Part shown: one piece after another, positions 1-64,000 of the stretch
Layout of the letters: every line of letters begins with the position of its first letter
Numbering within the stretch: the first letter of the stretch is position 1
Source: Laccaria trichodermophora
Taxonomy: Eukaryota > Basidiomycota > Agaricomycetes > Agaricales > Hydnangiaceae
Length of the DNA: 64,000 nt
Reading direction: 5' to 3'
Assembly (NCBI GenBank): GCA_018417955.1
Contig: JACTVC010000027.1
Location: forward strand, 496,001-560,000
Notes under the pieces: generated by a model
What the model was told of the DNA's origin: nothing
Database searches by the model: none
What the model saw: the letters and a program-made list of their open reading frames with translations, nothing else
Program-made: the position numbers and the translations under genes

Positions 1-2567
1 CAAGTGATCTCACCTCACAAAGGCAAGTCGGTACTTCCTCGCCGGATTCTTAGCCTCTATCCAAATCGACGGTCTTTGAGCTGGCTCATTGAAGCCAGTC
101 TCGGAGTCGACCGACTCATTTTTTGAAATGAAGATGCATAAGGACATATTAACCGTTCCGAGTTGTCGGACGCCAGGTACCAAGAATGAAAACATCTTGA
201 CACGTATATCGCGCTGGAATGGAGGAAAGTCGTGAACGGCAGTCCCAAGACGGTAAGACTTCCTACCTTTCAATCCTGCGGCATCATGGGGGGCATAGAA
301 CCTCTGTGAGAGGAACCTAGGCGATTCTAGGAGTTCTTGTTTGGCGAGGGATGGCACAGCTGGGAAAAAGAAAAAAACGTGCGTGGTTGGCATGGGCCGT
401 CAAAGTTATTTGCGGTGATGTTGAGTATGGTCATCCTGGATCCCCATACGATGCCTTGTCAGACCGCAATTCGATAGGCCAAAATGTTCAGAACCAGACG
501 CGAGTTGGAGACCCAGAGGATAAAAACTTTGCCAGCCAGATTTCTAGAGGGGGCTGGCCTGGGAAAGGCCTGCGGTCTAGGCATCAGTGAATAATTATAG
601 TCACTATTGACGAATCAGTACCTTGAATCAAAGGTGCGCTTTCCTGAGGTCTACAGAGGTCGAGGTTCAGTGTGGGCAACCTCTGCATCGGCGCCGGGGT
701 GAATTCTCAGTCATAGACCTCTTTTACTCTATGCATATCTTCCAGCTAGGAACAAGAACCACAACGAAGCTGAGGCCACAAAACGGCTGCCGTCATTGGG
801 GTGTGCGCCAGCCAGAACGTTGAAGCGACACAAATCATGCAAAAATTGGCAATCCGAGCAGAGGTCTGCCTTCAGATCTGCGACAATCCATGAAACGAAC
901 TGAGCCTCAAGTGGCCTTTCCAACCCTCGGGCAAACTGCCGACTGACCGTGCGCTTCACAATCTGAACAGGATGCTTCGCAAAAGGCCAGCACTGTGGGT
1001 TCAAACATTCAAGCACGTCACATCAGGAATACAGGCCTGTGAGTGTTCTGCCTCATTTCGCGAACCCGTGCTGGCGTACTAGAATTCACCTCCCCAGAAT
1101 CTTCGGATGACGAAATCGTTTTGGGAAACCCTCGGACTGCAACAAGGATTTGGGAAGACTCTCCTTTGGAGGACGGATAATTCCGCAGCAAGAATTAGAA
1201 TTCAGCTCGTCGAACGTCCAGAGGAGGTCAGTCCTATTTCGTGCAAAGGTTGACGATAATATGCCTTTCATAAAGAACGTTTTCACTTACCTGGAAAATG
1301 ATATGCGACACCCCCGATATGTTTACAAAAAAGACAACTTGAATATTTGTGGAGAGCATCGCCGCTGGAGGCACCTCCGATCCGTTGGGATCCCGGAAGT
1401 ATGACGGCATGAATTCATCTGGGAAAAGTGGAAGACGACGCCGGTAAGAGACTTAGCGGGGAACACACAAAAATGGATGGCACCTTGTAGAAATTTTGGA
1501 GATTACATTGGAGATTACAGGCAGAGAAAGAACTGGGGTGGCCGCAATCAGACGAGCGTGCAGAATGACTTTGGGGAGCAGCCGCTCCTAACCTGGGGAT
1601 CGAGCCACCTCTCTGCGTACAATCGTGCCCAGACACATCCGTGCGCAGCAGCCGCTCCACAAAAGCCGTCAAGCCACATACGGCGAGGCACCGACCAATA
1701 TGGAGGCCGCAAAATGGCGGATAGGAACCAAGAATTCTGTCCCACTGGATGAAACCCCGGATGTTGCTGCCTTGTGTAGGACAAATATCCGAACGAGAAA
1801 TGTCAGAAGTCGTTCAGCCATCTGGTAAGTATATGCGAACGGTCTGTTGGAAGCTCCGCATCGCCAGCGAGAACGCAGTAGGACGGACCAGCTCGATCGG
1901 AGAAAGTCGGGCCCTCATGCAGACTCTTGTGCGACACTATCAGAAACGCCGGGGGACAGCTCGACAACTGGTTACTCACTGTAAGCAACCCCCTCTTTGA
2001 AAATCCCTGTCCGCGACTGGAAGTGGTAGTCCGACTTGCCGTTTGTCGACGACAAGGCGCTCGCGTTGGCCCACCAAAGCTTCATGGCACATGCAATCGA
2101 CGTCAAAGAGGGCGACATTCTGAACTAGTTGGCAAACATCGCAGAGGAAGTGGAGGAGCTTCGGGAGGAGGGCTTCGGTGCAGCATGGGTTGGGTTGAAG
2201 TTGTTGTGGTGATGTTTGAGCATGAGGGTCCTGGTCAACCTCGCGGGATTTGTGATGTATTCTCAGCCTTACTCTCGATATACTCAACGTCCAACACTTT
2301 CTACCAGCTTTTGTCGAATGTACACCCTTAATTCAGTTATTTGCACGAACTATTGTAAGTCAAAGTTCAAAATTGAACCACTTTGCTCCCCACCCCGTGC
2401 CATGATGTTCATGATCAAACCTTCAGGCTTCGTCAGGACTCGGTCGGCTTGCAATCGAGAATGAATGAATTAGAATGGCCGGTATACATACAGGAACTAG
2501 GCGCGTAAACTTTCCAGTGAGAAAAATTCAAGATGTGAAGACTTTCGCCGATATCCAGGATCTATCC
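1..2567. other. No confident gene
   Basis: Open frames occur on both strands, the longest being 134 codons. None shows a recognisable domain, a convincing chain of splice sites, or resemblance to another part of the window. A minus-strand frame at 10-393 could be part of a gene running off the left edge, but I do not recognise its product. Confidence 0.5.
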
Positions 2568-3743
2568 TCAGGAGTTCTCGTCAGCAACGGTTCGGCGGCG
2601 TTTCCTGACAGCCTCTGAGCTGCCCAAATTCGGGCGTACTCTGCTTCTCGTCTCTGGCCCTTTATCTGGCTCCTCCGCATGTGGAGTTAAATCTGATTGA
2701 ATGATTTGCGTCAGGTGGTCAGCACGGGCCTTGTAGCTGGCTTCTACATTTGACAGCCTTTCGCGAAGCTCTAAAGGACGAAGTTTAGTGAGGTGAAAGA
2801 TTTTGACCAGGGAAAAACAAGTATAGCTCACCTGCCACCTGGTTCTCCAGTTCGACGATCTTGGCGCTCTTTGCGGTCGCATCCTTCTCGACTTTGATTC
2901 TTCTTTTCCGTTCCTTCCGTGCCAGCTCCTTTTCCGCATCCAGCTTTGCTAAAATTTTCCTCACATGACGGGAGTTCTCGACGAGGTTTTGCAATTCCGC
3001 GATTTCCGTTTTCAATCCCTCGTCATTCTCGTCAGCCCCGACCAGATACTTTAACTCCACCAAATTCACGCAAGCCATCGCCTCCTGTGCGGATTTGATG
3101 TCCGCCAACGAGACGACGCAGTGGTTGATTGACGAAAATGCCAGCCGGTCAGCGATCTTTCTATGCTGACTCGGCACTCTTTCTTGGTGAGTCGGTTCAG
3201 TTTCCTCCCTATCTTGATCTTCGTCACATTGCTGAACAACCGGATCAGTTGAACCTTGAGTATCAGCTTCACTCTCGCTAAAATCCCGATCCCGCTCATC
3301 AGCATCATTCTCCTCAGGTTTCACAACAATGGGGACTTTCGAGTTATGGTACGCTAGCAGCAGCGCTGCTGCCTGCTCCCGGGAAATACCAAGGGCATCC
3401 GCCGAATGATCAATAAGGAAAAGTGCGTAATTTGAACACTTTTCCTTCGAGCGTTGGCACCCTTTGCAGCGCGGAGATCGAGCAGTGGTGCACGATTTCT
3501 TTTTGTTAGCACAGTTGGAACATGGCTATAATTGCAACGGTAGCATCGGGCATTATGATGTCTGTCATGAAAAAATGAACGGACCAGCAGTTTATTTTTC
3601 CCCAGCCAGTCATGGCGAATAGTGGCGCTAGAGCCCGCCCTGCTAACCACCTCCGTGAACTTCATCAGCAAGGCTGACTGCGGCGAGAGAGAAGTTCCTG
3701 CACCCGACCGCCCTACTTGAGTTGTGTTTTCGTGCATTTCCAA
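2568..3743 (-). CDS. Cys6-cluster coiled-coil protein (family member 1)
   Basis: I do not recognise a named family, but this is a paralogue of the genes at 43222 and 56356. The model has three exons, 3743-3585, 3525-2832 and 2770-2568, joined by GT-AG introns of 59 and 61 nt that keep the frame and give 351 residues. Near residue 54 lies a cluster spaced C-x2-C-x6-C-x7-C-x2-C-x6-C, starting CSNCANKKKSC. This is the spacing of fungal Zn2Cys6 (Gal4-type) binuclear clusters. It is followed by the stretch FLIDHSADALGISREQAAAL, which matches FLVDYAVHHLNLSESRARAL in the 43222 gene. Then come an acidic Glu/Asp-rich stretch, a predicted coiled coil rich in Glu and Lys, and a basic tail with KRRR. A nuclear DNA-binding or scaffold role is inference. 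The first exon is the least certain: it has no similarity to the exon 1 of its relatives. Confidence 0.68.
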
Positions 3744-4369
3744 GCTGTCGAAAAATAGGTGTGGAGCTTATTGGTCGTGTTCAGCGTTATGAGAGCCTGG
3801 TTGAACTCATGTGTTCTTATATTCATTGGCAGTAACATCGCCTGTCAAAGTGTCTGGGGCCGAATCGAAGAGTACTCTATGTCAAAAGACCCTGACATGT
3901 TACACTTCTGTAAATAGGAAGCTGCACGCTTTTTAAATTTGCGTCCAACGGATGATCTACATATCTTCACGCTATGGATTCGGGAATGCAGGCAAAAGAT
4001 AAAATAGCAAACTTAGATAGCAATGAGAGTTAGAAACCCCCGTGAAGTCGTCATCAGCCATGCACTGGACCACTGGTTGGCATACGAACCGTATCGGCTA
4101 TTCTCCACAGACATCATCAGCCAGAAACACTTCGGAGGTGGTTCAAGACGCATTTTTACATCTTGAGTTATCAAACTGCTAAACTATCCATGTCTTCCCA
4201 AGATTTGCCCATGATACGCTGTGTTTCACAACTTCCATAGCCACACGTGATTCCGGCTCTGAGTCACATGTGACACTGCGAATCTACAGTGAGTATACTG
4301 TACTGTCCAGTCAGCGAGCAATTCATCTCCTCCACGACCAATTCGCAGCTGTCAATCCTAGTGTTCAAT
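3744..4369. other. Intergenic region between divergent genes
   Basis: This 626-bp stretch separates the minus-strand coiled-coil gene from the plus-strand ING gene and presumably holds both promoters. I see no clear TATA box and no open frame of note. Confidence 0.4.
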
Positions 4370-5683
4370 ATGGCCGCCCTTGCGCCCAATGTCGAAGAGG
4401 CTGCCAACATTGCCTCGGAGTTCATCTACAGTGGGTAACCATGGTTCTCCAGTGAAGACCACTTAACGATTTTAGGCATCGACAACCTACCACATGAGGT
4501 ATCTCATCTTCTACAGGAGATCAGACACAGAGAGATGAGGTCACAAGGTAAGAATAACTCTATCAAAGTCTCTATCTTCGCCTCATGTCGTTATAGAACT
4601 TCAGCAGGAAATCGACAAAGACTCAGCGAGATACATTCGCCACTCCTTACGCGCATCATCTTCAGTGCCACCCTCACCAACTTCTCGGGCACCCTCACCG
4701 AAGTCCAGTCTTATACCGGACAAGATAACGTCTTCATACGAGGAGCTCCGGGAGCTCGCGAACGAGAAACGCGATCTTGCCCAACGGCTGATAGATCTCA
4801 TCACAAGGACGCGTGTTCGACTTGACAGCGACCTCAACAAAGTTAGGGTACTTCAAGGCGACGTTGGCGTGGAGTACGTTCCTAGTGGAGGGCTCAAACC
4901 CATATCTGCAACACCACTTTCCAGCTTTGATTCGATGACGACTGCAGGGAGAAACCCTGCGCAAGCCATTAGCGAGAGCCTGCGAAACGCCCTCGCGACT
5001 CCGTTGGTGGAGGTGCGGCAGTCCCCGGGATTGCCTTCCACAACTGCTTCGGCTTCCGTAAGTAGTGCCACTAAGAGTGAGTGTTCTATTCCGGGCGTTT
5101 GCACCTTGGCATTGACAACCTTTTTCAGGGCGCCGTATAACGACCACAACGTCGGTCAAGATTTCTCCGGTTGCTTCTCCCACAAAGCACAGGTCTGCTT
5201 CGCCAACGACGGTGGCGAACTCCTCCCACGCGACTGCACACCAACGGTCGAGGCTCTCTCGCCAAATACATCCACCGGCTGTTGAAGATGTCGACATGGA
5301 CGCGGAGGGTGAAGAGGACGCTGAAGGGGAGGATGCCGAAGCGGAGGACGAGAGGCTCTACTGCTTCTGCCAGAAGCAAAGCTACGGCGATGTGAGTCGT
5401 TCGCCCTACCTCATCATCGCTCCGAAGCTAACATTGATGATGCAGATGATTGCCTGTGACAATGAGGGCGACTGTCCATTCGAATGGGTCAGTTTTGCAT
5501 TCTTAATCAAACGTGTCTTTTTTTTCCTGACGTTGGCATTAGTTCCATCTCACGTGTGTCGGCATGAAGCAGCCGACTCCAGAGAAGTGGTATTGTTCAA
5601 CTTGCGAGCCCAAGATCAAGGCCAAACTCGCGGCCGCTGCCCAGCCCAAGACCAAGAAGGCGACGAAGAAGCGACAATGGTGA
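4370..5683 (+). CDS. ING-family PHD-finger chromatin protein
   Basis: Six exons (4370-4430, 4476-4547, 4597-5076, 5129-5391, 5446-5487, 5543-5683) splice in frame to 352 residues. The N-terminus carries the ING helical domain, with IDNLPHEVSHLLQEI and ELQQEIDKDSARYI. The middle is Ser/Pro-rich and disordered, with a KRRR basic patch at about residue 205 that is created by splicing and may be a nuclear localisation signal. An acidic run precedes a C-terminal PHD finger of C4HC3 type: CFCQ, then ACDNEGDCPFEWFHLTCVG, then WYCSTC. A Lys-rich tail of the kind that binds phosphoinositides in ING proteins follows. In this family the PHD finger reads histone H3 methylated at lysine 4 and the helical domain docks to a histone acetyltransferase or deacetylase complex (Yng1, Yng2 and Pho23 in yeast). 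The sequence does not say which of these it is. The start at 4370 opens the ING domain directly. Confidence 0.93.
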
Positions 5684-6261
5684 ACTCTCAAAGTTGCCAC
5701 GACGGTTCGTAATGGACTCCATTTGCCAGCAGTATACCCTTGGCTATTTTATGGAATTATTTATTCTCTTGTATTTGCCTTACTGTATCGCATTCATTTC
5801 AGTGCGTTCCTCGTTGAATCATTATGAAGAAGTCCCCTTTCCTATGCACTTCGGCCCATCTGACAATATTCCAATCACACAAACTAGATCACTTCAATGG
5901 ATGCCTCGTTCGAAGGCAGGCTTCTTCTCGTTCCTGCAGAGATACATTTTTAACAGCTTCTTCAGATACGGCGTGTCACAACTTTCGGGCGGTCATCTGT
6001 TCTACTCGCGTGACGGATGAACAGTTTGTGCTCGTGACATAACTTTTTTACCCACTGCTTGTAAACCCCTGCTTTGCCCCTTAGCGTACTTGGAGCGGCC
6101 GGATGGTATGTCGCTCTGCGCCTTACATGCGGCAGAACGCGGGTTGTTGTGTTTTCCCTGCGTAATGCAATGGATATTACAAACCAGCAAGCTGGATAAT
6201 TTATCCAAATTTATTCAGCTCTTTTCTTCCTTGAAGAGACGTGGAAACCGTGCGAGAGGGG
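5684..6261. other. 3' region of the ING gene and hydrophobin promoter
   Basis: Short open frames only, with no recognisable coding content. The right part leads into the TATA box of the first hydrophobin gene. Confidence 0.5.
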
Positions 6262-6269
6262 TATAAAAG
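6262..6269 (+). promoter_or_regulatory. TATA box of hydrophobin 1
   Basis: TATAAAAG lies 70 bp upstream of the hydrophobin start codon, a normal distance for a strongly expressed fungal structural gene. Confidence 0.7.
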
Positions 6270-6331
6270 GCCTACTAACATCCCCAATCCCTCAGTCGAA
6301 AACTCACAGTTTACCGACCTTCATAACAACA

Positions 6332-6881
6332 ATGCAGTTCTCTCGTATCTCCGCCGCTCTTGTTCTCTTGGTCCTCACGACCTTCGTTTCTGCTTGGCAG
6401 ACTGTCACGGTCACCACCGTACGCCAGCCTTCTCCTGTCGTCGTCAATACCCCCATCAATTTATCTTCGTTTCCGACAGTACGCTCCAGTCCCAACCCCA
6501 CCTCCCGCCAGCCAATGCGACACTTCCGCTCTCTGGTGCTGCAACGAGACGCAGTCGGTAAGTATCAAACGCCTCTGCAAGACCACAACATGCTCATCGC
6601 AACTGTCACTTTTTAGTCCAACGGTAACGTCGTCGGAGCGCTCCTTGCCCTGTTGGGCATCGTCGTTGACCCCATCAGTGCGCTTGTTGGTTCCGGCTGC
6701 AGCTCCATCAACGCCCTTGGCGTTGGTGTTGGAGGCATGTACACCGCCCAACCCGTCTGCTGCCAGAACAATAACTTCGTAGGCTTCATCATTTTTTCAG
6801 GTTAGTACGTTCATTTCTCATGGTTCCCAACAGGCCTCCCTCGTCGTTATTGGCTGCACCCCCGTCACCCTTGGCGCCTAA
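6332..6881 (+). CDS. Class I hydrophobin 1, lacking the fifth cysteine
   Basis: Four exons (6332-6418, 6480-6557, 6617-6778, 6834-6881), all phase 0, give 124 residues. A signal peptide of about 21 residues (MQFSRISAALVLLVLTTFVS) is followed by a short linker and the hydrophobin core. Hydrophobins are secreted and self-assemble into amphipathic films on hyphal and fruit-body surfaces. Visible cysteines are C1, x6, the C2-C3 pair, x32, C4, then a CC pair in QPVCCQNNNF and a last Cys in VIGCTPVTLGA. The family has eight. The position that is Cys in the two downstream paralogues (GGMCTAQPVCC) is Tyr here (GGMYTAQPVCC), a TGC to TAC change at 6740-6742. Cys5 normally pairs with Cys2, so the fold should carry an unpaired cysteine. 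The reading frame and introns are otherwise intact. It is also more divergent than the other two copies are from each other. Confidence 0.93.
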
Positions 6882-7433
6882 GTAGTTCTTTGCTGTTGGG
6901 CCATGTCCGCGATAGAGATTTAGGTCCATGTTCTCTATACAGCCGGGACACGCCTACGACCTCAGATAATACGGCTTTAGTGTCCCTCTCAAATCCTAGT
7001 AGTCCCGAGTCTTGTAGAGATTTTGTACCATTTTGTGTTTGGAAATATGAACATTTGTTTTACCGTGAACTTCCCCGACCTCTGATTCGATGAAAAGTAA
7101 TTTATGAAGCAATTCTCGAACCTGCAAGGGCAGTAGCTTCCTGATGTCGGAAGATCATAATTGATAGACCGAATTATTTCCTTTGAGTATGGTTTCCTTT
7201 GGCAACCCCGAGATCGGCGGTCCAGGCAGGTTGTCCATGAAAAATAACCCAAGTACGTTGAGTTAGTTTAGTGTACTATTTTTTCGAACCCAAAAACATT
7301 TGAGAACTATAATTAATATATTGGTATAATACATAGGCTTCCGGCCAACATGCACATGAGTTTCGTAATTCTTCCAGCCAAATTTCCTCTATACCAGCCA
7401 GCCATGTCCTGCCATGTCCTGATCAAACGGAGC
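6882..7433. other. 3' region of hydrophobin 1
   Basis: No open frame or recognisable feature. It separates the first hydrophobin gene from the duplicated block that begins near 7434. Confidence 0.4.
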
Positions 7434-8104
7434 ATCTATTAATAGAATTTGTCTATGGATGTCGGCCCGGTAAGTCCCGATGGCGATCTAACAAAGCCTA
7501 ACAACGTCACACAATCTCCATGCCCTAGAACTTGTAGACGTTGTTATGTGAGCTAATCCTCTCCCTTTCCTGCTAACTTTCTAACATGAAACTGGCACTA
7601 ACGCTTTTTATAGAGTATATTCTCACTGCCAGCTTAACGAAAACCTGGCGGCGCTCGCTAGCGTTCCTTGAATTTTAATCACGAATGGACTCGAATCACT
7701 CGATGTACCCCGCTGGACGCTCAAAGGCTGTCAAAGCACCGAGCTCTCATCGCGACTCTGATCGCCGAAACTGACGTCTTCAGTGGGAAACTTATGGGAA
7801 TTCTCCGAAATTCGAAACCAATCAGATCCGAAAATCAAAATCTCGCGCCAGTGTCAATAATTCATGCTGGCCTGGCTGCTCTCTAAATCCGCGAATGTCG
7901 TTCTGGAAACTGGGATGGATAGCCCCGGGTTTGACCGCCACCGTAAGGCCGCCTGAATTACTGCATCTGAAACAAAAATGACCCTACAAGTTTCCCGAGT
8001 CGGCGCTCGACCATTGAATGCAGCGCATTATATAGCAGATTCTCAAGCCCTTGTAACGCGGCCCCCTGAAATAGACCAGGCTGTCACGAACGGCGTACTT
8101 GGCT

Positions 8105-8885
8105 ACAGCTGGTGTTTTTTTAAAAAATGGAATGGGTATGTTATGCACCCAGCGCCATTCGGATCAAACTGAGATTTGACTGTGATGATGAATTTCAGGG
8201 CCAGATTCCAGCTTCTTTACATCTGTCTACGATTCAATCTGGGAAGTGCCCACTGCCCACCATGGCTAAACCCCAAGGCATAGCTGTCTTGACGTCCATC
8301 GACCTTCTGGTGTAGATCAGCTCAGGGCATCCTAAGAAGCAAAGGCTTCTTCGCATGAGACAACAATTGTTTACCCCCATCGACCACGTTCGTGCAGCTG
8401 TCAGTATACCCCCAGCTCGCTTACTGAAAATGAGGAGCGGATTCTCAGGCGGCACCCGTGGTATTGCACTTGAAGTATCTTAACCGTTCCGATTCGGGTC
8501 TTATGGATCAGTTGCGGCTTAATACGGAATTTCCGACAAGCTCTGGATGGCCTTGACTTGGAGAGTCTTGTATCATCGGACCACATTGTCATCCTCTTGA
8601 ATTGCGAAGTTAATCATTTCAGGCAGCAAACACGGTTCGCAATCAGTGTGGTTCAAAGAATTTCCGCCTGATGATACATGTCGTTTTTGCCACGCTGTCT
8701 TTCACATATCCTTGGTATAGGGTCGGAGAGATCACAAGTAAGTAGTAAACCGCATTGAACTCAGAATTCGTACTTGTTGAAAATGCGAGATTAGGTTTAA
8801 CGCCTTCTAGTTTCAACGTCGAAAAAGCAGAGCTATGCAAGAGCCATGACCCGCTGAGCCATCGGCCCTCTAGTGGGCACCGTTG
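8105..8885. other. Sequence present only in hydrophobin unit 1
   Basis: When the two upstream regions are aligned, similarity stops after 'caggctgt' (about 8085 and 11060) and resumes near 8909 and 11130. Roughly 0.8 kb here has no partner in unit 2. I see no terminal repeats or transposase, so it is either an insertion in unit 1 or a deletion from unit 2. Confidence 0.4.
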
Positions 8886-9352
8886 AATTTGCTTGAGCAG
8901 TTTCGTTGACGGTCTACACAGATCTAAGAATGATCCTTGCGGCTCTTGATCGGACTTCCACTGTCATAGATTTTGCTCCGAGATCTGGCAAACCTGCGAT
9001 TGTCCCCCCACGAGCAAGGACCGTTAGCTTCATGCTGTACAACAAAGGCTTCATTACTACATATTGGTGCTTCAAGTTCACGAGCGCACGCGCTCCTATC
9101 TTCGTTTCGCACGCTCGCATCTACCGAGACTCGGACAAATGACCCAATCGGTTTTCTTAAGGCTTCAGTATTTTTTTTCCCTCAAAATATTCCCATTTTG
9201 GCCAATACTTGACAAGTCTACGCTCTGGAATTCTGTGGGTTCCAAGGACCGATGAGAAAAAATCAAGTATTGATGTTCCAATGACCATCTCATTTGTAAA
9301 GTGAGTCCCTGAATTTTACCATGTGAGTGCGCACTGACCTTGGCCTGTAGGG

Positions 9353-9358
9353 TATAAA
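9353..9358 (+). promoter_or_regulatory. TATA box of hydrophobin 2
   Basis: TATAAA in GGGTATAAAGTCTCT, 79 bp upstream of the start codon. The same TATAAAGTCTCT string precedes hydrophobin 3. Confidence 0.7.
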
Positions 9359-9431
9359 GTCTCTTCAAAGTATGCTCAGTCTCTCCATTCGAACAGCCCA
9401 CAAGCCAATCGATCCCTCACATTCAACAAAT

Positions 9432-9993
9432 ATGAAGTTCTCTCGTCTCTCTACCGCTCTCGTCCTTTTAGCTTCTGGCGCTGCCGTGTCTGCTACTCAG
9501 ACTGTTACCGTCACCACCGTGCGTTATTGCAATTTGTAACGAGTCAGACGCCGAGCTGACTTGTTCTCACCGTTTGTCTTTAGTACGCTCCGGTTCCAAC
9601 CCCTCCTCCCGCAAGCCAGTGCAACACCGGAGCCCTTTGGTGCTGCAATAACACCCAGACTGTGAGCAATTTTCCGTTTCCTTTAAAAAAAATCCCGACG
9701 ATCCACTCTTGTCGCGTAGGCAAGCGGGAGCATCATCGCCCCCCTCCTGGGCCTCCTTGGCATTGTCGTTGACCCCGTCACTGCGCTCCTTGGGTCTGGC
9801 TGCACCTCCATCAACTTCCTCGGTATCGGCACGGGTGGCATGTGCACCGCTCAGCCCGTTTGCTGCCAGAACAACAACTTCGTGAGTGTCCCCGCCGTTT
9901 CTCCTGCTATTCACTAATTTCTTATTATTTGAATGAACCTTTTAGTCCGGACTCGTTGTCATCGGTTGCACCCCCGTTACTCTTGGTGTCTAA
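9432..9993 (+). CDS. Class I hydrophobin 2
   Basis: Four exons with the same phase-0 intron positions as its neighbours. It starts at 9432, just after CAACAAAT, and ends with TAA at 9993. The protein has a signal peptide (MKFSRLSTALVLLASGAAVS), then the linker TQTVTVTTYAPVPTPPPAS, then all eight hydrophobin cysteines: C1-x6-C2C3, C4 in LGSGCTS, C5 in GGMCTAQ, C6C7 in PVCCQNN, and C8 in VIGCTPV. The loop between C3 and C4 is strongly hydrophobic (IIAPLLGLLGIVVDP), typical of class I proteins that form rodlet layers. It is secreted and probably coats aerial structures. It is nearly identical to hydrophobin 3 in the signal peptide and linker, so the pair arose by recent tandem duplication. Confidence 0.95.
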
Positions 9994-10378
9994 GCGCGTT
10001 GGAGTGCGCATTATCTTTTCTTGAAATCTCTTGTAACAATGTTGTCCTGTCCATCGACGCCGGTGTCGATGTATGTGTTTGAAATATATGACTTGCACGG
10101 TCATGATTGAGTCTGGTGTCGTGAAATACCGCGCAGCTAAGAACGCAGGTAAACCGAGTTATTCCAGTGTGCCCCATAGCATAGCATTGTGCGCAGACTT
10201 CTTCACGTGCATTTGATGAGTCTTGTCCACCACTCTTTCGTCTTTGGCGCATTGGGGGTGTGTGAATCCAATTGATCAGATTCCTGCCCGGCCTTCGACA
10301 ATGGATGCAATGACCCAAAACACAATCTAGGCATCTGAACAATGACACACCTCAATGTTGTTGTGAACAGATAGTGAC
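9994..10378. other. 3' flank of hydrophobin 2
   Basis: No gene. The first 100 bases resemble the flank after hydrophobin 3 (12206 onward), and the stretch near 10236-10330 resembles 12528-12630, which places the duplication boundary beyond the hydrophobin gene. Confidence 0.5.
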
Positions 10379-10424
10379 TGGGTTGGCAAGCAAAGATATA
10401 TACGAGGCTGACGCGAACCTGCCG
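10379..10424 (-). pseudogene. Relic of the MFS transporter exon
   Basis: Read on the minus strand, this short stretch encodes RFASASYISLLANP. The transporter gene downstream encodes RFASGSYISLLANP at 12990-13037. The relic sits between hydrophobin 2 and hydrophobin 3 and ends abruptly against sequence that matches the start of the duplicated block at 7434. It is best read as the junction of the hydrophobin tandem duplication, whose right breakpoint fell inside the transporter gene. Confidence 0.7.
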
Positions 10425-11581
10425 CGCTTAGCATCTATAAATAGACGACGCTCTATTTTTCCATCGATGTCGGCCCGATGAGATCCGATGATCAACCACA
10501 ACGTCACGTCAAATGTTTTCTTCACCCATGCATGTTGCATGTACAATACGATGGATACCTATAGTGAGCCAATTGTCTCACGTCTGCTAACCTTTAACAT
10601 GAAACTAGCCCTAACGGCGAACGCTTAATACTGCCTGTGCCAGCCCTCGGAAAACCTGACACCACATTCCTTCAAGAATGGACCTCATGTAGCAGCATGT
10701 AGCTTACTGGACGCTCAAAGCCCACCGAGCTCTCATCGCCACTCTGAGCCTTCACCGAAACTGATGTCTTCAGTGGGAAACTTATGATCCCCGAAAGTCG
10801 AAAATCACCGGATTCAAAATCAAAACCATCCTGCCAATGTCAATGCTTCATCGTATGCTGGCCGCTCTCTAAATCCGCGAATATGGTTCTGGAAAATCAC
10901 AAGAAACTGGTATGGATAGCCCGGGCTTGCCCCCCACTGTACACCCGCCTGGAGTAGTAGTGCATCTAGCTCCGAAAGAAGAATGACCCTACGTGTTCCC
11001 GAGTCGGCACTCGATTATTGTCAAAGCCCTTCTAGTCTGGGCCCCTCGACTAGAGCAGGCTGTTATTAAAGGCTTACCTGGCGAAGTGATGATTTGAAAG
11101 GGGCGCCAAGATAGGTTATACGCTCTCGAAACAAATCTAAGAATCCTTGCGGCTCTTGATCGGACTTCCATTGTCATAGCTTTTGCTTTGAGATATGGCA
11201 AACCTGCGGTTGTCCCCCTCACGAAAAAGGACGTTAGCGTCATACAGCAAAGGCTTGACATTTTTCATTACATACCACATATCAGTGCCTCAAGTTCACT
11301 AGCCTCGCACGCGCCCCTATCATCGTTTCGCACGCTGGCAGGTACTGAGACTCGGACAAATGACCCAATCGGTTTTCTCGAGGCTTCAGTATCACTTTTT
11401 CCTCGAAATATTCCTGTTTTGGCCAGTACTTGACAAGTCTACGCTCTGGAACTATTGCGGGTTCCAAGGACCGATGGGAATAAATCAAGTATCGATGTTC
11501 CAATGACCATTTCATGTGTAAACTGAGTCCCTGAGTCTTACCATCTAATTGCGCACTGACCTTGGCCTGTACATACATAGA

Positions 11582-11587
11582 TATAAA
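11582..11587 (+). promoter_or_regulatory. TATA box of hydrophobin 3
   Basis: TATAAA within GATATAAAGTCTCT, 63 bp upstream of the start codon, in the same context as in hydrophobin 2. Confidence 0.7.
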
Positions 11588-11644
11588 GTCTCTCAGGGTC
11601 TCCTCCTTTGAACGGTCCACAAGCCTCTCTCACATTCAACAAAT

Positions 11645-12205
11645 ATGAAGTTCTCTCGTCTCTCTACTGCTCTCGTCCTTCTAGCTTCTGGCGCTGCCGT
11701 GTCTGCTACTCAGACCGTTACCGCCACCACCGTGCGCTATAATACTTGAGTGGCGACCCACAGACTGAGCTGACTTGACCACGCCGTTTGTCCACAGTAC
11801 GCGCCAGTTCCAACCCCCATGCCCGCCAGCCAGTGCCCCACCGGATCTCTCTGGTGCTGCAATACTGTTCAGCCTGTGAGTGACTTTTCTTTTCCTTGAA
11901 TAAATTCTGACGAGCCACGCTCGTTGGGTAGGCATACGGAAGCGTCATCGCCCCCCTCCTCGCCTTCCTTGGCGTCGCCGTTGTCCCCGTTACTACACTC
12001 TGCGGGGCTGGCTGCACCGCCATCAACTACCTCAGTATCGGCACAGGTGGCATGTGCACCGCTCAGCCCGTTTGCTGCCAGTATAACGACTACGTAAGTT
12101 GCTCCGTCGTTTCTCCGTCTATTCATTAGTTTCTTATTATTTGAATGAACTTTTTAGTCCGGACTGGTTGTTATCGGCTGCACCCCCGTTACTCTTGGTA
12201 TCTAG
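11645..12205 (+). CDS. Class I hydrophobin 3, with a ninth cysteine
   Basis: Four exons in the same arrangement as hydrophobin 2, ending with TAG at 12203-12205. The signal peptide is identical to that of hydrophobin 2. The core keeps all eight family cysteines, including C5 in GGMCTAQPVCC. It also has an additional cysteine four residues before C4 (TTLCGAGC), where hydrophobin 2 has LLGSGC. The C3-C4 loop also differs (FLGVAVVPVTT against LLGIVVDPVTA), as does the end of exon 3 (QYNDY against QNNNF). The frame is open and the splice signals are intact, so the gene may be expressed, but it has changed faster than its sister copy. Confidence 0.92.
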
Positions 12206-12702
12206 GCGCATCGGACTGCGCAGTATCTTTTCTTGAAATTTTTTGTAACAATGTTGTCCTGTACATCGACGCCGGTGTTGGTATATGTGTTTGGTATATG
12301 TGTTTCTATTATATGACTTGAAAAGTCATGATTGAGTTTGATGTCGCGAGATATACCCGCGCAGGTCAACCTTTGCATAAACTCTCGGTTCCTTAGGTAG
12401 TCTACGAAGTTGTAACGTCTGACGTGGGGCTTCACCCCGATAGACTATAATCTTGACATTTTTTTCCAAAAAAAACTCTCGGTTGGGTTATTGTGTCCCA
12501 TAGCATCACTTCATCATGTGTATTGTCCACCGCTCTTTCGGGCCTGGCCCGTATGGGGAATGTAAATCCAATTAATCGGGTTCTGTCAGGTTGGATGATG
12601 GTATGACCAAAAACAATTTTACACATTGTGAACAGTATAGCTGTGGTATATTTATACAAAAAATGCGGCAGGAGTAGTGCATCTCATTCAATTAACGATC
12701 GT
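12206..12702. other. 3' flank shared with hydrophobin 2
   Basis: Non-coding. It lies between the convergent ends of hydrophobin 3 and the transporter and is partly similar to 9994-10330. Confidence 0.5.
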
Positions 12703-14960
12703 CTAAATTTTCCCAAGAAACTGCTTCAGTATCAAGTGGCGAGTGACGCCAATCAACCCCACTCCAACCATCACCATCGTTCCTATAAGAATCAAATAAA
12801 TCACACCTAGCAAGAACCTTCTAAATAGTATTAGCGCTTACCTGCATAAACCCCAACAGCAGTAAAACTCCCAGTCGCCGTATTGATCGCACCCGATATT
12901 GGAGGGCCAGCCAACGCGCCAAAGGACATGATACTCAAAAACATTCCAAGCCTTCTGCCGACATCATGCGTATCACCCAGATCCATCATTGGGTTGGCGA
13001 GCAGAGATATATACGAGCCCGAAGCGAACCTGGACCGGGCGTGTGTGTCAGTCAAGTCGTGTGCTGTCGGCTTTTGGGAATGTCATTATTTACCCGTAGA
13101 GAACCGTCAAAGCGAGAAGCGACGATTTCGTCTTGGCGAATGGCCATGCGTAGGTCAATATCCCGGCTACTCCGGTAAAGGGTATCATAATGTTCATTGG
13201 ACCTGATTTTTGAATATTTAAAGAAAGGGTAACATCAAGAAGTATGATCTTACCAAGTCGATCGCTCATATACCCAGCGACGTAGCGACCTAGGAGAGAC
13301 CCTGCGTTTGCGATCGCGACAAAATAAAAGGAAAAGGAAGGGGATATGCCGATTGAAGCTGCGCTGACGTCGACGTAGGTCAAGACTTTATGAGTAGAAT
13401 AATTCATCAGGCCTTTTGGAGCCGGGGGGACAATTGTGAATCATACCGGTGTATAATCCAAGAAAGTTGAAAAACGCCGAAGCGCAATAAACGGAGAAAG
13501 GCGCTGACTTGAAGGCGCTCCAGTTGAAGAGTCCTCCCGGTACATTTCGAGATGGTAGACGCCGTTTCAGGGTCTATAGTATTAGACTGTCTTTCAAAAA
13601 ACAGTCCACAATAAGTAAAAAGATCATTTTACCAGATTCGCTGCGCCCAAGACGACAAGAAGGATAAACCCAAGTATCCTCATCGTCCACGGAAAACTAT
13701 AATCCAAGAACCCGTCAGAGCCGCTAGCGGCGATGTCAGGATTTATGAAACCCACAAACTCACCCAACCACCGGAATCAAGCTCTTAGTGACAATAGGCA
13801 AAACCACACCCCCAAGCGACGATCCAACAGCTACGATCCCCATAGCCAGCCCCCTCCGCTTCTTGAACCAATGCGCGATGACCGCGGCTGTAGGTCCGAA
13901 TATACCTCCGCATGCTGCCTGCTCATTCATTCATCAATATATGCAAGGAGGGTAGAAGGAGAAAGAAAAAAAAAGAGTGCGCACCCCAACGGCTATACCC
14001 TGACAGAGAAGAAAATGCCAATATTGTGTACATTGCGCCACTAGGAACGTCGCGCCTACTAGGAGGGCGCTTGAGGAGAGGAATAGGACGCGGAAATGGC
14101 CCAGGTCGAAGAGGCGGCCTATGAATATTGCTGGGAGGAATATGAGGGCGTACTGACGAGATTTTTAAATTGGGTCCGATTTGAAAGGGAGGGATGAGGG
14201 GGGACTACTTACTTGGATGGAACCTATCCACGCGCTGTGTATATCTGATTCAGAGGAAGATATATTTCGGGAGATAAGGTTACACGTACATGCTTGATGG
14301 TGGTGAGTCGTGTAGGAGGGTTAGTTGGTAGTACGCTTGAAATATCTGTTCCCAAATATCAGTAACAAGCGTTCAAAGGCAGCCTGAGGCGGGCTACGCA
14401 CACCCCAAGAATTGACGTAACCGAACCTGTTATAAATAGAATGATCATGATGGTTATTATTGTCAGAATCAAGAAATGAAGGGAACATAGACGGAAATGA
14501 GTCTCGTGCACGGTACAGCGCGTGCCTTCGGCATGTCAAGAAGTCGGAGCGACTCGGACTCGGACACATGATCATAATATGTAGATCATCGGTATGCAGA
14601 CGGGGATAAACTTGAAGGAGCAAGGAGAAAAGTGAAAACCAACGTTGCGAAAGTGTTGCACATCGCCTAAAATAAGGTTTATTAGCAAGCTGAATTGACC
14701 GTGACAATGACATAGATGCGACTCGGAGATGAACTTGAGCTTGTACTGACCCCGAAAACAATAAGCCATGCTCTGAACCCGCCATCTGGGTACTCTTCGT
14801 CGAATATTGAGTCGTGTGCGGGGACTTCAAGTTGAACGACGGCTGAGTCTGATATTTCCTTCGTTAAAGATTCGGTGCTTATAATATTAGGTCGTTGTTT
14901 CTCGATATCGGTGAGTTCGTCAGAGGCGTCGGGTTCGTGAGTTGTTGAGGAGGTAGACAT
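12703..14960 (-). CDS. MFS transporter, monocarboxylate porter-like
   Basis: About ten introns interrupt this minus-strand gene; the chain of splice sites stays in frame from MSTSSTTHEPD at 14960 to a TAG at 12703. The protein starts with an acidic cytosolic tail, then DGGFRAWLIVFGAMCNTFAT and FGYVNSWGIFQAYYQ, a signature of fungal monocarboxylate-transporter-like (Mch) proteins. Later segments include IFIGRLFDLGHFR (the loop 2-3 motif), GIFGPTAAVIAHWFKKRRG, MGIVAVGSSLGGVVLP, GSLLGRYVAGYMSDRLG and a last hydrophobic helix ending LKQFLGKI. About twelve membrane spans are expected. Family members move monocarboxylates, riboflavin or siderophore-like solutes across the plasma membrane; the substrate cannot be read from the sequence. 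Part of its penultimate exon is repeated as a relic at 10379-10424. Confidence 0.88.
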
Positions 14961-16375
14961 AGCAAACTCCCGGATCGTTGTTTGTTTAAGAGAAGCAGTG
15001 GCAGCCGGGGAGAATAGAATGGGAGGACAAGCCTGAGAATGGTACCAACGCTTAAGTAGTCTGGTGGGAGAATGAGTAAAAGCGTCGTAGTAAGTCTATA
15101 TAAACGCGTCGACAGCAAGGAAACAAAACTCACACGACCGTAAACCTTTGTAATTCAAGTTCCATCATCCTCATCTCTTTCAAGTTGCATCTTCACATCG
15201 ATATCCTCCCAGCGGCGCTTTGATCGGCAGAGCAACTGGCAAGGGGTGCAGCGAGTCAGTTGTTACATAACATTCGGCTTGTGTGCCGGGACCTGAATAG
15301 GTAGTTGGGTTACCGGCGTATGCGCATGAGAGGATGAGAAGGTTCGGGAAAGACGTACATATGAGTGTGACGTGCGGATCGAGGGGGAGAGTTGTCGACG
15401 TCTTCAGCCAGTGAGGCTGGTCCTCGCCGTCAACGCCGAGAGGGAGGATTGTCTTTGTAGAAGAAGAAGTCACTGCCACTGAGGACAACTGCGGGGGATA
15501 GAATAGCAATGAGAGATTAAATTAATGTTACTTACCAGTTAATCTTGAAGAGAGCCCGGCGTATATTCCGACTTGCCGTGCGAGTACCAATGCGAGGCGG
15601 GTTATCCACTGCAACGCCCTACACCACCGACACCTAACCGTCCCATTTCTGGATCGCAACACGCATATGCATCGGGAATCGGGTACCATGGGAGCGCAGT
15701 AGAGAAACAGCATCCATTTGGAAGGAAAGGAAGTGGGGAGGTCAACTCAAAAGCTTGTGTGTCGTGGAATCGGAGGTGGGGACGTAAAGCGACGCTCCTG
15801 GGTGAATTCGTGCCGTGCAGACAAGGGGAGGGGCGATTGGGTATCTTCAAGTTGAGAGGTCCTGCCAGTCCTGGTGAGGCGGCAGGAGTGCTCGTGCGAT
15901 CCGCTGAATTCGCGACTCGGACTCGTGCCTCCGAGTGAGTGACAGTGGCAGCCGGCGCGAGGCGTGTACTGTCAGTTGTGTAAAAGTGTAAATCATGCTG
16001 AGGTTCTCAGACTTTCGAATCCCCCACCACTTGTGTATCAGAAAAGTTGAAGTGTATTCTATGGAACTCGTTGAAAGTCCGTTGGAACCGTACGCTGGCA
16101 ACCAACAAGCCTGAGTGAGTCCGATAGAGTACCCGTTGCTGGAGTTTGTAGGATCATAATTTGCTAGCAAGGTATTTATTGGCCTGCGTCTTGAATTTCG
16201 AGCGTACGTCCTTCCCTTCCTGGCGTGTCGTTGAAAGTAGTAAGAGATAAGATTAGATTTCCCATGTTATCTCTTATTTGTACCCCATACTTATCAGGTA
16301 ATCGAAAAAAATTGTTCGAAAGAAACCTTTGTCCATCAACCAAAAAGCCGTTTCAACGTACATCCTCAAACACAA
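14961..16375. other. Intergenic region, no recognised gene
   Basis: Open frames of up to 121 codons occur on both strands, but none has a recognisable domain or credible splicing. The two flanking genes are divergent, so both promoters lie here. A TATATAAA string near 15097-15104 could serve the minus-strand transporter. Confidence 0.4.
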
Positions 16376-17687
16376 ATGGCATTCGGTGCGTAGCTACTAT
16401 CTTGTTTCTTATACGTATACATAACTAACGCTTATGACAGGTGAATCTGGAGGCCGTGGCGGTTTCGGACGAGGACGAGGTGGAGGAGGAGGAGGAGGGA
16501 GGGGAGCTCCTGGTGGACGAGGAGGAGGGAGAGGTGGTGCTCGCGGGGGTACGTATCTCCTTTCCTCTCCTTTCCTTCCCTTTCTCCATCCATCCATTTC
16601 TACACACCCCACCCATCAGACAAAGCTGACCTTTGTGACTTTTTTCAGGATTTTCAGGTGGAGGATTCGGTGACAGAGGAGGACGCGGTGGCGGTCGTGG
16701 TGGACCTCGCGGAGGCGGGCGCGGTGCCCCAGGTGGTAGAGGAGCCCGCGGTGGCGGTCGCGGAGGCCGTGGTGGTGGTGGCCGTGGCGGAGCCAAAGGG
16801 GGGAGCAACACCGTCTTGGAGCCACATAGACACGCTGGGGTGTTCATCGCCAAGGGGAAGGACCATATGCTCGTCACGAAGAATTTGGTGCCGGGGGAGA
16901 GCGTGTATGGGGAGAAGAGGATATCGATTGAGGGTGGTGTGGAGGGGACGAAGACGGAGTATAGGGTTTGGAATCCTTTCAGGAGCAAGTTGGCGGCGGG
17001 CGTGCTTGGTGGGCTTGATGATATTTTTATCAAGCCTGGTGCGAAGGTTTTGTACCTTGGTGCTGCCAGTGGGACGAGTGTGAGCCATGTTGCGGATATT
17101 GTTGGTCCTGTACGTCCTTTTTGTTGCTTTCGATGGCTTTCACTCACGCTCTTATGCTCATTTATAGGAAGGTGTGGTGTACGCTGTAGAGTTCTCACCG
17201 CGCTCTGGCCGTGATCTCATCAACATGGCGAAGAAGAGGACGAATGTCATTCGTACGTCTCATCTAGCCTCTGTACTCTATCAACCGAACTGATCATCCT
17301 CCACCAGCCATCGTCGAGGACGCTCGGCTGCCCAACAAGTACCGCATGCTCCTCTCCCTAGTCGACGTCATCTTCGCAGATGTCGCGCAACCCGACCAAG
17401 CCCGTATCGTCATCCACAACGCAGAAAGTTTCCTCAAAGACCAAGGCCACGTCATCATTTCCATCAAAGCCAGCTGTATCGACTCAACAGTGCCGCCAGA
17501 GACGCTCTTCGCCGCGGAGGTGCAAAAATTGAAAGAAAGCAGGTTCAGACCTCTTGAACAGGTCACCCTCGAGCCGTATGAGCGTGATCACGCTATGGTT
17601 TCTGGTATGCTTCTTCTCGCCGTTTCTTTGAACTCACTGCTGACCCAACTTTCTTTCGCAGCTGTGTACCAACGGCATCAAAAGTAG
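16376..17687 (+). CDS. NOP1: Fibrillarin (rRNA 2'-O-methyltransferase)
   Basis: Six exons (16376-16385, 16441-16548, 16649-17109, 17168-17252, 17308-17604, 17662-17687) give 328 residues. A Gly/Arg-rich GAR domain occupies about residues 1-95 and is split by an intron. The methyltransferase domain follows, with [20 protein letters not shown], the AdoMet-binding stretch [40 protein letters not shown], and [16 protein letters not shown]. The catalytic K-D-K-H set of the family is represented by the Lys of the [10 protein letters not shown] region, the Asp of FADVAQPDQ, the Lys of ISIKAS and the His of YERDHA. Fibrillarin is the catalytic subunit of nucleolar C/D box snoRNPs, which methylate pre-rRNA, and it also methylates a glutamine of histone H2A. 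The very short first exon encoding MAF is supported by GTGCGT and ACAG borders. Confidence 0.96.
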
Positions 17688-18038
17688 AACAGAGTTGGAT
17701 TTGCGAACGTTCTGTACTTACTCCGTTTTTTCGGTTCCCTATTTTCTGTACATCTTCCTGTGCATTTTGGCAAAAGTATTTCGATGCATCTACGTAGTCG
17801 ATCTCCTTACGTTTCTTATCTCTCTTTTCCCTGCTGTATATATTTTCTCTCTACGGCCTCTTTTTGACGTGGCAGTGAGATCATGTGCCAGCCAGCCGCA
17901 GTCCGTCAAACCTCTCCTAGCACTCTCCTCCTATCGACCTACATATCTAGCGAACCCCTCACCTCAGTTTGACTTCCTTCTTTCCATCGCCAAAATAGCC
18001 AATTGAAGCCCTAGTGAAAGGGGTAACACCCTGAATTC
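17688..18038. other. Fibrillarin 3' region and PMT2 promoter
   Basis: Pyrimidine-rich and non-coding. The last 20 bases before the PMT2 start codon (GGGGTAACACCCTGAATTC) reappear, altered, in front of the two PMT2 relics near 22765 and 36772, showing that those copies began in this upstream region. Confidence 0.5.
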
Positions 18039-21000
18039 ATGAAACCTTCCGCCGTAGCTGTTGATTTTGGCACACCTGATCCTGACTATAACTTGCCACG
18101 CTCAGACTTGGACTCCTCCTCATTCGGGTTTGAAGACGTTTCTTACCCAACTACAACACATCATCATCATTGGTCCGAAGAGCAGCAGCTACCGCTACCG
18201 CTTTATTCAATGTCTGAAGGCGAGGCCCGGAGGAGGGTCAGGACGGGCCAACAACTTGTGACGGGCGCTGGCAGCTTTGATCCGTATGAAAAGGAGCAAT
18301 ATGACGACGACGACGAGGGCAAGGATGTTTATAATAAGCCGAGGGCTGCTGCTCAGAGGAGGTTTAGCAGTGGTCGTGTACAGCAACAACATCTTCCACC
18401 GCCTGCATCCATCGTAAGTCCCCCCCCCCTCCATCTACCAACTCCTCCACTTACTTATTCACCATACAGCGCGAATTCCTGTACCAAAACCTCGAACACA
18501 TCCCACCCATAATCTACACCCTCCTCTCCTGCTACACCCGCTTCCACAAAATCGGCGCATCCAACATCGTCGTCTGGGACGAAGCCCACTTTGGTAAATT
18601 CGGGTCCCACTACCTAAAACGGGAGTTTTATTTCGACGTACATCCCCCGTTGGGGAAGATGCTCGTTGGGCTAGCGGGGTTGTTATCGGGGTATGATGGT
18701 GGGTTTGAGTTTAAGAGTGGGGAAGCGTATCCGGAGAGTGTGCCGTATGTGGCTATGAGGGTTATGTTGGCTACGTTTGGGGTGGGGATGGTGCCGCTTG
18801 CTTGGTATACTGCGCTTGAGTTGGGGATGAGTTTGTGGGCTTGTCATTTGACTGCTATGATGGTTCTTTTTGGTATGTTTGGCGCTTCTTTTTTCTTTCT
18901 TTCTTCGGAGTGAGTTGAGGCTGATGATGATGGTGTTGTAGATGTCGGCTGGCTTTGTATCTCTCGGTTTATTCTACTGGACTCTATGCTCCTGTTCTTC
19001 ACGTTCCTTACCGTTTTCTGCTTGACCAAATTCCACAATCAACAGTACCAGTACGGCCTGTTCTTTACCTCATCATTTTCGAAGCTGACATGTCCTTTAG
19101 ATCCTTTTCTGTTGATTGGTGGCTCTGGTTATTCCTCACCGGCTTTTCCATCGGCTGCGTAACCAGGTATTTGCAAGCTTCTCACCGCAAGGTCAACAGA
19201 GCTCTAACCGTATGCCAGCGTCAAAATGATTGGTCTGTTCGTCACGGCTCTCGTTGGTGTCTATACGATCGAAGATCTATGGGAAAAGTTTGGAGACACC
19301 AAGATGCCAGTGGTGTGTTTTTTTTTTCGTAATATTTGTGGGGGAAGCAAACACTGATATCCTTTTCACAGCGAGACCAACTAAAACATTGGGGTGCACG
19401 TATAGCTTGCCTCATCATCGTCCCCATCCTCGTCTTCATGGCTTCCTTCAAAATCCATTTTATGGTCCTGAACCATTCAGGGCCAGGTGACGCCCAAATG
19501 AGCTCGCTCTTCCAAGCCAACCTCGTCGGAAACGATTTTGCCAAAAACCCACTTGGTTCGTGTCCCTTTGTCTTTCCGAACCAACACCCCCACTGACGCT
19601 CCACTAGAAATCGCCTACGGCTCAAAACTAACCCTCAAAAACATGGGCTGGGGCGGCGGCCTCCTCCACTCCCACGTCCAAACCTATCCGGTGGGGTCCA
19701 CCCAACAACAAGTAACCTGCTACCACTACAAAGACGCCAACAACGACTTTGTCGTTCTCCCCCGCTGGGACGAAGCACCTTACAACCCCAACGACCCCAT
19801 CCGGTTCCTCAAAGACGGGGACGTCATCCGCTTAAACCACGCCGCCACCACGCGGAATCTCCATTCCCACACGGTGCTTGCGCCCGTTACGAAGCTCAAC
19901 TACGAAGTGTCGTGTTACGGGAACGAAACGATTGGTGATAATCATGATTATTGGCAGGTGGAGGTTGTGGATGATATCAAGCAGGGACCGAAAGAGAGTG
20001 TGGAGAGGATACATTCGTTGACGACTCGGTTGAGGTTTAGGCATCAGGCGTTGGGGTGTTATCTTCGCGCTGCGAATGCGATTTTGCCGCAGTGGGGGTT
20101 TAAGCAGGTGGAGGTTAGTTGTGATAAGGAGAATAACCCCAAGGACGTGCATACGTATTGGAATGTGGAGAGTCATTGGAATGATCGGTGTATGTTTTAC
20201 CTTTACTTTCTCACCTTTTCTTGAAGAGCTGACGGGTTTTGGTGTGATGTAGTACCGGCAGGCGACACCAAATTCTATCGCTCCCCCTTCCTTCGCGACT
20301 TTTGGCACCTCAACGTTGCGATGATGACGTCCAACAATGCGCTCATCCCAGATCCGGATAAGGAGGATATATTGGCATCTAAACCTTTCGACTGGCCCTT
20401 TTTACATCTTGGACTGAGGATGTGTGGCTGGGGCGACACGCAGCTCAAGTATTACCTCATGGGCACGCCTATTATATGGTGGGCGAGCTCGATCAGCTTG
20501 TTTGTCGGTTTGTTCGCGTTGGGTATTTATTTGTTGAGGTGGCAGAGGAAGTATCATGATATGGATGCTCGTGAGTTGTTCTTTTCTTTTCTTTTGCAGA
20601 TGGAGAGAGCTGATTTGGTGGTGGGTGTAGATGAATGGGATCATTTCTTGTACGTTGGGAAGATTGCGTTCTTTGGTTGGGCGTTCCATTATGGTTTGTC
20701 GTTTTTCCTTTTCACGCTGCAGCTGCTGATGTTTTGTATAGTGCCTTTCCTCATCATGGGTCGTGTCACCTATCTGCACCACTACGTTCGTGAAGTCCTT
20801 TTCTCCTCCCCCACGCGTACCTAACCTTCCTCCCCCCAGCTTCCAACCCTCTACTTCGCAGTCCTAATGCTCGCCCACGTGCTCGACCACTTCATCTTCT
20901 CATCCAAGCTCCTCACTACAAAAGTCAAGAACATCTTCTTTGGCGTGTTTGCTTTCCTGCTGCTTTTCTCGTTCTGGTGGTTCAAGGGCGTGGCGTTTGG

Positions 21001-21137
21001 GATTGATGGGCCTATTGCGGACACTAAGGGATTGCAGTGGCGAAGTGTACGTTTCCTTTCCTCCCTTTTTTCTTATGTGGAGTGGTGCTGATTGTTTGGG
21101 TGTTTTTTTCCAGTCGTGGAATATCTATAACGATTGA
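18039..21137 (+). CDS. PMT2: Protein O-mannosyltransferase, PMT2 family
   Basis: Twelve exons splice in frame to 822 residues: 18039-18413, 18470-18872, 18942-19050, 19101-19166, 19219-19312, 19372-19555, 19608-20189, 20253-20570, 20631-20693, 20742-20785, 20840-21046 and 21114-21137. Exon 1 encodes a 125-residue disordered tail with HHHH and DDDDE runs. The GT39 catalytic half follows, with [13 protein letters not shown] (acidic pair near residue 162), [16 protein letters not shown], and SRFILLDSMLLFFT. A luminal MIR region spans roughly residues 410-600, with [33 protein letters not shown] and the GCYLRAA repeat. The C-terminal half has LRMCGWGDTQLKYYLMGTP and VPFLIMGRVTYLHHYLPTLY. The enzyme transfers mannose from dolichyl-phosphate mannose to Ser or Thr of secretory proteins in the ER, usually as a Pmt1-Pmt2 type dimer. 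Exons 4-12 lie inside the tandem duplication and have a decayed copy at 33105-35110. Confidence 0.95.
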
Positions 21138-21604
21138 TTGAGTGATAGACGATATAGAGTGGGATAACTAGTCGTTCGCTCGTGTCTTGCCCGATTAATC
21201 TTATTGCTTGGTTGATGGACGATCTTACCGCCACTCTTTGTTTCAGGGTTCGGCCCACCAACATTCGTGCTACAGCTGAACTTACCCCGACTTGGACAAG
21301 GCCCCTGGCCATCGAGTCTTTGCAAATGTAGCGCGATTCTGACCAAACGATTGTTCCGCTTTTCTACGTGACCCTGGACTCACCAGCATGACCAAGAGCA
21401 CACGAACTCACACGAACCGTTTTGATGGAGCTTAAACGTTGAGCCCTTGAGCCCTGGCCATTATACTTTTCTCACGATTTGGATGGATAGATAGCCTTGA
21501 GCGCTTAGCGCTTAGTATTGAGTACCGTAGAACCAACGCGCGACCAGCGGACACCCTTCGCATACGATCTTATCCGAACTCCAAAACATCATTGGTCATT
21601 GGTC
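21138..21604. other. PMT2 3' region and LGRI gene promoter
   Basis: Non-coding, closely similar to 35111-35590. It includes the string CGTGTCTTGCCCG, which also marks the right edge of both PMT2 relics. Confidence 0.6.
21500..21514. promoter_or_regulatory. AGCGCTTAGCGCTTA palindromic element
   Basis: A near-palindromic string about 100 bp upstream of an LGRI gene. Related strings sit upstream of the three other LGRI genes (see 26527, 35493 and 38012). In two of the other three cases it follows a shared TTTCTCACGATT block. Function unknown; a transcription-factor site is a guess. Confidence 0.35.
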
Positions 21605-22566
21605 ATGTCTTCAGCTCCATCTACACCTCACTCCCGTCCTGGTAAAGACTCATCAGACGGTCGAGGACTCGGAGGAGAGCCTGTAAGTGCAGATCACTAC
21701 ACCAAATTAAGGGTGCTAATGAACTTCACAGGTAACCCCGGACGATAATAGCCCTCGTTTTGGTGCGTTGTCTTCCATGAAGCTCTCTATCCACTCATTC
21801 GAAGGTGTCCTCAGTATACTACCGGCTCTACACGGACTATGGTCCAATCTCGTCAAAGAATCCGATCCATGCAACTGATCCATGCATCGGCCGGACTCTT
21901 CCAAAGCTCATCACACCCCCACTTACCGTCTCGTCTGTGCAAAAGCATCTATGCAAGATCGAAGGCTTTTCGGGAGCCTCAAGCACCCTATTCGAATCAC
22001 TTTCAAGCCAGACTGCATTTGAGGAAACGTCGCGATTGTCGCTCAGAGGGTTTACTGGCCCGGGCTTATCTGAGGACGACCCTATCGTCTTGATCGTTTC
22101 GGCACAATATGAAAAACTATCAAAAAGGTTAGTTTCGTTGGAGGGTGTAACTGAAGCTAGACATGCAAATCCACGTTACGGTGGGTTCAATTGCCAGTGA
22201 AATCTCGTTACTTGAATGAACATACTTAATGCATCTTGTCCAGTTTACTACCGCCTTTATGACGAAGAGGGTGCAATGGCTTCAAAGACTTCTTTTGATT
22301 CGGAGGAGTTTTCCTTGGGTCGCATCAACATCCTTTCTGTTGCTCCACCTCGAACAGTTGCTTGCTTGCAGTCCCGGATTATGCAGGCTGAAGACTTGTC
22401 ATTCCTCTACCACGACGTTCAGCTGTTCAAAGATATAGACGGTGAGGTGCCGATGAACGGTAATGACCCTGTCTGTCATCCACAGGCGTACGACTATCCG
22501 GGTTGCGTCGCTGATGAGCCCATTACAATCATCTATAAACGTGGTGGGTTGTATGGAAGTACATAA
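21605..22566 (+). CDS. Two-domain LGRI protein A, unit 1
   Basis: Four exons (21605-21682, 21732-21762, 21815-22180, 22244-22566) give 265 residues. I do not know a function. The N-terminus is a Ser-rich tail (SDGRGLGGEP). Two related domains of about 100 residues follow, each opening with VYYRLY at the start of its own exon. Domain 1 has PCIGRTLPKLITPPLTVSS and ends GPGLSEDDPIVLIV. Domain 2 has SFDSEEFSLGRINILSVAPP, the acidic patch DIDGEVPMNGND, and ends VADEPITIIY. Size, the PPxTV-L-K pattern and the hydrophobic C-terminal strand are compatible with a small beta-grasp-like fold, but this is a guess. I recall similar uncharacterised proteins in other Agaricomycetes. The frame is intact and all introns have standard borders. 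It sits between PMT2 and a PMT2 relic. Confidence 0.78.
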
Positions 22567-22761
22567 AGGGAGGTGTGCAGCTCCTTGTTTGTGCGATAGC
22601 GTGAAATTCTATATTCCACCCCTCTTTCTGTAACTAGCTCAATCTTCATTCATCAAACAAATTTCCCTCTCGTTGATTACTTCTCCAGCTTCTTCAGCGT
22701 TGCTTGCAATAAGCCCTCCAAGTCCCTCACTCCCCCTTCTAACTGTTAGCCCGTCATTGTA

Positions 22762-23436
22762 CTAGTGGGTATAACACCTTTCGCCGTAGCTGTTGATTTT
22801 GGCACATCTGATCCTGACTGTAACCTCGTGCCACGTTGGGGACCACGACGCATCATTGGTTGATAGCTCCGGAACAGCAACAGCTACCGCCTTATTCAAT
22901 GTCTGAAGGCGAGGCCCACTGGCAGAGGAGAGTCAGAACAGGAGCGACGGGGGGCAGCGCTGGCGGCTTTTCATTCATATGATTGAAAGGCCGTGTACCG
23001 CAACAACATCCATCGTAAGTCCCCACCAGGCACCAGCTACCAACCCCCAACCTACTTACCTACCACACAGCACGAAGTTCCCCATTAAACCCTCGAACAC
23101 ATCCCTCCCGTAATATACACCCTCCTCTCCTGCTGGACGCTTCCACAAAATCGGCGCATCCAACATCGTCGTATGGGACGAAGCCCACTTTGGTAAAGTC
23201 GGCTCACACGACCTCAAGCGCAAGTTCTACTTTGACGCCCATCCACCCCTGGACAAGATGCTCGTTGGCCTTGCGGGCTTGTTTTCCGGGTACGATGTGG
23301 GATTTGAGTTCAAGAGTGGGGAAGCGTACCCGGAGTCTGAGCACGTTGGCGACTTGTGCTAGGGTGGGTATGTTTCCGCTTGCATGGTATCGCTGTGTCT
23401 TGCCCAGATAATCTTATTGTTATATGTATCTAGGAC
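22762..23436 (+). pseudogene. PMT2 relic with internal deletion, unit 1
   Basis: Starts with a damaged copy of the PMT2 upstream region, has lost the start codon, and follows exons 1 and 2 through VVWDEAHFG and [16 protein letters not shown] to the codons for PLAWY at about 23392. It then jumps directly to PMT2 3'-flanking sequence (CGCTGTGTCTTGCCC, as at 21177). The MIR region and the C-terminal half are absent. Small indels and the changes GKFGS to GKVGS and PLGK to PLDK show decay. Confidence 0.85.
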
Positions 23437-23570
23437 GAGGATTAGTTTCGTATCACCACTCATGCATCATGTGCGGCGTTTGGCTCTTCCAAAGCCCATA
23501 CCTACGTCTGCACCGTTGAATGACTTGGGACAACGTTAACTACAACCCGTGGCAAGCAGAACGAAGCCGC

Positions 23571-23650
23571 TCAGCGCTCAGCGCAAGTTAAGAGGAGTAT
23601 TGGTTCGCGTGAGCGCTCAGTGCAAGTTGAGAGGAGTAGTGGCTCGTGCC
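23571..23650. repeat. Two-copy tandem repeat
   Basis: GCTCAGCGCAAGTTAAGAGG and GCTCAGTGCAAGTTGAGAGG open two adjacent units of about 39 bp, each followed by AGTA-TGG-TCG. They lie at the left edge of the unit 1-specific stretch. Confidence 0.6.
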
Positions 23651-26526
23651 AGCGCAAATATTCGGATTCAATACCGTTACGGCGTAGGACGCCTCCTTCA
23701 AGTTCCACGATACTAGGAGAGGAGGGCAGAGAAAGTGTTGAAATGCTCATCGGGACCTCCGTTCCGACGACTTTGCACACCAGCACGTTGGAGTCCACCA
23801 GAATTCCCGAAAATTCTGCAAAATAAACATATGTACATGTAAAGATGGCTTGGTGATAGATGCCTTGTGACGTAGGACATTTCAATGATATCGTGTTTCC
23901 CTTATGGAAAGCGTGCTGAGATACAATCCTGGCATCCGATTCAAGCAGGGACACAGTCCAGGGATCAGAATGAGCAGAACGAAAGGAATAAATCGCCGAA
24001 ATTCCACCTTTTGTTTTCATTTTTTCTGCATAGTGGGTCCATCTGTACTGTAGATATGTGATTCGCCCAACGGCACAGAAGGGGATGCCGTTGTGGTCCA
24101 CATAATTGTCAGCCGAATCGGAGATTGCCCCATCATGAGCACCTCGAGGGACTCGGACGTCGGAACATGACCCGGTGTATGATGTGTGGTTTCGCTAAGC
24201 CTAAGCACCCTTCATGAGCTACGTGAAAGGCAAGGATAAGGAAAGAAAGCAAACCTGCAGGTTCACTTTCGTTGTCCTTAATCTTCGCATGCCTCTTCTC
24301 GAATCACCTCCCCTCCAACCAAACAACTCGCTCGGAATCCATTGCCCAACAAAACGATGCACAACAACCGTCCACGAGCACCCGTCCCGTCGTTACGGTT
24401 TGATGTCCCACATCCGCATTGCCCATCCGCAAGACAGAGGTAAGGGATCGCATGGCGCGGTCTAGTCGTAGCGGCGGTCGTTGGGGAGTGCTGACGGCAA
24501 ATCGAAGGGTCAACCACTGTCGATTATTCGGGAATCGCTCTGATAGCCCACCTGGCACGACGGCTGGTTGAGTTTCATTGCGAGGGATCGAATGAGATCC
24601 AACGGCTTACCTGGCTATACATGGTGGTGAAGGAAGCGAGGGTATACACGAACGTTGCGGCGGAAGGGGTGATTGACGATGACTCAAGTTAGTCGTTGAT
24701 GCTGAGAAAGGAAGAATGGCACTCTAACGTTGCCAGGTTCAAACCCAAGGCGATGACTTACGTTGCTTCAGAGGAAACTCTTCAAGGTATCAGGAAACTC
24801 TTCAGCGTATTGCAGGGGAGCGGCAGGTTCTACTAGAAATGGAACATCAACGCTGATTGACGCGTATGCGAGCGAATCCTACTCACCGGTTCGTGTGTCT
24901 CTCACTTCTGAATCTCATCATCAAGTCTGTTAACGAACCCACCCTCTCATCGCCGTGGATCATGTCGGCCTCCTGAGCGATAACCATCAGAACCTGTGAT
25001 ACAACATCCAGCCAGTCAAAACTGCCTGCAACGCGTCAATCAACCTCAACGTACATTTTTTCAAGCAATCATCCTGCACCACGCATGCACCAAACTATAT
25101 TGGATCCAGTAACTGATTGCTGGCCACGAATGAAGCCTCCCCGTGGACCGCGAGGGGAGATACTTGGACGTCGTGCAGGTGTTGATTTCGGTGAAGAGAG
25201 GTACGTTGGCATCAACTGATGGGTATCAGCCTATCCCCTGCTCTCGTCAGTATCCAGTATCTAGTCCATCCTGCCCGCCAATCGTGCCGTTCTCGCCTGC
25301 GAGGCTGTTTCCGGTATTAAGTACTCCCATGGTTGAGATTGCTCGCGTCGATAGTAGTGCACATATCCCAGTGAAGTGGCTGGAAAGTCGCCTACATGCC
25401 ACAGGATAAGCCTCAGCTCGGACGATTGAAGGGTGATCACTAAGTTACCAGAAATTGTTCATTACAAGTTCTCCGTGCAAGAGGGGTGGTGGAAGACGGC
25501 GGGACAGAGACTGGCGGCGAGGATGTGTCGTTTGGTAAGCGCATGACAAGAGGCACTTGTCGGCAATGCCAAGATATATCTTGTCTCTTACCACTACGAA
25601 GTCGCCAGGAATCCATTACCATACCACAAGGCGATAAAAAGTGGGCGCTCGTCCCTCAAAATACCCGATAACGAACAGCCAGATGCAAGCCGAAGGTGTC
25701 TTTCATTCAAACACTGACAGACAGCGACGCACCGCACAGCAGCAGCTTGCTTTTTTTCAAAACCATGGCACGCGACGTTACAGATAAAGGGGTAGCTACT
25801 GCCGCCTTTCACCTACGTGAGGAGTTCAATGAACGTAATGACAGAAACGATGGGAAACGGTACTGAATCCGGAACTTACATGGGATTCTCACTCCTCTCC
25901 TCTGATCTCTGCCTCCATCTGTCACTGAAACATGTGCTATGATCTCCCACGTCAAACTCTTTATTTCCCTCACAGCATTCTCCTCAGTCTTGGGGTGTCA
26001 TATGTCGGGGCGCCCAGATGCCTGAACTGAACATGGTCAGTTTCAAATTGTTCAATCATACTGCGAGCTCGCCAGTTTGTCCTGATACAGGATACAGATG
26101 TCTCTGCAGTGGGAAGTTGGTTAACCAGCAACTCCAGATCTGACCCCTCAGGCTGAGTTGCTGATATAGGCCAAACGGTAGAACCTGAGGCTAAGAATCT
26201 AGTAATGCAAGATGTAGGCGCCGGAGCCCTACAAACATAGGAACACCGAGGCAAGAGTTGAAACGAAGCGGGACAGTCCCCCGAGCGCTTAGCGTTTCGG
26301 TTCGTGTTTCACTGTTTGTCGCTTTATTTATTTTATCTCTTTCACAGGTTTTTCATTTGAACAGGCCCTTCCATCTGGCATCGTAGTAAAGACTGACGCC
26401 TGATTTTCAGGGAATCCTATTCTCCTCTTCGCCACATTTGTCAGTCTCTTCACGTTATCGTTATCGATGCCAAGTCCATCGGCCTCAACAGCCTCGAGCC
26501 GCAATCTAAGGGGCCAGGGCTATGTC

Positions 26527-26541
26527 AGCGCTAAGCGCTAA
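26527..26541. promoter_or_regulatory. AGCGCTAAGCGCTAA element
   Basis: Near-palindrome 147-161 bp upstream of the LGRI B gene start, in the opposite orientation to the one at 21500. A second partial copy, AGCGCTTAGCG, is at 26284. Confidence 0.35.
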
Positions 26542-26687
26542 TCACTGTGGATTAGAGCTATTTAAAGGGTAAGGAATGTCGACGGCGGACAAGCTTCAAA
26601 TACAACAGAATGAATGATGAACACAGCCTACAGTCCCATCTTAGCACCAATTATTTCCCCGTCGAGACAGACATTGAACAAAGTAGT

Positions 26688-28543
26688 ATGGCTTCTGCTT
26701 CATCTGCGCTTCGCTCTGGTCCTGGTAAAGAATCGTCGGACGGTCGAGGAGAGCCTGTATGTGCACATCACTAAGTACCAAGTATCAAAGATGCTTATTG
26801 AATTTCACAGGTAACCCTCGACGTTAATGATCATGGCCCTCCTTATGGTGCGTTACTTTTCATAAAGCTCTCTAACAACTCATACGACGAAGGCATATTC
26901 AGTATACTACCGGCTCTACACGAAATATGGATCAATCACGTCAAACAATCCGATCTACGTCAATGACCTATACATTAGCCGCACTCTCCCAAGGCTCATC
27001 ACACCCCCACTTACCGCCTCGTCTGTGAAAAAGCATCTGTGCAAGATCGAAGGCTTATCGGGAGCCACAAGCACCACACTATTCGAATCGCTCTCAAGCC
27101 AGAATGCAGTTGAGGAAACGTCGCGATTGTCGCTCAGGGGATCAACTGGCCCGGGCTTATCTGAGGACGACCCTATCGTCTTAGTCGTTGGGGTGCAAGA
27201 TGTTGAAAAACGATTAGCAAGGACAGTATCGTTGGAGGGTTTACCTGAAGCTAGACATGTCAACCTACGTCACGGTAGGTTCAATCAAAATATCCTTGCT
27301 TGAATGAACATAACCCGTCTTGTTCAGTTTACTACCACCTTTATGATGAAGAGGGTGCGGTGGCTTCAAAGACTTCTTTTGATTCGAAGGATCTTTCCTT
27401 GGGCCGCATCAGCATGCTCTCGGTAGCTCCGCCTCAAACAGTGGCTTTGTTGAAGTTCCTGGTTATGAAGGTTGAGGAACTTATTGGCCGCAATATTCAA
27501 CTGTTCACAGATATAGATGGTGAGGTACCGATGAATGATAATGATCCTATCTCTCATCCGGAGGCGTACAATTATCCGGGTTGCGTCGCTGATGAGCCCA
27601 TTACAATCATCTGTCGGGCCCAACAGAGTCAAACGAACGGAGAGGAAATCGAGATACCGGTCCAAGTCCCTTCTCGAAGTTCAGTCCCTCCTCGACCTCC
27701 TCGAAACCCAGTCCCTCCTCGAAACCCAGTCCCTCCTCGAAATTCAATTCCTCCTCGAGACCCAGTCTATCCGGGATACCCGAAGCGGATCAAAGCATTA
27801 AGGAATTGTAGTAAGTTGAGTTAATTATTCTGAATGCCATTGATCCATCGTCCATGGTTACAGCTTCCCCGAGACCTGGTTGGCTTCCCTTTACAAAAGA
27901 TGAGATCATGTACACAGATGGAGTGGAAACAGGCTACATCAGTTACTTTGGAAGTACGGTCCATCTTTCTTCCACTGTTATGCATGATGGGACTTACGCC
28001 ACCTTTTTATTTCTCAAAGTGTATCATAGCCAATATAATGCCATAAATCGTAACGGAACACGTGGCTGTGAGTCATCGCTTTTTCCCATTTTTTCGCCGT
28101 CTCAGGACAGTGACGATATTGCTTCCATCAGTTGTCGATAAAGGTGAGTGCAATGTTCCGACGTATTATGTTTATCTTCTGAACCAGGTTATTTCATTCA
28201 TAGCAAATGTTGATTTTTGTTAATTTACCTATGACTTCCAAGTCTCTTGATCCGTCCGATATTCAGTCTACAGGAAATCTTAATTCGAATATTCGCTTCA
28301 TGTCCAAGGGTACGATTTGGTTAAGCGGCGACTGAAAAGTCAACTCATCCCGACTTGCGCTCTCTCTTTTGCCATTTTTTGAATCTGTCTGCTTTTGAAC
28401 TTGATGTTCTTCTTCTATTTTTTTCAGGACGAGATTCAACAAATATAGAAGACGTCGGTTTTTTGCATCCGATTTTTGCTACGCGACTCAGAGCTGATGC
28501 GACGACTCGGATCACTTGCGCGCAAGTTTGGGAAAAGGTCTGA
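26688..28543 (+). CDS. LGRI protein B with Pro-rich tail, unit 1
   Basis: The first four exons match the arrangement of LGRI A: Ser-rich start MASASSALRS, domain 1 from VYYRLYTKYGSI to DDPIVLVV, and domain 2 from VYYHLYDEEGAV with SLGRISMLSVAPPQTV and DEPITIIC. The protein then extends, unlike LGRI A. A linker with several NPVPPR-type repeats (27671-27768) leads to PKRIKALRNC and, after an intron, to SPRPGWLPFTKDEIMYTDG, which begins a third conserved segment. The 3' exons are uncertain. A final exon with STNIEDVGFLHPIFATR is conserved in unit 2 (STNIDDIDSLHPIFATR), but an indel between the copies puts their ends in different frames. The stop at 28543 is therefore provisional. Function unknown. 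Confidence 0.65.
27671..27768 (+). repeat. 18-bp coding minisatellite
   Basis: Imperfect 18-bp repeats around CCTCCTCGAAACCCAGTC encode (R)NPVPP units inside the LGRI B gene. Unit 1 has about five, unit 2 (39197-39250) about three. The length change is a multiple of three, so the frame is kept. Confidence 0.8.
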
Positions 28544-28895
28544 ACTGCGTATCCGTCGTCAATGCCGGCTGGTGTAATATGCATCACCTCACCATTTGAA
28601 GCCGTCACAGTGCTGCGCGGCACTGGCCTTGGCCCAGTCACAGCCCGGAGTTAGCTTTCTCTCCCATGTTATCAAGCTACTTGATGAACTGTTTCCTCGA
28701 GTAATAATTGACGCACCTCATGTTTAGGGTCATCTCAATGATTGAGGTGTGGCCGGACATGACTAGATTGTTTTGTGCCATCAGGTCAGCTGGCCTCAAA
28801 GGCGCTCAATCGATTAATCGATTGGCGCTTGATACAAATCATCAAGAAAACAAATAGACCCTCAAATCCCCCATCTCATCAGAGGTTCGCACATC

Positions 28896-29670
28896 ATGAC
28901 TATCATCTTTGCTTTCGTAGGTAACGAGACTGAAGGCTATTACATTACCAACGGGTCGAAATCTCGCTGGTGCGCTCCAACGTTACTTTATATTGATCTC
29001 TTCAATAGTAACACAATCAACCCAGGGATCATGCGCCTGCAGACCTTGCGACTGGTCTTCGCAGAGTAGGGTGCGCGGGGGTGAAAGGCGTCTATGGTGG
29101 GCTTCACGGAAACTACGTGCTGCGGGCTACCGACGGAGTCCGTGAGTCCTCCACGCAGCTTCGTTCTGATACAGGAGTCTCACTAGAAATTTTACGCAGA
29201 CATCAAGGGACTGGCCTCTGGGCTTCAAGCCAAAGACCTCAAGCTCTACGCTTCTGGCGGTAGTGGAAGCTGGTGGTCCCAGTACGTGGGCGGGCGCACC
29301 GTTTGGGGGGATTTGCACGCGACCCTCAGTAAGAAACTTGGCGAAGTGGGGGGAGCGAACGTCAAAACATTGTCGCTCGGAAAAGAGGCCAATAGCTGGG
29401 CAATAACTTTTACGAGGAACGGAACGCATTGCTTAGCGTGGAATAACGTTCCAGCCGGCCTGGCTGAACTTCTCCGGTCAAGAAGCGATGCTGTGGTTTG
29501 TTTTTCAATTCTTTAGAAGGGATGGCATGGGTTTCAACTCACTGATATTCATACAGGACATTGTCTTGAGCCCTTGGAACCACGAACACTACTTCGTTCT
29601 CTTTCGCGACGGAAGTTATCGATATAATTTGCCAAAGGCTTGGCTCAACGCCGAGAATAAGATGTTATGA
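28896..29670 (+). CDS. Trp-rich repeat protein, unit 1
   Basis: I recognise the pattern of this protein but not a function. Exons are inferred from splice signals. Conserved segments are MTIIFAFVGNETEGYYITNG, VKGVYGGLHGNYVLRATDGV, then after an intron IKGLASGLQAKDLKLYASGG, SWWSQYVGGRTVWGDLHATL, AWNNVPAGLAELL, and after a last intron DIVLSPWNHEHYFVLFRDGS with a stop at 29670. The repeating idea is a short beta hairpin ending in a Trp-containing 'G-x-W/Y' turn, seen about five times, which suggests a small beta-repeat protein. Between the first and second segments the frame is unclear: the natural splice runs into a TAG at about 29068, while the conserved VKGVYGG segment is in another frame. 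The same problem exists in unit 2. Confidence 0.55.
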
Positions 29671-30148
29671 GGTACTTGACATTTTAACTTGAATGCGCGA
29701 TGCTTACTTGCTCTGTCAGATGTCTTTATATATCTAGGACATTCATTCATGTCAAGCTTTTTACTCGTTCGTTATTCGGTGTAATAGAAACATTCTTTCC
29801 TCTACTAATAGTGTAAGGCTTACGACATACAGATCCCTCTCGACTGGCGTTCTCTCTCCTATTCCTGTCCTGTTTTTTCTTTTTCTTTTTCTGAAGCTTT
29901 GCAATGGCTGCGGATTGCGTTCGGTGCGGAGTAACCATGTTCTACGGTACCGCAAATCTTACGTTACTATGGGTCAGCGGGATGTAGCAAGTTTGAAAGC
30001 TGTCGTTTAAGCTTTTTTCATTATGCGATTTACGTTTGAACGCAAATCTGTTCAGCACATATACTGTACCGCGTCGTCAATTGCAACGTCGTCTCCCAGA
30101 CTCACCTGCGCTCTCGTCTTTCAAGCGCCCCCAGGCGCTGCGACCGAA
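29671..30148. other. Intergenic, with the empty site of the unit 2 transposon
   Basis: Non-coding and similar to 41154-41544 plus 43137-43221. The sequence CAGCACATATACTG around 30053-30066 is the uninterrupted version of the site that carries the long-TIR element in unit 2. The target TA is at 30060-30061. Confidence 0.75.
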
Positions 30149-31589
30149 ATGATGGAAACGGAAAACCCTATCGTGAATGAACAACGGAATATTCTGCAAC
30201 GCATCCCTCGCCGGCGCGTTATGAGCAGTGGCAACCGAGAGTACGAGTCGAACTCTCACTCAGACTATTCCCAACAGAGCGATGCGTGCTCGGACTCCGA
30301 CGGTTTGGTCAAAGACTTTGTGCACTGCCTGAACAAGGGAAGATATGATCGGCACGCTCAGAAGCTCTGGCTCAGCGGAGTAAACCCTCAGGCAAGTTTA
30401 TCTATCTTGGATCCAAATTTTGGAGGTCACTCACGGGATCTGGTGCACCTAACTAGAGCTGCTCGCGCTGCTTGGCTGTTGGCGCTACATGTACGACAGA
30501 TTTGAATTCTGGAGCCAAGTGCGAGCCTTGTCAAGGTTCACGCAGGTATTGCTCTCGGCTCTCGGAATTTCTGGTGGGCTACGTTATGCAGCATCTTAAT
30601 TTGTCAGAGAGCATGGCCCGGGCCCTGTTTCTGGACTATGGCACCAATGGGCTGAAGCGACATGAACACAAGAAGGCCCCTGAGACAGACCCGCAGACTG
30701 AATCCGACCATGATTCAGATGCGGCGAAGGATTTAGAGGTGAAAGTGATGGTCCAAAAAACTGTAGAACTCCGCATCCAAGTCAAGGCATTGGAACAACA
30801 AGCGCGGGATTTCCGGCTGGAAAATATCAGGTGCAAGAAGGAAATTGAAAACGTCCGGGAAGAACACGAAAACTTGATGAGGGAAAAGGAGAGGGCTGAA
30901 CAAAGATATCAATAGGAGATTCAGGACCTGCATGCAGAGAAAGCGCACATGGCAATGAAGCAGGAGGAGCTCAGAAATGAACTCTATAAAATGCATGTGG
31001 AGCATGGCCGCTATGTGAGGGAAACGGGGAAGGAGAAATGGATGCTAGGGAGGGAAACTCGGGTGACAGAAGAAAAATTGTCTGCGGAGGTCAAGCAGAG
31101 GGAAGCAGAGCTTACGAAACTCAGGACGGAAAACGAACGTTTTCAGAAAGTCATTGATGAGATCTCCGCTCTCAAAGAAGAGCTGAAAAGTCAGCGCAGT
31201 AAATCTTTCATTGTTTATGCTCACTAACTTGGCTTTCGTTAGAGGTGCGCCAAAACCAGTTTGACGAGCGGTACGACATGGTGCGCTTCCAAATCCGCGT
31301 CGATCAGGTAGTCGCCACGCTGCAATGCACTACCTTGACGTCGGAAGCGCGAGAAAACACCAAGGATCACCAGATTGTCAGAAAAAGTTTAGAGGAATTG
31401 AAGAAGATCACACAGGAGTGTGCGATGTTGCGAGTGTCCCGTGGAGATGACATTTTCGAAATGGGAAGAAACTTGCTAAAACTTACGCCAAAAATCGACG
31501 CGGAGGCGACCGACAAGACTGAATTGGAAACCGCAAGAACATTCATATCCTTGCATGGAAATAAAAGACGGCGGTTGACCCAAGACTAG
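30149..31589 (+). pseudogene. Cys6 coiled-coil gene, unit 1, with nonsense codon
   Basis: Copy of the gene at 43222. Exon 1 (30149-30391) encodes an acidic Ser-rich tail. A GC-AG intron follows (30392-30456), then the Cys6 cluster SCSRCLAVGATC with spacing C-x2-C-x6-C-x9-C-x2-C-x6-C, the FLVGYVMQHLNLSESMARAL segment and a long coiled coil. At 30913-30915 the codon is TAG (CAATAGGAG), where unit 2 reads CAAAAGGAA, so translation would stop after about 230 residues. Beyond it the frame is open again through the C-terminal module to 31589. This argues for recent inactivation, or for a truncated product with the Cys6 cluster and part of the coil. Confidence 0.85.
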
Positions 31590-31935
31590 AAGAAATTGAA
31601 GTGAGCAGCAGTTGAGCAGCAGGAAAGTAGAGTAAACTAGGGTTGGTAGTAACACTTATCTTGATACATTATGCATTGAAGTTTTGCGGCTGTAAGTTCA
31701 AGTTGGATTTTGGAATAGACTCGGCACATACGCGATCACGTGCATTTGTTGATGGCAAGTCGGTGTTGATTTCAAATTGATCTGAGAATCATTGACCACC
31801 ACCGTCCTTCCCATCTCACTGTCAGTACCTCCTTTGGACATAGTCTATAAGTCGCGCCCGACGACCTCAAGCATCCCTACAGGTATCTCCTCGGCTGACG
31901 CTTAACGCCCGACACCTTTTTGCACATTCAACGCA
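31590..31935. other. Spacer between the two Cys6 genes, unit 1
   Basis: Non-coding 346 bp, similar to 44658-44965. The last part, from GTCGCGCCCGACGACC to the start codon, is almost the same in the two units and probably contains the promoter. Confidence 0.6.
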
Positions 31936-33102
31936 ATGCCCCAGAGCCAAAGGCCGACAGCAAGTTCTACCTCGGGGACTGCTATTGATGAAGAGGCCAC
32001 ATCTCAGCTGCCGCCGACGTTGGGCAGTGAGCTTCCTGCTACGAGCGTCTCGGCGCCCGTGAAGAGGAGAGCTGGAAGGCCTAGACACGATCCTACCTCA
32101 ATGAGTGCGCCCCCCGAAGGAAATCCACAAACTAACGCGACTCCAACCCCAAAGTCCTCAAGATCTTCAATGGTTCTGAGGGATAGGACTCCCATGGTAA
32201 GAGCCCCCACCCAAGGCCCGAGGGAAGAAGGAGGTTCTGAAGGTGCCACAGACCCAAGGCTGCAGTGGTTTCTGGAAAAAAAAGCCGAGGTAAGCTTCTC
32301 TACACTCTTGTACCTGTTTTTACATATGGGTGCTTATCAGCTATTGTAGGGCCCGTGTCAGAGATGTGGTACGGAGAGTATCGAATGCGTCCCTGGGGAT
32401 GCCTACGCATGTGAACGATGCTCTTCAAAAAAGCAATCGTGCTCCTATATCCTTCCCCATCCGAGGTCAGCATCGCGAAAGACAGATCCCAAAGGTGGGA
32501 AACCCGACTCCGAAGATCCAGCGAATGAAGTAAGTTTTCTAGGTGGATCATAGTTGGACGAATGATGGACGAAGCCCTTCACTTGTCGCAGACGCCACCG
32601 GCCCCAGAAGCAAAGGAGTGGGAAGATTTGAAGGAGGCCAAACAGCAATGGTTCAAGACTGAGTTGGCAAAGGTAAGTATGATAACAGCAATTTGGATCA
32701 TTGGCGCTCACCGAATGCTGCAGGGACCTTGTGGACGATGTGCGGCTGAGAAGGTTCAATGTATCATGCCAAAAGGCGTATACGCCTATAGGTGTCAACG
32801 ATGTATCAAGAGAAAGACCAGATGTTCGTATCTTCTCCCCAATTCGATAATGGAGCTGTATAAAACGCCTCCACAAGCTGACAAACCAGACGAGGAAAGC
32901 AAAAGACCATTCTTTCATATCGGCCATCTGGAGTTGAATGGTCTGAATTTATCTAACAGGAGGAGGATGAGACGCTATCAGAACCTCCCAGTGCACCACC
33001 TCCGCCAAGCTATGAGCTCCAAGAGGCACAAATAAAAAAATATTGAACTTCAAGCCCTCCTCGCGGAGGCTAAAGCTGATCGAGACGATGCACTGCGCAG
33101 AG
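31936..33102 (+). pseudogene. Double-Cys6 coiled-coil gene, truncated, unit 1
   Basis: Copies the first part of the gene at 44966: the Ser/Pro-rich start MPQSQRPTASSTSG, the AT-hook-like KRRAGRPR, the first cluster GPCQRCGTESIEC and the second cluster GPCGRCAAEKVQC. A one-base insertion in a run of A (GCACAAATAAAAAAATATTG) shifts the frame and gives a TGA at 33044-33046. At 33102 the gene is cut and joined to PMT2 exon 4. The remaining product would be about 260 residues with both cysteine clusters but no coiled coil or C-terminal module. Confidence 0.88.
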
Positions 33103-33104
33103 CT

Positions 33105-35110
33105 ACCGGCTTTTCCATCGGCTGCGTAACCAGGTATGTGCAACCCAACCACTGGAAGATCAATTCTAACCGTATGCCAGCGTCAAAATGATTGGTCTAT
33201 TCGTCACGGCTCTCGTGGGTGTCTACACGATCGAAGATCTGTGGGAAAAGTTTGGAGACACCAAGATGCCAGTGGTACGCCCCCTTTCGTAGTATTTGGG
33301 GGGAGCAGACAAACTGATACTTCTTTCGTAGCGAAACCAACTAAAACATTGGGGTGCACGTATAGCTTGCCTCATCGTCGTCTCCATCCTCGTCTTCATG
33401 GCTTCCTTCAAAATCCATTTCATGGTCTTGAACTATTCAGGGCCAGGTGACGCGCAGATGAGCTCGCTCTTCCAAGCCAGCCTCGTCGGAAACGACTTTG
33501 CCAAAAACCCACTTCGTTCGTGTCTCTTGCCCTTCCTTCCAATCCATCGCCCTCACTAACGCTGCTGTGTAGAAATCGCCTACGGCTCAAAGCTAACCCT
33601 CAAAAACATGGGCTGGGGCGGCGGCCTCCTCCACTCTCACGTCCAATCCTTCCAGTGGGGTCCACCCAACAACAAGTAACCTGCTACCACTACAAGGACG
33701 CCAACAACGACTTTGTTGTTCTCCCCCGCTGGGACGAAGCACCTTACAACCCCAACGACCCCATCCGGTTCCTCAAAGACGGCGACGTCATCCGCCTCAA
33801 CCACGCCGCCACCACGCGGAATCTCCACTCCCACACGGTGCTTGCGCCCGTTACGAAGCTCAACTACGAAGTGTAGTGTTACGGGAACGAAACCATTGAG
33901 GATAATCATGATTATTGGCAGGTGGAGGTGGTGGATGATATCAAGCAAGGACCGAAGGACAGTGTGGAGAGGATACATTCGTTGACGACACGCTTGAGGT
34001 TTCGGCATCAGGCGTTGGGGTGTTATTTGCGCGCTGCGAATGCTATTTTGCCGCAGTGGGGGTTCAAGCAGGTGGATGTTGGTTGTGATAAGGAGAATAA
34101 CCCCAAGGACGTGCATACGTATTGGAATGTGGAGAGTCATTGGAATGATCGGTGTATGTTTTACCTTTCCTTCCTCACCTTTTCTTGAAGAGCTGACGGG
34201 TTTTGTTGTGATATAGTACCGGCAGGCGACACCAAATTCTACCGCCCCCCCTTCCTTCGCGACTTTTGGCACCTCAACGTCGCGATGCTGACGTCCAACA
34301 ACGCGCTCATCCCAGACCCGGATAAGGAGGACATATTGGCGTTAAAGCCATTTGACTGACCCTTCTTACATCTTGGCCTGAGGATGTGTGGCTGGGGCGA
34401 CACGCAGCTCAAGTATTACCTCATGGGCACGCCTATTATATGGTGGGCGAGCTCGATGAGCTTGTTTGTGGGACTGGCCGCGTTGGGTCTTTATTTGTTG
34501 AGGTGGCAGAGGAAGTATCATGATATGGATGCTCGTGAGTTGTTTTTTCTTTTGTTTTGCAGATGGAAAGAGAGCTGATTTGGTGGTGGTGTAGATGAAT
34601 GGGATCATTTCTTGTACGTTAAGAAGATTGCTTTCTTTGGTTGGGCGTTCCATTATGGTTTGTTGTTTTCCTTTTCACGCTGCAGCTGCTGATGTCTTGT
34701 GTAGTGCCTTTCCTCATCATGGGTCGCGTCACCTATCTGCACCACTATGTACGTATAACTCCTCCCCTGCTCCCACACACCTCCCACACACCAACGCGTA
34801 CCTGACCCTCCTTCCTCCCTCCAGCTCCCAACCCTCTACAGTAGTACTTCACAGTCCTAATGCTCGCCCACGTCATCTTCTCATTCAAGCTCCTCATTAC
34901 AAAAGTCAAGAACATCTTCTTTGGCGTGTTTGCTTTCCTGTTGCTTTTCTTGTTTTGGTGGTTCAAGGGCGTGGCGTTTGGGATTGATGGGCCTATTGCG
35001 GACACTAAGGGATTGCAGTGGCGAAGTGTACGTTTCCTTTCCTCCCTTTTTATATGGGTGCTGACTTTTTGGGTGTTTTCTTTTAGTCGTGGAATATCTA
35101 TAACGATTGA
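33105..35110 (+). pseudogene. PMT2 3' copy, decayed, unit 2
   Basis: Corresponds to 19138-21137 of the intact PMT2, including intron positions. It lacks exons 1-3 and most of exon 4. A one-base deletion after LLHSHVQS, near 33650, shifts the frame. TAG at 33874-33876 replaces TCG (Ser), and TGA at 34357-34359 replaces TGG (Trp). Further indels lie near 34845 and 34872. It cannot encode a working enzyme. Confidence 0.93.
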
Positions 35111-35492
35111 TTGAGTGATAGACAATATAGAGTGGGATAACTAGTCATTCGCTGTGTCTTGCCCGAATAATCTTATTGCTTGGTTGATGGACGATCTTAC
35201 CGCCACTCTTTGTTTCAGGGTTCGGCCCACCAACATTCGTGCTACAGTTGAACTCACCACGACTTGGGACAAGGCCGTCGAGTCCTTCCAAATGTAGCGC
35301 AAAGTCGTCTGGATTCAGGTGGCCAAACGATCGTTCCGCTTTTCTACTAATCATGATCGTGATTTGATCGTGGCAATTCTCAACCTCAACTCCATCACGG
35401 ACTCAGAAGCATGTCCAAGGGCTCACGAACCGTCTTCGGAGGTTGAGCGCTGGACCACGATACTTTTCTCACGATTTGGATGGATAGCCTTG

Positions 35493-35500
35493 AGCGCTTA
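35493..35500. promoter_or_regulatory. Half of the AGCGCTTA element
   Basis: GAGCGCTTAG, 91-98 bp upstream of the LGRI A gene of unit 2, after the same CTCACGATTTGGATGGATAG context as in unit 1. Unit 1 carries the doubled form AGCGCTTAGCGCTTA, so one half-site was gained or lost since the duplication. Confidence 0.35.
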
Positions 35501-35590
35501 GTAGAACCAATGCGCTACCAGCGGACACGCCACCTCAGCCTTAAACCCTTCGTATACGATCTTATCTGAATTCCGAAAACATTATTGTTT

Positions 35591-36543
35591 ATGTCTTCAG
35601 CTTCATCTACACCCCCCTCCGGTCCTGGTAAAGACTCATCAGACGGCCGAGGACTTGGAGGAGAGCCTGTATGTGCAGATCACTACGCCGAATCAAGGAT
35701 GTTACTAAATTTCACAGGTAAACCCGGACGATAATAGCCCTCGTTTTGGTGCGTTATCTTCCATGAAGCTCTCTATCTACTCATCCGAAGGTGTCCTCAG
35801 TATACTACCGGCTCTACACGCATTTTGGATCAATCTCGTCAAACAACCCGATCCATGCAACTGACCCAAGCATCGGCCGCACTCTTCCAAAGCTTATCAC
35901 ACCCCCACATACCGTCTCGTCCGTGAAAAAGCATGTGTGCAAGATCGAAGGCTTATCGGGCATAAGCACCCTATTCGAATCACTTTCAAGCCAGACTGCA
36001 TTTGAGGAAACGTCGCGATTGTCGCTCAGAGGGTCAACTGGCCCTGGCTTATCTGAGGACGACCCTATCGTCTTGATCGTTTGGGGGGACGATGAAAATC
36101 TATCAAGAAGGTTAGTTTCATTGGAGGGTGTAACTGAAGCTAGACATGCAAATCCACGTTACGGTGGGTTCAATTGAAATCTCGTTACTTGGATGAGCAT
36201 ACTTAATGCATCTTGTCCAGTTTACTACCGCCTTTATGACGAAGAGGGTGCAGTGGCTTCAGAGACTTCTTTTGATTCGGAGGAGTTTTCCTTGGGTCGC
36301 ATCAACATCCTTTCGGTTGCTCCACCTCGAACAGTGGCTCGCTTGGAGTCCCGAGTTATGCAGGCTGAAGGCTTGTTAGTGTTGGGCTGCAACTCGAACA
36401 TTCAGCTGTTCAGAGATATAGACGGTGAGGTGCCGATGAACGGTAATGACCCTGTCTGTCATCCGCAGGCGTACAACTATCCGGGCTGCGTCGCTGATGA
36501 GCCCATTACAATCATTTATAAACTTGAAGCCTGGGATCTGTGA
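35591..36543 (+). CDS. Two-domain LGRI protein A, unit 2
   Basis: Same four-exon structure as the gene at 21605, with an intact frame: MSSASSTPPSGPGKDSSDGR, domain 1 from VYYRLYTHFGSI with PSIGRTLPKLITPP, and domain 2 from VYYRLYDEEGAV with SLGRINILSVAPPRTVARL and DEPITIIYK, ending EAWDL. It differs from its unit 1 sister by many scattered substitutions and by an insertion in domain 2 (LVLGCNSNIQLF against LSFLYHDVQLF) while keeping the frame, so both copies appear to be maintained as coding genes. Function unknown. Confidence 0.78.
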
Positions 36544-36764
36544 AATGTAATAGGTAAAATTGAGGTAGAAGTAAAGGATAATCAACCAATAATCAACTCA
36601 TTGCCAATAGCGTAGCTCACTGACCATGACATCGTGCTCAGTAGGCCCTTCATTCATCAACCTTTTCCTCTCATCGATTACCTCTCCAGTCGCCATCAAC
36701 TTCTTCCACGTTGCTTGCGGTAATTCCCTCACTCCCGCCCTTCTAGCCTTTTGCCCGTCATTGT
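36544..36764. other. Spacer between LGRI A and the PMT2 relic, unit 2
   Basis: Non-coding; similar to 22567-22761. Confidence 0.5.
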
Positions 36765-37475
36765 AGTGGGAACACCCTAATTCATGAAACCTTCCGCCGT
36801 AACTGTTAATTTTGGCACATCTGATTTGCATATGATCCTGACTATAACGTGCCACGTTGAGACTATTCATTCGAGTTTGAAGGCGTTTCTTACCCGACGA
36901 CGCACCATTGGTTGGTAGCTCTGGAACAACAACAGCGACCGCCCTATACAACGTCTGAGGGCGAGGCCAGGCGGAGGGTCTAAACAGGGGCGACGGGGGG
37001 GCAGCGCTTGCGGCTTTGATCCATATGATTGAAACCGCAACAGCAACCATCGTAAGTGCCCAGCTACCAACCTTCAACCAACCAACCAACCTACTTACCT
37101 ACCACACAGTGCTAATTCCTCTACCAAAACCTCGAACACATCCCTCCCGTAATATGCACCCTCCTCTCCTGCTGGATGCTTCCACAAAGTCGGCGCATCT
37201 AACATCGTCGTATGGGACGAAGCCCACTTTGGTAAATTCGGCTCACCCTACCTCAAACGCGAGTTCTACTTTGCCGTCCATTCACCCCTGGGCAAGATGC
37301 TCGTTGGCCTTGCGGGCTTGTTTTCCGGGTACGATGGGGGATTTGAGTTCAAAAGTGGGGAAGCGTACCCGGAGTCTGAGCACGTTGGCGACTTGTGCCA
37401 GGGTGGGCATGTTTCCGCTTGCATGGTATCGCTGTGTCTTGCCCAGATAAGTAATCTTATTGTTATATGGATGAG
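36765..37475 (+). pseudogene. PMT2 relic with internal deletion, unit 2
   Basis: Same structure as 22762-23436: damaged PMT2 exons 1 and 2 ([13 protein letters not shown] and [17 protein letters not shown] are still readable), joined after GCATGGTAT to the PMT2 3'-flanking string CGCTGTGTCTTGCCC. The start codon ATGAAACC is retained at 36784, but indels break the frame within 20 codons. Because both units share the same internal deletion, it predates the large duplication. Confidence 0.85.
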
Positions 37476-38206
37476 GATTAGTTTCGTATCACCACTCATG
37501 CATCATGTGCGGCGTTTGGCTCTTCCGGATCCGACAAAGCCCATACCTATGTCTGTACCGTTGAATGACTTGGGACAACGTTAACTACAACCCGTTGCAT
37601 TACCTTTGGAAAGCTTGCATTTAATTAGCATTTCGAAAAAGTGATGCCTTGTTCCAAGATACCTGCTGGCCAGCCTGTCAGCATGTAGTGTGAATTCTTG
37701 AGTTTGCTTGGGTTTGGAGCCAGCCACCTACCACCATCGTGATTCGACAAAAACTCACTATAACTGGCAAATCTTCTCCTCTTTCCTCACATGCTTGAAC
37801 TTCTCATCTCTATCAACATGAGTGTTTTGGTGACGGTGGGGAATTGTAAACAGGCTTCGCAATTTTTGAAGACATGTCATCGACTCATATAGTGTGCCTC
37901 AGGCTGTACCCAAGCTGTACCTTCGCATTTTCTTCGAAAATAGGTTCCTTATGGCTTCATCTTCACAGATGAGTGTCAAAACTAACCATCCCACTTACTC
38001 TTCGGAAGTAGGCGCTTAGCGCGGAACCTTGGACTCCCCCTGACCACAATACGTTTCTCACGATTCCTCGAATAGACAGCCCGAGCGCTTTTGCTGCTAT
38101 CACCGTGGAACAGTGCGGAACCAACATAACTGGCAGGCACTCCATCAAGACCTCAACCGAAAGCTCTTTCGTCTACGATATTGGAACTCGGATAAAACTA
38201 CCGGCT
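37476..38206. other. Spacer before LGRI gene B, unit 2
   Basis: Non-coding. GGCGCTTAGCGC at 38011-38022 and GAGCGCTT at 38082-38089 resemble the elements upstream of the other LGRI genes; the second follows TTTCTCACGATT. Confidence 0.45.
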
Positions 38207-40018
38207 ATGTCTTCTGCTTCATCTGCGCTTCGCTCTGGTTCTGGTAAAGACTCGTCGGACGGTCGAGGAGAGCCTGTATGTGCACATCACTAAGTACATT
38301 CAAGTATCAAAGATGCTTATTGGTCATGAATTTCACAGGTAACCCTCGACGGTAATGATCATGGCCCTCGTTATGGTGCGCTATCTTTCATAAAGCTCTC
38401 TATCCACTCAAACGAAGGCGTACTCAGTATACTACCGGCTCCACACGAAATATGGATCAATCACATCAAACCATCCAATCTACGCCAATGATCTATACAT
38501 CAGCCGCACTCTTCCAAGGCTCATCACACCCCCACTTACTGCCTCGTCCGTGAAGAAGCATCTGTGCAAGATCGAGGGCTTATCGGGGGCCACAGGCACC
38601 ACATTATTCGAATCGCTCTCAAGCCAGACTGCAGTTGAAGAAACGTCGCGATTGTCGCTCAGGGGGTCAACTGGCCCGGGCTTATCTGAGGACGACCCTA
38701 TCGTCTTAGTCGTTGGGGTGCAAGATGTTGAAAAACGATTAGCAAGGACAGTGTCGTTGGAGGGTTTACCTGAAACTAGACATGCCAACCTACGTTACGG
38801 TGGGTTCAATCAAATTATCGTTACTTGAGCGAACATAACACATCTTGTTCAGTTCACTACCGCCTTTATGACGAAGAGGGTGCAGTGGCCTCAAAGACCT
38901 CTTTTGACTCGGAGGACCTTTCCTTGGGCCGCATCAGCATGCTGTCGGTTGCTCCGCCTCAAACGGTGGCTTTGTTGAAGTTCCGGATTATGAAGGTTGA
39001 GGAACTGATTGGCCACAATATTCAACTGTTCACAGATATAGATGGTGAGGTACCGATGAACGGTAACGATCCTATCTCTCATCCGCAGGCGTACAATTAT
39101 CCGGGTTACGTTGCTGATGAGCCCATTACGATCATCTGTCGGACCCAAGAGAGTCAAACGAAGGGAGAGGAAATTGAGATGCCGGTCCAAGTCCCTTCTT
39201 GGAACCCAGTCCCTCCTCAAAATCCAGTTCCTCCTCGAGACCCAGTCTATCCGGGATCCGAAAAGCGGATCAAAGCATTAAGGAATTGTAGTAAGTTGAG
39301 TTAATTATTCTGAAAGCCATTGATCCATCGTCCATGGTTATAGCTTCCCCGAGACCTGGTTGGCTTTCCTTTACAAAAGATGAGATCATGTACACAGATG
39401 GAAGGGAAACAGACTACGGCAGTTACTTTGAAGGTAGGCTCCATCTTCCACCGTTATGCGCTATGATAGGACTTACACTACCTTTTATTTTTTCAAAGAG
39501 TATGGTACCAAATATAGTGCCAGAAATCGTTACAGAAAGCATGGCTGTGAGTCATTGCTATTTCCGATTCTTTCGCCGTGTCAGGACAGTAACGATATTG
39601 CTTCCATCAGTTGTCAACAAATGTGAGTGCAATGTTCCGACGTATTATGTTTATCTTCTGAATCAGGTTACTCCATTCCTAGATCATGTTGATTTTTGTT
39701 AATTCCTTTATGACTCTCAAGTCTTTTGATCCGTCCGATGTTCAATCTACAAGAAATACTTATTCCTCTCATTCCGAAGATTCGCCTCATGTCCCAAAGT
39801 ACAATCTGGTTAAGGGGGAACTGAACAGTCAACCCATCCCGACCTACGCTCTCCCTCCCATTTTTCTTGCATTTTTTTGAAGCTCTCTTCTTTTGAACTT
39901 GAACTTCTTGTTTTACCTTTTCAGGACGAGGTTCAACAAATATAGACGACATCGATTCTTTGCACCCGATTTTCGCTACGCGACGATTACTTGCGTGCAA
40001 GCTTGGGAGAAGGTCTGA
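38207..40018 (+). CDS. LGRI protein B with Pro-rich tail, unit 2
   Basis: Sister of the gene at 26688: MSSASSALRSGSGKDSSDGR, domain 1 from VYYRLHTKYGSI, and domain 2 from VHYRLYDEEGAV with SLGRISMLSVAPPQTV. A shorter Pro-rich linker (about three NPVPP units) leads to KRIKALRNC, and after an intron to SPRPGWLSFTKDEIMYTDG. A following exon reads EYGTKYSARNRYRKHG after a good intron (TTTGAAG then GTAGGC to CAAAG). The last exon is uncertain: it can be read as FNKYRRHRFFAPDFRYATIT ending at 40018, or in another frame as STNIDDIDSLHPIFATR. No in-frame stop interrupts the first 270 residues. Function unknown. Confidence 0.63.
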
Positions 40019-40364
40019 ACTACGTATCCGTCGTCAACGCCGACCCGTGTAATATGCATCACCTCACCATTTGAAGCCTTCACAGTGCTGCGCGGCACTG
40101 GCCTTGGCCCAGCCCGGAGTTAGCTTTCTCTCCCATGCTATCAAGCTACTTGATGAACTGTTTCCTTGAATAATAATTGACGCACCTCATGTTTAGGGTC
40201 ATCTCAATGATTGAGGTGTCGCCGAACATGACTAGATTGTTTTGTGCTATCAGGTCAGCTGGCCTCAAAGGCGCTCAATAGATTAATCGATTGATGCTTG
40301 ATAAAAATCACCAAGAAAACAAATAGACCCTCAAATCTCACATCTCATTGAAGGTTCGCACATC
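40019..40364. other. Spacer before the Trp-rich gene, unit 2
   Basis: Non-coding and closely similar to 28550-28895, including CACCTCATGTTTAGGGTC and GATTAATCGATTG. Confidence 0.6.
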
Positions 40365-41153
40365 ATGAGATTCGTGACTATCATCTTTGCTTTCGTAGGT
40401 AACGAGACTGAAGGCTACTACATTGCCAACAGGTCGAAATCCGAGTCTCGCTGGTGTGCTACAACGTTACTTTATCAAAATCCTTCCTTCATAGCGCAAT
40501 CAACTCAGGGACCATGCGCCTACAGACCTTGCGACTGGCCTTCGCAAAGTAGGGTGCGCGGGGGTGAAGGGCGTCTACGGTGGGCTCCAAGGAAAATACG
40601 TGCTGCGGGCTACCGACGGAGTCCGTGAGTCCTCCACACAGTTTCTCCCCGATGGTAGAGTCTCACTAGGAAATTTACGCAGACATCAAGGGACTGGCCT
40701 CTGGGCTTCAAGCCAAAGACCTCAAGCTCTACGCTTCTGGCGGTAGTGGAAGCTGGTGGTCCCAGTACGTGGGCGGGCGCACCGTTTGGGGGGATTTGCA
40801 CGCGACCCTCAGTAAGAAACTTGGCGAAGTGGGGGGAGCGAACGTCAAGACCTTGTCGCTCGGAAAAGAGGCCAATAGCTGGGCAATAACTTTTACGAGG
40901 AACGGAACGCACTGCTTTGCGTGGAATAACGTTCCAGCCGGCCTGGCCGAAATTCTGAGGTCGAGAAGCGATGCTGTGGTTTGTTTTTCAATTTTTTAGA
41001 AGGGATGGCATGGGTTCCAACTCACTAATATTCATACAGGACATTGTCTTGAGCCCTTGGAACCACGAGCACTACTTCGTTCTCTTTCGCGATGGAAGTT
41101 ATCGATATAATTTGCCAAAGGCTTGGCTCAACGCCGAGAATAAGATGTTATGA
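40365..41153 (+). CDS. Trp-rich repeat protein, unit 2
   Basis: Sister of the gene at 28896, with MRFVTIIFAFVGNETEGYYI, VKGVYGGLQGKYVLRATDGV, SWWSQYVGGRTVWGDLHATL, the block KTLSLGKEANSWAITFTRNG, and DIVLSPWNHEHYFVLFRDGS, ending at 41153. The C-terminal half is almost identical to unit 1, while the N-terminal half differs more. As in unit 1, the first conserved segment and VKGVYGG are in different frames with no obvious intron to reconcile them, because the region carries a TAG in the expected frame. Either an unusual splice is used or both copies descend from an already broken gene. Confidence 0.52.
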
Positions 41154-41544
41154 GGTACTTGACATTTTAACTTGAATGCGCGATGCTTACTTGCTCTGTC
41201 AGATGTCTTTACATATCTAGGACATCCATTCATGTCAAGCTTTTCATTCGTTCGTTATTCGGTGTAATAGAAACATTCGTTCCTCACGAAAGGATCTAAT
41301 GGTGTGAGGCTTACGACATACAGATCCCTCTCGACTGGCGTTCTCTCTCCCGTTCCTGTCCTGTTTTTTTCCCCTAAAGCTTTGCAATGGCTGCGGATTG
41401 CGTTTGGTGCGGAGTAACCATGTTCTACGGTACCGCAAATCTTACGTTACTAAGGGTCAGCGGGATGTAGCAAGTTTGAAAGCTGTCGTTTAAGCTTTTT
41501 TCATTATGCGATTTACGTTTGAACGCAAATCTGTTCAGCACATA
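41154..41544. other. Spacer left of the transposon
   Basis: Non-coding; the unit 2 counterpart of 29671-30061. It ends in the left copy of the TA target duplication (41543-41544). Confidence 0.6.
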
Positions 41545-41858
41545 CACTAACTGGGCAAAAAGATTGTCTGGTCATTTTTTGGACAAGGTTGGTGCTGTAA
41601 CACAAGAACCAAACATTTTTAGAACTAAGCTCTGGTGTATGGGACATAGCTAAGGAGGTGTAGATTGTACATACCAAGTCTCAGGATGAACAATTGAAAA
41701 CTCAGGATAAGGCAGGGCATTCACTGTGACAACTTCCAAAAATGGGATCTGACAAAATGGGAAATTCTGAATGACTGCAATCTATTGAAAGCAATTCACC
41801 ATTTGAAGAAGAGATATTTTGAACACTGGATCTCCCTGCTATTGTTATAAGCCTCATA
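41545..41858 (+). repeat. Left terminal inverted repeat
   Basis: Matches the reverse complement of 42823-43136 with scattered substitutions and single-base indels, from CACTAACTGGGC to CCCTGCTATTGTTAT. Confidence 0.9.
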
Positions 41859-42822
41859 GAGTTTTTGAGATATAAAATTCTATAGTCTCCCCAAAAAGGT
41901 AAATTTGAATTGATTCCCCTCTTTGGACATTTCCAGTTGCAAATATTGCCCAGGATTGATAGGAAAAGGTATCCATTGGCATAGTATTATACAGATACAT
42001 GACTATTACTATTCCATGATCTGATCTGACCACATTCACAGGAATAAAGCATGCAAAGGCTAATTAAACTTCAACAAACTGTGAAAATCAAGAGACATAT
42101 AGTCAATATGGTTCCCAGAAACTCTGCTTCCAAGGGGTTACAGTCAATATAGGTATTCTGAAATGTCAATGTTAAGTGCATCTACCTATCTCTTGAGCCT
42201 TGGGCACAGATGTTTCTCAAATGGCCCACAAAGCTCACTAAAGCATGACAGAGAGATTTCCAAATCATGCCTAGAAAGGTCTGGGGGTCTCAGATCCTTG
42301 TATAAATAGGACCTCTGTTTATTTTTCTGGGATAGTGTTACTAGGCATGAGAAGTGCCTTGTGAAATATTTTCAGCCCCAATTCACCAAGAAATGTCAAC
42401 AATTGGTCCAGGATGATTGCTCTATGCAAAATGTACTTTTTTTGTGGACTTTTCAAGTTATACCCAGTGCAAATTTATTTTCTATCATGCTATATCTCAG
42501 GCATTGCTTAAAAGACATCCTGAGTTTCCATGGATTAAATCAAAAGGATGGTAGCATTTTTTCTTCTTTCAGAAAAGCAGAACCAATATTGTAGATGCTT
42601 GTTTACTTCCAGAAAAACTCTGAAAATGAGCTTCTACAGACATCATGCAGTGTTCATTTTGACATTTCTACATACCTTTTGTATTATACACACTACAAAC
42701 ATTGATGGGGAGTTATTTTACCTCAATCCAATAAATATATTGGGTGAAAAATACATAAAATGGAGAACAAGTTCAAATTTATCTTTTAGAGGAGGATATA
42801 AAATTTTCTAGCCTAGGGACAT

Positions 42823-43136
42823 TATGAAGCTCATAACAATAGCAGGGAGACCCAGTGTTCAAAATATCTCTTCTTCAAGTTGTGAATTGCTTTCAGTAGA
42901 TTGCAGTCATTCAGAATTTCCCAATTTGTTACATCCCATTTTTGGCACTTGTCACAGTCAATTCCCTGCCTTACCCTGAGTTTTCAATTGTTCATCCCCA
43001 GACTTGGTATGTACAATCTACACCATTTGAGCTATGTCCCATACACCAGAGATTAGTTCTTAAAATGTTTGGCTCTTGTGTTACAGCACCAACTTTGTTC
43101 AAAAAATGACCAGACAATCTTTTTGCCCAGTTAGTG
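42823..43136 (-). repeat. Right terminal inverted repeat
   Basis: Inverted counterpart of 41545-41858. The two arms have drifted apart at many positions, so the insertion is not brand new. Confidence 0.9.
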
Positions 43137-43221
43137 TATACTGTACCGCGTCGTCAATTGCAACGTTGTCTCCCAGACCTGCGCTCTCGTCTTTCAAGCA
43201 CCCTCAGGCGCTGCGACCGAA

Positions 43222-44657
43222 ATGATGGAAACGGAAGACCCTATCGTGAATGAACAACGGAATATTCTGCAATGTCATAGGTCCATCCTTCCCCAGCAAA
43301 GCGTTGTGAGTCCCAGTCCCAGTGGCAACCGCGAGTCCGAGTCGGACTCGGACCCAGACTCTTCTCAACAAAGCGATGCGTGCTCGGACTCAGACGATTT
43401 GGTCGCAGACTTTTTAAGTTGCCTGCACAAGGGAAGGATGGATCGGAACGCTCAGCAGCTCTGGCTCAAAAAAAATCTCCAGGCGAGTTTATCCTTGGAT
43501 TCAGCTTATTGAAATCACTCACGGAGTCGGGTGCACTTATCCAGAGCTGCTCAAACTGCTTGGTTATTGGCGCTCTGTGTACAACGGATAAGAATATCGG
43601 AGCGAAGTGCGAGCGTTGTCGAGATTCGCACGCATATTGTTCCCAATTCACAGAGTTCCTCGTCGACTACGCCGTCCATCATCTCAATTTGTCGGAGAGC
43701 AGGGCCCGGGCCCTGTTTTTGGATTATGGGACTGGAGGATTGAAGCGACGTGAACGCAAGAAGGCCCCTCCGCCAGACCCGGAGACTGAATCTGACCATT
43801 CGGATGTAGATGCGGCGAAGAATATAGAGATGAAAGTGATGGTCCAAAAGACTGTAGAACTCCGTGTTCAAGTCAAGACGTTGGAGCAACAAGCACAGGA
43901 TTTCCGACTGGAAAATATCAAGTGCAAGAAGGAAATTTCAAATGTCCGGGAAGAATGCAAAAATGCGAAGAGGGAAAAGGAGAGGGCTGAGCAAAGATAT
44001 CAAAAGGAAATACAGGACCTGCATGCGGAGAAAGCGCACATGGCAATGAAGGAGGGGGAGCTCAGAAACGAGCTCTATAAGATGCATGTGGAGCATGGCC
44101 GCTATGTGAGGGAAACGGAGAAGGAGAAATGGATGCTAGGGAGGGAAAATCGGGTGACGGAAGAAAAGATGTCTGCGGAGGTCAAGCAGAGGGAAGCAGA
44201 GCTCACGAAACTCAGGACGGAAAACGAACGTTTTCAGAAAGTCATTGATGAGATCTCCGCTCTGAAAGAAGAGCTGAAAGGTCGGTGCAGTAAATATTTT
44301 TTCCATTGTTTATGCTCACCAACTTGGCTTTCGTTAGAGGTGCGCCAAAGCCGGTCTGACGAGCGATACGACATGGTCCGCTTCCAACTTCGCGTCGACC
44401 AGGTAGTCGCCATGCTTCAATGTACTGCCTTGACGTCGCCGGAAGCGCGAGAAGACGCCAAGGATGGCCAGATTGTAAGAAAAAGTTTAGAGGAGTTGAA
44501 GAAGATCACTCAGGAGTGTGCGATGTTGCGGATGTCCCGTGGAGAGGATGTTTTTGAGATGGGGAGAAACTTGCTGAAACTTACGCGAAAAATCGACGCG
44601 GAGGCGACCAACGAGAGTGATTTGGAAACTAAGAGGCGGCGGTTGACCCGAGATTAG
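43222..44657 (+). CDS. Cys6 coiled-coil protein, unit 2 (intact)
   Basis: Three exons (43222-43482, 43545-44280, 44338-44657) give 438 residues; I know no function. Exon 1 is acidic and Ser-rich (ESESDSDPDSSQQSDACSDS). The first intron has GC-AG borders (CAG then GCGAGT), shared with unit 1. Exon 2 opens with the cluster SCSNCLVIGALC, spaced C-x2-C-x6-C-x9-C-x2-C-x6-C, the Zn2Cys6 spacing. Next come FLVDYAVHHLNLSESRARAL and a basic patch KRRERKKAP. A coiled coil of about 200 residues follows, including ELRNELYKMHVEHGRYVRE. The C-terminal module (MVRFQLRVDQVVAML, then LEELKKITQECAMLR) resembles the ends of the proteins at 44966, 54540 and 56356. It ends in the basic stretch KRRRLTRD. A nuclear dimeric DNA-binding or scaffold protein is plausible, but it lacks the usual fungal transcription-factor middle domain. 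The second intron is 57 nt with no stop, so its retention would add 19 residues. Confidence 0.8.
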
Positions 44658-44965
44658 AAGAACTTGAAGTAAAGAGCGGACGAGTAGTGACGATTTTAGA
44701 GTAGATTAAGCTTATCTTGACACATTGAAATCTTGCGCCCAGTTGCGGCTGGATTGTGCTCGATATAAGTGCAGGCGCGATCACGTGCATTCGTTGATGC
44801 AATAGAGATTGTTGATTTCAATTTGTTTTGAGAATTATTGACCACACCACCGTCCTCACTCCCTTGGACATCGCCTCCAAGTCGCGCCCGACGACCTCAA
44901 GCATCCCTACAGGTATCTCCTCGGCCGACGATTAACGCCCGACACCTTTTTGCACGTACAACGCA
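44658..44965. other. Spacer between the two Cys6 genes, unit 2
   Basis: Non-coding, similar to 31590-31935. It is conserved most strongly in the last 100 bases before the start codon. Confidence 0.55.
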
Positions 44966-46773
44966 ATGCCCCAGAGCCAAAGGCCGACAGCAAGTTCTAC
45001 CTCGGGGACTGCTGTTGATGAAGAGGCCACATCTCAGCTGCCGCCGACGTTGGGCAGTGAGCTTCCTGCTACGAGCGTCTCGGCGCCCGTGAAGAGGAGA
45101 GCTGGAAGGCCTAGAAACGATCCTACCTCAATGAGTGCGCCGCCCGAGGGCAATCCACAAACTAACGCGACTCCAACCCCAAAGTCCTCAAGATCTTCAA
45201 TGGTTTTGAGGGATAGGACTCCCATGGTAAGAGCCCCCACCCAAGGCCCGAGGGAAGAAGGAGGTTCAGAAGGTGCCACAGACCCAAGGCTGCAGTGGTT
45301 TCTGGAAAAAAAAGCCGAGGTAAGCTTCTCTACACTGTTGTACCTGTTTTTACAGAGGGGTGCTCATTAGCTATTGTAGGGCCCGTGTCAGAGATGTGGT
45401 ACGGAGAGTATCGAATGCGTCCCTGGGGATGCCTACGCATGTGAACGATGCTCTTCAAAAAAGCAATCGTGCTCCTATATCCTTCCCCATCCGAGGGCAG
45501 CATCGCGAAAGACAGATCCCAAAGGTGGGAAACCCGACTCCAAAGATCCAGCGAATGAAGTAAGTTTTCTAGGTAGATTATAGTTGGACGAAGCGCCCTT
45601 CACTTGTCACAGACGCCGCCGGTCCCAGAAGCAAAGGAGTGGGAAGATTTGAAGGAGGCCAAACAGCAGTGGTTCAAGACTGAGTTGGCAAAGGTAAGTA
45701 TGATCAATGCTATTTGGATCATTGGCGCTCACCGAATGCTGCAGGGACCTTGCGCAAGATGTGCTGCCGAGAAGGTTCAATGCATCATGCCAAAAGGCAT
45801 ATACGCCTATAGGTGTCAACGATGTATCAAGAGAAAGACCAGATGTTCGTATCTTCTCCCCAATTCGATAATGGAGCTGTACAAAACACCTCCTCAAGCT
45901 GATGAACCGGACGAGGTAAGCAAACGACCATGCTTTCATATCGGCCAACCGGAGTTGAATGGTCTGACTTCTACCTAACAGGAGGAGGATGAGACGCTAT
46001 CAGAACCTCCCAGCGCACCACCTCCGCCAAGCTCTGAGCTCAAAGAGGCACAAATTAAAATCATTGAACTTCAAGCCCTGCTCGCGGAGGCTAAAGCTGA
46101 TCGAGACGATGCACTGCGCAGAGGTGCTGAGCTGGAGCACGAAGCCAGGTGCAAAGATGCGGTCATCCGGAAGATAGAGGGGGAGAAGAAGGCCGAAGCA
46201 GATTCAAAACGGCGGGGGCTTAAGCGGGCGGAGGATCTTTACCTGACGGAGAAGGAAGCGAAGGAGCGGTTGGAGGAGGCGGTGGAGAAGCTCACGAAGG
46301 AGGTCGAGAAACTTCAGGAGGCAACAGAGTCAAACGACTCGGAGAGAGAGACGAGGGATAAGGAATTTGTGGAGTTGAAGGAGAAGCTTGAGGTTGCTGA
46401 TGGTCTGGTGACTGGTAGGTTTGAGTTGAGTTTTCTTCGGTCCATCCGGACTAACGGCACTGTCTTTTGCGTAGACCTCCGAGAGGACCTCGACGAGAGC
46501 ATGCTCTCCCTCCAAGTCCGCATCGACGACGAGGTGTATAAGCTCCGCATGATAGCGGGGACCCTCAAAGATTCCGAAGAGGGCCGCCGAATCCAAGGAA
46601 GCGTGCAGAAACTCGAGAGGGTCGTCGAGGCTTGCAAGGCTCGTCGGATCCTGGGTTCTTCTATAGATCAGAAGCCGTTCTTTGCCAAAAAGAGAGAGCT
46701 GGAGGAGTATGGGGGTGAGGTGATAGAAGTGGACGGAGATGGGCGAAAGTCAAAGGTCCAACGTGTGTCGTAG
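44966..46773 (+). CDS. Double-Cys6 coiled-coil protein, unit 2 (intact)
   Basis: Six exons (44966-45319, 45380-45559, 45613-45693, 45745-45915, 45982-46414, 46475-46773) give 505 residues. A disordered start includes KRRAGRPR, an AT-hook-like motif. Exon 2 encodes one cysteine cluster (GPCQRCGTESIEC, spacing x2-x6-x7-x2-x6). Exon 4 encodes a second (GPCARCAAEKVQC, spacing x2-x6-x10-x2-x6), followed by basic residues and CSYLLPNS. Both clusters begin with GPC exactly at an exon start, which points to duplication of an exon module. After a Pro-rich linker comes a coiled coil of about 140 residues (IIELQALLAEAKADRDDALR). The C-terminal module is SMLSLQVRIDDEVYKLRMI with LERVVEACKARR. Function unknown; its two Zn2Cys6-like clusters suggest metal binding. 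The copy in unit 1 is truncated. Confidence 0.8.
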
Positions 46774-48544
46774 ACGTCAAGCGCCTTGCGATGAGGGGGG
46801 GGGGGGTGTATAGATGGGACAGTTTCGCATCCAGCTCGCGCTTATTTATACCTTGAACTCTGATTCTTGCGGGGGTGATGGGTTGCTTTCGTTTCTTGTA
46901 ATCAATATATTTCGTACTTCTTGCTATCTATACTTCAGACCAATGTACTACTTTTTCTTGCTCCTATGGCTCTTGACATCATACCACGCCTCTCGTTAGT
47001 ATACCCGTATCGTTATTGTATAAGTCATGTTCCTGCTGCCGGATCCTATAAGGATTGGCAGTACCCCCATAATGGGTGGTATTTCGAAAACAAAGTCGAA
47101 CCCTGAAACGGAGTCGACCGCGGAACGCAAGTTATTGACTGGGTTCATCACGCTCCAATCTCCAGCCACGTGGGGGTCTTGGCCTCCATAGCTGGACCAA
47201 AGTAGCCTTATACTACTCATCAATGGTCGAGCTAGGTGAAACGGATGGTGGGGTTCGCCATTGAACGGCCATTCATTCTACCTGAGCGTGGTATGGCACT
47301 AGGACTTCATGAACGAGATGGGGCTTAACGACGAATGACAAATAGGAAGAGAACGGACAAGGAATCTGCCTTTTTATAGGAAAGACTTGCTTTGGAGATG
47401 TGCCGTTTGTTGTCGCTTCGTTGGAGAGTTCCTCCAACACGGAAACTAGGGACAAGGCTGTAGAAGGCCCAGCATGATGCTGAGGGAAAACATCGTCGTC
47501 GAAGCCTCGAACGTCCCTGTGGGGGAAGGGGAGGGCGAAAAGCAGGATAGAAAGGCAACTGTAAAGAGGAGGAGATCTGCGGGAGAAGTGAGGTAGCTTG
47601 CCAAAGTGGAAATTACAATGCTTACACATGGATGGAGACTCCTTGAACATCACGATAGGTCGCGTCAGTATCATAAGGGATGGCGAAACCAGGGCGATCC
47701 TGAGTTTCTCCAAGACATGAAGCTTTTCGAGCAACCAATGCTTCTCATGGCCCGTTTCTGCCCCAGGCTTTTCGGCTTTCCCTTGCAAAAGGACGGAAAT
47801 AAGCGGCGTGAAAACGAAGCAGGCTGCTATAAGCCCCGGTGGATCCATCGCCAGCCAACGACGGGAGCATGCCCATTCACGAAGGGGTCCAAAAGGGATC
47901 ATGCTATCGCTGAACTTCTAACAGCGACATCGAGCAAAGAGCGCGACAGTCGGGAGCTAATTAGAAGTCGAGATCATGGAATGAAAGTAACGATGACCTC
48001 ACCGCGCCAACTCCCAGTCATCTCTTGGGGATCTTCACCAGTGGCAAGGTTCAACTGTAACCCTCAGATACTACATACCTGACCTCTGAGAGGTAGACGA
48101 CGAAAAAATGACTGCAGGATTCTTGAACGACCAAACACCTAGCCGCCGAAGGGGTAATATCGCCACTTCTAAAAAAAGATGAGTTGAGGAAAGGATTTGT
48201 GGTTACATAAAACATTTTTTACAACGAGACGGTTGCGATTGAGTACATCACGTGACTATACACCAGGTAAACACTATAAAAGACTACAAAAGTCACTACA
48301 AAACATTGCCTCCGACCACCCACATCTTGACCCACATACTACCGACGAAGAATTAGGTCTTCCAAACTTCCCTCCTTTGCCAGTGCATAAGAAGGTGACG
48401 TTGAAGCTGTCCAGAAAGACATCGACCACGCGAATTTGGAATTGGAGTGAATGAACGAGGAGATCGTCCGCACACTTGTTACTAACTAAAGCAAAACACC
48501 CGAAAAGTTAACGTCAAGCGATCAAGTCTTTTCTTGCACTGCAG
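46774..48544. other. Gene-poor stretch
   Basis: Two overlapping frames on opposite strands (47902-47273 minus, 209 codons; 47606-48082 plus, 158 codons) are the longest. Neither has a recognisable motif or credible introns. A run of ten or more G lies just after the double-Cys6 gene, near 46797. Confidence 0.4.
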
Positions 48545-49189
48545 AAACAGAATTTTCCACCTTCCAGTGGTCATTGGCCTCCGACAGATGTCTTGCTAAA
48601 GATCTTCTCGATCGTTTCGCCCTTGGTTTCACCTGACTGTGTCACTATCTCGGCGACTTCAGGTTTTTCCTGGCAGCTTGCCTACATCTGTAAACTGTGG
48701 AGAGAAACGGCGTGGTTATTCGTTACACTTGGCTTTTGCGAAAAACAATTAACCAAGCGATGGATCAGGCAAGCGTGCAAACTCCTCAAGATTTGCGTTG
48801 CGCGCTCCAGAAAATACCCACTGTCAATTCAATTGTATGGGAACACAAAACATACGAAAGGAACCGGGAATATTGAAGGTTGCTTTGCAATCATTGAAAA
48901 GTTATTTCAGTTTGGCCAGCTGCAGACGCCGACGCATTTTCTCCTCGAACTTTCAATCTTGGGGCGGCTTTCTCCATATATTAATCTCACCCAATTTGGC
49001 GTCATTGGAACTTATGGCGCCTCCAGGCCTCCCGAGTCACCTGTTCAGACCCCGACCGAAGGATGGCCACGAATCACACGTATGAGATCACCAGGTTTCG
49101 GTATTGATTCAGCCGATTTTTCCGGAACTCTCCTGATACAAATTTCTTTGGGAAGTTCGCTTGTTATTATATCACTCCGAACCTTCTGA
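48545..49189 (+). pseudogene. F-box-like gene remnant
   Basis: An open frame without a start codon opens after a possible acceptor (CACTGCAG) and reads WPPTDVLLKIFSIVSPLVSP, then QLAYICKLWRETAWLFVTLG. The pattern 'P-x-D/E-V/I-L-x-x-I-F' followed by 'V/I-C-x-x-W-R-x-x-A' is that of F-box domains in the large Agaricomycete F-box families, which link substrates to SCF ubiquitin ligases. Later text (GNTKHTKGTGNIEGCF) has no recognised repeat. Downstream, pieces that could continue the protein are in shifting frames up to about 49900. I read it as a decayed gene; an intact gene with introns I missed is possible. Confidence 0.35.
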
Positions 49190-52100
49190 CCCTTTTTTAA
49201 TCACAAAAAAGGCATACTGTGGATTTGACAATTTCTTGCGATAGTAGTATCTTTTGCAGTGCTCATGTTGCTCTATTACTTATTTCAGTGTATCTGAGCA
49301 CCTTTCAACAAGAGGCCTTCTCTCAATTATGGGTTCACTCCACATGTCAAGTATCTTGACTTTTTCACTGGTCAAAGATCGCCAATGTGGGAACACAAGC
49401 CGGATCTCACCCTTCTTCTCCTTCTTCAACCCTTTAATTTCGGTGATTGAACGTCTGTCGACGTATACGAAGATGATTGTCGAGACCAGGGTAAACTTCC
49501 TCAAGGGGCACGGTTCTTCTCCCGCGACGGGAGGAAGTTCCGAAATTTCAACCTTCACCTGTGTGGATAGAACTTGAACACAGAACAGCAATTGTCCGGA
49601 CTTATTCAAGAATTTGGTAGATTGAAGGTGGATTTTCACGGCGACCGCTATCCTAACGCCTTGTACTAGCATCTTCCATTCTTTCAGAGACGAGTGCCAA
49701 CCTTAGAAACGCTCAGTTTCGCATCAACACTGGCAGTAATTTGGAGCAGTTTTATATCAATATCGAGATATCGTATCTATCAAAAAGTTGTCTTTATCCG
49801 AAAGAGAGAAAACAACCTGATGGAAACGAATAAGAGGGAAAGGAAGGAAGGAAAACATCAAAACCTACGGAAAAGAAGGCGCCCGGACGAAAGTAGAAAT
49901 TCCATGTAGCCGAATCCTGTATTCAATTCCCCGTAGCCGTTTCAAAACGCGCCCCAGCTCCCATTGTAACGAAATTCAAGCGGCATAGGCGCAACCGCTG
50001 AAAAAAGAAGTATCAACTGCTCCATAAAAGGGCCGATCATCATGACACGCGGCCACAAGCTCCTGGGTGCCTGGCAGTGGAAATGCACTGGATTACTTGA
50101 AAGTGCGGCTGCCTGATCGTGACCGCATGAAGGTTTTCTTGACCATGGCGGTAGCGGCGTAGTTTGAGCATGGAACGGTGACACAAGTTGCCCGAGACGA
50201 CCACGAGAATCATTGAGCATCCAAAGACCACCAGGCCCATCCAGATTTATAAAGGACCTCGGCGTAGGCGTCGACGCAGTGAACGTCAAAATGGGCAGGG
50301 CTAATGGCATAATCTTGAAACGTTGTAAATAAAAATATCTTTGTGATGACTGGGGAGAAGGTGCAGCTGACATCATGTCTTTCTTTCCTCTGCAGCCAAT
50401 GCCCAGACTCAGAGGATGCCCAACTTGGCGGTGACGAATGTGATTAAGGTGATCCCGTCGTTTAAGCCTGGGACAATGCTGAAAGTGGGAAGGAGTTGAC
50501 TGGCCGCCAGCTCTCGCGTGTACCATGTGCCAACCCAGTCGCCAATCCGAGTCAATTCCCCGACATGTGCAGAACGCCGATGTAGATATTGTCTGCCAAA
50601 GCGATCCAAGGTTGTTTTTTATTGAGAACACCTTGCACTTTGCCATTGTTCCTGATTATGCAGAGAATACGGTGAGCCTAATGTAAATAAAAAACCAAGC
50701 CAACCTGGCCCTCTGCGCCACCTTAACAGAGCCTCAAGGGACTTGTCGCTCTGGAGCACTGTCTTATCGGAAATACAACGACGGCAGCCAAGGACGTTAT
50801 TAATTCTTGGAAAAAGGTCAGTCAATGGAAGGAAGTCAGGATTCACAGGAAGGCCGATTCACCTTAACAAACTGGCTTAAAACGCTAGCGGAGAAGAGGG
50901 AAAATGACAACGACAACCAGCACGAAACCATATCCTTCTCCCGCCAGATACCAATGTTTAGCTCATCTATTGGGGTCCTCAAGTCGCGAGCACTCGTGCC
51001 TGTGGTCTCAATTGAGTAGTTGGGGAGGTGAAAGTAGTCGACTTCAAAAGTATTGAATGAAGAGCCTCAGGTTAAGGGTCCTGTTGTAGGTTGTTGGGCC
51101 GACTTGTAGGCGTTTCAAGATGGCTGCGGAAGATAGCGAGAGGACGACGTAGGCAATGGGAAGACGTTGGGAAGACGGAGAAACAGCCATTGGTTCCCAA
51201 GACCATCATGCTGATGACAACACTTTGAGATGTCTTGCGCCGTAACACCCATAGCTCTCAGGAGGTCTCATCATCAATGATGAGAATATTTTCTGCTCAC
51301 AAGCATATCAAAATGGGGCTGAGCGGGTCGAAATGAAGCAGATAATTCACAAAAAATCAGAGCGGAATCGAGTAGTGATGAGTTTTTTGTGAGTGCAAGG
51401 AGACATTTATCAATCGTCCAGAATATCTTTCCGACCGAGAGACGAGGCCCCAGGGATGTCGGTCGGCAGAGGAACTCTGTAGTCATCAATGCCTCCCGGG
51501 AACTAGCGACCACGGACCAATTAATTTGGTTCCGAACTTGCTTCCAAGTCGGTGTAGACAGCCCAGGGCAAATGGACTACCCTTACAAGAGGGGGAACCA
51601 TATGTCCTAGTGATCTATTTCGGCGGGAATTGTAGGAGGGTGAGATAGTTTTAATCAAGTGCGAGAAAGGGGGTGAGTAAAACTTTGCCCCATCACCTTC
51701 CGTTTGACTGGAAGCACAAGAGTGAAAAATCATAAACCAGCAACTCCGACAGTCTCGTAGGAGATCGACGATTGCAGCCGGCAGTGCCCACGCCCAATAT
51801 CCTTTTGGAGGCTTCGCGCCGACAGTCCAAACCTCAATCTCGGCGTGAACCGTATTAAGCCGGCGCCAGGGTGGGTTCGCGAAACTCCACCATATCATGT
51901 CTTAATCTATTCCCAGCGCTAACAGTGAAGTTTGCGCTGAATATTCAGAAGAACGTAAACTGACGTGGGTCCAAGGTACGGGAGAAAAGACTTTACAAGG
52001 TGGTGAAGACTCGATGTATTCCGGGATGTGAGGTACGCATGTGGTGGCCGCACTCGGTTGTAGCCATTGACGGTGATGGGCATGGCTGGGCATGACCCAT

Positions 52101-54539
52101 GCTGAAACGGCTACGTCGCGATGACCTAGCAGTCGGGATACGCGATGCGGGGCAAGCAGGGAGGCATCAAAGTCTGGGCGTGTAATCCCTTTGAGGAAAT
52201 GGTGCGTCAAGAAATTTTTGAGTAATAAAACGCGGAGATGTGCAACGAGCGATATCAACGGGGGCTGGATTGATTGGAACCAATCGTCCTACGCATGGAT
52301 CTGAATGAGTCTAGTCAGGTCGCGGACAAGGCCGTATTAGTACTGTCTCCGGTGGAAGGCAGCTGCATAAGAAAACATACCGACTGGAAGGCGATATCGA
52401 TGACATGATCCAAAGGCGGCCAGTGGGAAAAAGATAATTATATTTTTACGTTGGAATCCATGACACCACAGCTTTTTGCATCTCGGATTCCTTTATGCTG
52501 CGGTCTACTAATAATCAGTGATGTAACGTTTCTGTGAACAAAGGGAGAAGGTCCTAACAGATGACAGGCTCTCACTGTTAATCGTCCCGCGACTCCGCCG
52601 GAAGCCGATCACCCGAGTTCATATGCGCCCACTGGGTGGAATGGGCTGGGCCTTTTCATGGATGAGTTGAGCCGCGTTCACGTTGATCTTAATGGCGCCG
52701 ATTGAGAGAGTTGTCAAAATACTCTGATCGCAAGCACTGGAAAGGAGGTCCGTGCCAGTGACGGCCGGCGTCCCTGTGAGTGTGTATGGTACGGGCCGTG
52801 TTGCCACAGGATCGCCAAAAAGACGCCAGTCATGAGGAGAAGTAGCACCAGCCTACCTCGAGCGCTCGTCCCTCAGAAATTGAATATTTCAGCCCGAACG
52901 AGGCGGACTTTACGCAGGCTGAGGTGCTTTCCGTTGACTGTCTTGTCTTGTTCATGACGATAGAGGGCGACACGGATGACGAGGCCATCCTTGGTATTTC
53001 TTTGTCGTTGGAGTTTCCGAGGAGAGGTTGAGCTTTTTTTTTAGCTTGCGCCTGACGTAATCCAGTGTGACACAAAACCCGTCACAAAAGAACGCTCAAT
53101 GCCGTTTCAAAACTTCACCTCTCATAGGCCTTACAAAACCTATAAAATGCTACGAGTGTTCCTTGCATTGTGCTGTGGCTGTGGACCACAAATATATAGA
53201 ATTCATCAACCCTCATAAAATCCAATGAATGGAGCTTTCAAAACTTGAGGGGTCTTGCAATTGTGGTAATCCAACTTTTTCTGGTTTTGTTGAACAAAAC
53301 CAGAAATGTACTCATTGTATATACTTAGTATGTGCTTGAATATCTTCTATGAGTTTGAGAAAAACTAATGCAACAAGATTGTTTTGTGTCGTTGACCCGG
53401 TTGTGTCAACACTTGATGAGTAGCGACGGGCAACATCGACAAAAATCATTTTCGCCATTAGCCGCGAAGCATCACGATGATGTGCAAAAGTAAGTATGCT
53501 ATCAACGGATCATTACATATTTGCGCTTGTTGTGTGCGATGCCGAAGATAGCGGATGACAAGTTGGTGACGCCGAAACGTCAACGCCTCAACTCTTCTGG
53601 AAAGAAACATCTAGATGCAGACTAGGATCATATTGGCTCGTAATAAAAAAGTGTGCAGAACAATGCGATTTATTCGCTACACAGTTATAAAAATTAGAGT
53701 AATCTTACAACGTCCGTCCACAATTCGGTTAACTTTCTTCGCCAGGGTTCTGGCACAAAAATTAGAACGTTTTCGACCAGACGTTTCACAACATTTGTAT
53801 GTACCATGTGTGTTGCCAATAGTAGCCTAAAATTGCAATCGATTGATTACAATCCACCTGGGCGGTTTTTGTGCTTAGTGTCCGACTTTGGTTGTTACTG
53901 ACAGGAGTTGTTGCAATCTTCAACTCATTGATTCATGATGGTGAGGGCTTGCGGGGAACGCACCAGAAGCTCAGCGACGAAGTGCGCGATTAGATTTTTA
54001 CGACATTCCGTGAACCCTTGCCCCAATGCCCCCACATTTCGGAGCTTTCCCCTTCCTCTCAACTTCCGCGCCCCAAAGATTCTCGTTCCCGACAAAGAAT
54101 ACTCTGGCTGCAGTGTAAAATAAAATTGTATACATAAAATCGTCTAAATAATATTCTTTTGTATGATGACTTATTATCCACAGGGTCACCAATTAGATGA
54201 AATGCAGGGTGCAACAAAACCTTCGGAAATTAACCGAGACCTAAGAGCTAGGATAACGTACAGGCCAATCATCGTCGGTGTGTTGTCGCTTGGAAAACTC
54301 AGGGAATGGTCATAAAGCGGCGTATCTCTGGTCAGGTGCTATCAGGAACAACCGAATGAGGAAAGAACACTCTTTGACTGTGTGGGACGCTTCTCAAAGC
54401 ACCGCCTGCCTGATCACCCCGTTCCCACTCTGTCACGTCGTCTCGGCATTTTCCTTCGACATCGCTTTCCTTTAAATATACCCCATGAATCTTCTGACCT
54501 GCCTGCCACCCAGTGACCAACTTGATCTGTCTCATTATT
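49190..54539. other. Long gene-poor stretch
   Basis: No recognised genes in over 5 kb. The longest frame is on the minus strand (50646-49942, 234 codons) and has no domain I know. Frames of 118-125 codons lie at 51521-52258 (minus). The part around 53100-53900 is AT-rich and contains a perfect palindrome at 53278. The look is of decayed coding or transposon sequence, but I could not identify a source. Confidence 0.45.
53278..53306. repeat. Perfect 14-bp inverted repeat
   Basis: TTTCTGGTTTTGTT, one base G, then AACAAAACCAGAAA. The arms match at all 14 positions. It lies in AT-rich non-coding sequence. Confidence 0.85.
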
Positions 54540-55780
54540 ATGCCTCGCGCACACAAGACATACGATGCCATCCCAAAGTTACCCATCGAATATCTACAGT
54601 TCCAAGTCGACGAAAAATCGGAACCGATGCTCCTCCAGATATTTCAAGAAAGGGGAACGGATCGAGAATTAATTTGTTGTGATCTATGCCACCAACACCT
54701 TCCTCTGACGAGCAAGAGATCTCTTGTGACATTGACAAAGCACAGGGGGAAGGGCGAATGCACGAAATTAATTGATAGGAAGGAAAAGGAAGCGACACGG
54801 GAAGAGGCTGTAGCGGAGGCGGAGAAGGTTTTTGCAGAATTATTTCCGACTACAGGTAGGAGTCAGAGCCAATGGAACCCACATGAGGGTAGCCCCAACG
54901 TCGTCGAGAGTCCGGTGGAAGCCAAGGTGGGTATGAGCGATTTTTGTGAACGAACAGGTGCGTCTGACTATTACAGGTGGAGCCATGCGAGCCCTCCGAT
55001 CTGCGTCAACCTGATCCAGTGACACCGGAAAACGATGCGCGCCCACCAGAATCTGAGTCGGGCGTCGTACAACCCGCTCAAGATCCCGTCGACAATATTT
55101 CAGAATTAAGAGCACTCGTCGAGAAGGCTACCTCAGAACGGGATGAAGGACTAGCTACGATCAGGACGCTGGAGAGGTGGTACCGTCGAAGTTGCGAGAA
55201 GGAGAAGAAGGCGGAGAGCGCCAGGGAAGCAGCTGAGAGAGATTTATACCGGCTGCGCGTCGAGATTACGCATGAATACCAAAAGAGGATAAGTGCAGAA
55301 GCTGGGGTGTCGAACCTACGCGTCGACGTAGAGAGGTTGCAAAGGGACTTGGCGGTCCAGAAATCGGCTTATGAGAAAGCCACGGAGATCAAGGATAAAG
55401 AAATTAAAGGTCGTTTCAGCTTCATGGATACCAGAGTCTCGCGACCACTCACAACTTATTCGACAGAACTGGAAGAAAACCTTGCCTCCATTGAAGATAA
55501 AAATATGCTGTTTTGTCAATTACGCGTCGACGCCGAGGTCGACAAACTAGAGGAACTTTTGTCTTCTGAGCACTTGAAGGACTCCGATCAGAAAGTTCGA
55601 TTGATGCTTGAAGAAAGCCACCGCGGCCTGCGGCAGATTGTGCGCGAGTGCAAGGCGGCACGACCTCCACGATCAAATATCATTCAAAGGATCCTGCCTA
55701 TAACGAAGCGAGAAATAAGTGTGGACGAGGAGGACGAAGAAGGGCCTACGAGGGGCGCTAAGGCTGCGCGCGTTGCGTAA
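54540..55780 (+). CDS. Coiled-coil family protein with a different Zn-finger-like front end
   Basis: Three exons (54540-54926, 54977-55409, 55467-55780) give 377 residues. The start is MPRAHKTYDAIPKLPIEYLQ. Instead of the six-cysteine cluster it has a CCDLC ... H ... HRGKGEC pattern at about residues 44-70, a C2HC-type zinc-binding candidate. A middle linker rich in Glu and Pro leads to a coiled coil (ERWYRRSCEKEKKAESAREA) and then the C-terminal module: MLFCQLRVDAEVDKLEELLS, HLKDSDQKVRLMLEESHRGL, VRECKAARPP and a basic end. This module is clearly homologous to the end of the next gene (56356) and more distantly to those at 43222 and 44966. It therefore looks like a swap of N-terminal domains onto a common tail. 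Function unknown. Confidence 0.78.
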
Positions 55781-56355
55781 ACTTGGTTGAGTAGATTGAG
55801 TGCGTGGTATCTTTAGTAGATGCGTCCTTCCTATTGAACGGAAGTTTTTCCTGCCAGGCCTATTTATTAGTATCACCGCGATAATCAGATATCCGAGGTG
55901 AATCGGATAAGCCTTGAGTTGGGTGCACAGTCTTGTGATGTCGCTTAACCTGATGCGGTGCGCAAACTTGGAATGTGGTCTTGGGTGAAGCTTGAATTTG
56001 CCACTCCGCGAAATGGTGACAAGAGCCCGATGCGCCTTTCAACTGACCTTACGTCATCTGCAATGTACTATTTAGTATTTGCACATGTTATCTGCTTTCA
56101 GTCTTTGCCCTTCTGCTGCCTTCTGAAGAAATCCTTTTTGTTCTAACGATCGCACGGACGGTACTTCTGAACAAGTAATTGCTTTCTCTCTCATTTTTTT
56201 TGATAATAACGACTGAGGGTATCTCACTGAGTGGCGCCACAAAGAACACTCTGTCGCGACCCTGTACCCCGTTGTTGGGAATCCATGCCACCCTGTACCA
56301 ATACTAATTCGGTGTTCCTCTTGGTCAACAACCTTCAGGAAGCGTCCTCGTTCAA
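55781..56355. other. Spacer between two coiled-coil genes
   Basis: Non-coding 575 bp. The true 5' end of the next gene may lie here if it has an exon upstream of 56356. Confidence 0.4.
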
Positions 56356-57243
56356 ATGAAAGAGGTAAGTTCCTGCTTTCATTTGCAAAGGATCAATACT
56401 GAATTGCGGATACAGAAGTTAGCATGTTCCCGCTGCATTTCTAGCGGTGCCCAATGCCAGAGTACGACCGCCACTCGCAAGAGTTGCGACCGCTGCACAA
56501 GGCAAAAAATGTCCTGCTCCCTGGTCAAAGCCCCGCCGTCACATCAATCTACGCTTGAAGGTTTCAACCGCTCGGGCGCGACACAAACCGAGGTCTCTAC
56601 ATCAAGCCAGCAGCACAGTCGGAACGTTGAAAGAGAGATGGGTGGGAGTGCTAACGAGAGGTCGACGACAGAGTGGGAGATGCTGATAAAGGAGCAGGAG
56701 ACGCTGACGAAGGAGCGGGAGACACTGATGAAGGAGCGCAAGGCAAAGCAGAGAGCTACCGAAGAGGTATCGCAGCTGCGCCATGAGCTGACTGCCCTAC
56801 GTCGAAACATCGACGCACGGTATGTCAAGAAGGAGATGCATGAGCAACAAACTGCGCAACTACAAGGCAGGATCCAAAGTACGTTGTCAAATTTTCAAAT
56901 TCGCCGAACGCTTGAGCCTCTCGCAGAGCTGCAGGAAGACCTCTTGACAGAGGAGAGAAATACGTTGTCCTTACAGTTACGCATCGACTGCGAGGTCGAT
57001 AAGCTTGACGACATCCTCTCTTCAGACTATTTGAAAGAATCAGATCATCAAGTCCAACAAATGGTAAAAGAGAGTCACAGCGGGCTCAAAAAGATCCTCT
57101 GCGAGATAAAGGCAGCACGCCCATCCGATTCACGCGTCATGCAAAACGTTTTGTCAATCACAAAACGAGGATTCCAGCCAGATGAAGGTGGAGAAGATGA
57201 TGGAGATGTGATTCGGGTGAATAAGCATCAAAGAATTGGGTAG
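56356..57243 (+). CDS. Cys6 coiled-coil protein (right-hand member)
   Basis: Exons 56356-56364, 56416-56878 and 56927-57243 give 262 residues, starting MKEKLACSRC; a further upstream exon is possible. The cysteine cluster is at the very N-terminus: CSRCISSGAQC with spacing C-x2-C-x6-C-x9-C-x2-C-x6-C, followed by SLVKAPP. A Ser-rich linker is followed by heptad-like repeats of KEQETLTKERETLMKERK and a coiled coil. The C-terminal module NTLSLQLRIDCEVDKLDDIL, YLKESDHQVQQMVKESHSGL and IKAARPSDSR closely parallels the gene at 54540. This is the most compact family member and probably shows the minimal architecture: cluster, coil, tail module. Function unknown. Confidence 0.76.
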   Translation: MKEVSSCFHLQRINTELRIQKLACSRCISSGAQCQSTTATRKSCDRCTRQKMSCSLVKAPPSHQSTLEGFNRSGATQTEVSTSSQQHSRNVEREMGGSANERSTTEWEMLIKEQETLTKERETLMKERKAKQRATEEVSQLRHELTALRRNIDARYVKKEMHEQQTAQLQGRIQSTLSNFQIRRTLEPLAELQEDLLTEERNTLSLQLRIDCEVDKLDDILSSDYLKESDHQVQQMVKESHSGLKKILCEIKAARPSDSRVMQNVLSITKRGFQPDEGGEDDGDVIRVNKHQRIG

Positions 57244-60200
57244 CATTTTTTGTTTTGCTACGTAGTAAACGGACTCTTTGTAAAAACCAGGTCCTTGGTC
57301 TCAGCCGAAGTCACAGTGTATTAGTATTTGGGCGCAAATTTGAACGGATAAATTTGAAACGTCGAACAGCCATCAGGGTGAACCCTATGCTAGATCCTGT
57401 ACATGCGTGAGTACATTTTCCGGACGCGAAGACCGGGGAAGACCGTCTCACATTTGCTCATGCAATTCACCTTGCTGTTCATCCCCACGCTAAAATGTTG
57501 CTGAAAGCAGAGTTACGTGGCGGTAAAGTGCTGGAGCGTCTTTTCCCGTCTACGTTCCTGGTATTTTTCTTTGAGCGGATATCTTGCCAGAGAGGAGAAG
57601 GGAAAGGGAAGATAGATACGAACCTGAGTCGGAGCTCCGCTAGGAATCTTTTCATAACAGAGGAAGTAGATACCACCGACCAATGATTGTTAGGTCAACG
57701 GCCCGCGAAGACGTAGAATTCCCAACCAAACGCCGTGAAAGTTGGGAGCGGCAGCGATCCTTCTACAGGCGGCCTGGAAGCCCCAACACAGGGATCTGGG
57801 TGATCTAACAATATCACCATTCCTGGCATTAATCCCATGTCCATCTTCTGACATTGCCAAGACTCACTTTAAGCTCCACCCCGCCTATCGCACAATGCTG
57901 CAATATACCCTTGACTCTTCCACCATGTCTCGCCAGGAGATCTTAGCCACAGATGATTTTTCAGAGCCCGTAGCCATGTTCCATAGCCAGTCACCACATG
58001 CCCAGAGTGGTAAGATGATAACTCATCAGCCGCATGGCGTAACGATTCAGGCCTCAGGTACAGACTCAAAACTTATGAACCTCATCGATGGAGAAGAACT
58101 GTACGCCCACAACCGCGCAAGACGCTTAGGCAAGAGGCGATAACTCGCATTCTCTCTTCAAACGCTTCTACTTGCAGAGCTGAAATGAACGAGACACAAA
58201 CGTAACGCTTCTACATGATCAGCTGTCGAAAGGAAGACACTGTAAGACCAAGAAGACGAAGACCTGGCAAAATCGTGCACACAGAAGTCGGAGCCGGGAA
58301 GATATACGAGGCCGCGTTATGAAACGTAGACCTCAGAATGGAGGTTCGGGAAGGTCATGGACGACGAAAAACAAAGTGCAGGAAGTCTACGGGGACACCA
58401 TTTAGAGCAAGCATCTACGAAGCGAATACTCAAGAACGAAGCGGAAGGCGCTTGAGGAAGACAACGCAGATAGGGGAACATATCAAGGTAAAGGGAAATA
58501 TACAGCCCCTCCGTCACTGTGAACTCATAATGCCGATAGAAATTTGAGCCAAGTCTTGTGAATGAAAGGAAGAACACGTTAAATCGGCCAGGAAGTCCGC
58601 TGGTTTGCAAGGAATCGAAGGTTTGGGCGGGGGGAAAACCAGCTCGAAGAAAGTCACCGCAACCTGTCCCATGTGGTCCGCGACTGTACCGTCATGCAGA
58701 TGTTTTAGTCACCAGAAAGCAAGGTTCATCACGGGTATCTCGCATCGCGCAAACGAAGAGACGTCTGAAGAGACTCAATAGATGACTTCCTTATGACCTA
58801 CAGCCTGAAATCAGTTCGTCATATTTCAAATAACAACCAAATGAATATTTTTCCCACTCACCGTCTGCCATAAATCGCCAGAGAATATAATGAAGCAGAT
58901 GCCTGTCGCCGAAGCCACGTAGCCTCACCACTGTCGCTCGTTTCAAACTCGCCCTCGCTAGCAGGGGAGGGACTGTTGATGTGACGAATGGCTGCATGCC
59001 AGAGATAAATCACGTCCTCAAAGATAAATCTTGTTACAGGCATTGCATGGGGATAAAAAACACACCACGAATTGTAATGATCAACTGGTCCTCAGCGAAA
59101 GGTGTTGAAGAGGTTACAATTGTCCTTCGCGGTCACTGCCCATCCCGAGTGGTGATTGATAATCGATAATCCCCCACCAGGCTGCAGGCGCTGTCTACAC
59201 CGGCCAGAAGAGGCTGACACAAATCGATAACGGCATGACGGAGACCTGGGATATAGTAAATGGGGGCCCGTCATAGGATTCAAGTCTTGCCACCGTCGCC
59301 ATGAGATGCCACGAGGATCGCCTTGGAGCTGCAACTGACTCGCCCATGTCTCCCAAACTTTCGTGCCGATTCTGGTCTTCCATGTTAGTTCATCGGAGAG
59401 GCTGTATCCCCACCCATTGAAGGCCAGTTGCCCCGGCAACGGTCTGTCCAACTCGTAGGGCGAAGAGAGTTTGCGAGTGTTGTGACGAGAGAAAATTGCG
59501 AGGTGACAAACCAATAACAAACGTACTTTCGCTGCGATCCATGCCGTCCTTCAAGTTCTCTATCCCCGCATCTCCGTTTCGCTCCTTTTGTATAAGCTTG
59601 CATTTAGCGCGAATTTGAGGTCGCTCATGACAGATGGTTTCAATCTAAAGTGAGTGACAAACCCCCATTACTGTCAGCACAAACTGACGATTCATGACCA
59701 AGGGAATCCTTCCATTTGTTCAGACCTAACATTGGAATATCGGAACTTGTCACTAGCAGAGCGAAGGCGAATGATTTCCAAGCCCTCGACAACTGCGAAG
59801 TCATCCATGAATTCCGTGTTTACCGTCAAATCTCAACGACGAGCCAGCAAGTTTCCCAAAACACCAGTACTCCCAAAACCTGCCGGCTTCTTTGCGCCAG
59901 CCCTTCCTGATTCCCTCTGACGGTATCAGCTTGATGAATTCGGCAACTTGGAGTGCAAATGTTTACGATTGCCAGACACAATCTTGAACGTCGTCATCGC
60001 TCTGAAACTCTCCATCCCTTACCTCCAGGTGTCCCACCCCAGAAATTTCGTCTTCGCACTCCTTGACCCCTAGCTCTGCACGGTGGGCAGAGACTATCCC
60101 GCTGACGAGAACTTGTCAGGCCACAGGAGTGACTCGTTTTCAATGAATGCTAGCCCAATCCTCGCAGCAGCCATATGGGCCTATGTAGTTGCTTCGACAG

Positions 60201-61633
60201 TCTGAAGGCCATCATTGGCGACGAGAGAAGACGCCCATTATGAGACAAAAGCTCGTTGACGATCTGGGCTCAAAAAATCGGGCGGTCGTACAAAGAGTTT
60301 CAAGTGCCCGTGGGGAAGCTACGTACGCCAGTTTTCCGGACCAAACAGATATATTCATCGAGGTGGACACGCCCTATAACCCTTCCGACCCTCTCATGTT
60401 CCTCGGCAAAGATGAGAAGGACCACATTACCCAATTCCATAAATTCTGAAGCGCTGTCCGAAGCTTACAACTACTGCATTGCTACTTCCATCCCCATCTT
60501 CAATGACATTGCCGCGCAAAAGGGATAGATCTCGCCATCCTCTAAACACACATCCTACGTTCCACTTTTTGAATCGATGCACTCAGCGCTCAGCCAACTT
60601 GTCGCGGCTTTCGATGATGTTTTTGGCGTGTGCAAGGTCTGCTGACGACCTGTCAGTCAAATCATTCCATTACAGCTGAGGTGGAAAGCGCGCGCAAAAG
60701 CTGACCGAGGCTAGATTTGTAGAGTCCAAGGTCGCGCGAGCCAAGGAGTTGTGCGGTTGGAGGGTGTAACGCCGAGAATAGCCCCTGAACGGCGTCGGTT
60801 AGATCGAGAATTCATTTTTGCCGTCAATGAGCGTGATCGACGCATTCGGCGACAATGGTTCCATGGCAAAGAGGTTGCCTGCTTAGAGGGGGTCCAAGGG
60901 GAAAGGGCAAGGGGACGGGATCGCTGATCACAGTCGTACAGTTCACTGAGCAGTGAGGCCAGAAATTTGACATGGAGAATGGGCGTTTGGATGCGCGAGA
61001 ATGCGGAAAAAAGACGGATTGTTGTGGTGCTCGGAGGTCTATCCAAAGACTTTGGGCAGAAGGTGGTTGTTGACGTCGATGAGACTTGAATGTCACGGAC
61101 TAAAACACGGGAAGGGGACGGCTTGGGGACGCGAGGATTATAGAAATATCAACAGTCGGAGGGCCCGACAGTATTCGTCGCAGTCTCTCCACAGAAACAA
61201 TTGCGACTCGAGAGCTGTAGGCTCGTGTTCTATCGATGGGGGGCAGCGTCATACAAAGAATATTGAAGGGTAGTAGCGGCTAACGGTGAATCAACCCTTT
61301 TCTTCGAGTAACACAATCACGAAACTGAAGAAAGATATGATAATCACTACAAAGTTAAGATTCTTGCAGAGGGCCAGTTGGGAATATAACGCAGGAAAGT
61401 CAAGTTCTGATGTTGGGTAGAACCTTGATCATAATAATAATACGAAATTGTTCCAATACCAACACCAGTTGTTCCAAGGAGACAATTGGCCGCCTCATCG
61501 TTAACTTCGTCCTCTGCATTCAAGTTGTTTGTATCTGGTCATGCCGAGCTTCGCGGCCCGGCATCCAGAGATGTAGACTCCTCTTCTCTGAAACAAGCGA
61601 AATATTGACCACTGTCTCACCACGACCCCCACC
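57244..61633. other. Gene-poor stretch
   Basis: Frames of up to 142 codons on both strands, none recognised. Candidates for a closer look are 57742-58143 (plus, begins with GTG, ends NRARRLGKRR) and 60189-60449 (plus, contains IFIEVDTPYNPSDPLMFLG). I see no convincing splicing for either. Confidence 0.4.
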
Positions 61634-62115
61634 ATGGACGTATACAATCCGCTGCTCACGGAGTCTGGAGTCGAAGCGCAAGATAATTTCAAGCTAAACG
61701 TGAAGGATCGTCGACCCAGTACGTTAGCAAACCCCCCCGCTTTGAATTCAGAAAGTTTCACTCACAATACTAAGTCTCCAAAGTTGTCTACGATGTATCC
61801 ATCCGCGTCGGAATTGGTCTTCTTGGAGTCCTCGGAATTGTTATCGCGATTTGGTGGACCGTCCTGGCTGTCTACATCATTCAGTGCTTCTGGAAAGAAT
61901 CGTTCTGGAAAGATGCGTTTGGGGATGGTAAATCAGACCCGGATGCAACACCTGAAACCCCATCAAAGCTGGAAGGCGTGGTGGCATTCGGGGGGAAAAG
62001 TCTCCTCTCTTTGTTCGTTGCAGCAATCGGCATAGTGCCAGGAGTCGGCGGATGCGTCGCTTTATTAAGAGCAGGAGTGATCTGGGTTTTAGATGGTTTT
62101 GAGGTTGAGTGTTAA
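61634..62115 (+). CDS. Small membrane protein, two hydrophobic segments
   Basis: Two exons, 61634-61718 and 61784-62115, with a 65-nt GT-AG intron (CCCA then GTACGT, ending CCAAAG), give 138 residues ending FEVEC. Exon 2 has no internal start in its frame, so simple ORF calling misses it. After a hydrophilic start (MDVYNPLLTESGVEAQDNFK) comes the hydrophobic segment GIGLLGVLGIVIAIWWTVLA, a Trp-rich turn (FWKESFWKDAFGDG), an acidic Pro-containing loop, and a second hydrophobic segment SLLSLFVAAIGIVPGVGGCV continuing to VIWVLDGFE. This fits a two-pass membrane protein of unknown function. Open frame, splice sites and hydrophobic pattern agree, but there is no recognisable family. Confidence 0.62.
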
Positions 62116-64000
62116 GTAATTGCTTTTTTTCCCCCATCAGCTATGCGCGTTTTGACGAACCTTTTTGGTGACAGGAATGGCAAACCGATTACTTGAGGCT
62201 CCAAAAACAATATCATAGAGTTTTCATCGGGCTTGCAGACTGTAGTTTATATCATGGAGAAACAATCATATAGATAAAAGGGTGCAATCTCCGCCTCCGC
62301 TTGGCTAGCCGCTTTTAAAATTAAAGCCCGCACGCTATCATTCCTCCATGACATGGGATACTCAAATGGTCGAGGCCGAATGACCGGACCTCCAATAAAA
62401 TCGTCTGGAGAGGTTTGCTGGTCGAAGAATCAATGGGCAGTAGGACGTTGAAAGCCCATAAAATTCTAACAAGAATTAAGCGTTCATTGAGGTAATAAAA
62501 TTGTCCTCCAACCTGAATTGAGGATGGTCAACGAGTCTTGAGCGACAGACTTGGAGAGATGCGCCGCCCAAAGCCGAATGGGAATGTCGAGTTGCGAAGT
62601 TGATTGCCATAATCTGTGTCAAGAAACCGTTCTGGGCGAAAGACATCGGGCTCCGGGAAGACCTGAACAGAATCAGACACGAGCAATGATCATTGATTGT
62701 AAAGTCCTAACCGTTTTATCTTGGCTCATCGAGCTTCATAAAAGGGGGGCAACTCGTCAATAAGATCGAAAAAAGGTCATTTTGCAAAAAACGTACTGGA
62801 TGTTAGGCGCCGAGAGCGCGTAAGCCGTCTCAAAATCACTTACTTTAAGAGCGACGTGTTTTTCCAAACCCGTTTCGCAATGGAGGGCTGGGCGACACCA
62901 CCGTCTAGTTGGTTTTGAACACGATTCACAAGAGACATGTGGATCTTGCCAGAATCACGGCGAACCATTGGAGAGGTCGCTGAAAGTAGAGCAGGTACCG
63001 GCGCTAAGGATAAGGGATTGTACGAGTTTGGCTATGCTCACTAGAAGATGGGAAATTGTCCGGGGGGTATTGGTTGAGTGGTAGGGACACTGGCAGGCGT
63101 ACGGATTCTATGACGGACTTGCTCAAAACCCTATTTCGTCATGAAGAAATTGTTCCGTTGAGCATTCACAAACACCACAGATACGGAATAACCTTACGTG
63201 TGAGTTGTTCTCAGCTAAGTTGGCATTAATTTCTGAGTGAGTAAGATTCATACCTAATCAAGTGTATAATACGAAAAAGACTAGAGATGAATAAGAGTAA
63301 ACCTCGAAATTCAAAACAAACGTGCAGATGAGTGACGACAAACTCATCATCAACTTGAGAATTAGCTCGACAACCGTGGTTGATAGCATAGACCACGGAT
63401 ATCGCAAACCTGGAGAATACCTGCATCAGACAGACGTGGATGTGCGTAAAAGGGTGCCATTACTACCGTCGGGGGTGAGGAGCATATTTCCCGTGGGCCG
63501 TTCTTGTCCAGTACCAAGTCACATAGCAGAGTTTGTGGATCCAGTAGATTGAAGCGCTTTTTAGCCGCTCGACGCTTCGACGCTCATCCCGACATGCATC
63601 AGCTAGAAAGGTCAGCCCTTCAGCTTCAACTTGTCGGTAAACTAAGTAACAATCCTACTCACCGATCTTTAATTCCTCCACATCTGAGAATACGGCATCC
63701 CACGCACCCCCCCAGAGAGAATTTAACCTCTACACGAAAACACCCAGGTTCAGTGCGTTCTAAAAAGATGAAGGGTGATGAATCCAAAGCTCAAGAACGC
63801 ACACCATTAATCATAGTGTGTGTTCTTGAGCTTTATGATACTTCTCGGTCGACTAGAACAAATACTCCCCCGCATGTCTAGGAGATCCGTGGCCGCTTTC
63901 ACAATTTCCTGAACTGCTTTAACAATTAGCCATCATCACTTCCAAAAGGACAGCTCGTACTACACACCAATGACGGGTGTCACTCGTCCGAGGTAAAGCC
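62116..64000. other. Gene-poor right end
   Basis: No recognised genes. A strong inverted repeat lies at 63786-63834. The open frame at 63504-63881 (plus) runs through it and is therefore doubtful. Confidence 0.4.
63786..63834. repeat. 19-bp inverted repeat with 11-base loop
   Basis: AAAGCTCAAGAACGCACAC and GTGTGTGTTCTTGAGCTTT pair at 18 of 19 positions (the odd pair is G-T in RNA) around the loop CATTAATCATA. It could be a terminator-like hairpin, a small fold-back element or chance; nothing nearby decides. Confidence 0.85.

What the first reader, a model, noticed from the sequence alone, without database searches (positions are those of the whole stretch)
2568..57243. Seven-member family pairing Zn2Cys6-spaced cysteine clusters with a coiled coil and a shared tail module
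Genes at 2568 (minus), 30149, 31936, 43222, 44966 and 56356 encode C-x2-C-x6-C-x7-10-C-x2-C-x6-C clusters, the spacing of Gal4-type binuclear zinc clusters, followed (where not truncated) by a coiled coil. The gene at 54540 has another finger-like start. Those at 43222, 44966, 54540 and 56356 end in a common module (pattern Q-L/V-R-V/I-D-x-E-V-x-K-L, then about 40 residues, then E-C/I-K-A-x-R). Seven members in 64 kb, with no known transcription-factor middle domain, make this the best candidate for an undescribed system.
Basis: partly seen in the sequence, partly recalled or inferred. Interest (0 to 1): 0.8.

Follow-up and report, generated by a model that had tools for sequence, protein, structure and literature searches.

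The report
Laccaria zinc-cluster coiled-coil gene cluster
A mushroom of the genus Laccaria, or a very close relative, carries a small local family of genes that look like DNA-binding zinc-cluster proteins joined to a long coiled coil, four of them with a shared end piece, and in most of these clusters the two halves look exchanged compared with the usual Gal4 type.

Summary
The genome is Laccaria-like. The window holds five intact genes (2567-3737 minus, 43222, 44966, 54540, 56356) and two broken copies from a local duplication: 30149 has an in-frame stop, 31936 is cut off at 33104. Six carry the stated cysteine clusters (two clusters each in 44966 and 31936); 54540 has a C2HC-like finger. The tail is real in 43222, 44966, 54540 and 56356, not detected in the minus-strand gene, and not found elsewhere in the 59-Mb genome with the three tails searched. 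Two Laccaria amethystina orthologues are already labelled Zn(2)-C6 proteins, so this is a divergent branch of a known class. New here: 9 of 10 family clusters match the Gal4-type profile best with halves exchanged, and the usual DNA-reading basic residue sits in the second half in 7 of 8 clusters, against the first half in 14 of 14 ordinary clusters of this genome. Three of four further relatives do not show this. Best reading: nuclear, coiled-coil-paired DNA binders without an activation region, diversified by duplication and exchange of the N-terminal exon. DNA binding, pairing, location and function are inferred; the structure models are too poor at the clusters to test the metal site.

The parts
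2567..3737 (-). gA: 3 exons (3737-3585, 3525-2832, 2770-2567), 349 aa, one C6 cluster, FLxD segment, coil, C-terminal RKRRR; no detectable tail module
   Evidence: intact paralogue on C45
30149..31590 (+). g30149: broken duplicate of g43222 with an in-frame TAG in the coil
31936..33104 (+). g31936: truncated duplicate of g44966 with both C6 clusters, cut where another duplicated block begins at 33105
43222..44657 (+). g43222: exons 43222-43482, 43545-44280, 44338-44657; 438 aa; C6 cluster, FLxD segment, coil, tail, C-terminal KRRRL; first intron GC-AG
44966..46773 (+). g44966: six exons, 505 aa, two C6 clusters each after a WF..GPC stretch, AT-hook-like KRRAGRPR, coil, tail
   Evidence: L. amethystina K443DRAFT_197282 82% identical over 100%
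54540..55780 (+). g54540: exons 54540-54926, 54977-55409, 55467-55780; 377 aa; C2HC-like finger instead of a C6 cluster, coil, tail
56356..57243 (+). g56356: exons 56356-56364, 56416-56878, 56927-57243; 262 aa; C6 cluster, coil, tail
   Evidence: L. amethystina K443DRAFT_197186 begins with the same MKEKLACSRC

Best explanation
A locally duplicated set of divergent Zn2Cys6 (Gal4-class) nuclear proteins, known so far only from Laccaria. Each is made of exon modules: a metal-binding N-terminal part (one C6 cluster, two C6 clusters, or a C2HC finger), a long coiled-coil exon, and in four genes a helical-hairpin tail exon. Likely mechanism: coil and tail pair two chains, perhaps with choice among family members; C-terminal basic motifs take them to the nucleus; the zinc clusters contact DNA, the second half of the cluster carrying the reading lysine. 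Lacking a middle or activation region they would work as DNA-bound dimers that recruit partners, compete or repress, not as complete Gal4-type activators. Shown: gene anatomy, tail homology in four genes, shared intron plan, conservation in Laccaria, purifying selection on the intact gA pair. Inferred: zinc and DNA binding, pairing, location, regulatory role.
For: Cluster spacing. All 6 PDB sequences matched by the cluster profile at E up to 10 are zinc-cluster regulators (Pho7, C27B12.11c, LAC9, PPR1, GAL4, LEU3), though the best E is only 0.15. Pfam Zn_clus is passed by P0007 and by 6 of 10 isolated native cluster peptides. Long helix and hairpin. Tail homology. Phase-0 intron just before 7 of 7 modelled clusters and phase-1 intron before the last exon in 7 of 7 modelled genes. 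Orthologues with cysteines kept. gA against its C45 paralogue dN/dS 0.43, p 5e-5. Basic C-terminal motifs and the AT-hook-like stretch are seen in the sequence.
Against: In full length, 0 of 5 window proteins reach the Zn_clus cut-off (gA 16.9, 44966 20.3, 56356 16.4 bits; 43222 and 54540 not listed). First halves lack the basic loop of ordinary clusters. A single-sequence PDB search gave an unrelated top hit (MTCP1, E 0.5). Models do not resolve the clusters and Foldseek gave no match at E 0.001. The functional steps have no direct evidence.
Confidence: 0.5

Rival explanations
1. The cysteine clusters are protein- or RNA-contacting zinc modules on scaffold-like coiled-coil proteins; they do not read DNA.
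For: First halves lack the basic residues of ordinary clusters: K/R at C2+4 in 2 of 8 and at C2+6 in 0 of 8, against 14 of 14 for both positions in controls. In 43222 neither half is first-half-like. The coil dominates the proteins. The FLxD segment after the cluster is strongly kept in the 43222/30149 pair (dN/dS 0.09, 30 codons).
Against: Second halves have K/R at C2+4 in 7 of 8. 44966 has an AT-hook-like GRPR stretch, kept in the L. amethystina orthologue. C-terminal basic motifs suggest the nucleus (sequence).
Confidence: 0.27
2. They are accessory or domesticated products of mobile elements, comparable to the CxC cysteine-cluster proteins linked to KDZ or Copia elements in mushrooms.
For: Rapid duplication and decay around these genes. 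A second copy of the 54540 finger on the same contig has a stop inside. CxC5/CxC6 clusters are multiplied with Copia elements in Pleurotus (PMC7641404, passages).
Against: No CxC Pfam family was listed for the window models (E up to 1) or for five orthologues (E up to 10). Low copy number of the tail. I did not survey the window systematically for transposase genes.
Confidence: 0.15

Closest known systems
Gal4-type Zn2Cys6 binuclear cluster proteins (Pfam PF00172, Zn_clus)
   Same: Six cysteines with the class spacing; coiled coil after the cluster; weak but consistent profile similarity.
   Different: Basic reading position in the second half in 7 of 8 clusters, no fungal transcription-factor middle domain found, two clusters in one chain in 44966, a tail unknown to Pfam.
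Laccaria amethystina K443DRAFT_197282 and K443DRAFT_197186 (UniRef label Zn(2)-C6 fungal-type)
   Same: Orthologues of 44966 (82% identity, full length) and 56356, cysteines kept.
   Different: No function known; neither locus tag occurs in the paper library.
CxC1-CxC7 cysteine-cluster families near KDZ elements
   Same: Cysteine clusters multiplied in mushroom genomes (PMC7641404, passages).
   Different: No CxC Pfam family was listed for these proteins.

Membership tests
Zn2Cys6 (PF00172) | C-x2-C-x6-C-x5-12-C-x2-C-x6-8-C (spacing range recalled) | tested here: met
   six of the seven genes named; not 54540
Zn2Cys6 (PF00172) | Score over the Pfam cut-off of 21 bits | tested here: inconclusive
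   Full length: 0 of 5 window proteins, P0007 yes, P0006 and P0011 no. Isolated native cluster peptides: 6 of 10.
Zn2Cys6 (PF00172) | Basic reading loop in the first half | tested here: not met
   K/R at C2+4: 2 of 8 first halves and 7 of 8 second halves; ordinary clusters of the same genome 14 of 14 and 0 of 10
Zn2Cys6 (PF00172) | Two zinc ions held by six cysteines; binding to CGG-like DNA | not testable with these tools
   Models of low confidence at the clusters
Complete Gal4-type activators | Fungal transcription-factor middle domain | tested here: not met
   None listed for five window proteins at E up to 1 or five orthologues at E up to 10
CxC cysteine-cluster families (KDZ-linked) | Match to a CxC Pfam family | tested here: not met
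   None listed
CxC cysteine-cluster families (KDZ-linked) | A KDZ or Copia element beside the gene | not tested
   No systematic transposase search was made

The most novel reading that the evidence does not exclude
These clusters are a half-exchanged (circularly permuted or functionally reversed) form of the Zn2Cys6 domain: the DNA-reading half comes second, on the coiled-coil side, so that reading and pairing are coupled differently from Gal4; and a Laccaria set of such chains pairs combinatorially through a shared tail while exchanging its DNA-binding exons.
Probability: 0.18. Interest if true: 0.72.

Novelty: new variant of a known kind. Interest (0 to 1): 0.42.

Why it matters
Zn2Cys6 proteins are among the commonest transcription factors of fungi, and in ordinary ones the basic, base-reading half comes first. 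A branch in which the basic half is second, with exchangeable N-terminal exons and a common end module, would show how a pseudo-symmetric DNA-binding domain can be rebuilt. It also shows that a Pfam Zn_clus scan of this genome (60 matches) lists none of these window genes. Purified cluster domains would make the question directly testable.

Tried and rejected
Rejected: seven independent members (segmental duplication). Rejected: a tail in gA, although its last intron has the same phase. Rejected: CxC membership.

Led nowhere: Foldseek on both models, no match at E 0.001. Paper searches for a described family: (listings; one search found no paper). Locus tags: no paper; 358 papers hold two or more of four terms, 15 were listed, none of the 15 contains 'circular permutation'. 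(Pho7) only listed papers.

Limits: the tool says that own-genome counts are lower bounds. Other fungal genomes could not be searched. The three protein-database searches went to 43222, 44966 and 54540+56356; gA was not searched there, and the tails of gA and 54540 were not searched in the genome on their own.

Rows dropped: of 20 fetched regions with ordinary Zn_clus hits 14 gave a readable cluster; 4 of the 14 have a longer second half and served for first halves only. One search used 5 of the 6 read without splicing. The wider relatives C15, C22 and C44 were not in the 8 clusters; their second halves were scored (1 of 4 first-half-like).
Full report
Where it is. The window is G000:C20:496001-560000 of a genome of 59.0 Mb in 77 contigs. 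The gene at 44966 has a full-length orthologue in Laccaria amethystina, K443DRAFT_197282, 82% identical, so the organism is a Laccaria or a very close relative (Agaricales, Hydnangiaceae). The species was not determined.

The genes. Models were built by hand from splice signals: gA (2567-3737 minus, 3 exons, 349 aa), g43222 (3 exons, 438 aa, GC-AG first intron), g44966 (6 exons, 505 aa), g54540 (3 exons, 377 aa), g56356 (3 exons, 262 aa). The models of 44966 and 56356 agree with the two named L. amethystina proteins. P0001, P0006, P0009 and P0010 read across intron positions without the introns, while P0008, P0013 and P0014 read into introns. If that database translates contigs without splicing, the first four come from transcripts; this is an inference.

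Not seven independent members. Blocks 26687-30065 and 30060-33102 recur at 38206-41548 and 43137-46123 with 88% and 86% identity. g30149 is the copy of g43222 and has an in-frame TAG in the coil. g31936 is the copy of g44966 and ends at 33104, where a copy of block 19138-22543 begins; that block holds a MIR domain.

The clusters. The spacing is as stated. g44966 has two clusters, each after a W-F-...-G-P-C stretch. A phase-0 intron lies just before the cluster in 7 of 7 modelled clusters (gA, its C45 paralogue, 30149, 43222, 44966a, 44966b, 56356), and a phase-1 intron before the last exon in 7 of 7 modelled genes (the same genes and 54540). This plan suggests common descent with exchange of the N-terminal part.

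The tail. Whole-genome searches at E up to 10 with the tails of 56356, 44966 and 43222 return only copies in this window. E is 2.6e-22 for 56356-54540, 4e-4 for 44966-54540 and 0.2 for 44966-56356; 43222 finds only its own duplicate. Profile comparison links the 54540/56356 tails with 44966 (E 1.8e-8, prob 95) and 43222 (E 1.2e-4, prob 56); 44966-43222 directly gives only prob 7.8, and gA 0.2-0.4. All 16 comparisons with neighbouring coil stretches give prob 1.02 or less. In the model of P0007 the tail is the end of a long helix and a second helix (H279-435, H440-461). No Pfam or NCBIfam family matched above its cut-off.

Spread in the genome. Searches with the clusters of 43222 and gA find an intact gA paralogue at C45:2181656 (79% identity to gA; model) and weak matches at C15:34380, C15:39148, C44:2092, C22:632356 and C12:4499437 (E 0.002 to 0.13). 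The C22 type has further strong copies or pieces on C22, C44, C9, C24 and C34, and does not find the window genes, so its kinship to them is tentative. A Zn_clus search gave 60 matches, 37 marked over the cut-off, none in this window. In the protein database there were 5, 2 and 9 relatives of 43222, 44966 and 54540/56356. Only two carry an organism name, both L. amethystina; their contigs have the same length (109289), which suggests one contig.

Selection. gA against its C45 paralogue: dS 0.22, dN 0.09, ratio 0.43, Fisher p 5e-5. g44966 against the truncated copy (262 codons): 0.13, p 1.5e-6. g43222 against its broken copy: 0.30, p 1e-13. In the last pair dS is 0.65 in the cluster (33 codons) and 1.42 in the FLxD segment (30 codons) against 0.26-0.38 elsewhere, and dS is only 0.10 in the neighbouring 44966/31936 pair. 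Patchy gene conversion or exon exchange is one explanation (inference).

The half-exchange. In ordinary Gal4-type domains the basic reading loop lies in the first C-x2-C-x6-C half (established knowledge, recalled). I scored native clusters and the same peptides with halves exchanged against Pfam Zn_clus. Of 10 family clusters (gA, its C45 paralogue, 43222, 44966a, 44966b, 56356, C12 and three L. amethystina orthologous clusters), 9 matched best out of register in native order; exchanged, 10 of 10 gave one in-register stretch; total bits rose in 8 and fell in 2 (44966a and its orthologue). Five ordinary clusters of the same genome matched in register natively, 5 of 5, and lost 8.4 to 19.9 bits when exchanged; 2 of these 5 still matched in register after exchange. 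A position matrix from 14 first and 10 second halves of ordinary clusters sorted 10 of 10 left-out pairs correctly and put the family's second half ahead by more than 10 bits in 7 of 8 clusters (44966b 0.8); 0 of 5000 composition shuffles reached the mean. K/R at C2+4: controls 14 of 14 and 0 of 10 in first and second halves, family 2 of 8 and 7 of 8.

Against the half-exchange. The eight clusters are not independent (gA with its paralogue, 43222 with 30149), and the within-family contrast is modest (Fisher p 0.04). At C2+6 only 4 of 8 second halves are basic, against 14 of 14 in control first halves. In full-length gA and 44966 the best Pfam stretch is in register. The second half of 43222 is not first-half-like in absolute terms. 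Among wider relatives only 1 of 4 second halves is first-half-like. It is a property of these subfamilies, not of the wider group, and whether it is a true circular permutation or drift of a pseudo-symmetric domain cannot be told here.

Mechanism. The likeliest reading is a set of nuclear DNA-binding dimers without an activation region. Support: the cluster class, the long coil, C-terminal basic motifs (KRRRL in 43222, RKRRR in gA), and an AT-hook-like KRRAGRPR in 44966, KRKPGRPR in the orthologue (sequence). Every functional step is inferred.

Literature. I read passages of PMC5604158 (Laccaria bicolor transcription factors) and PMC7641404 (CxC5/CxC6) and saw other papers only in listings. 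I found no description of this family; the library lacks most subscription journals.

Noticed in passing
window 41545-43136: An insert with 368-bp inverted ends (89% alike), starting CACTAAC and ending GTTAGTG, with TA on both sides; the empty site is in the left copy near 30063. It ends about 85 bp before the ATG of g43222.
   Followed up: partly
window 18368-22543 and 33105-37600: Duplicated pieces of a protein O-mannosyltransferase gene (PMT E 3.6e-40, MIR E 6e-30 in the left copy); one copy begins exactly where g31936 is cut off.
   Followed up: partly
window 1-3922; L036; L063: The gA region is a segmental duplicate of C45 (88-91% over most of its length); a further partial match on C45 holds a relic of the gA end with stops.
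   Followed up: partly
window 30360-30659 against its copy near 43437: Identity drops to 75% around the first intron, cluster and FLxD segment, inside a duplication that is mostly 87-98% alike, with raised dS.
   Followed up: partly
L035/L040 (C20:694923-695132 minus): Second copy of the C-x2-C-x17-H-x5-C finger of g54540 (37% identity, E 3.6e-8) with one stop in the frame.
   Followed up: partly
window 3357-3435 (minus) and 43641-43730: A conserved segment after the cluster in gA and g43222 (FLI/VD..., then L-x-I/L-S-x4-A-x-A-L), resembling segments after the C15 and C22 clusters; two short helices in the model.
   Followed up: no
L018-L025: Eight weak matches to the second cluster of 44966 (E 0.012-0.025), six of them in open frames of 364 or 385 aa and the others 320 and 354 aa, on C1, C2, C8, C18, C4, C15 and C23: possibly a repeated gene family.
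   Followed up: no
window 48512-49186: Open frame of 225 aa with only a weak F-box-like match (E 1.2, below cut-off).
   Followed up: no
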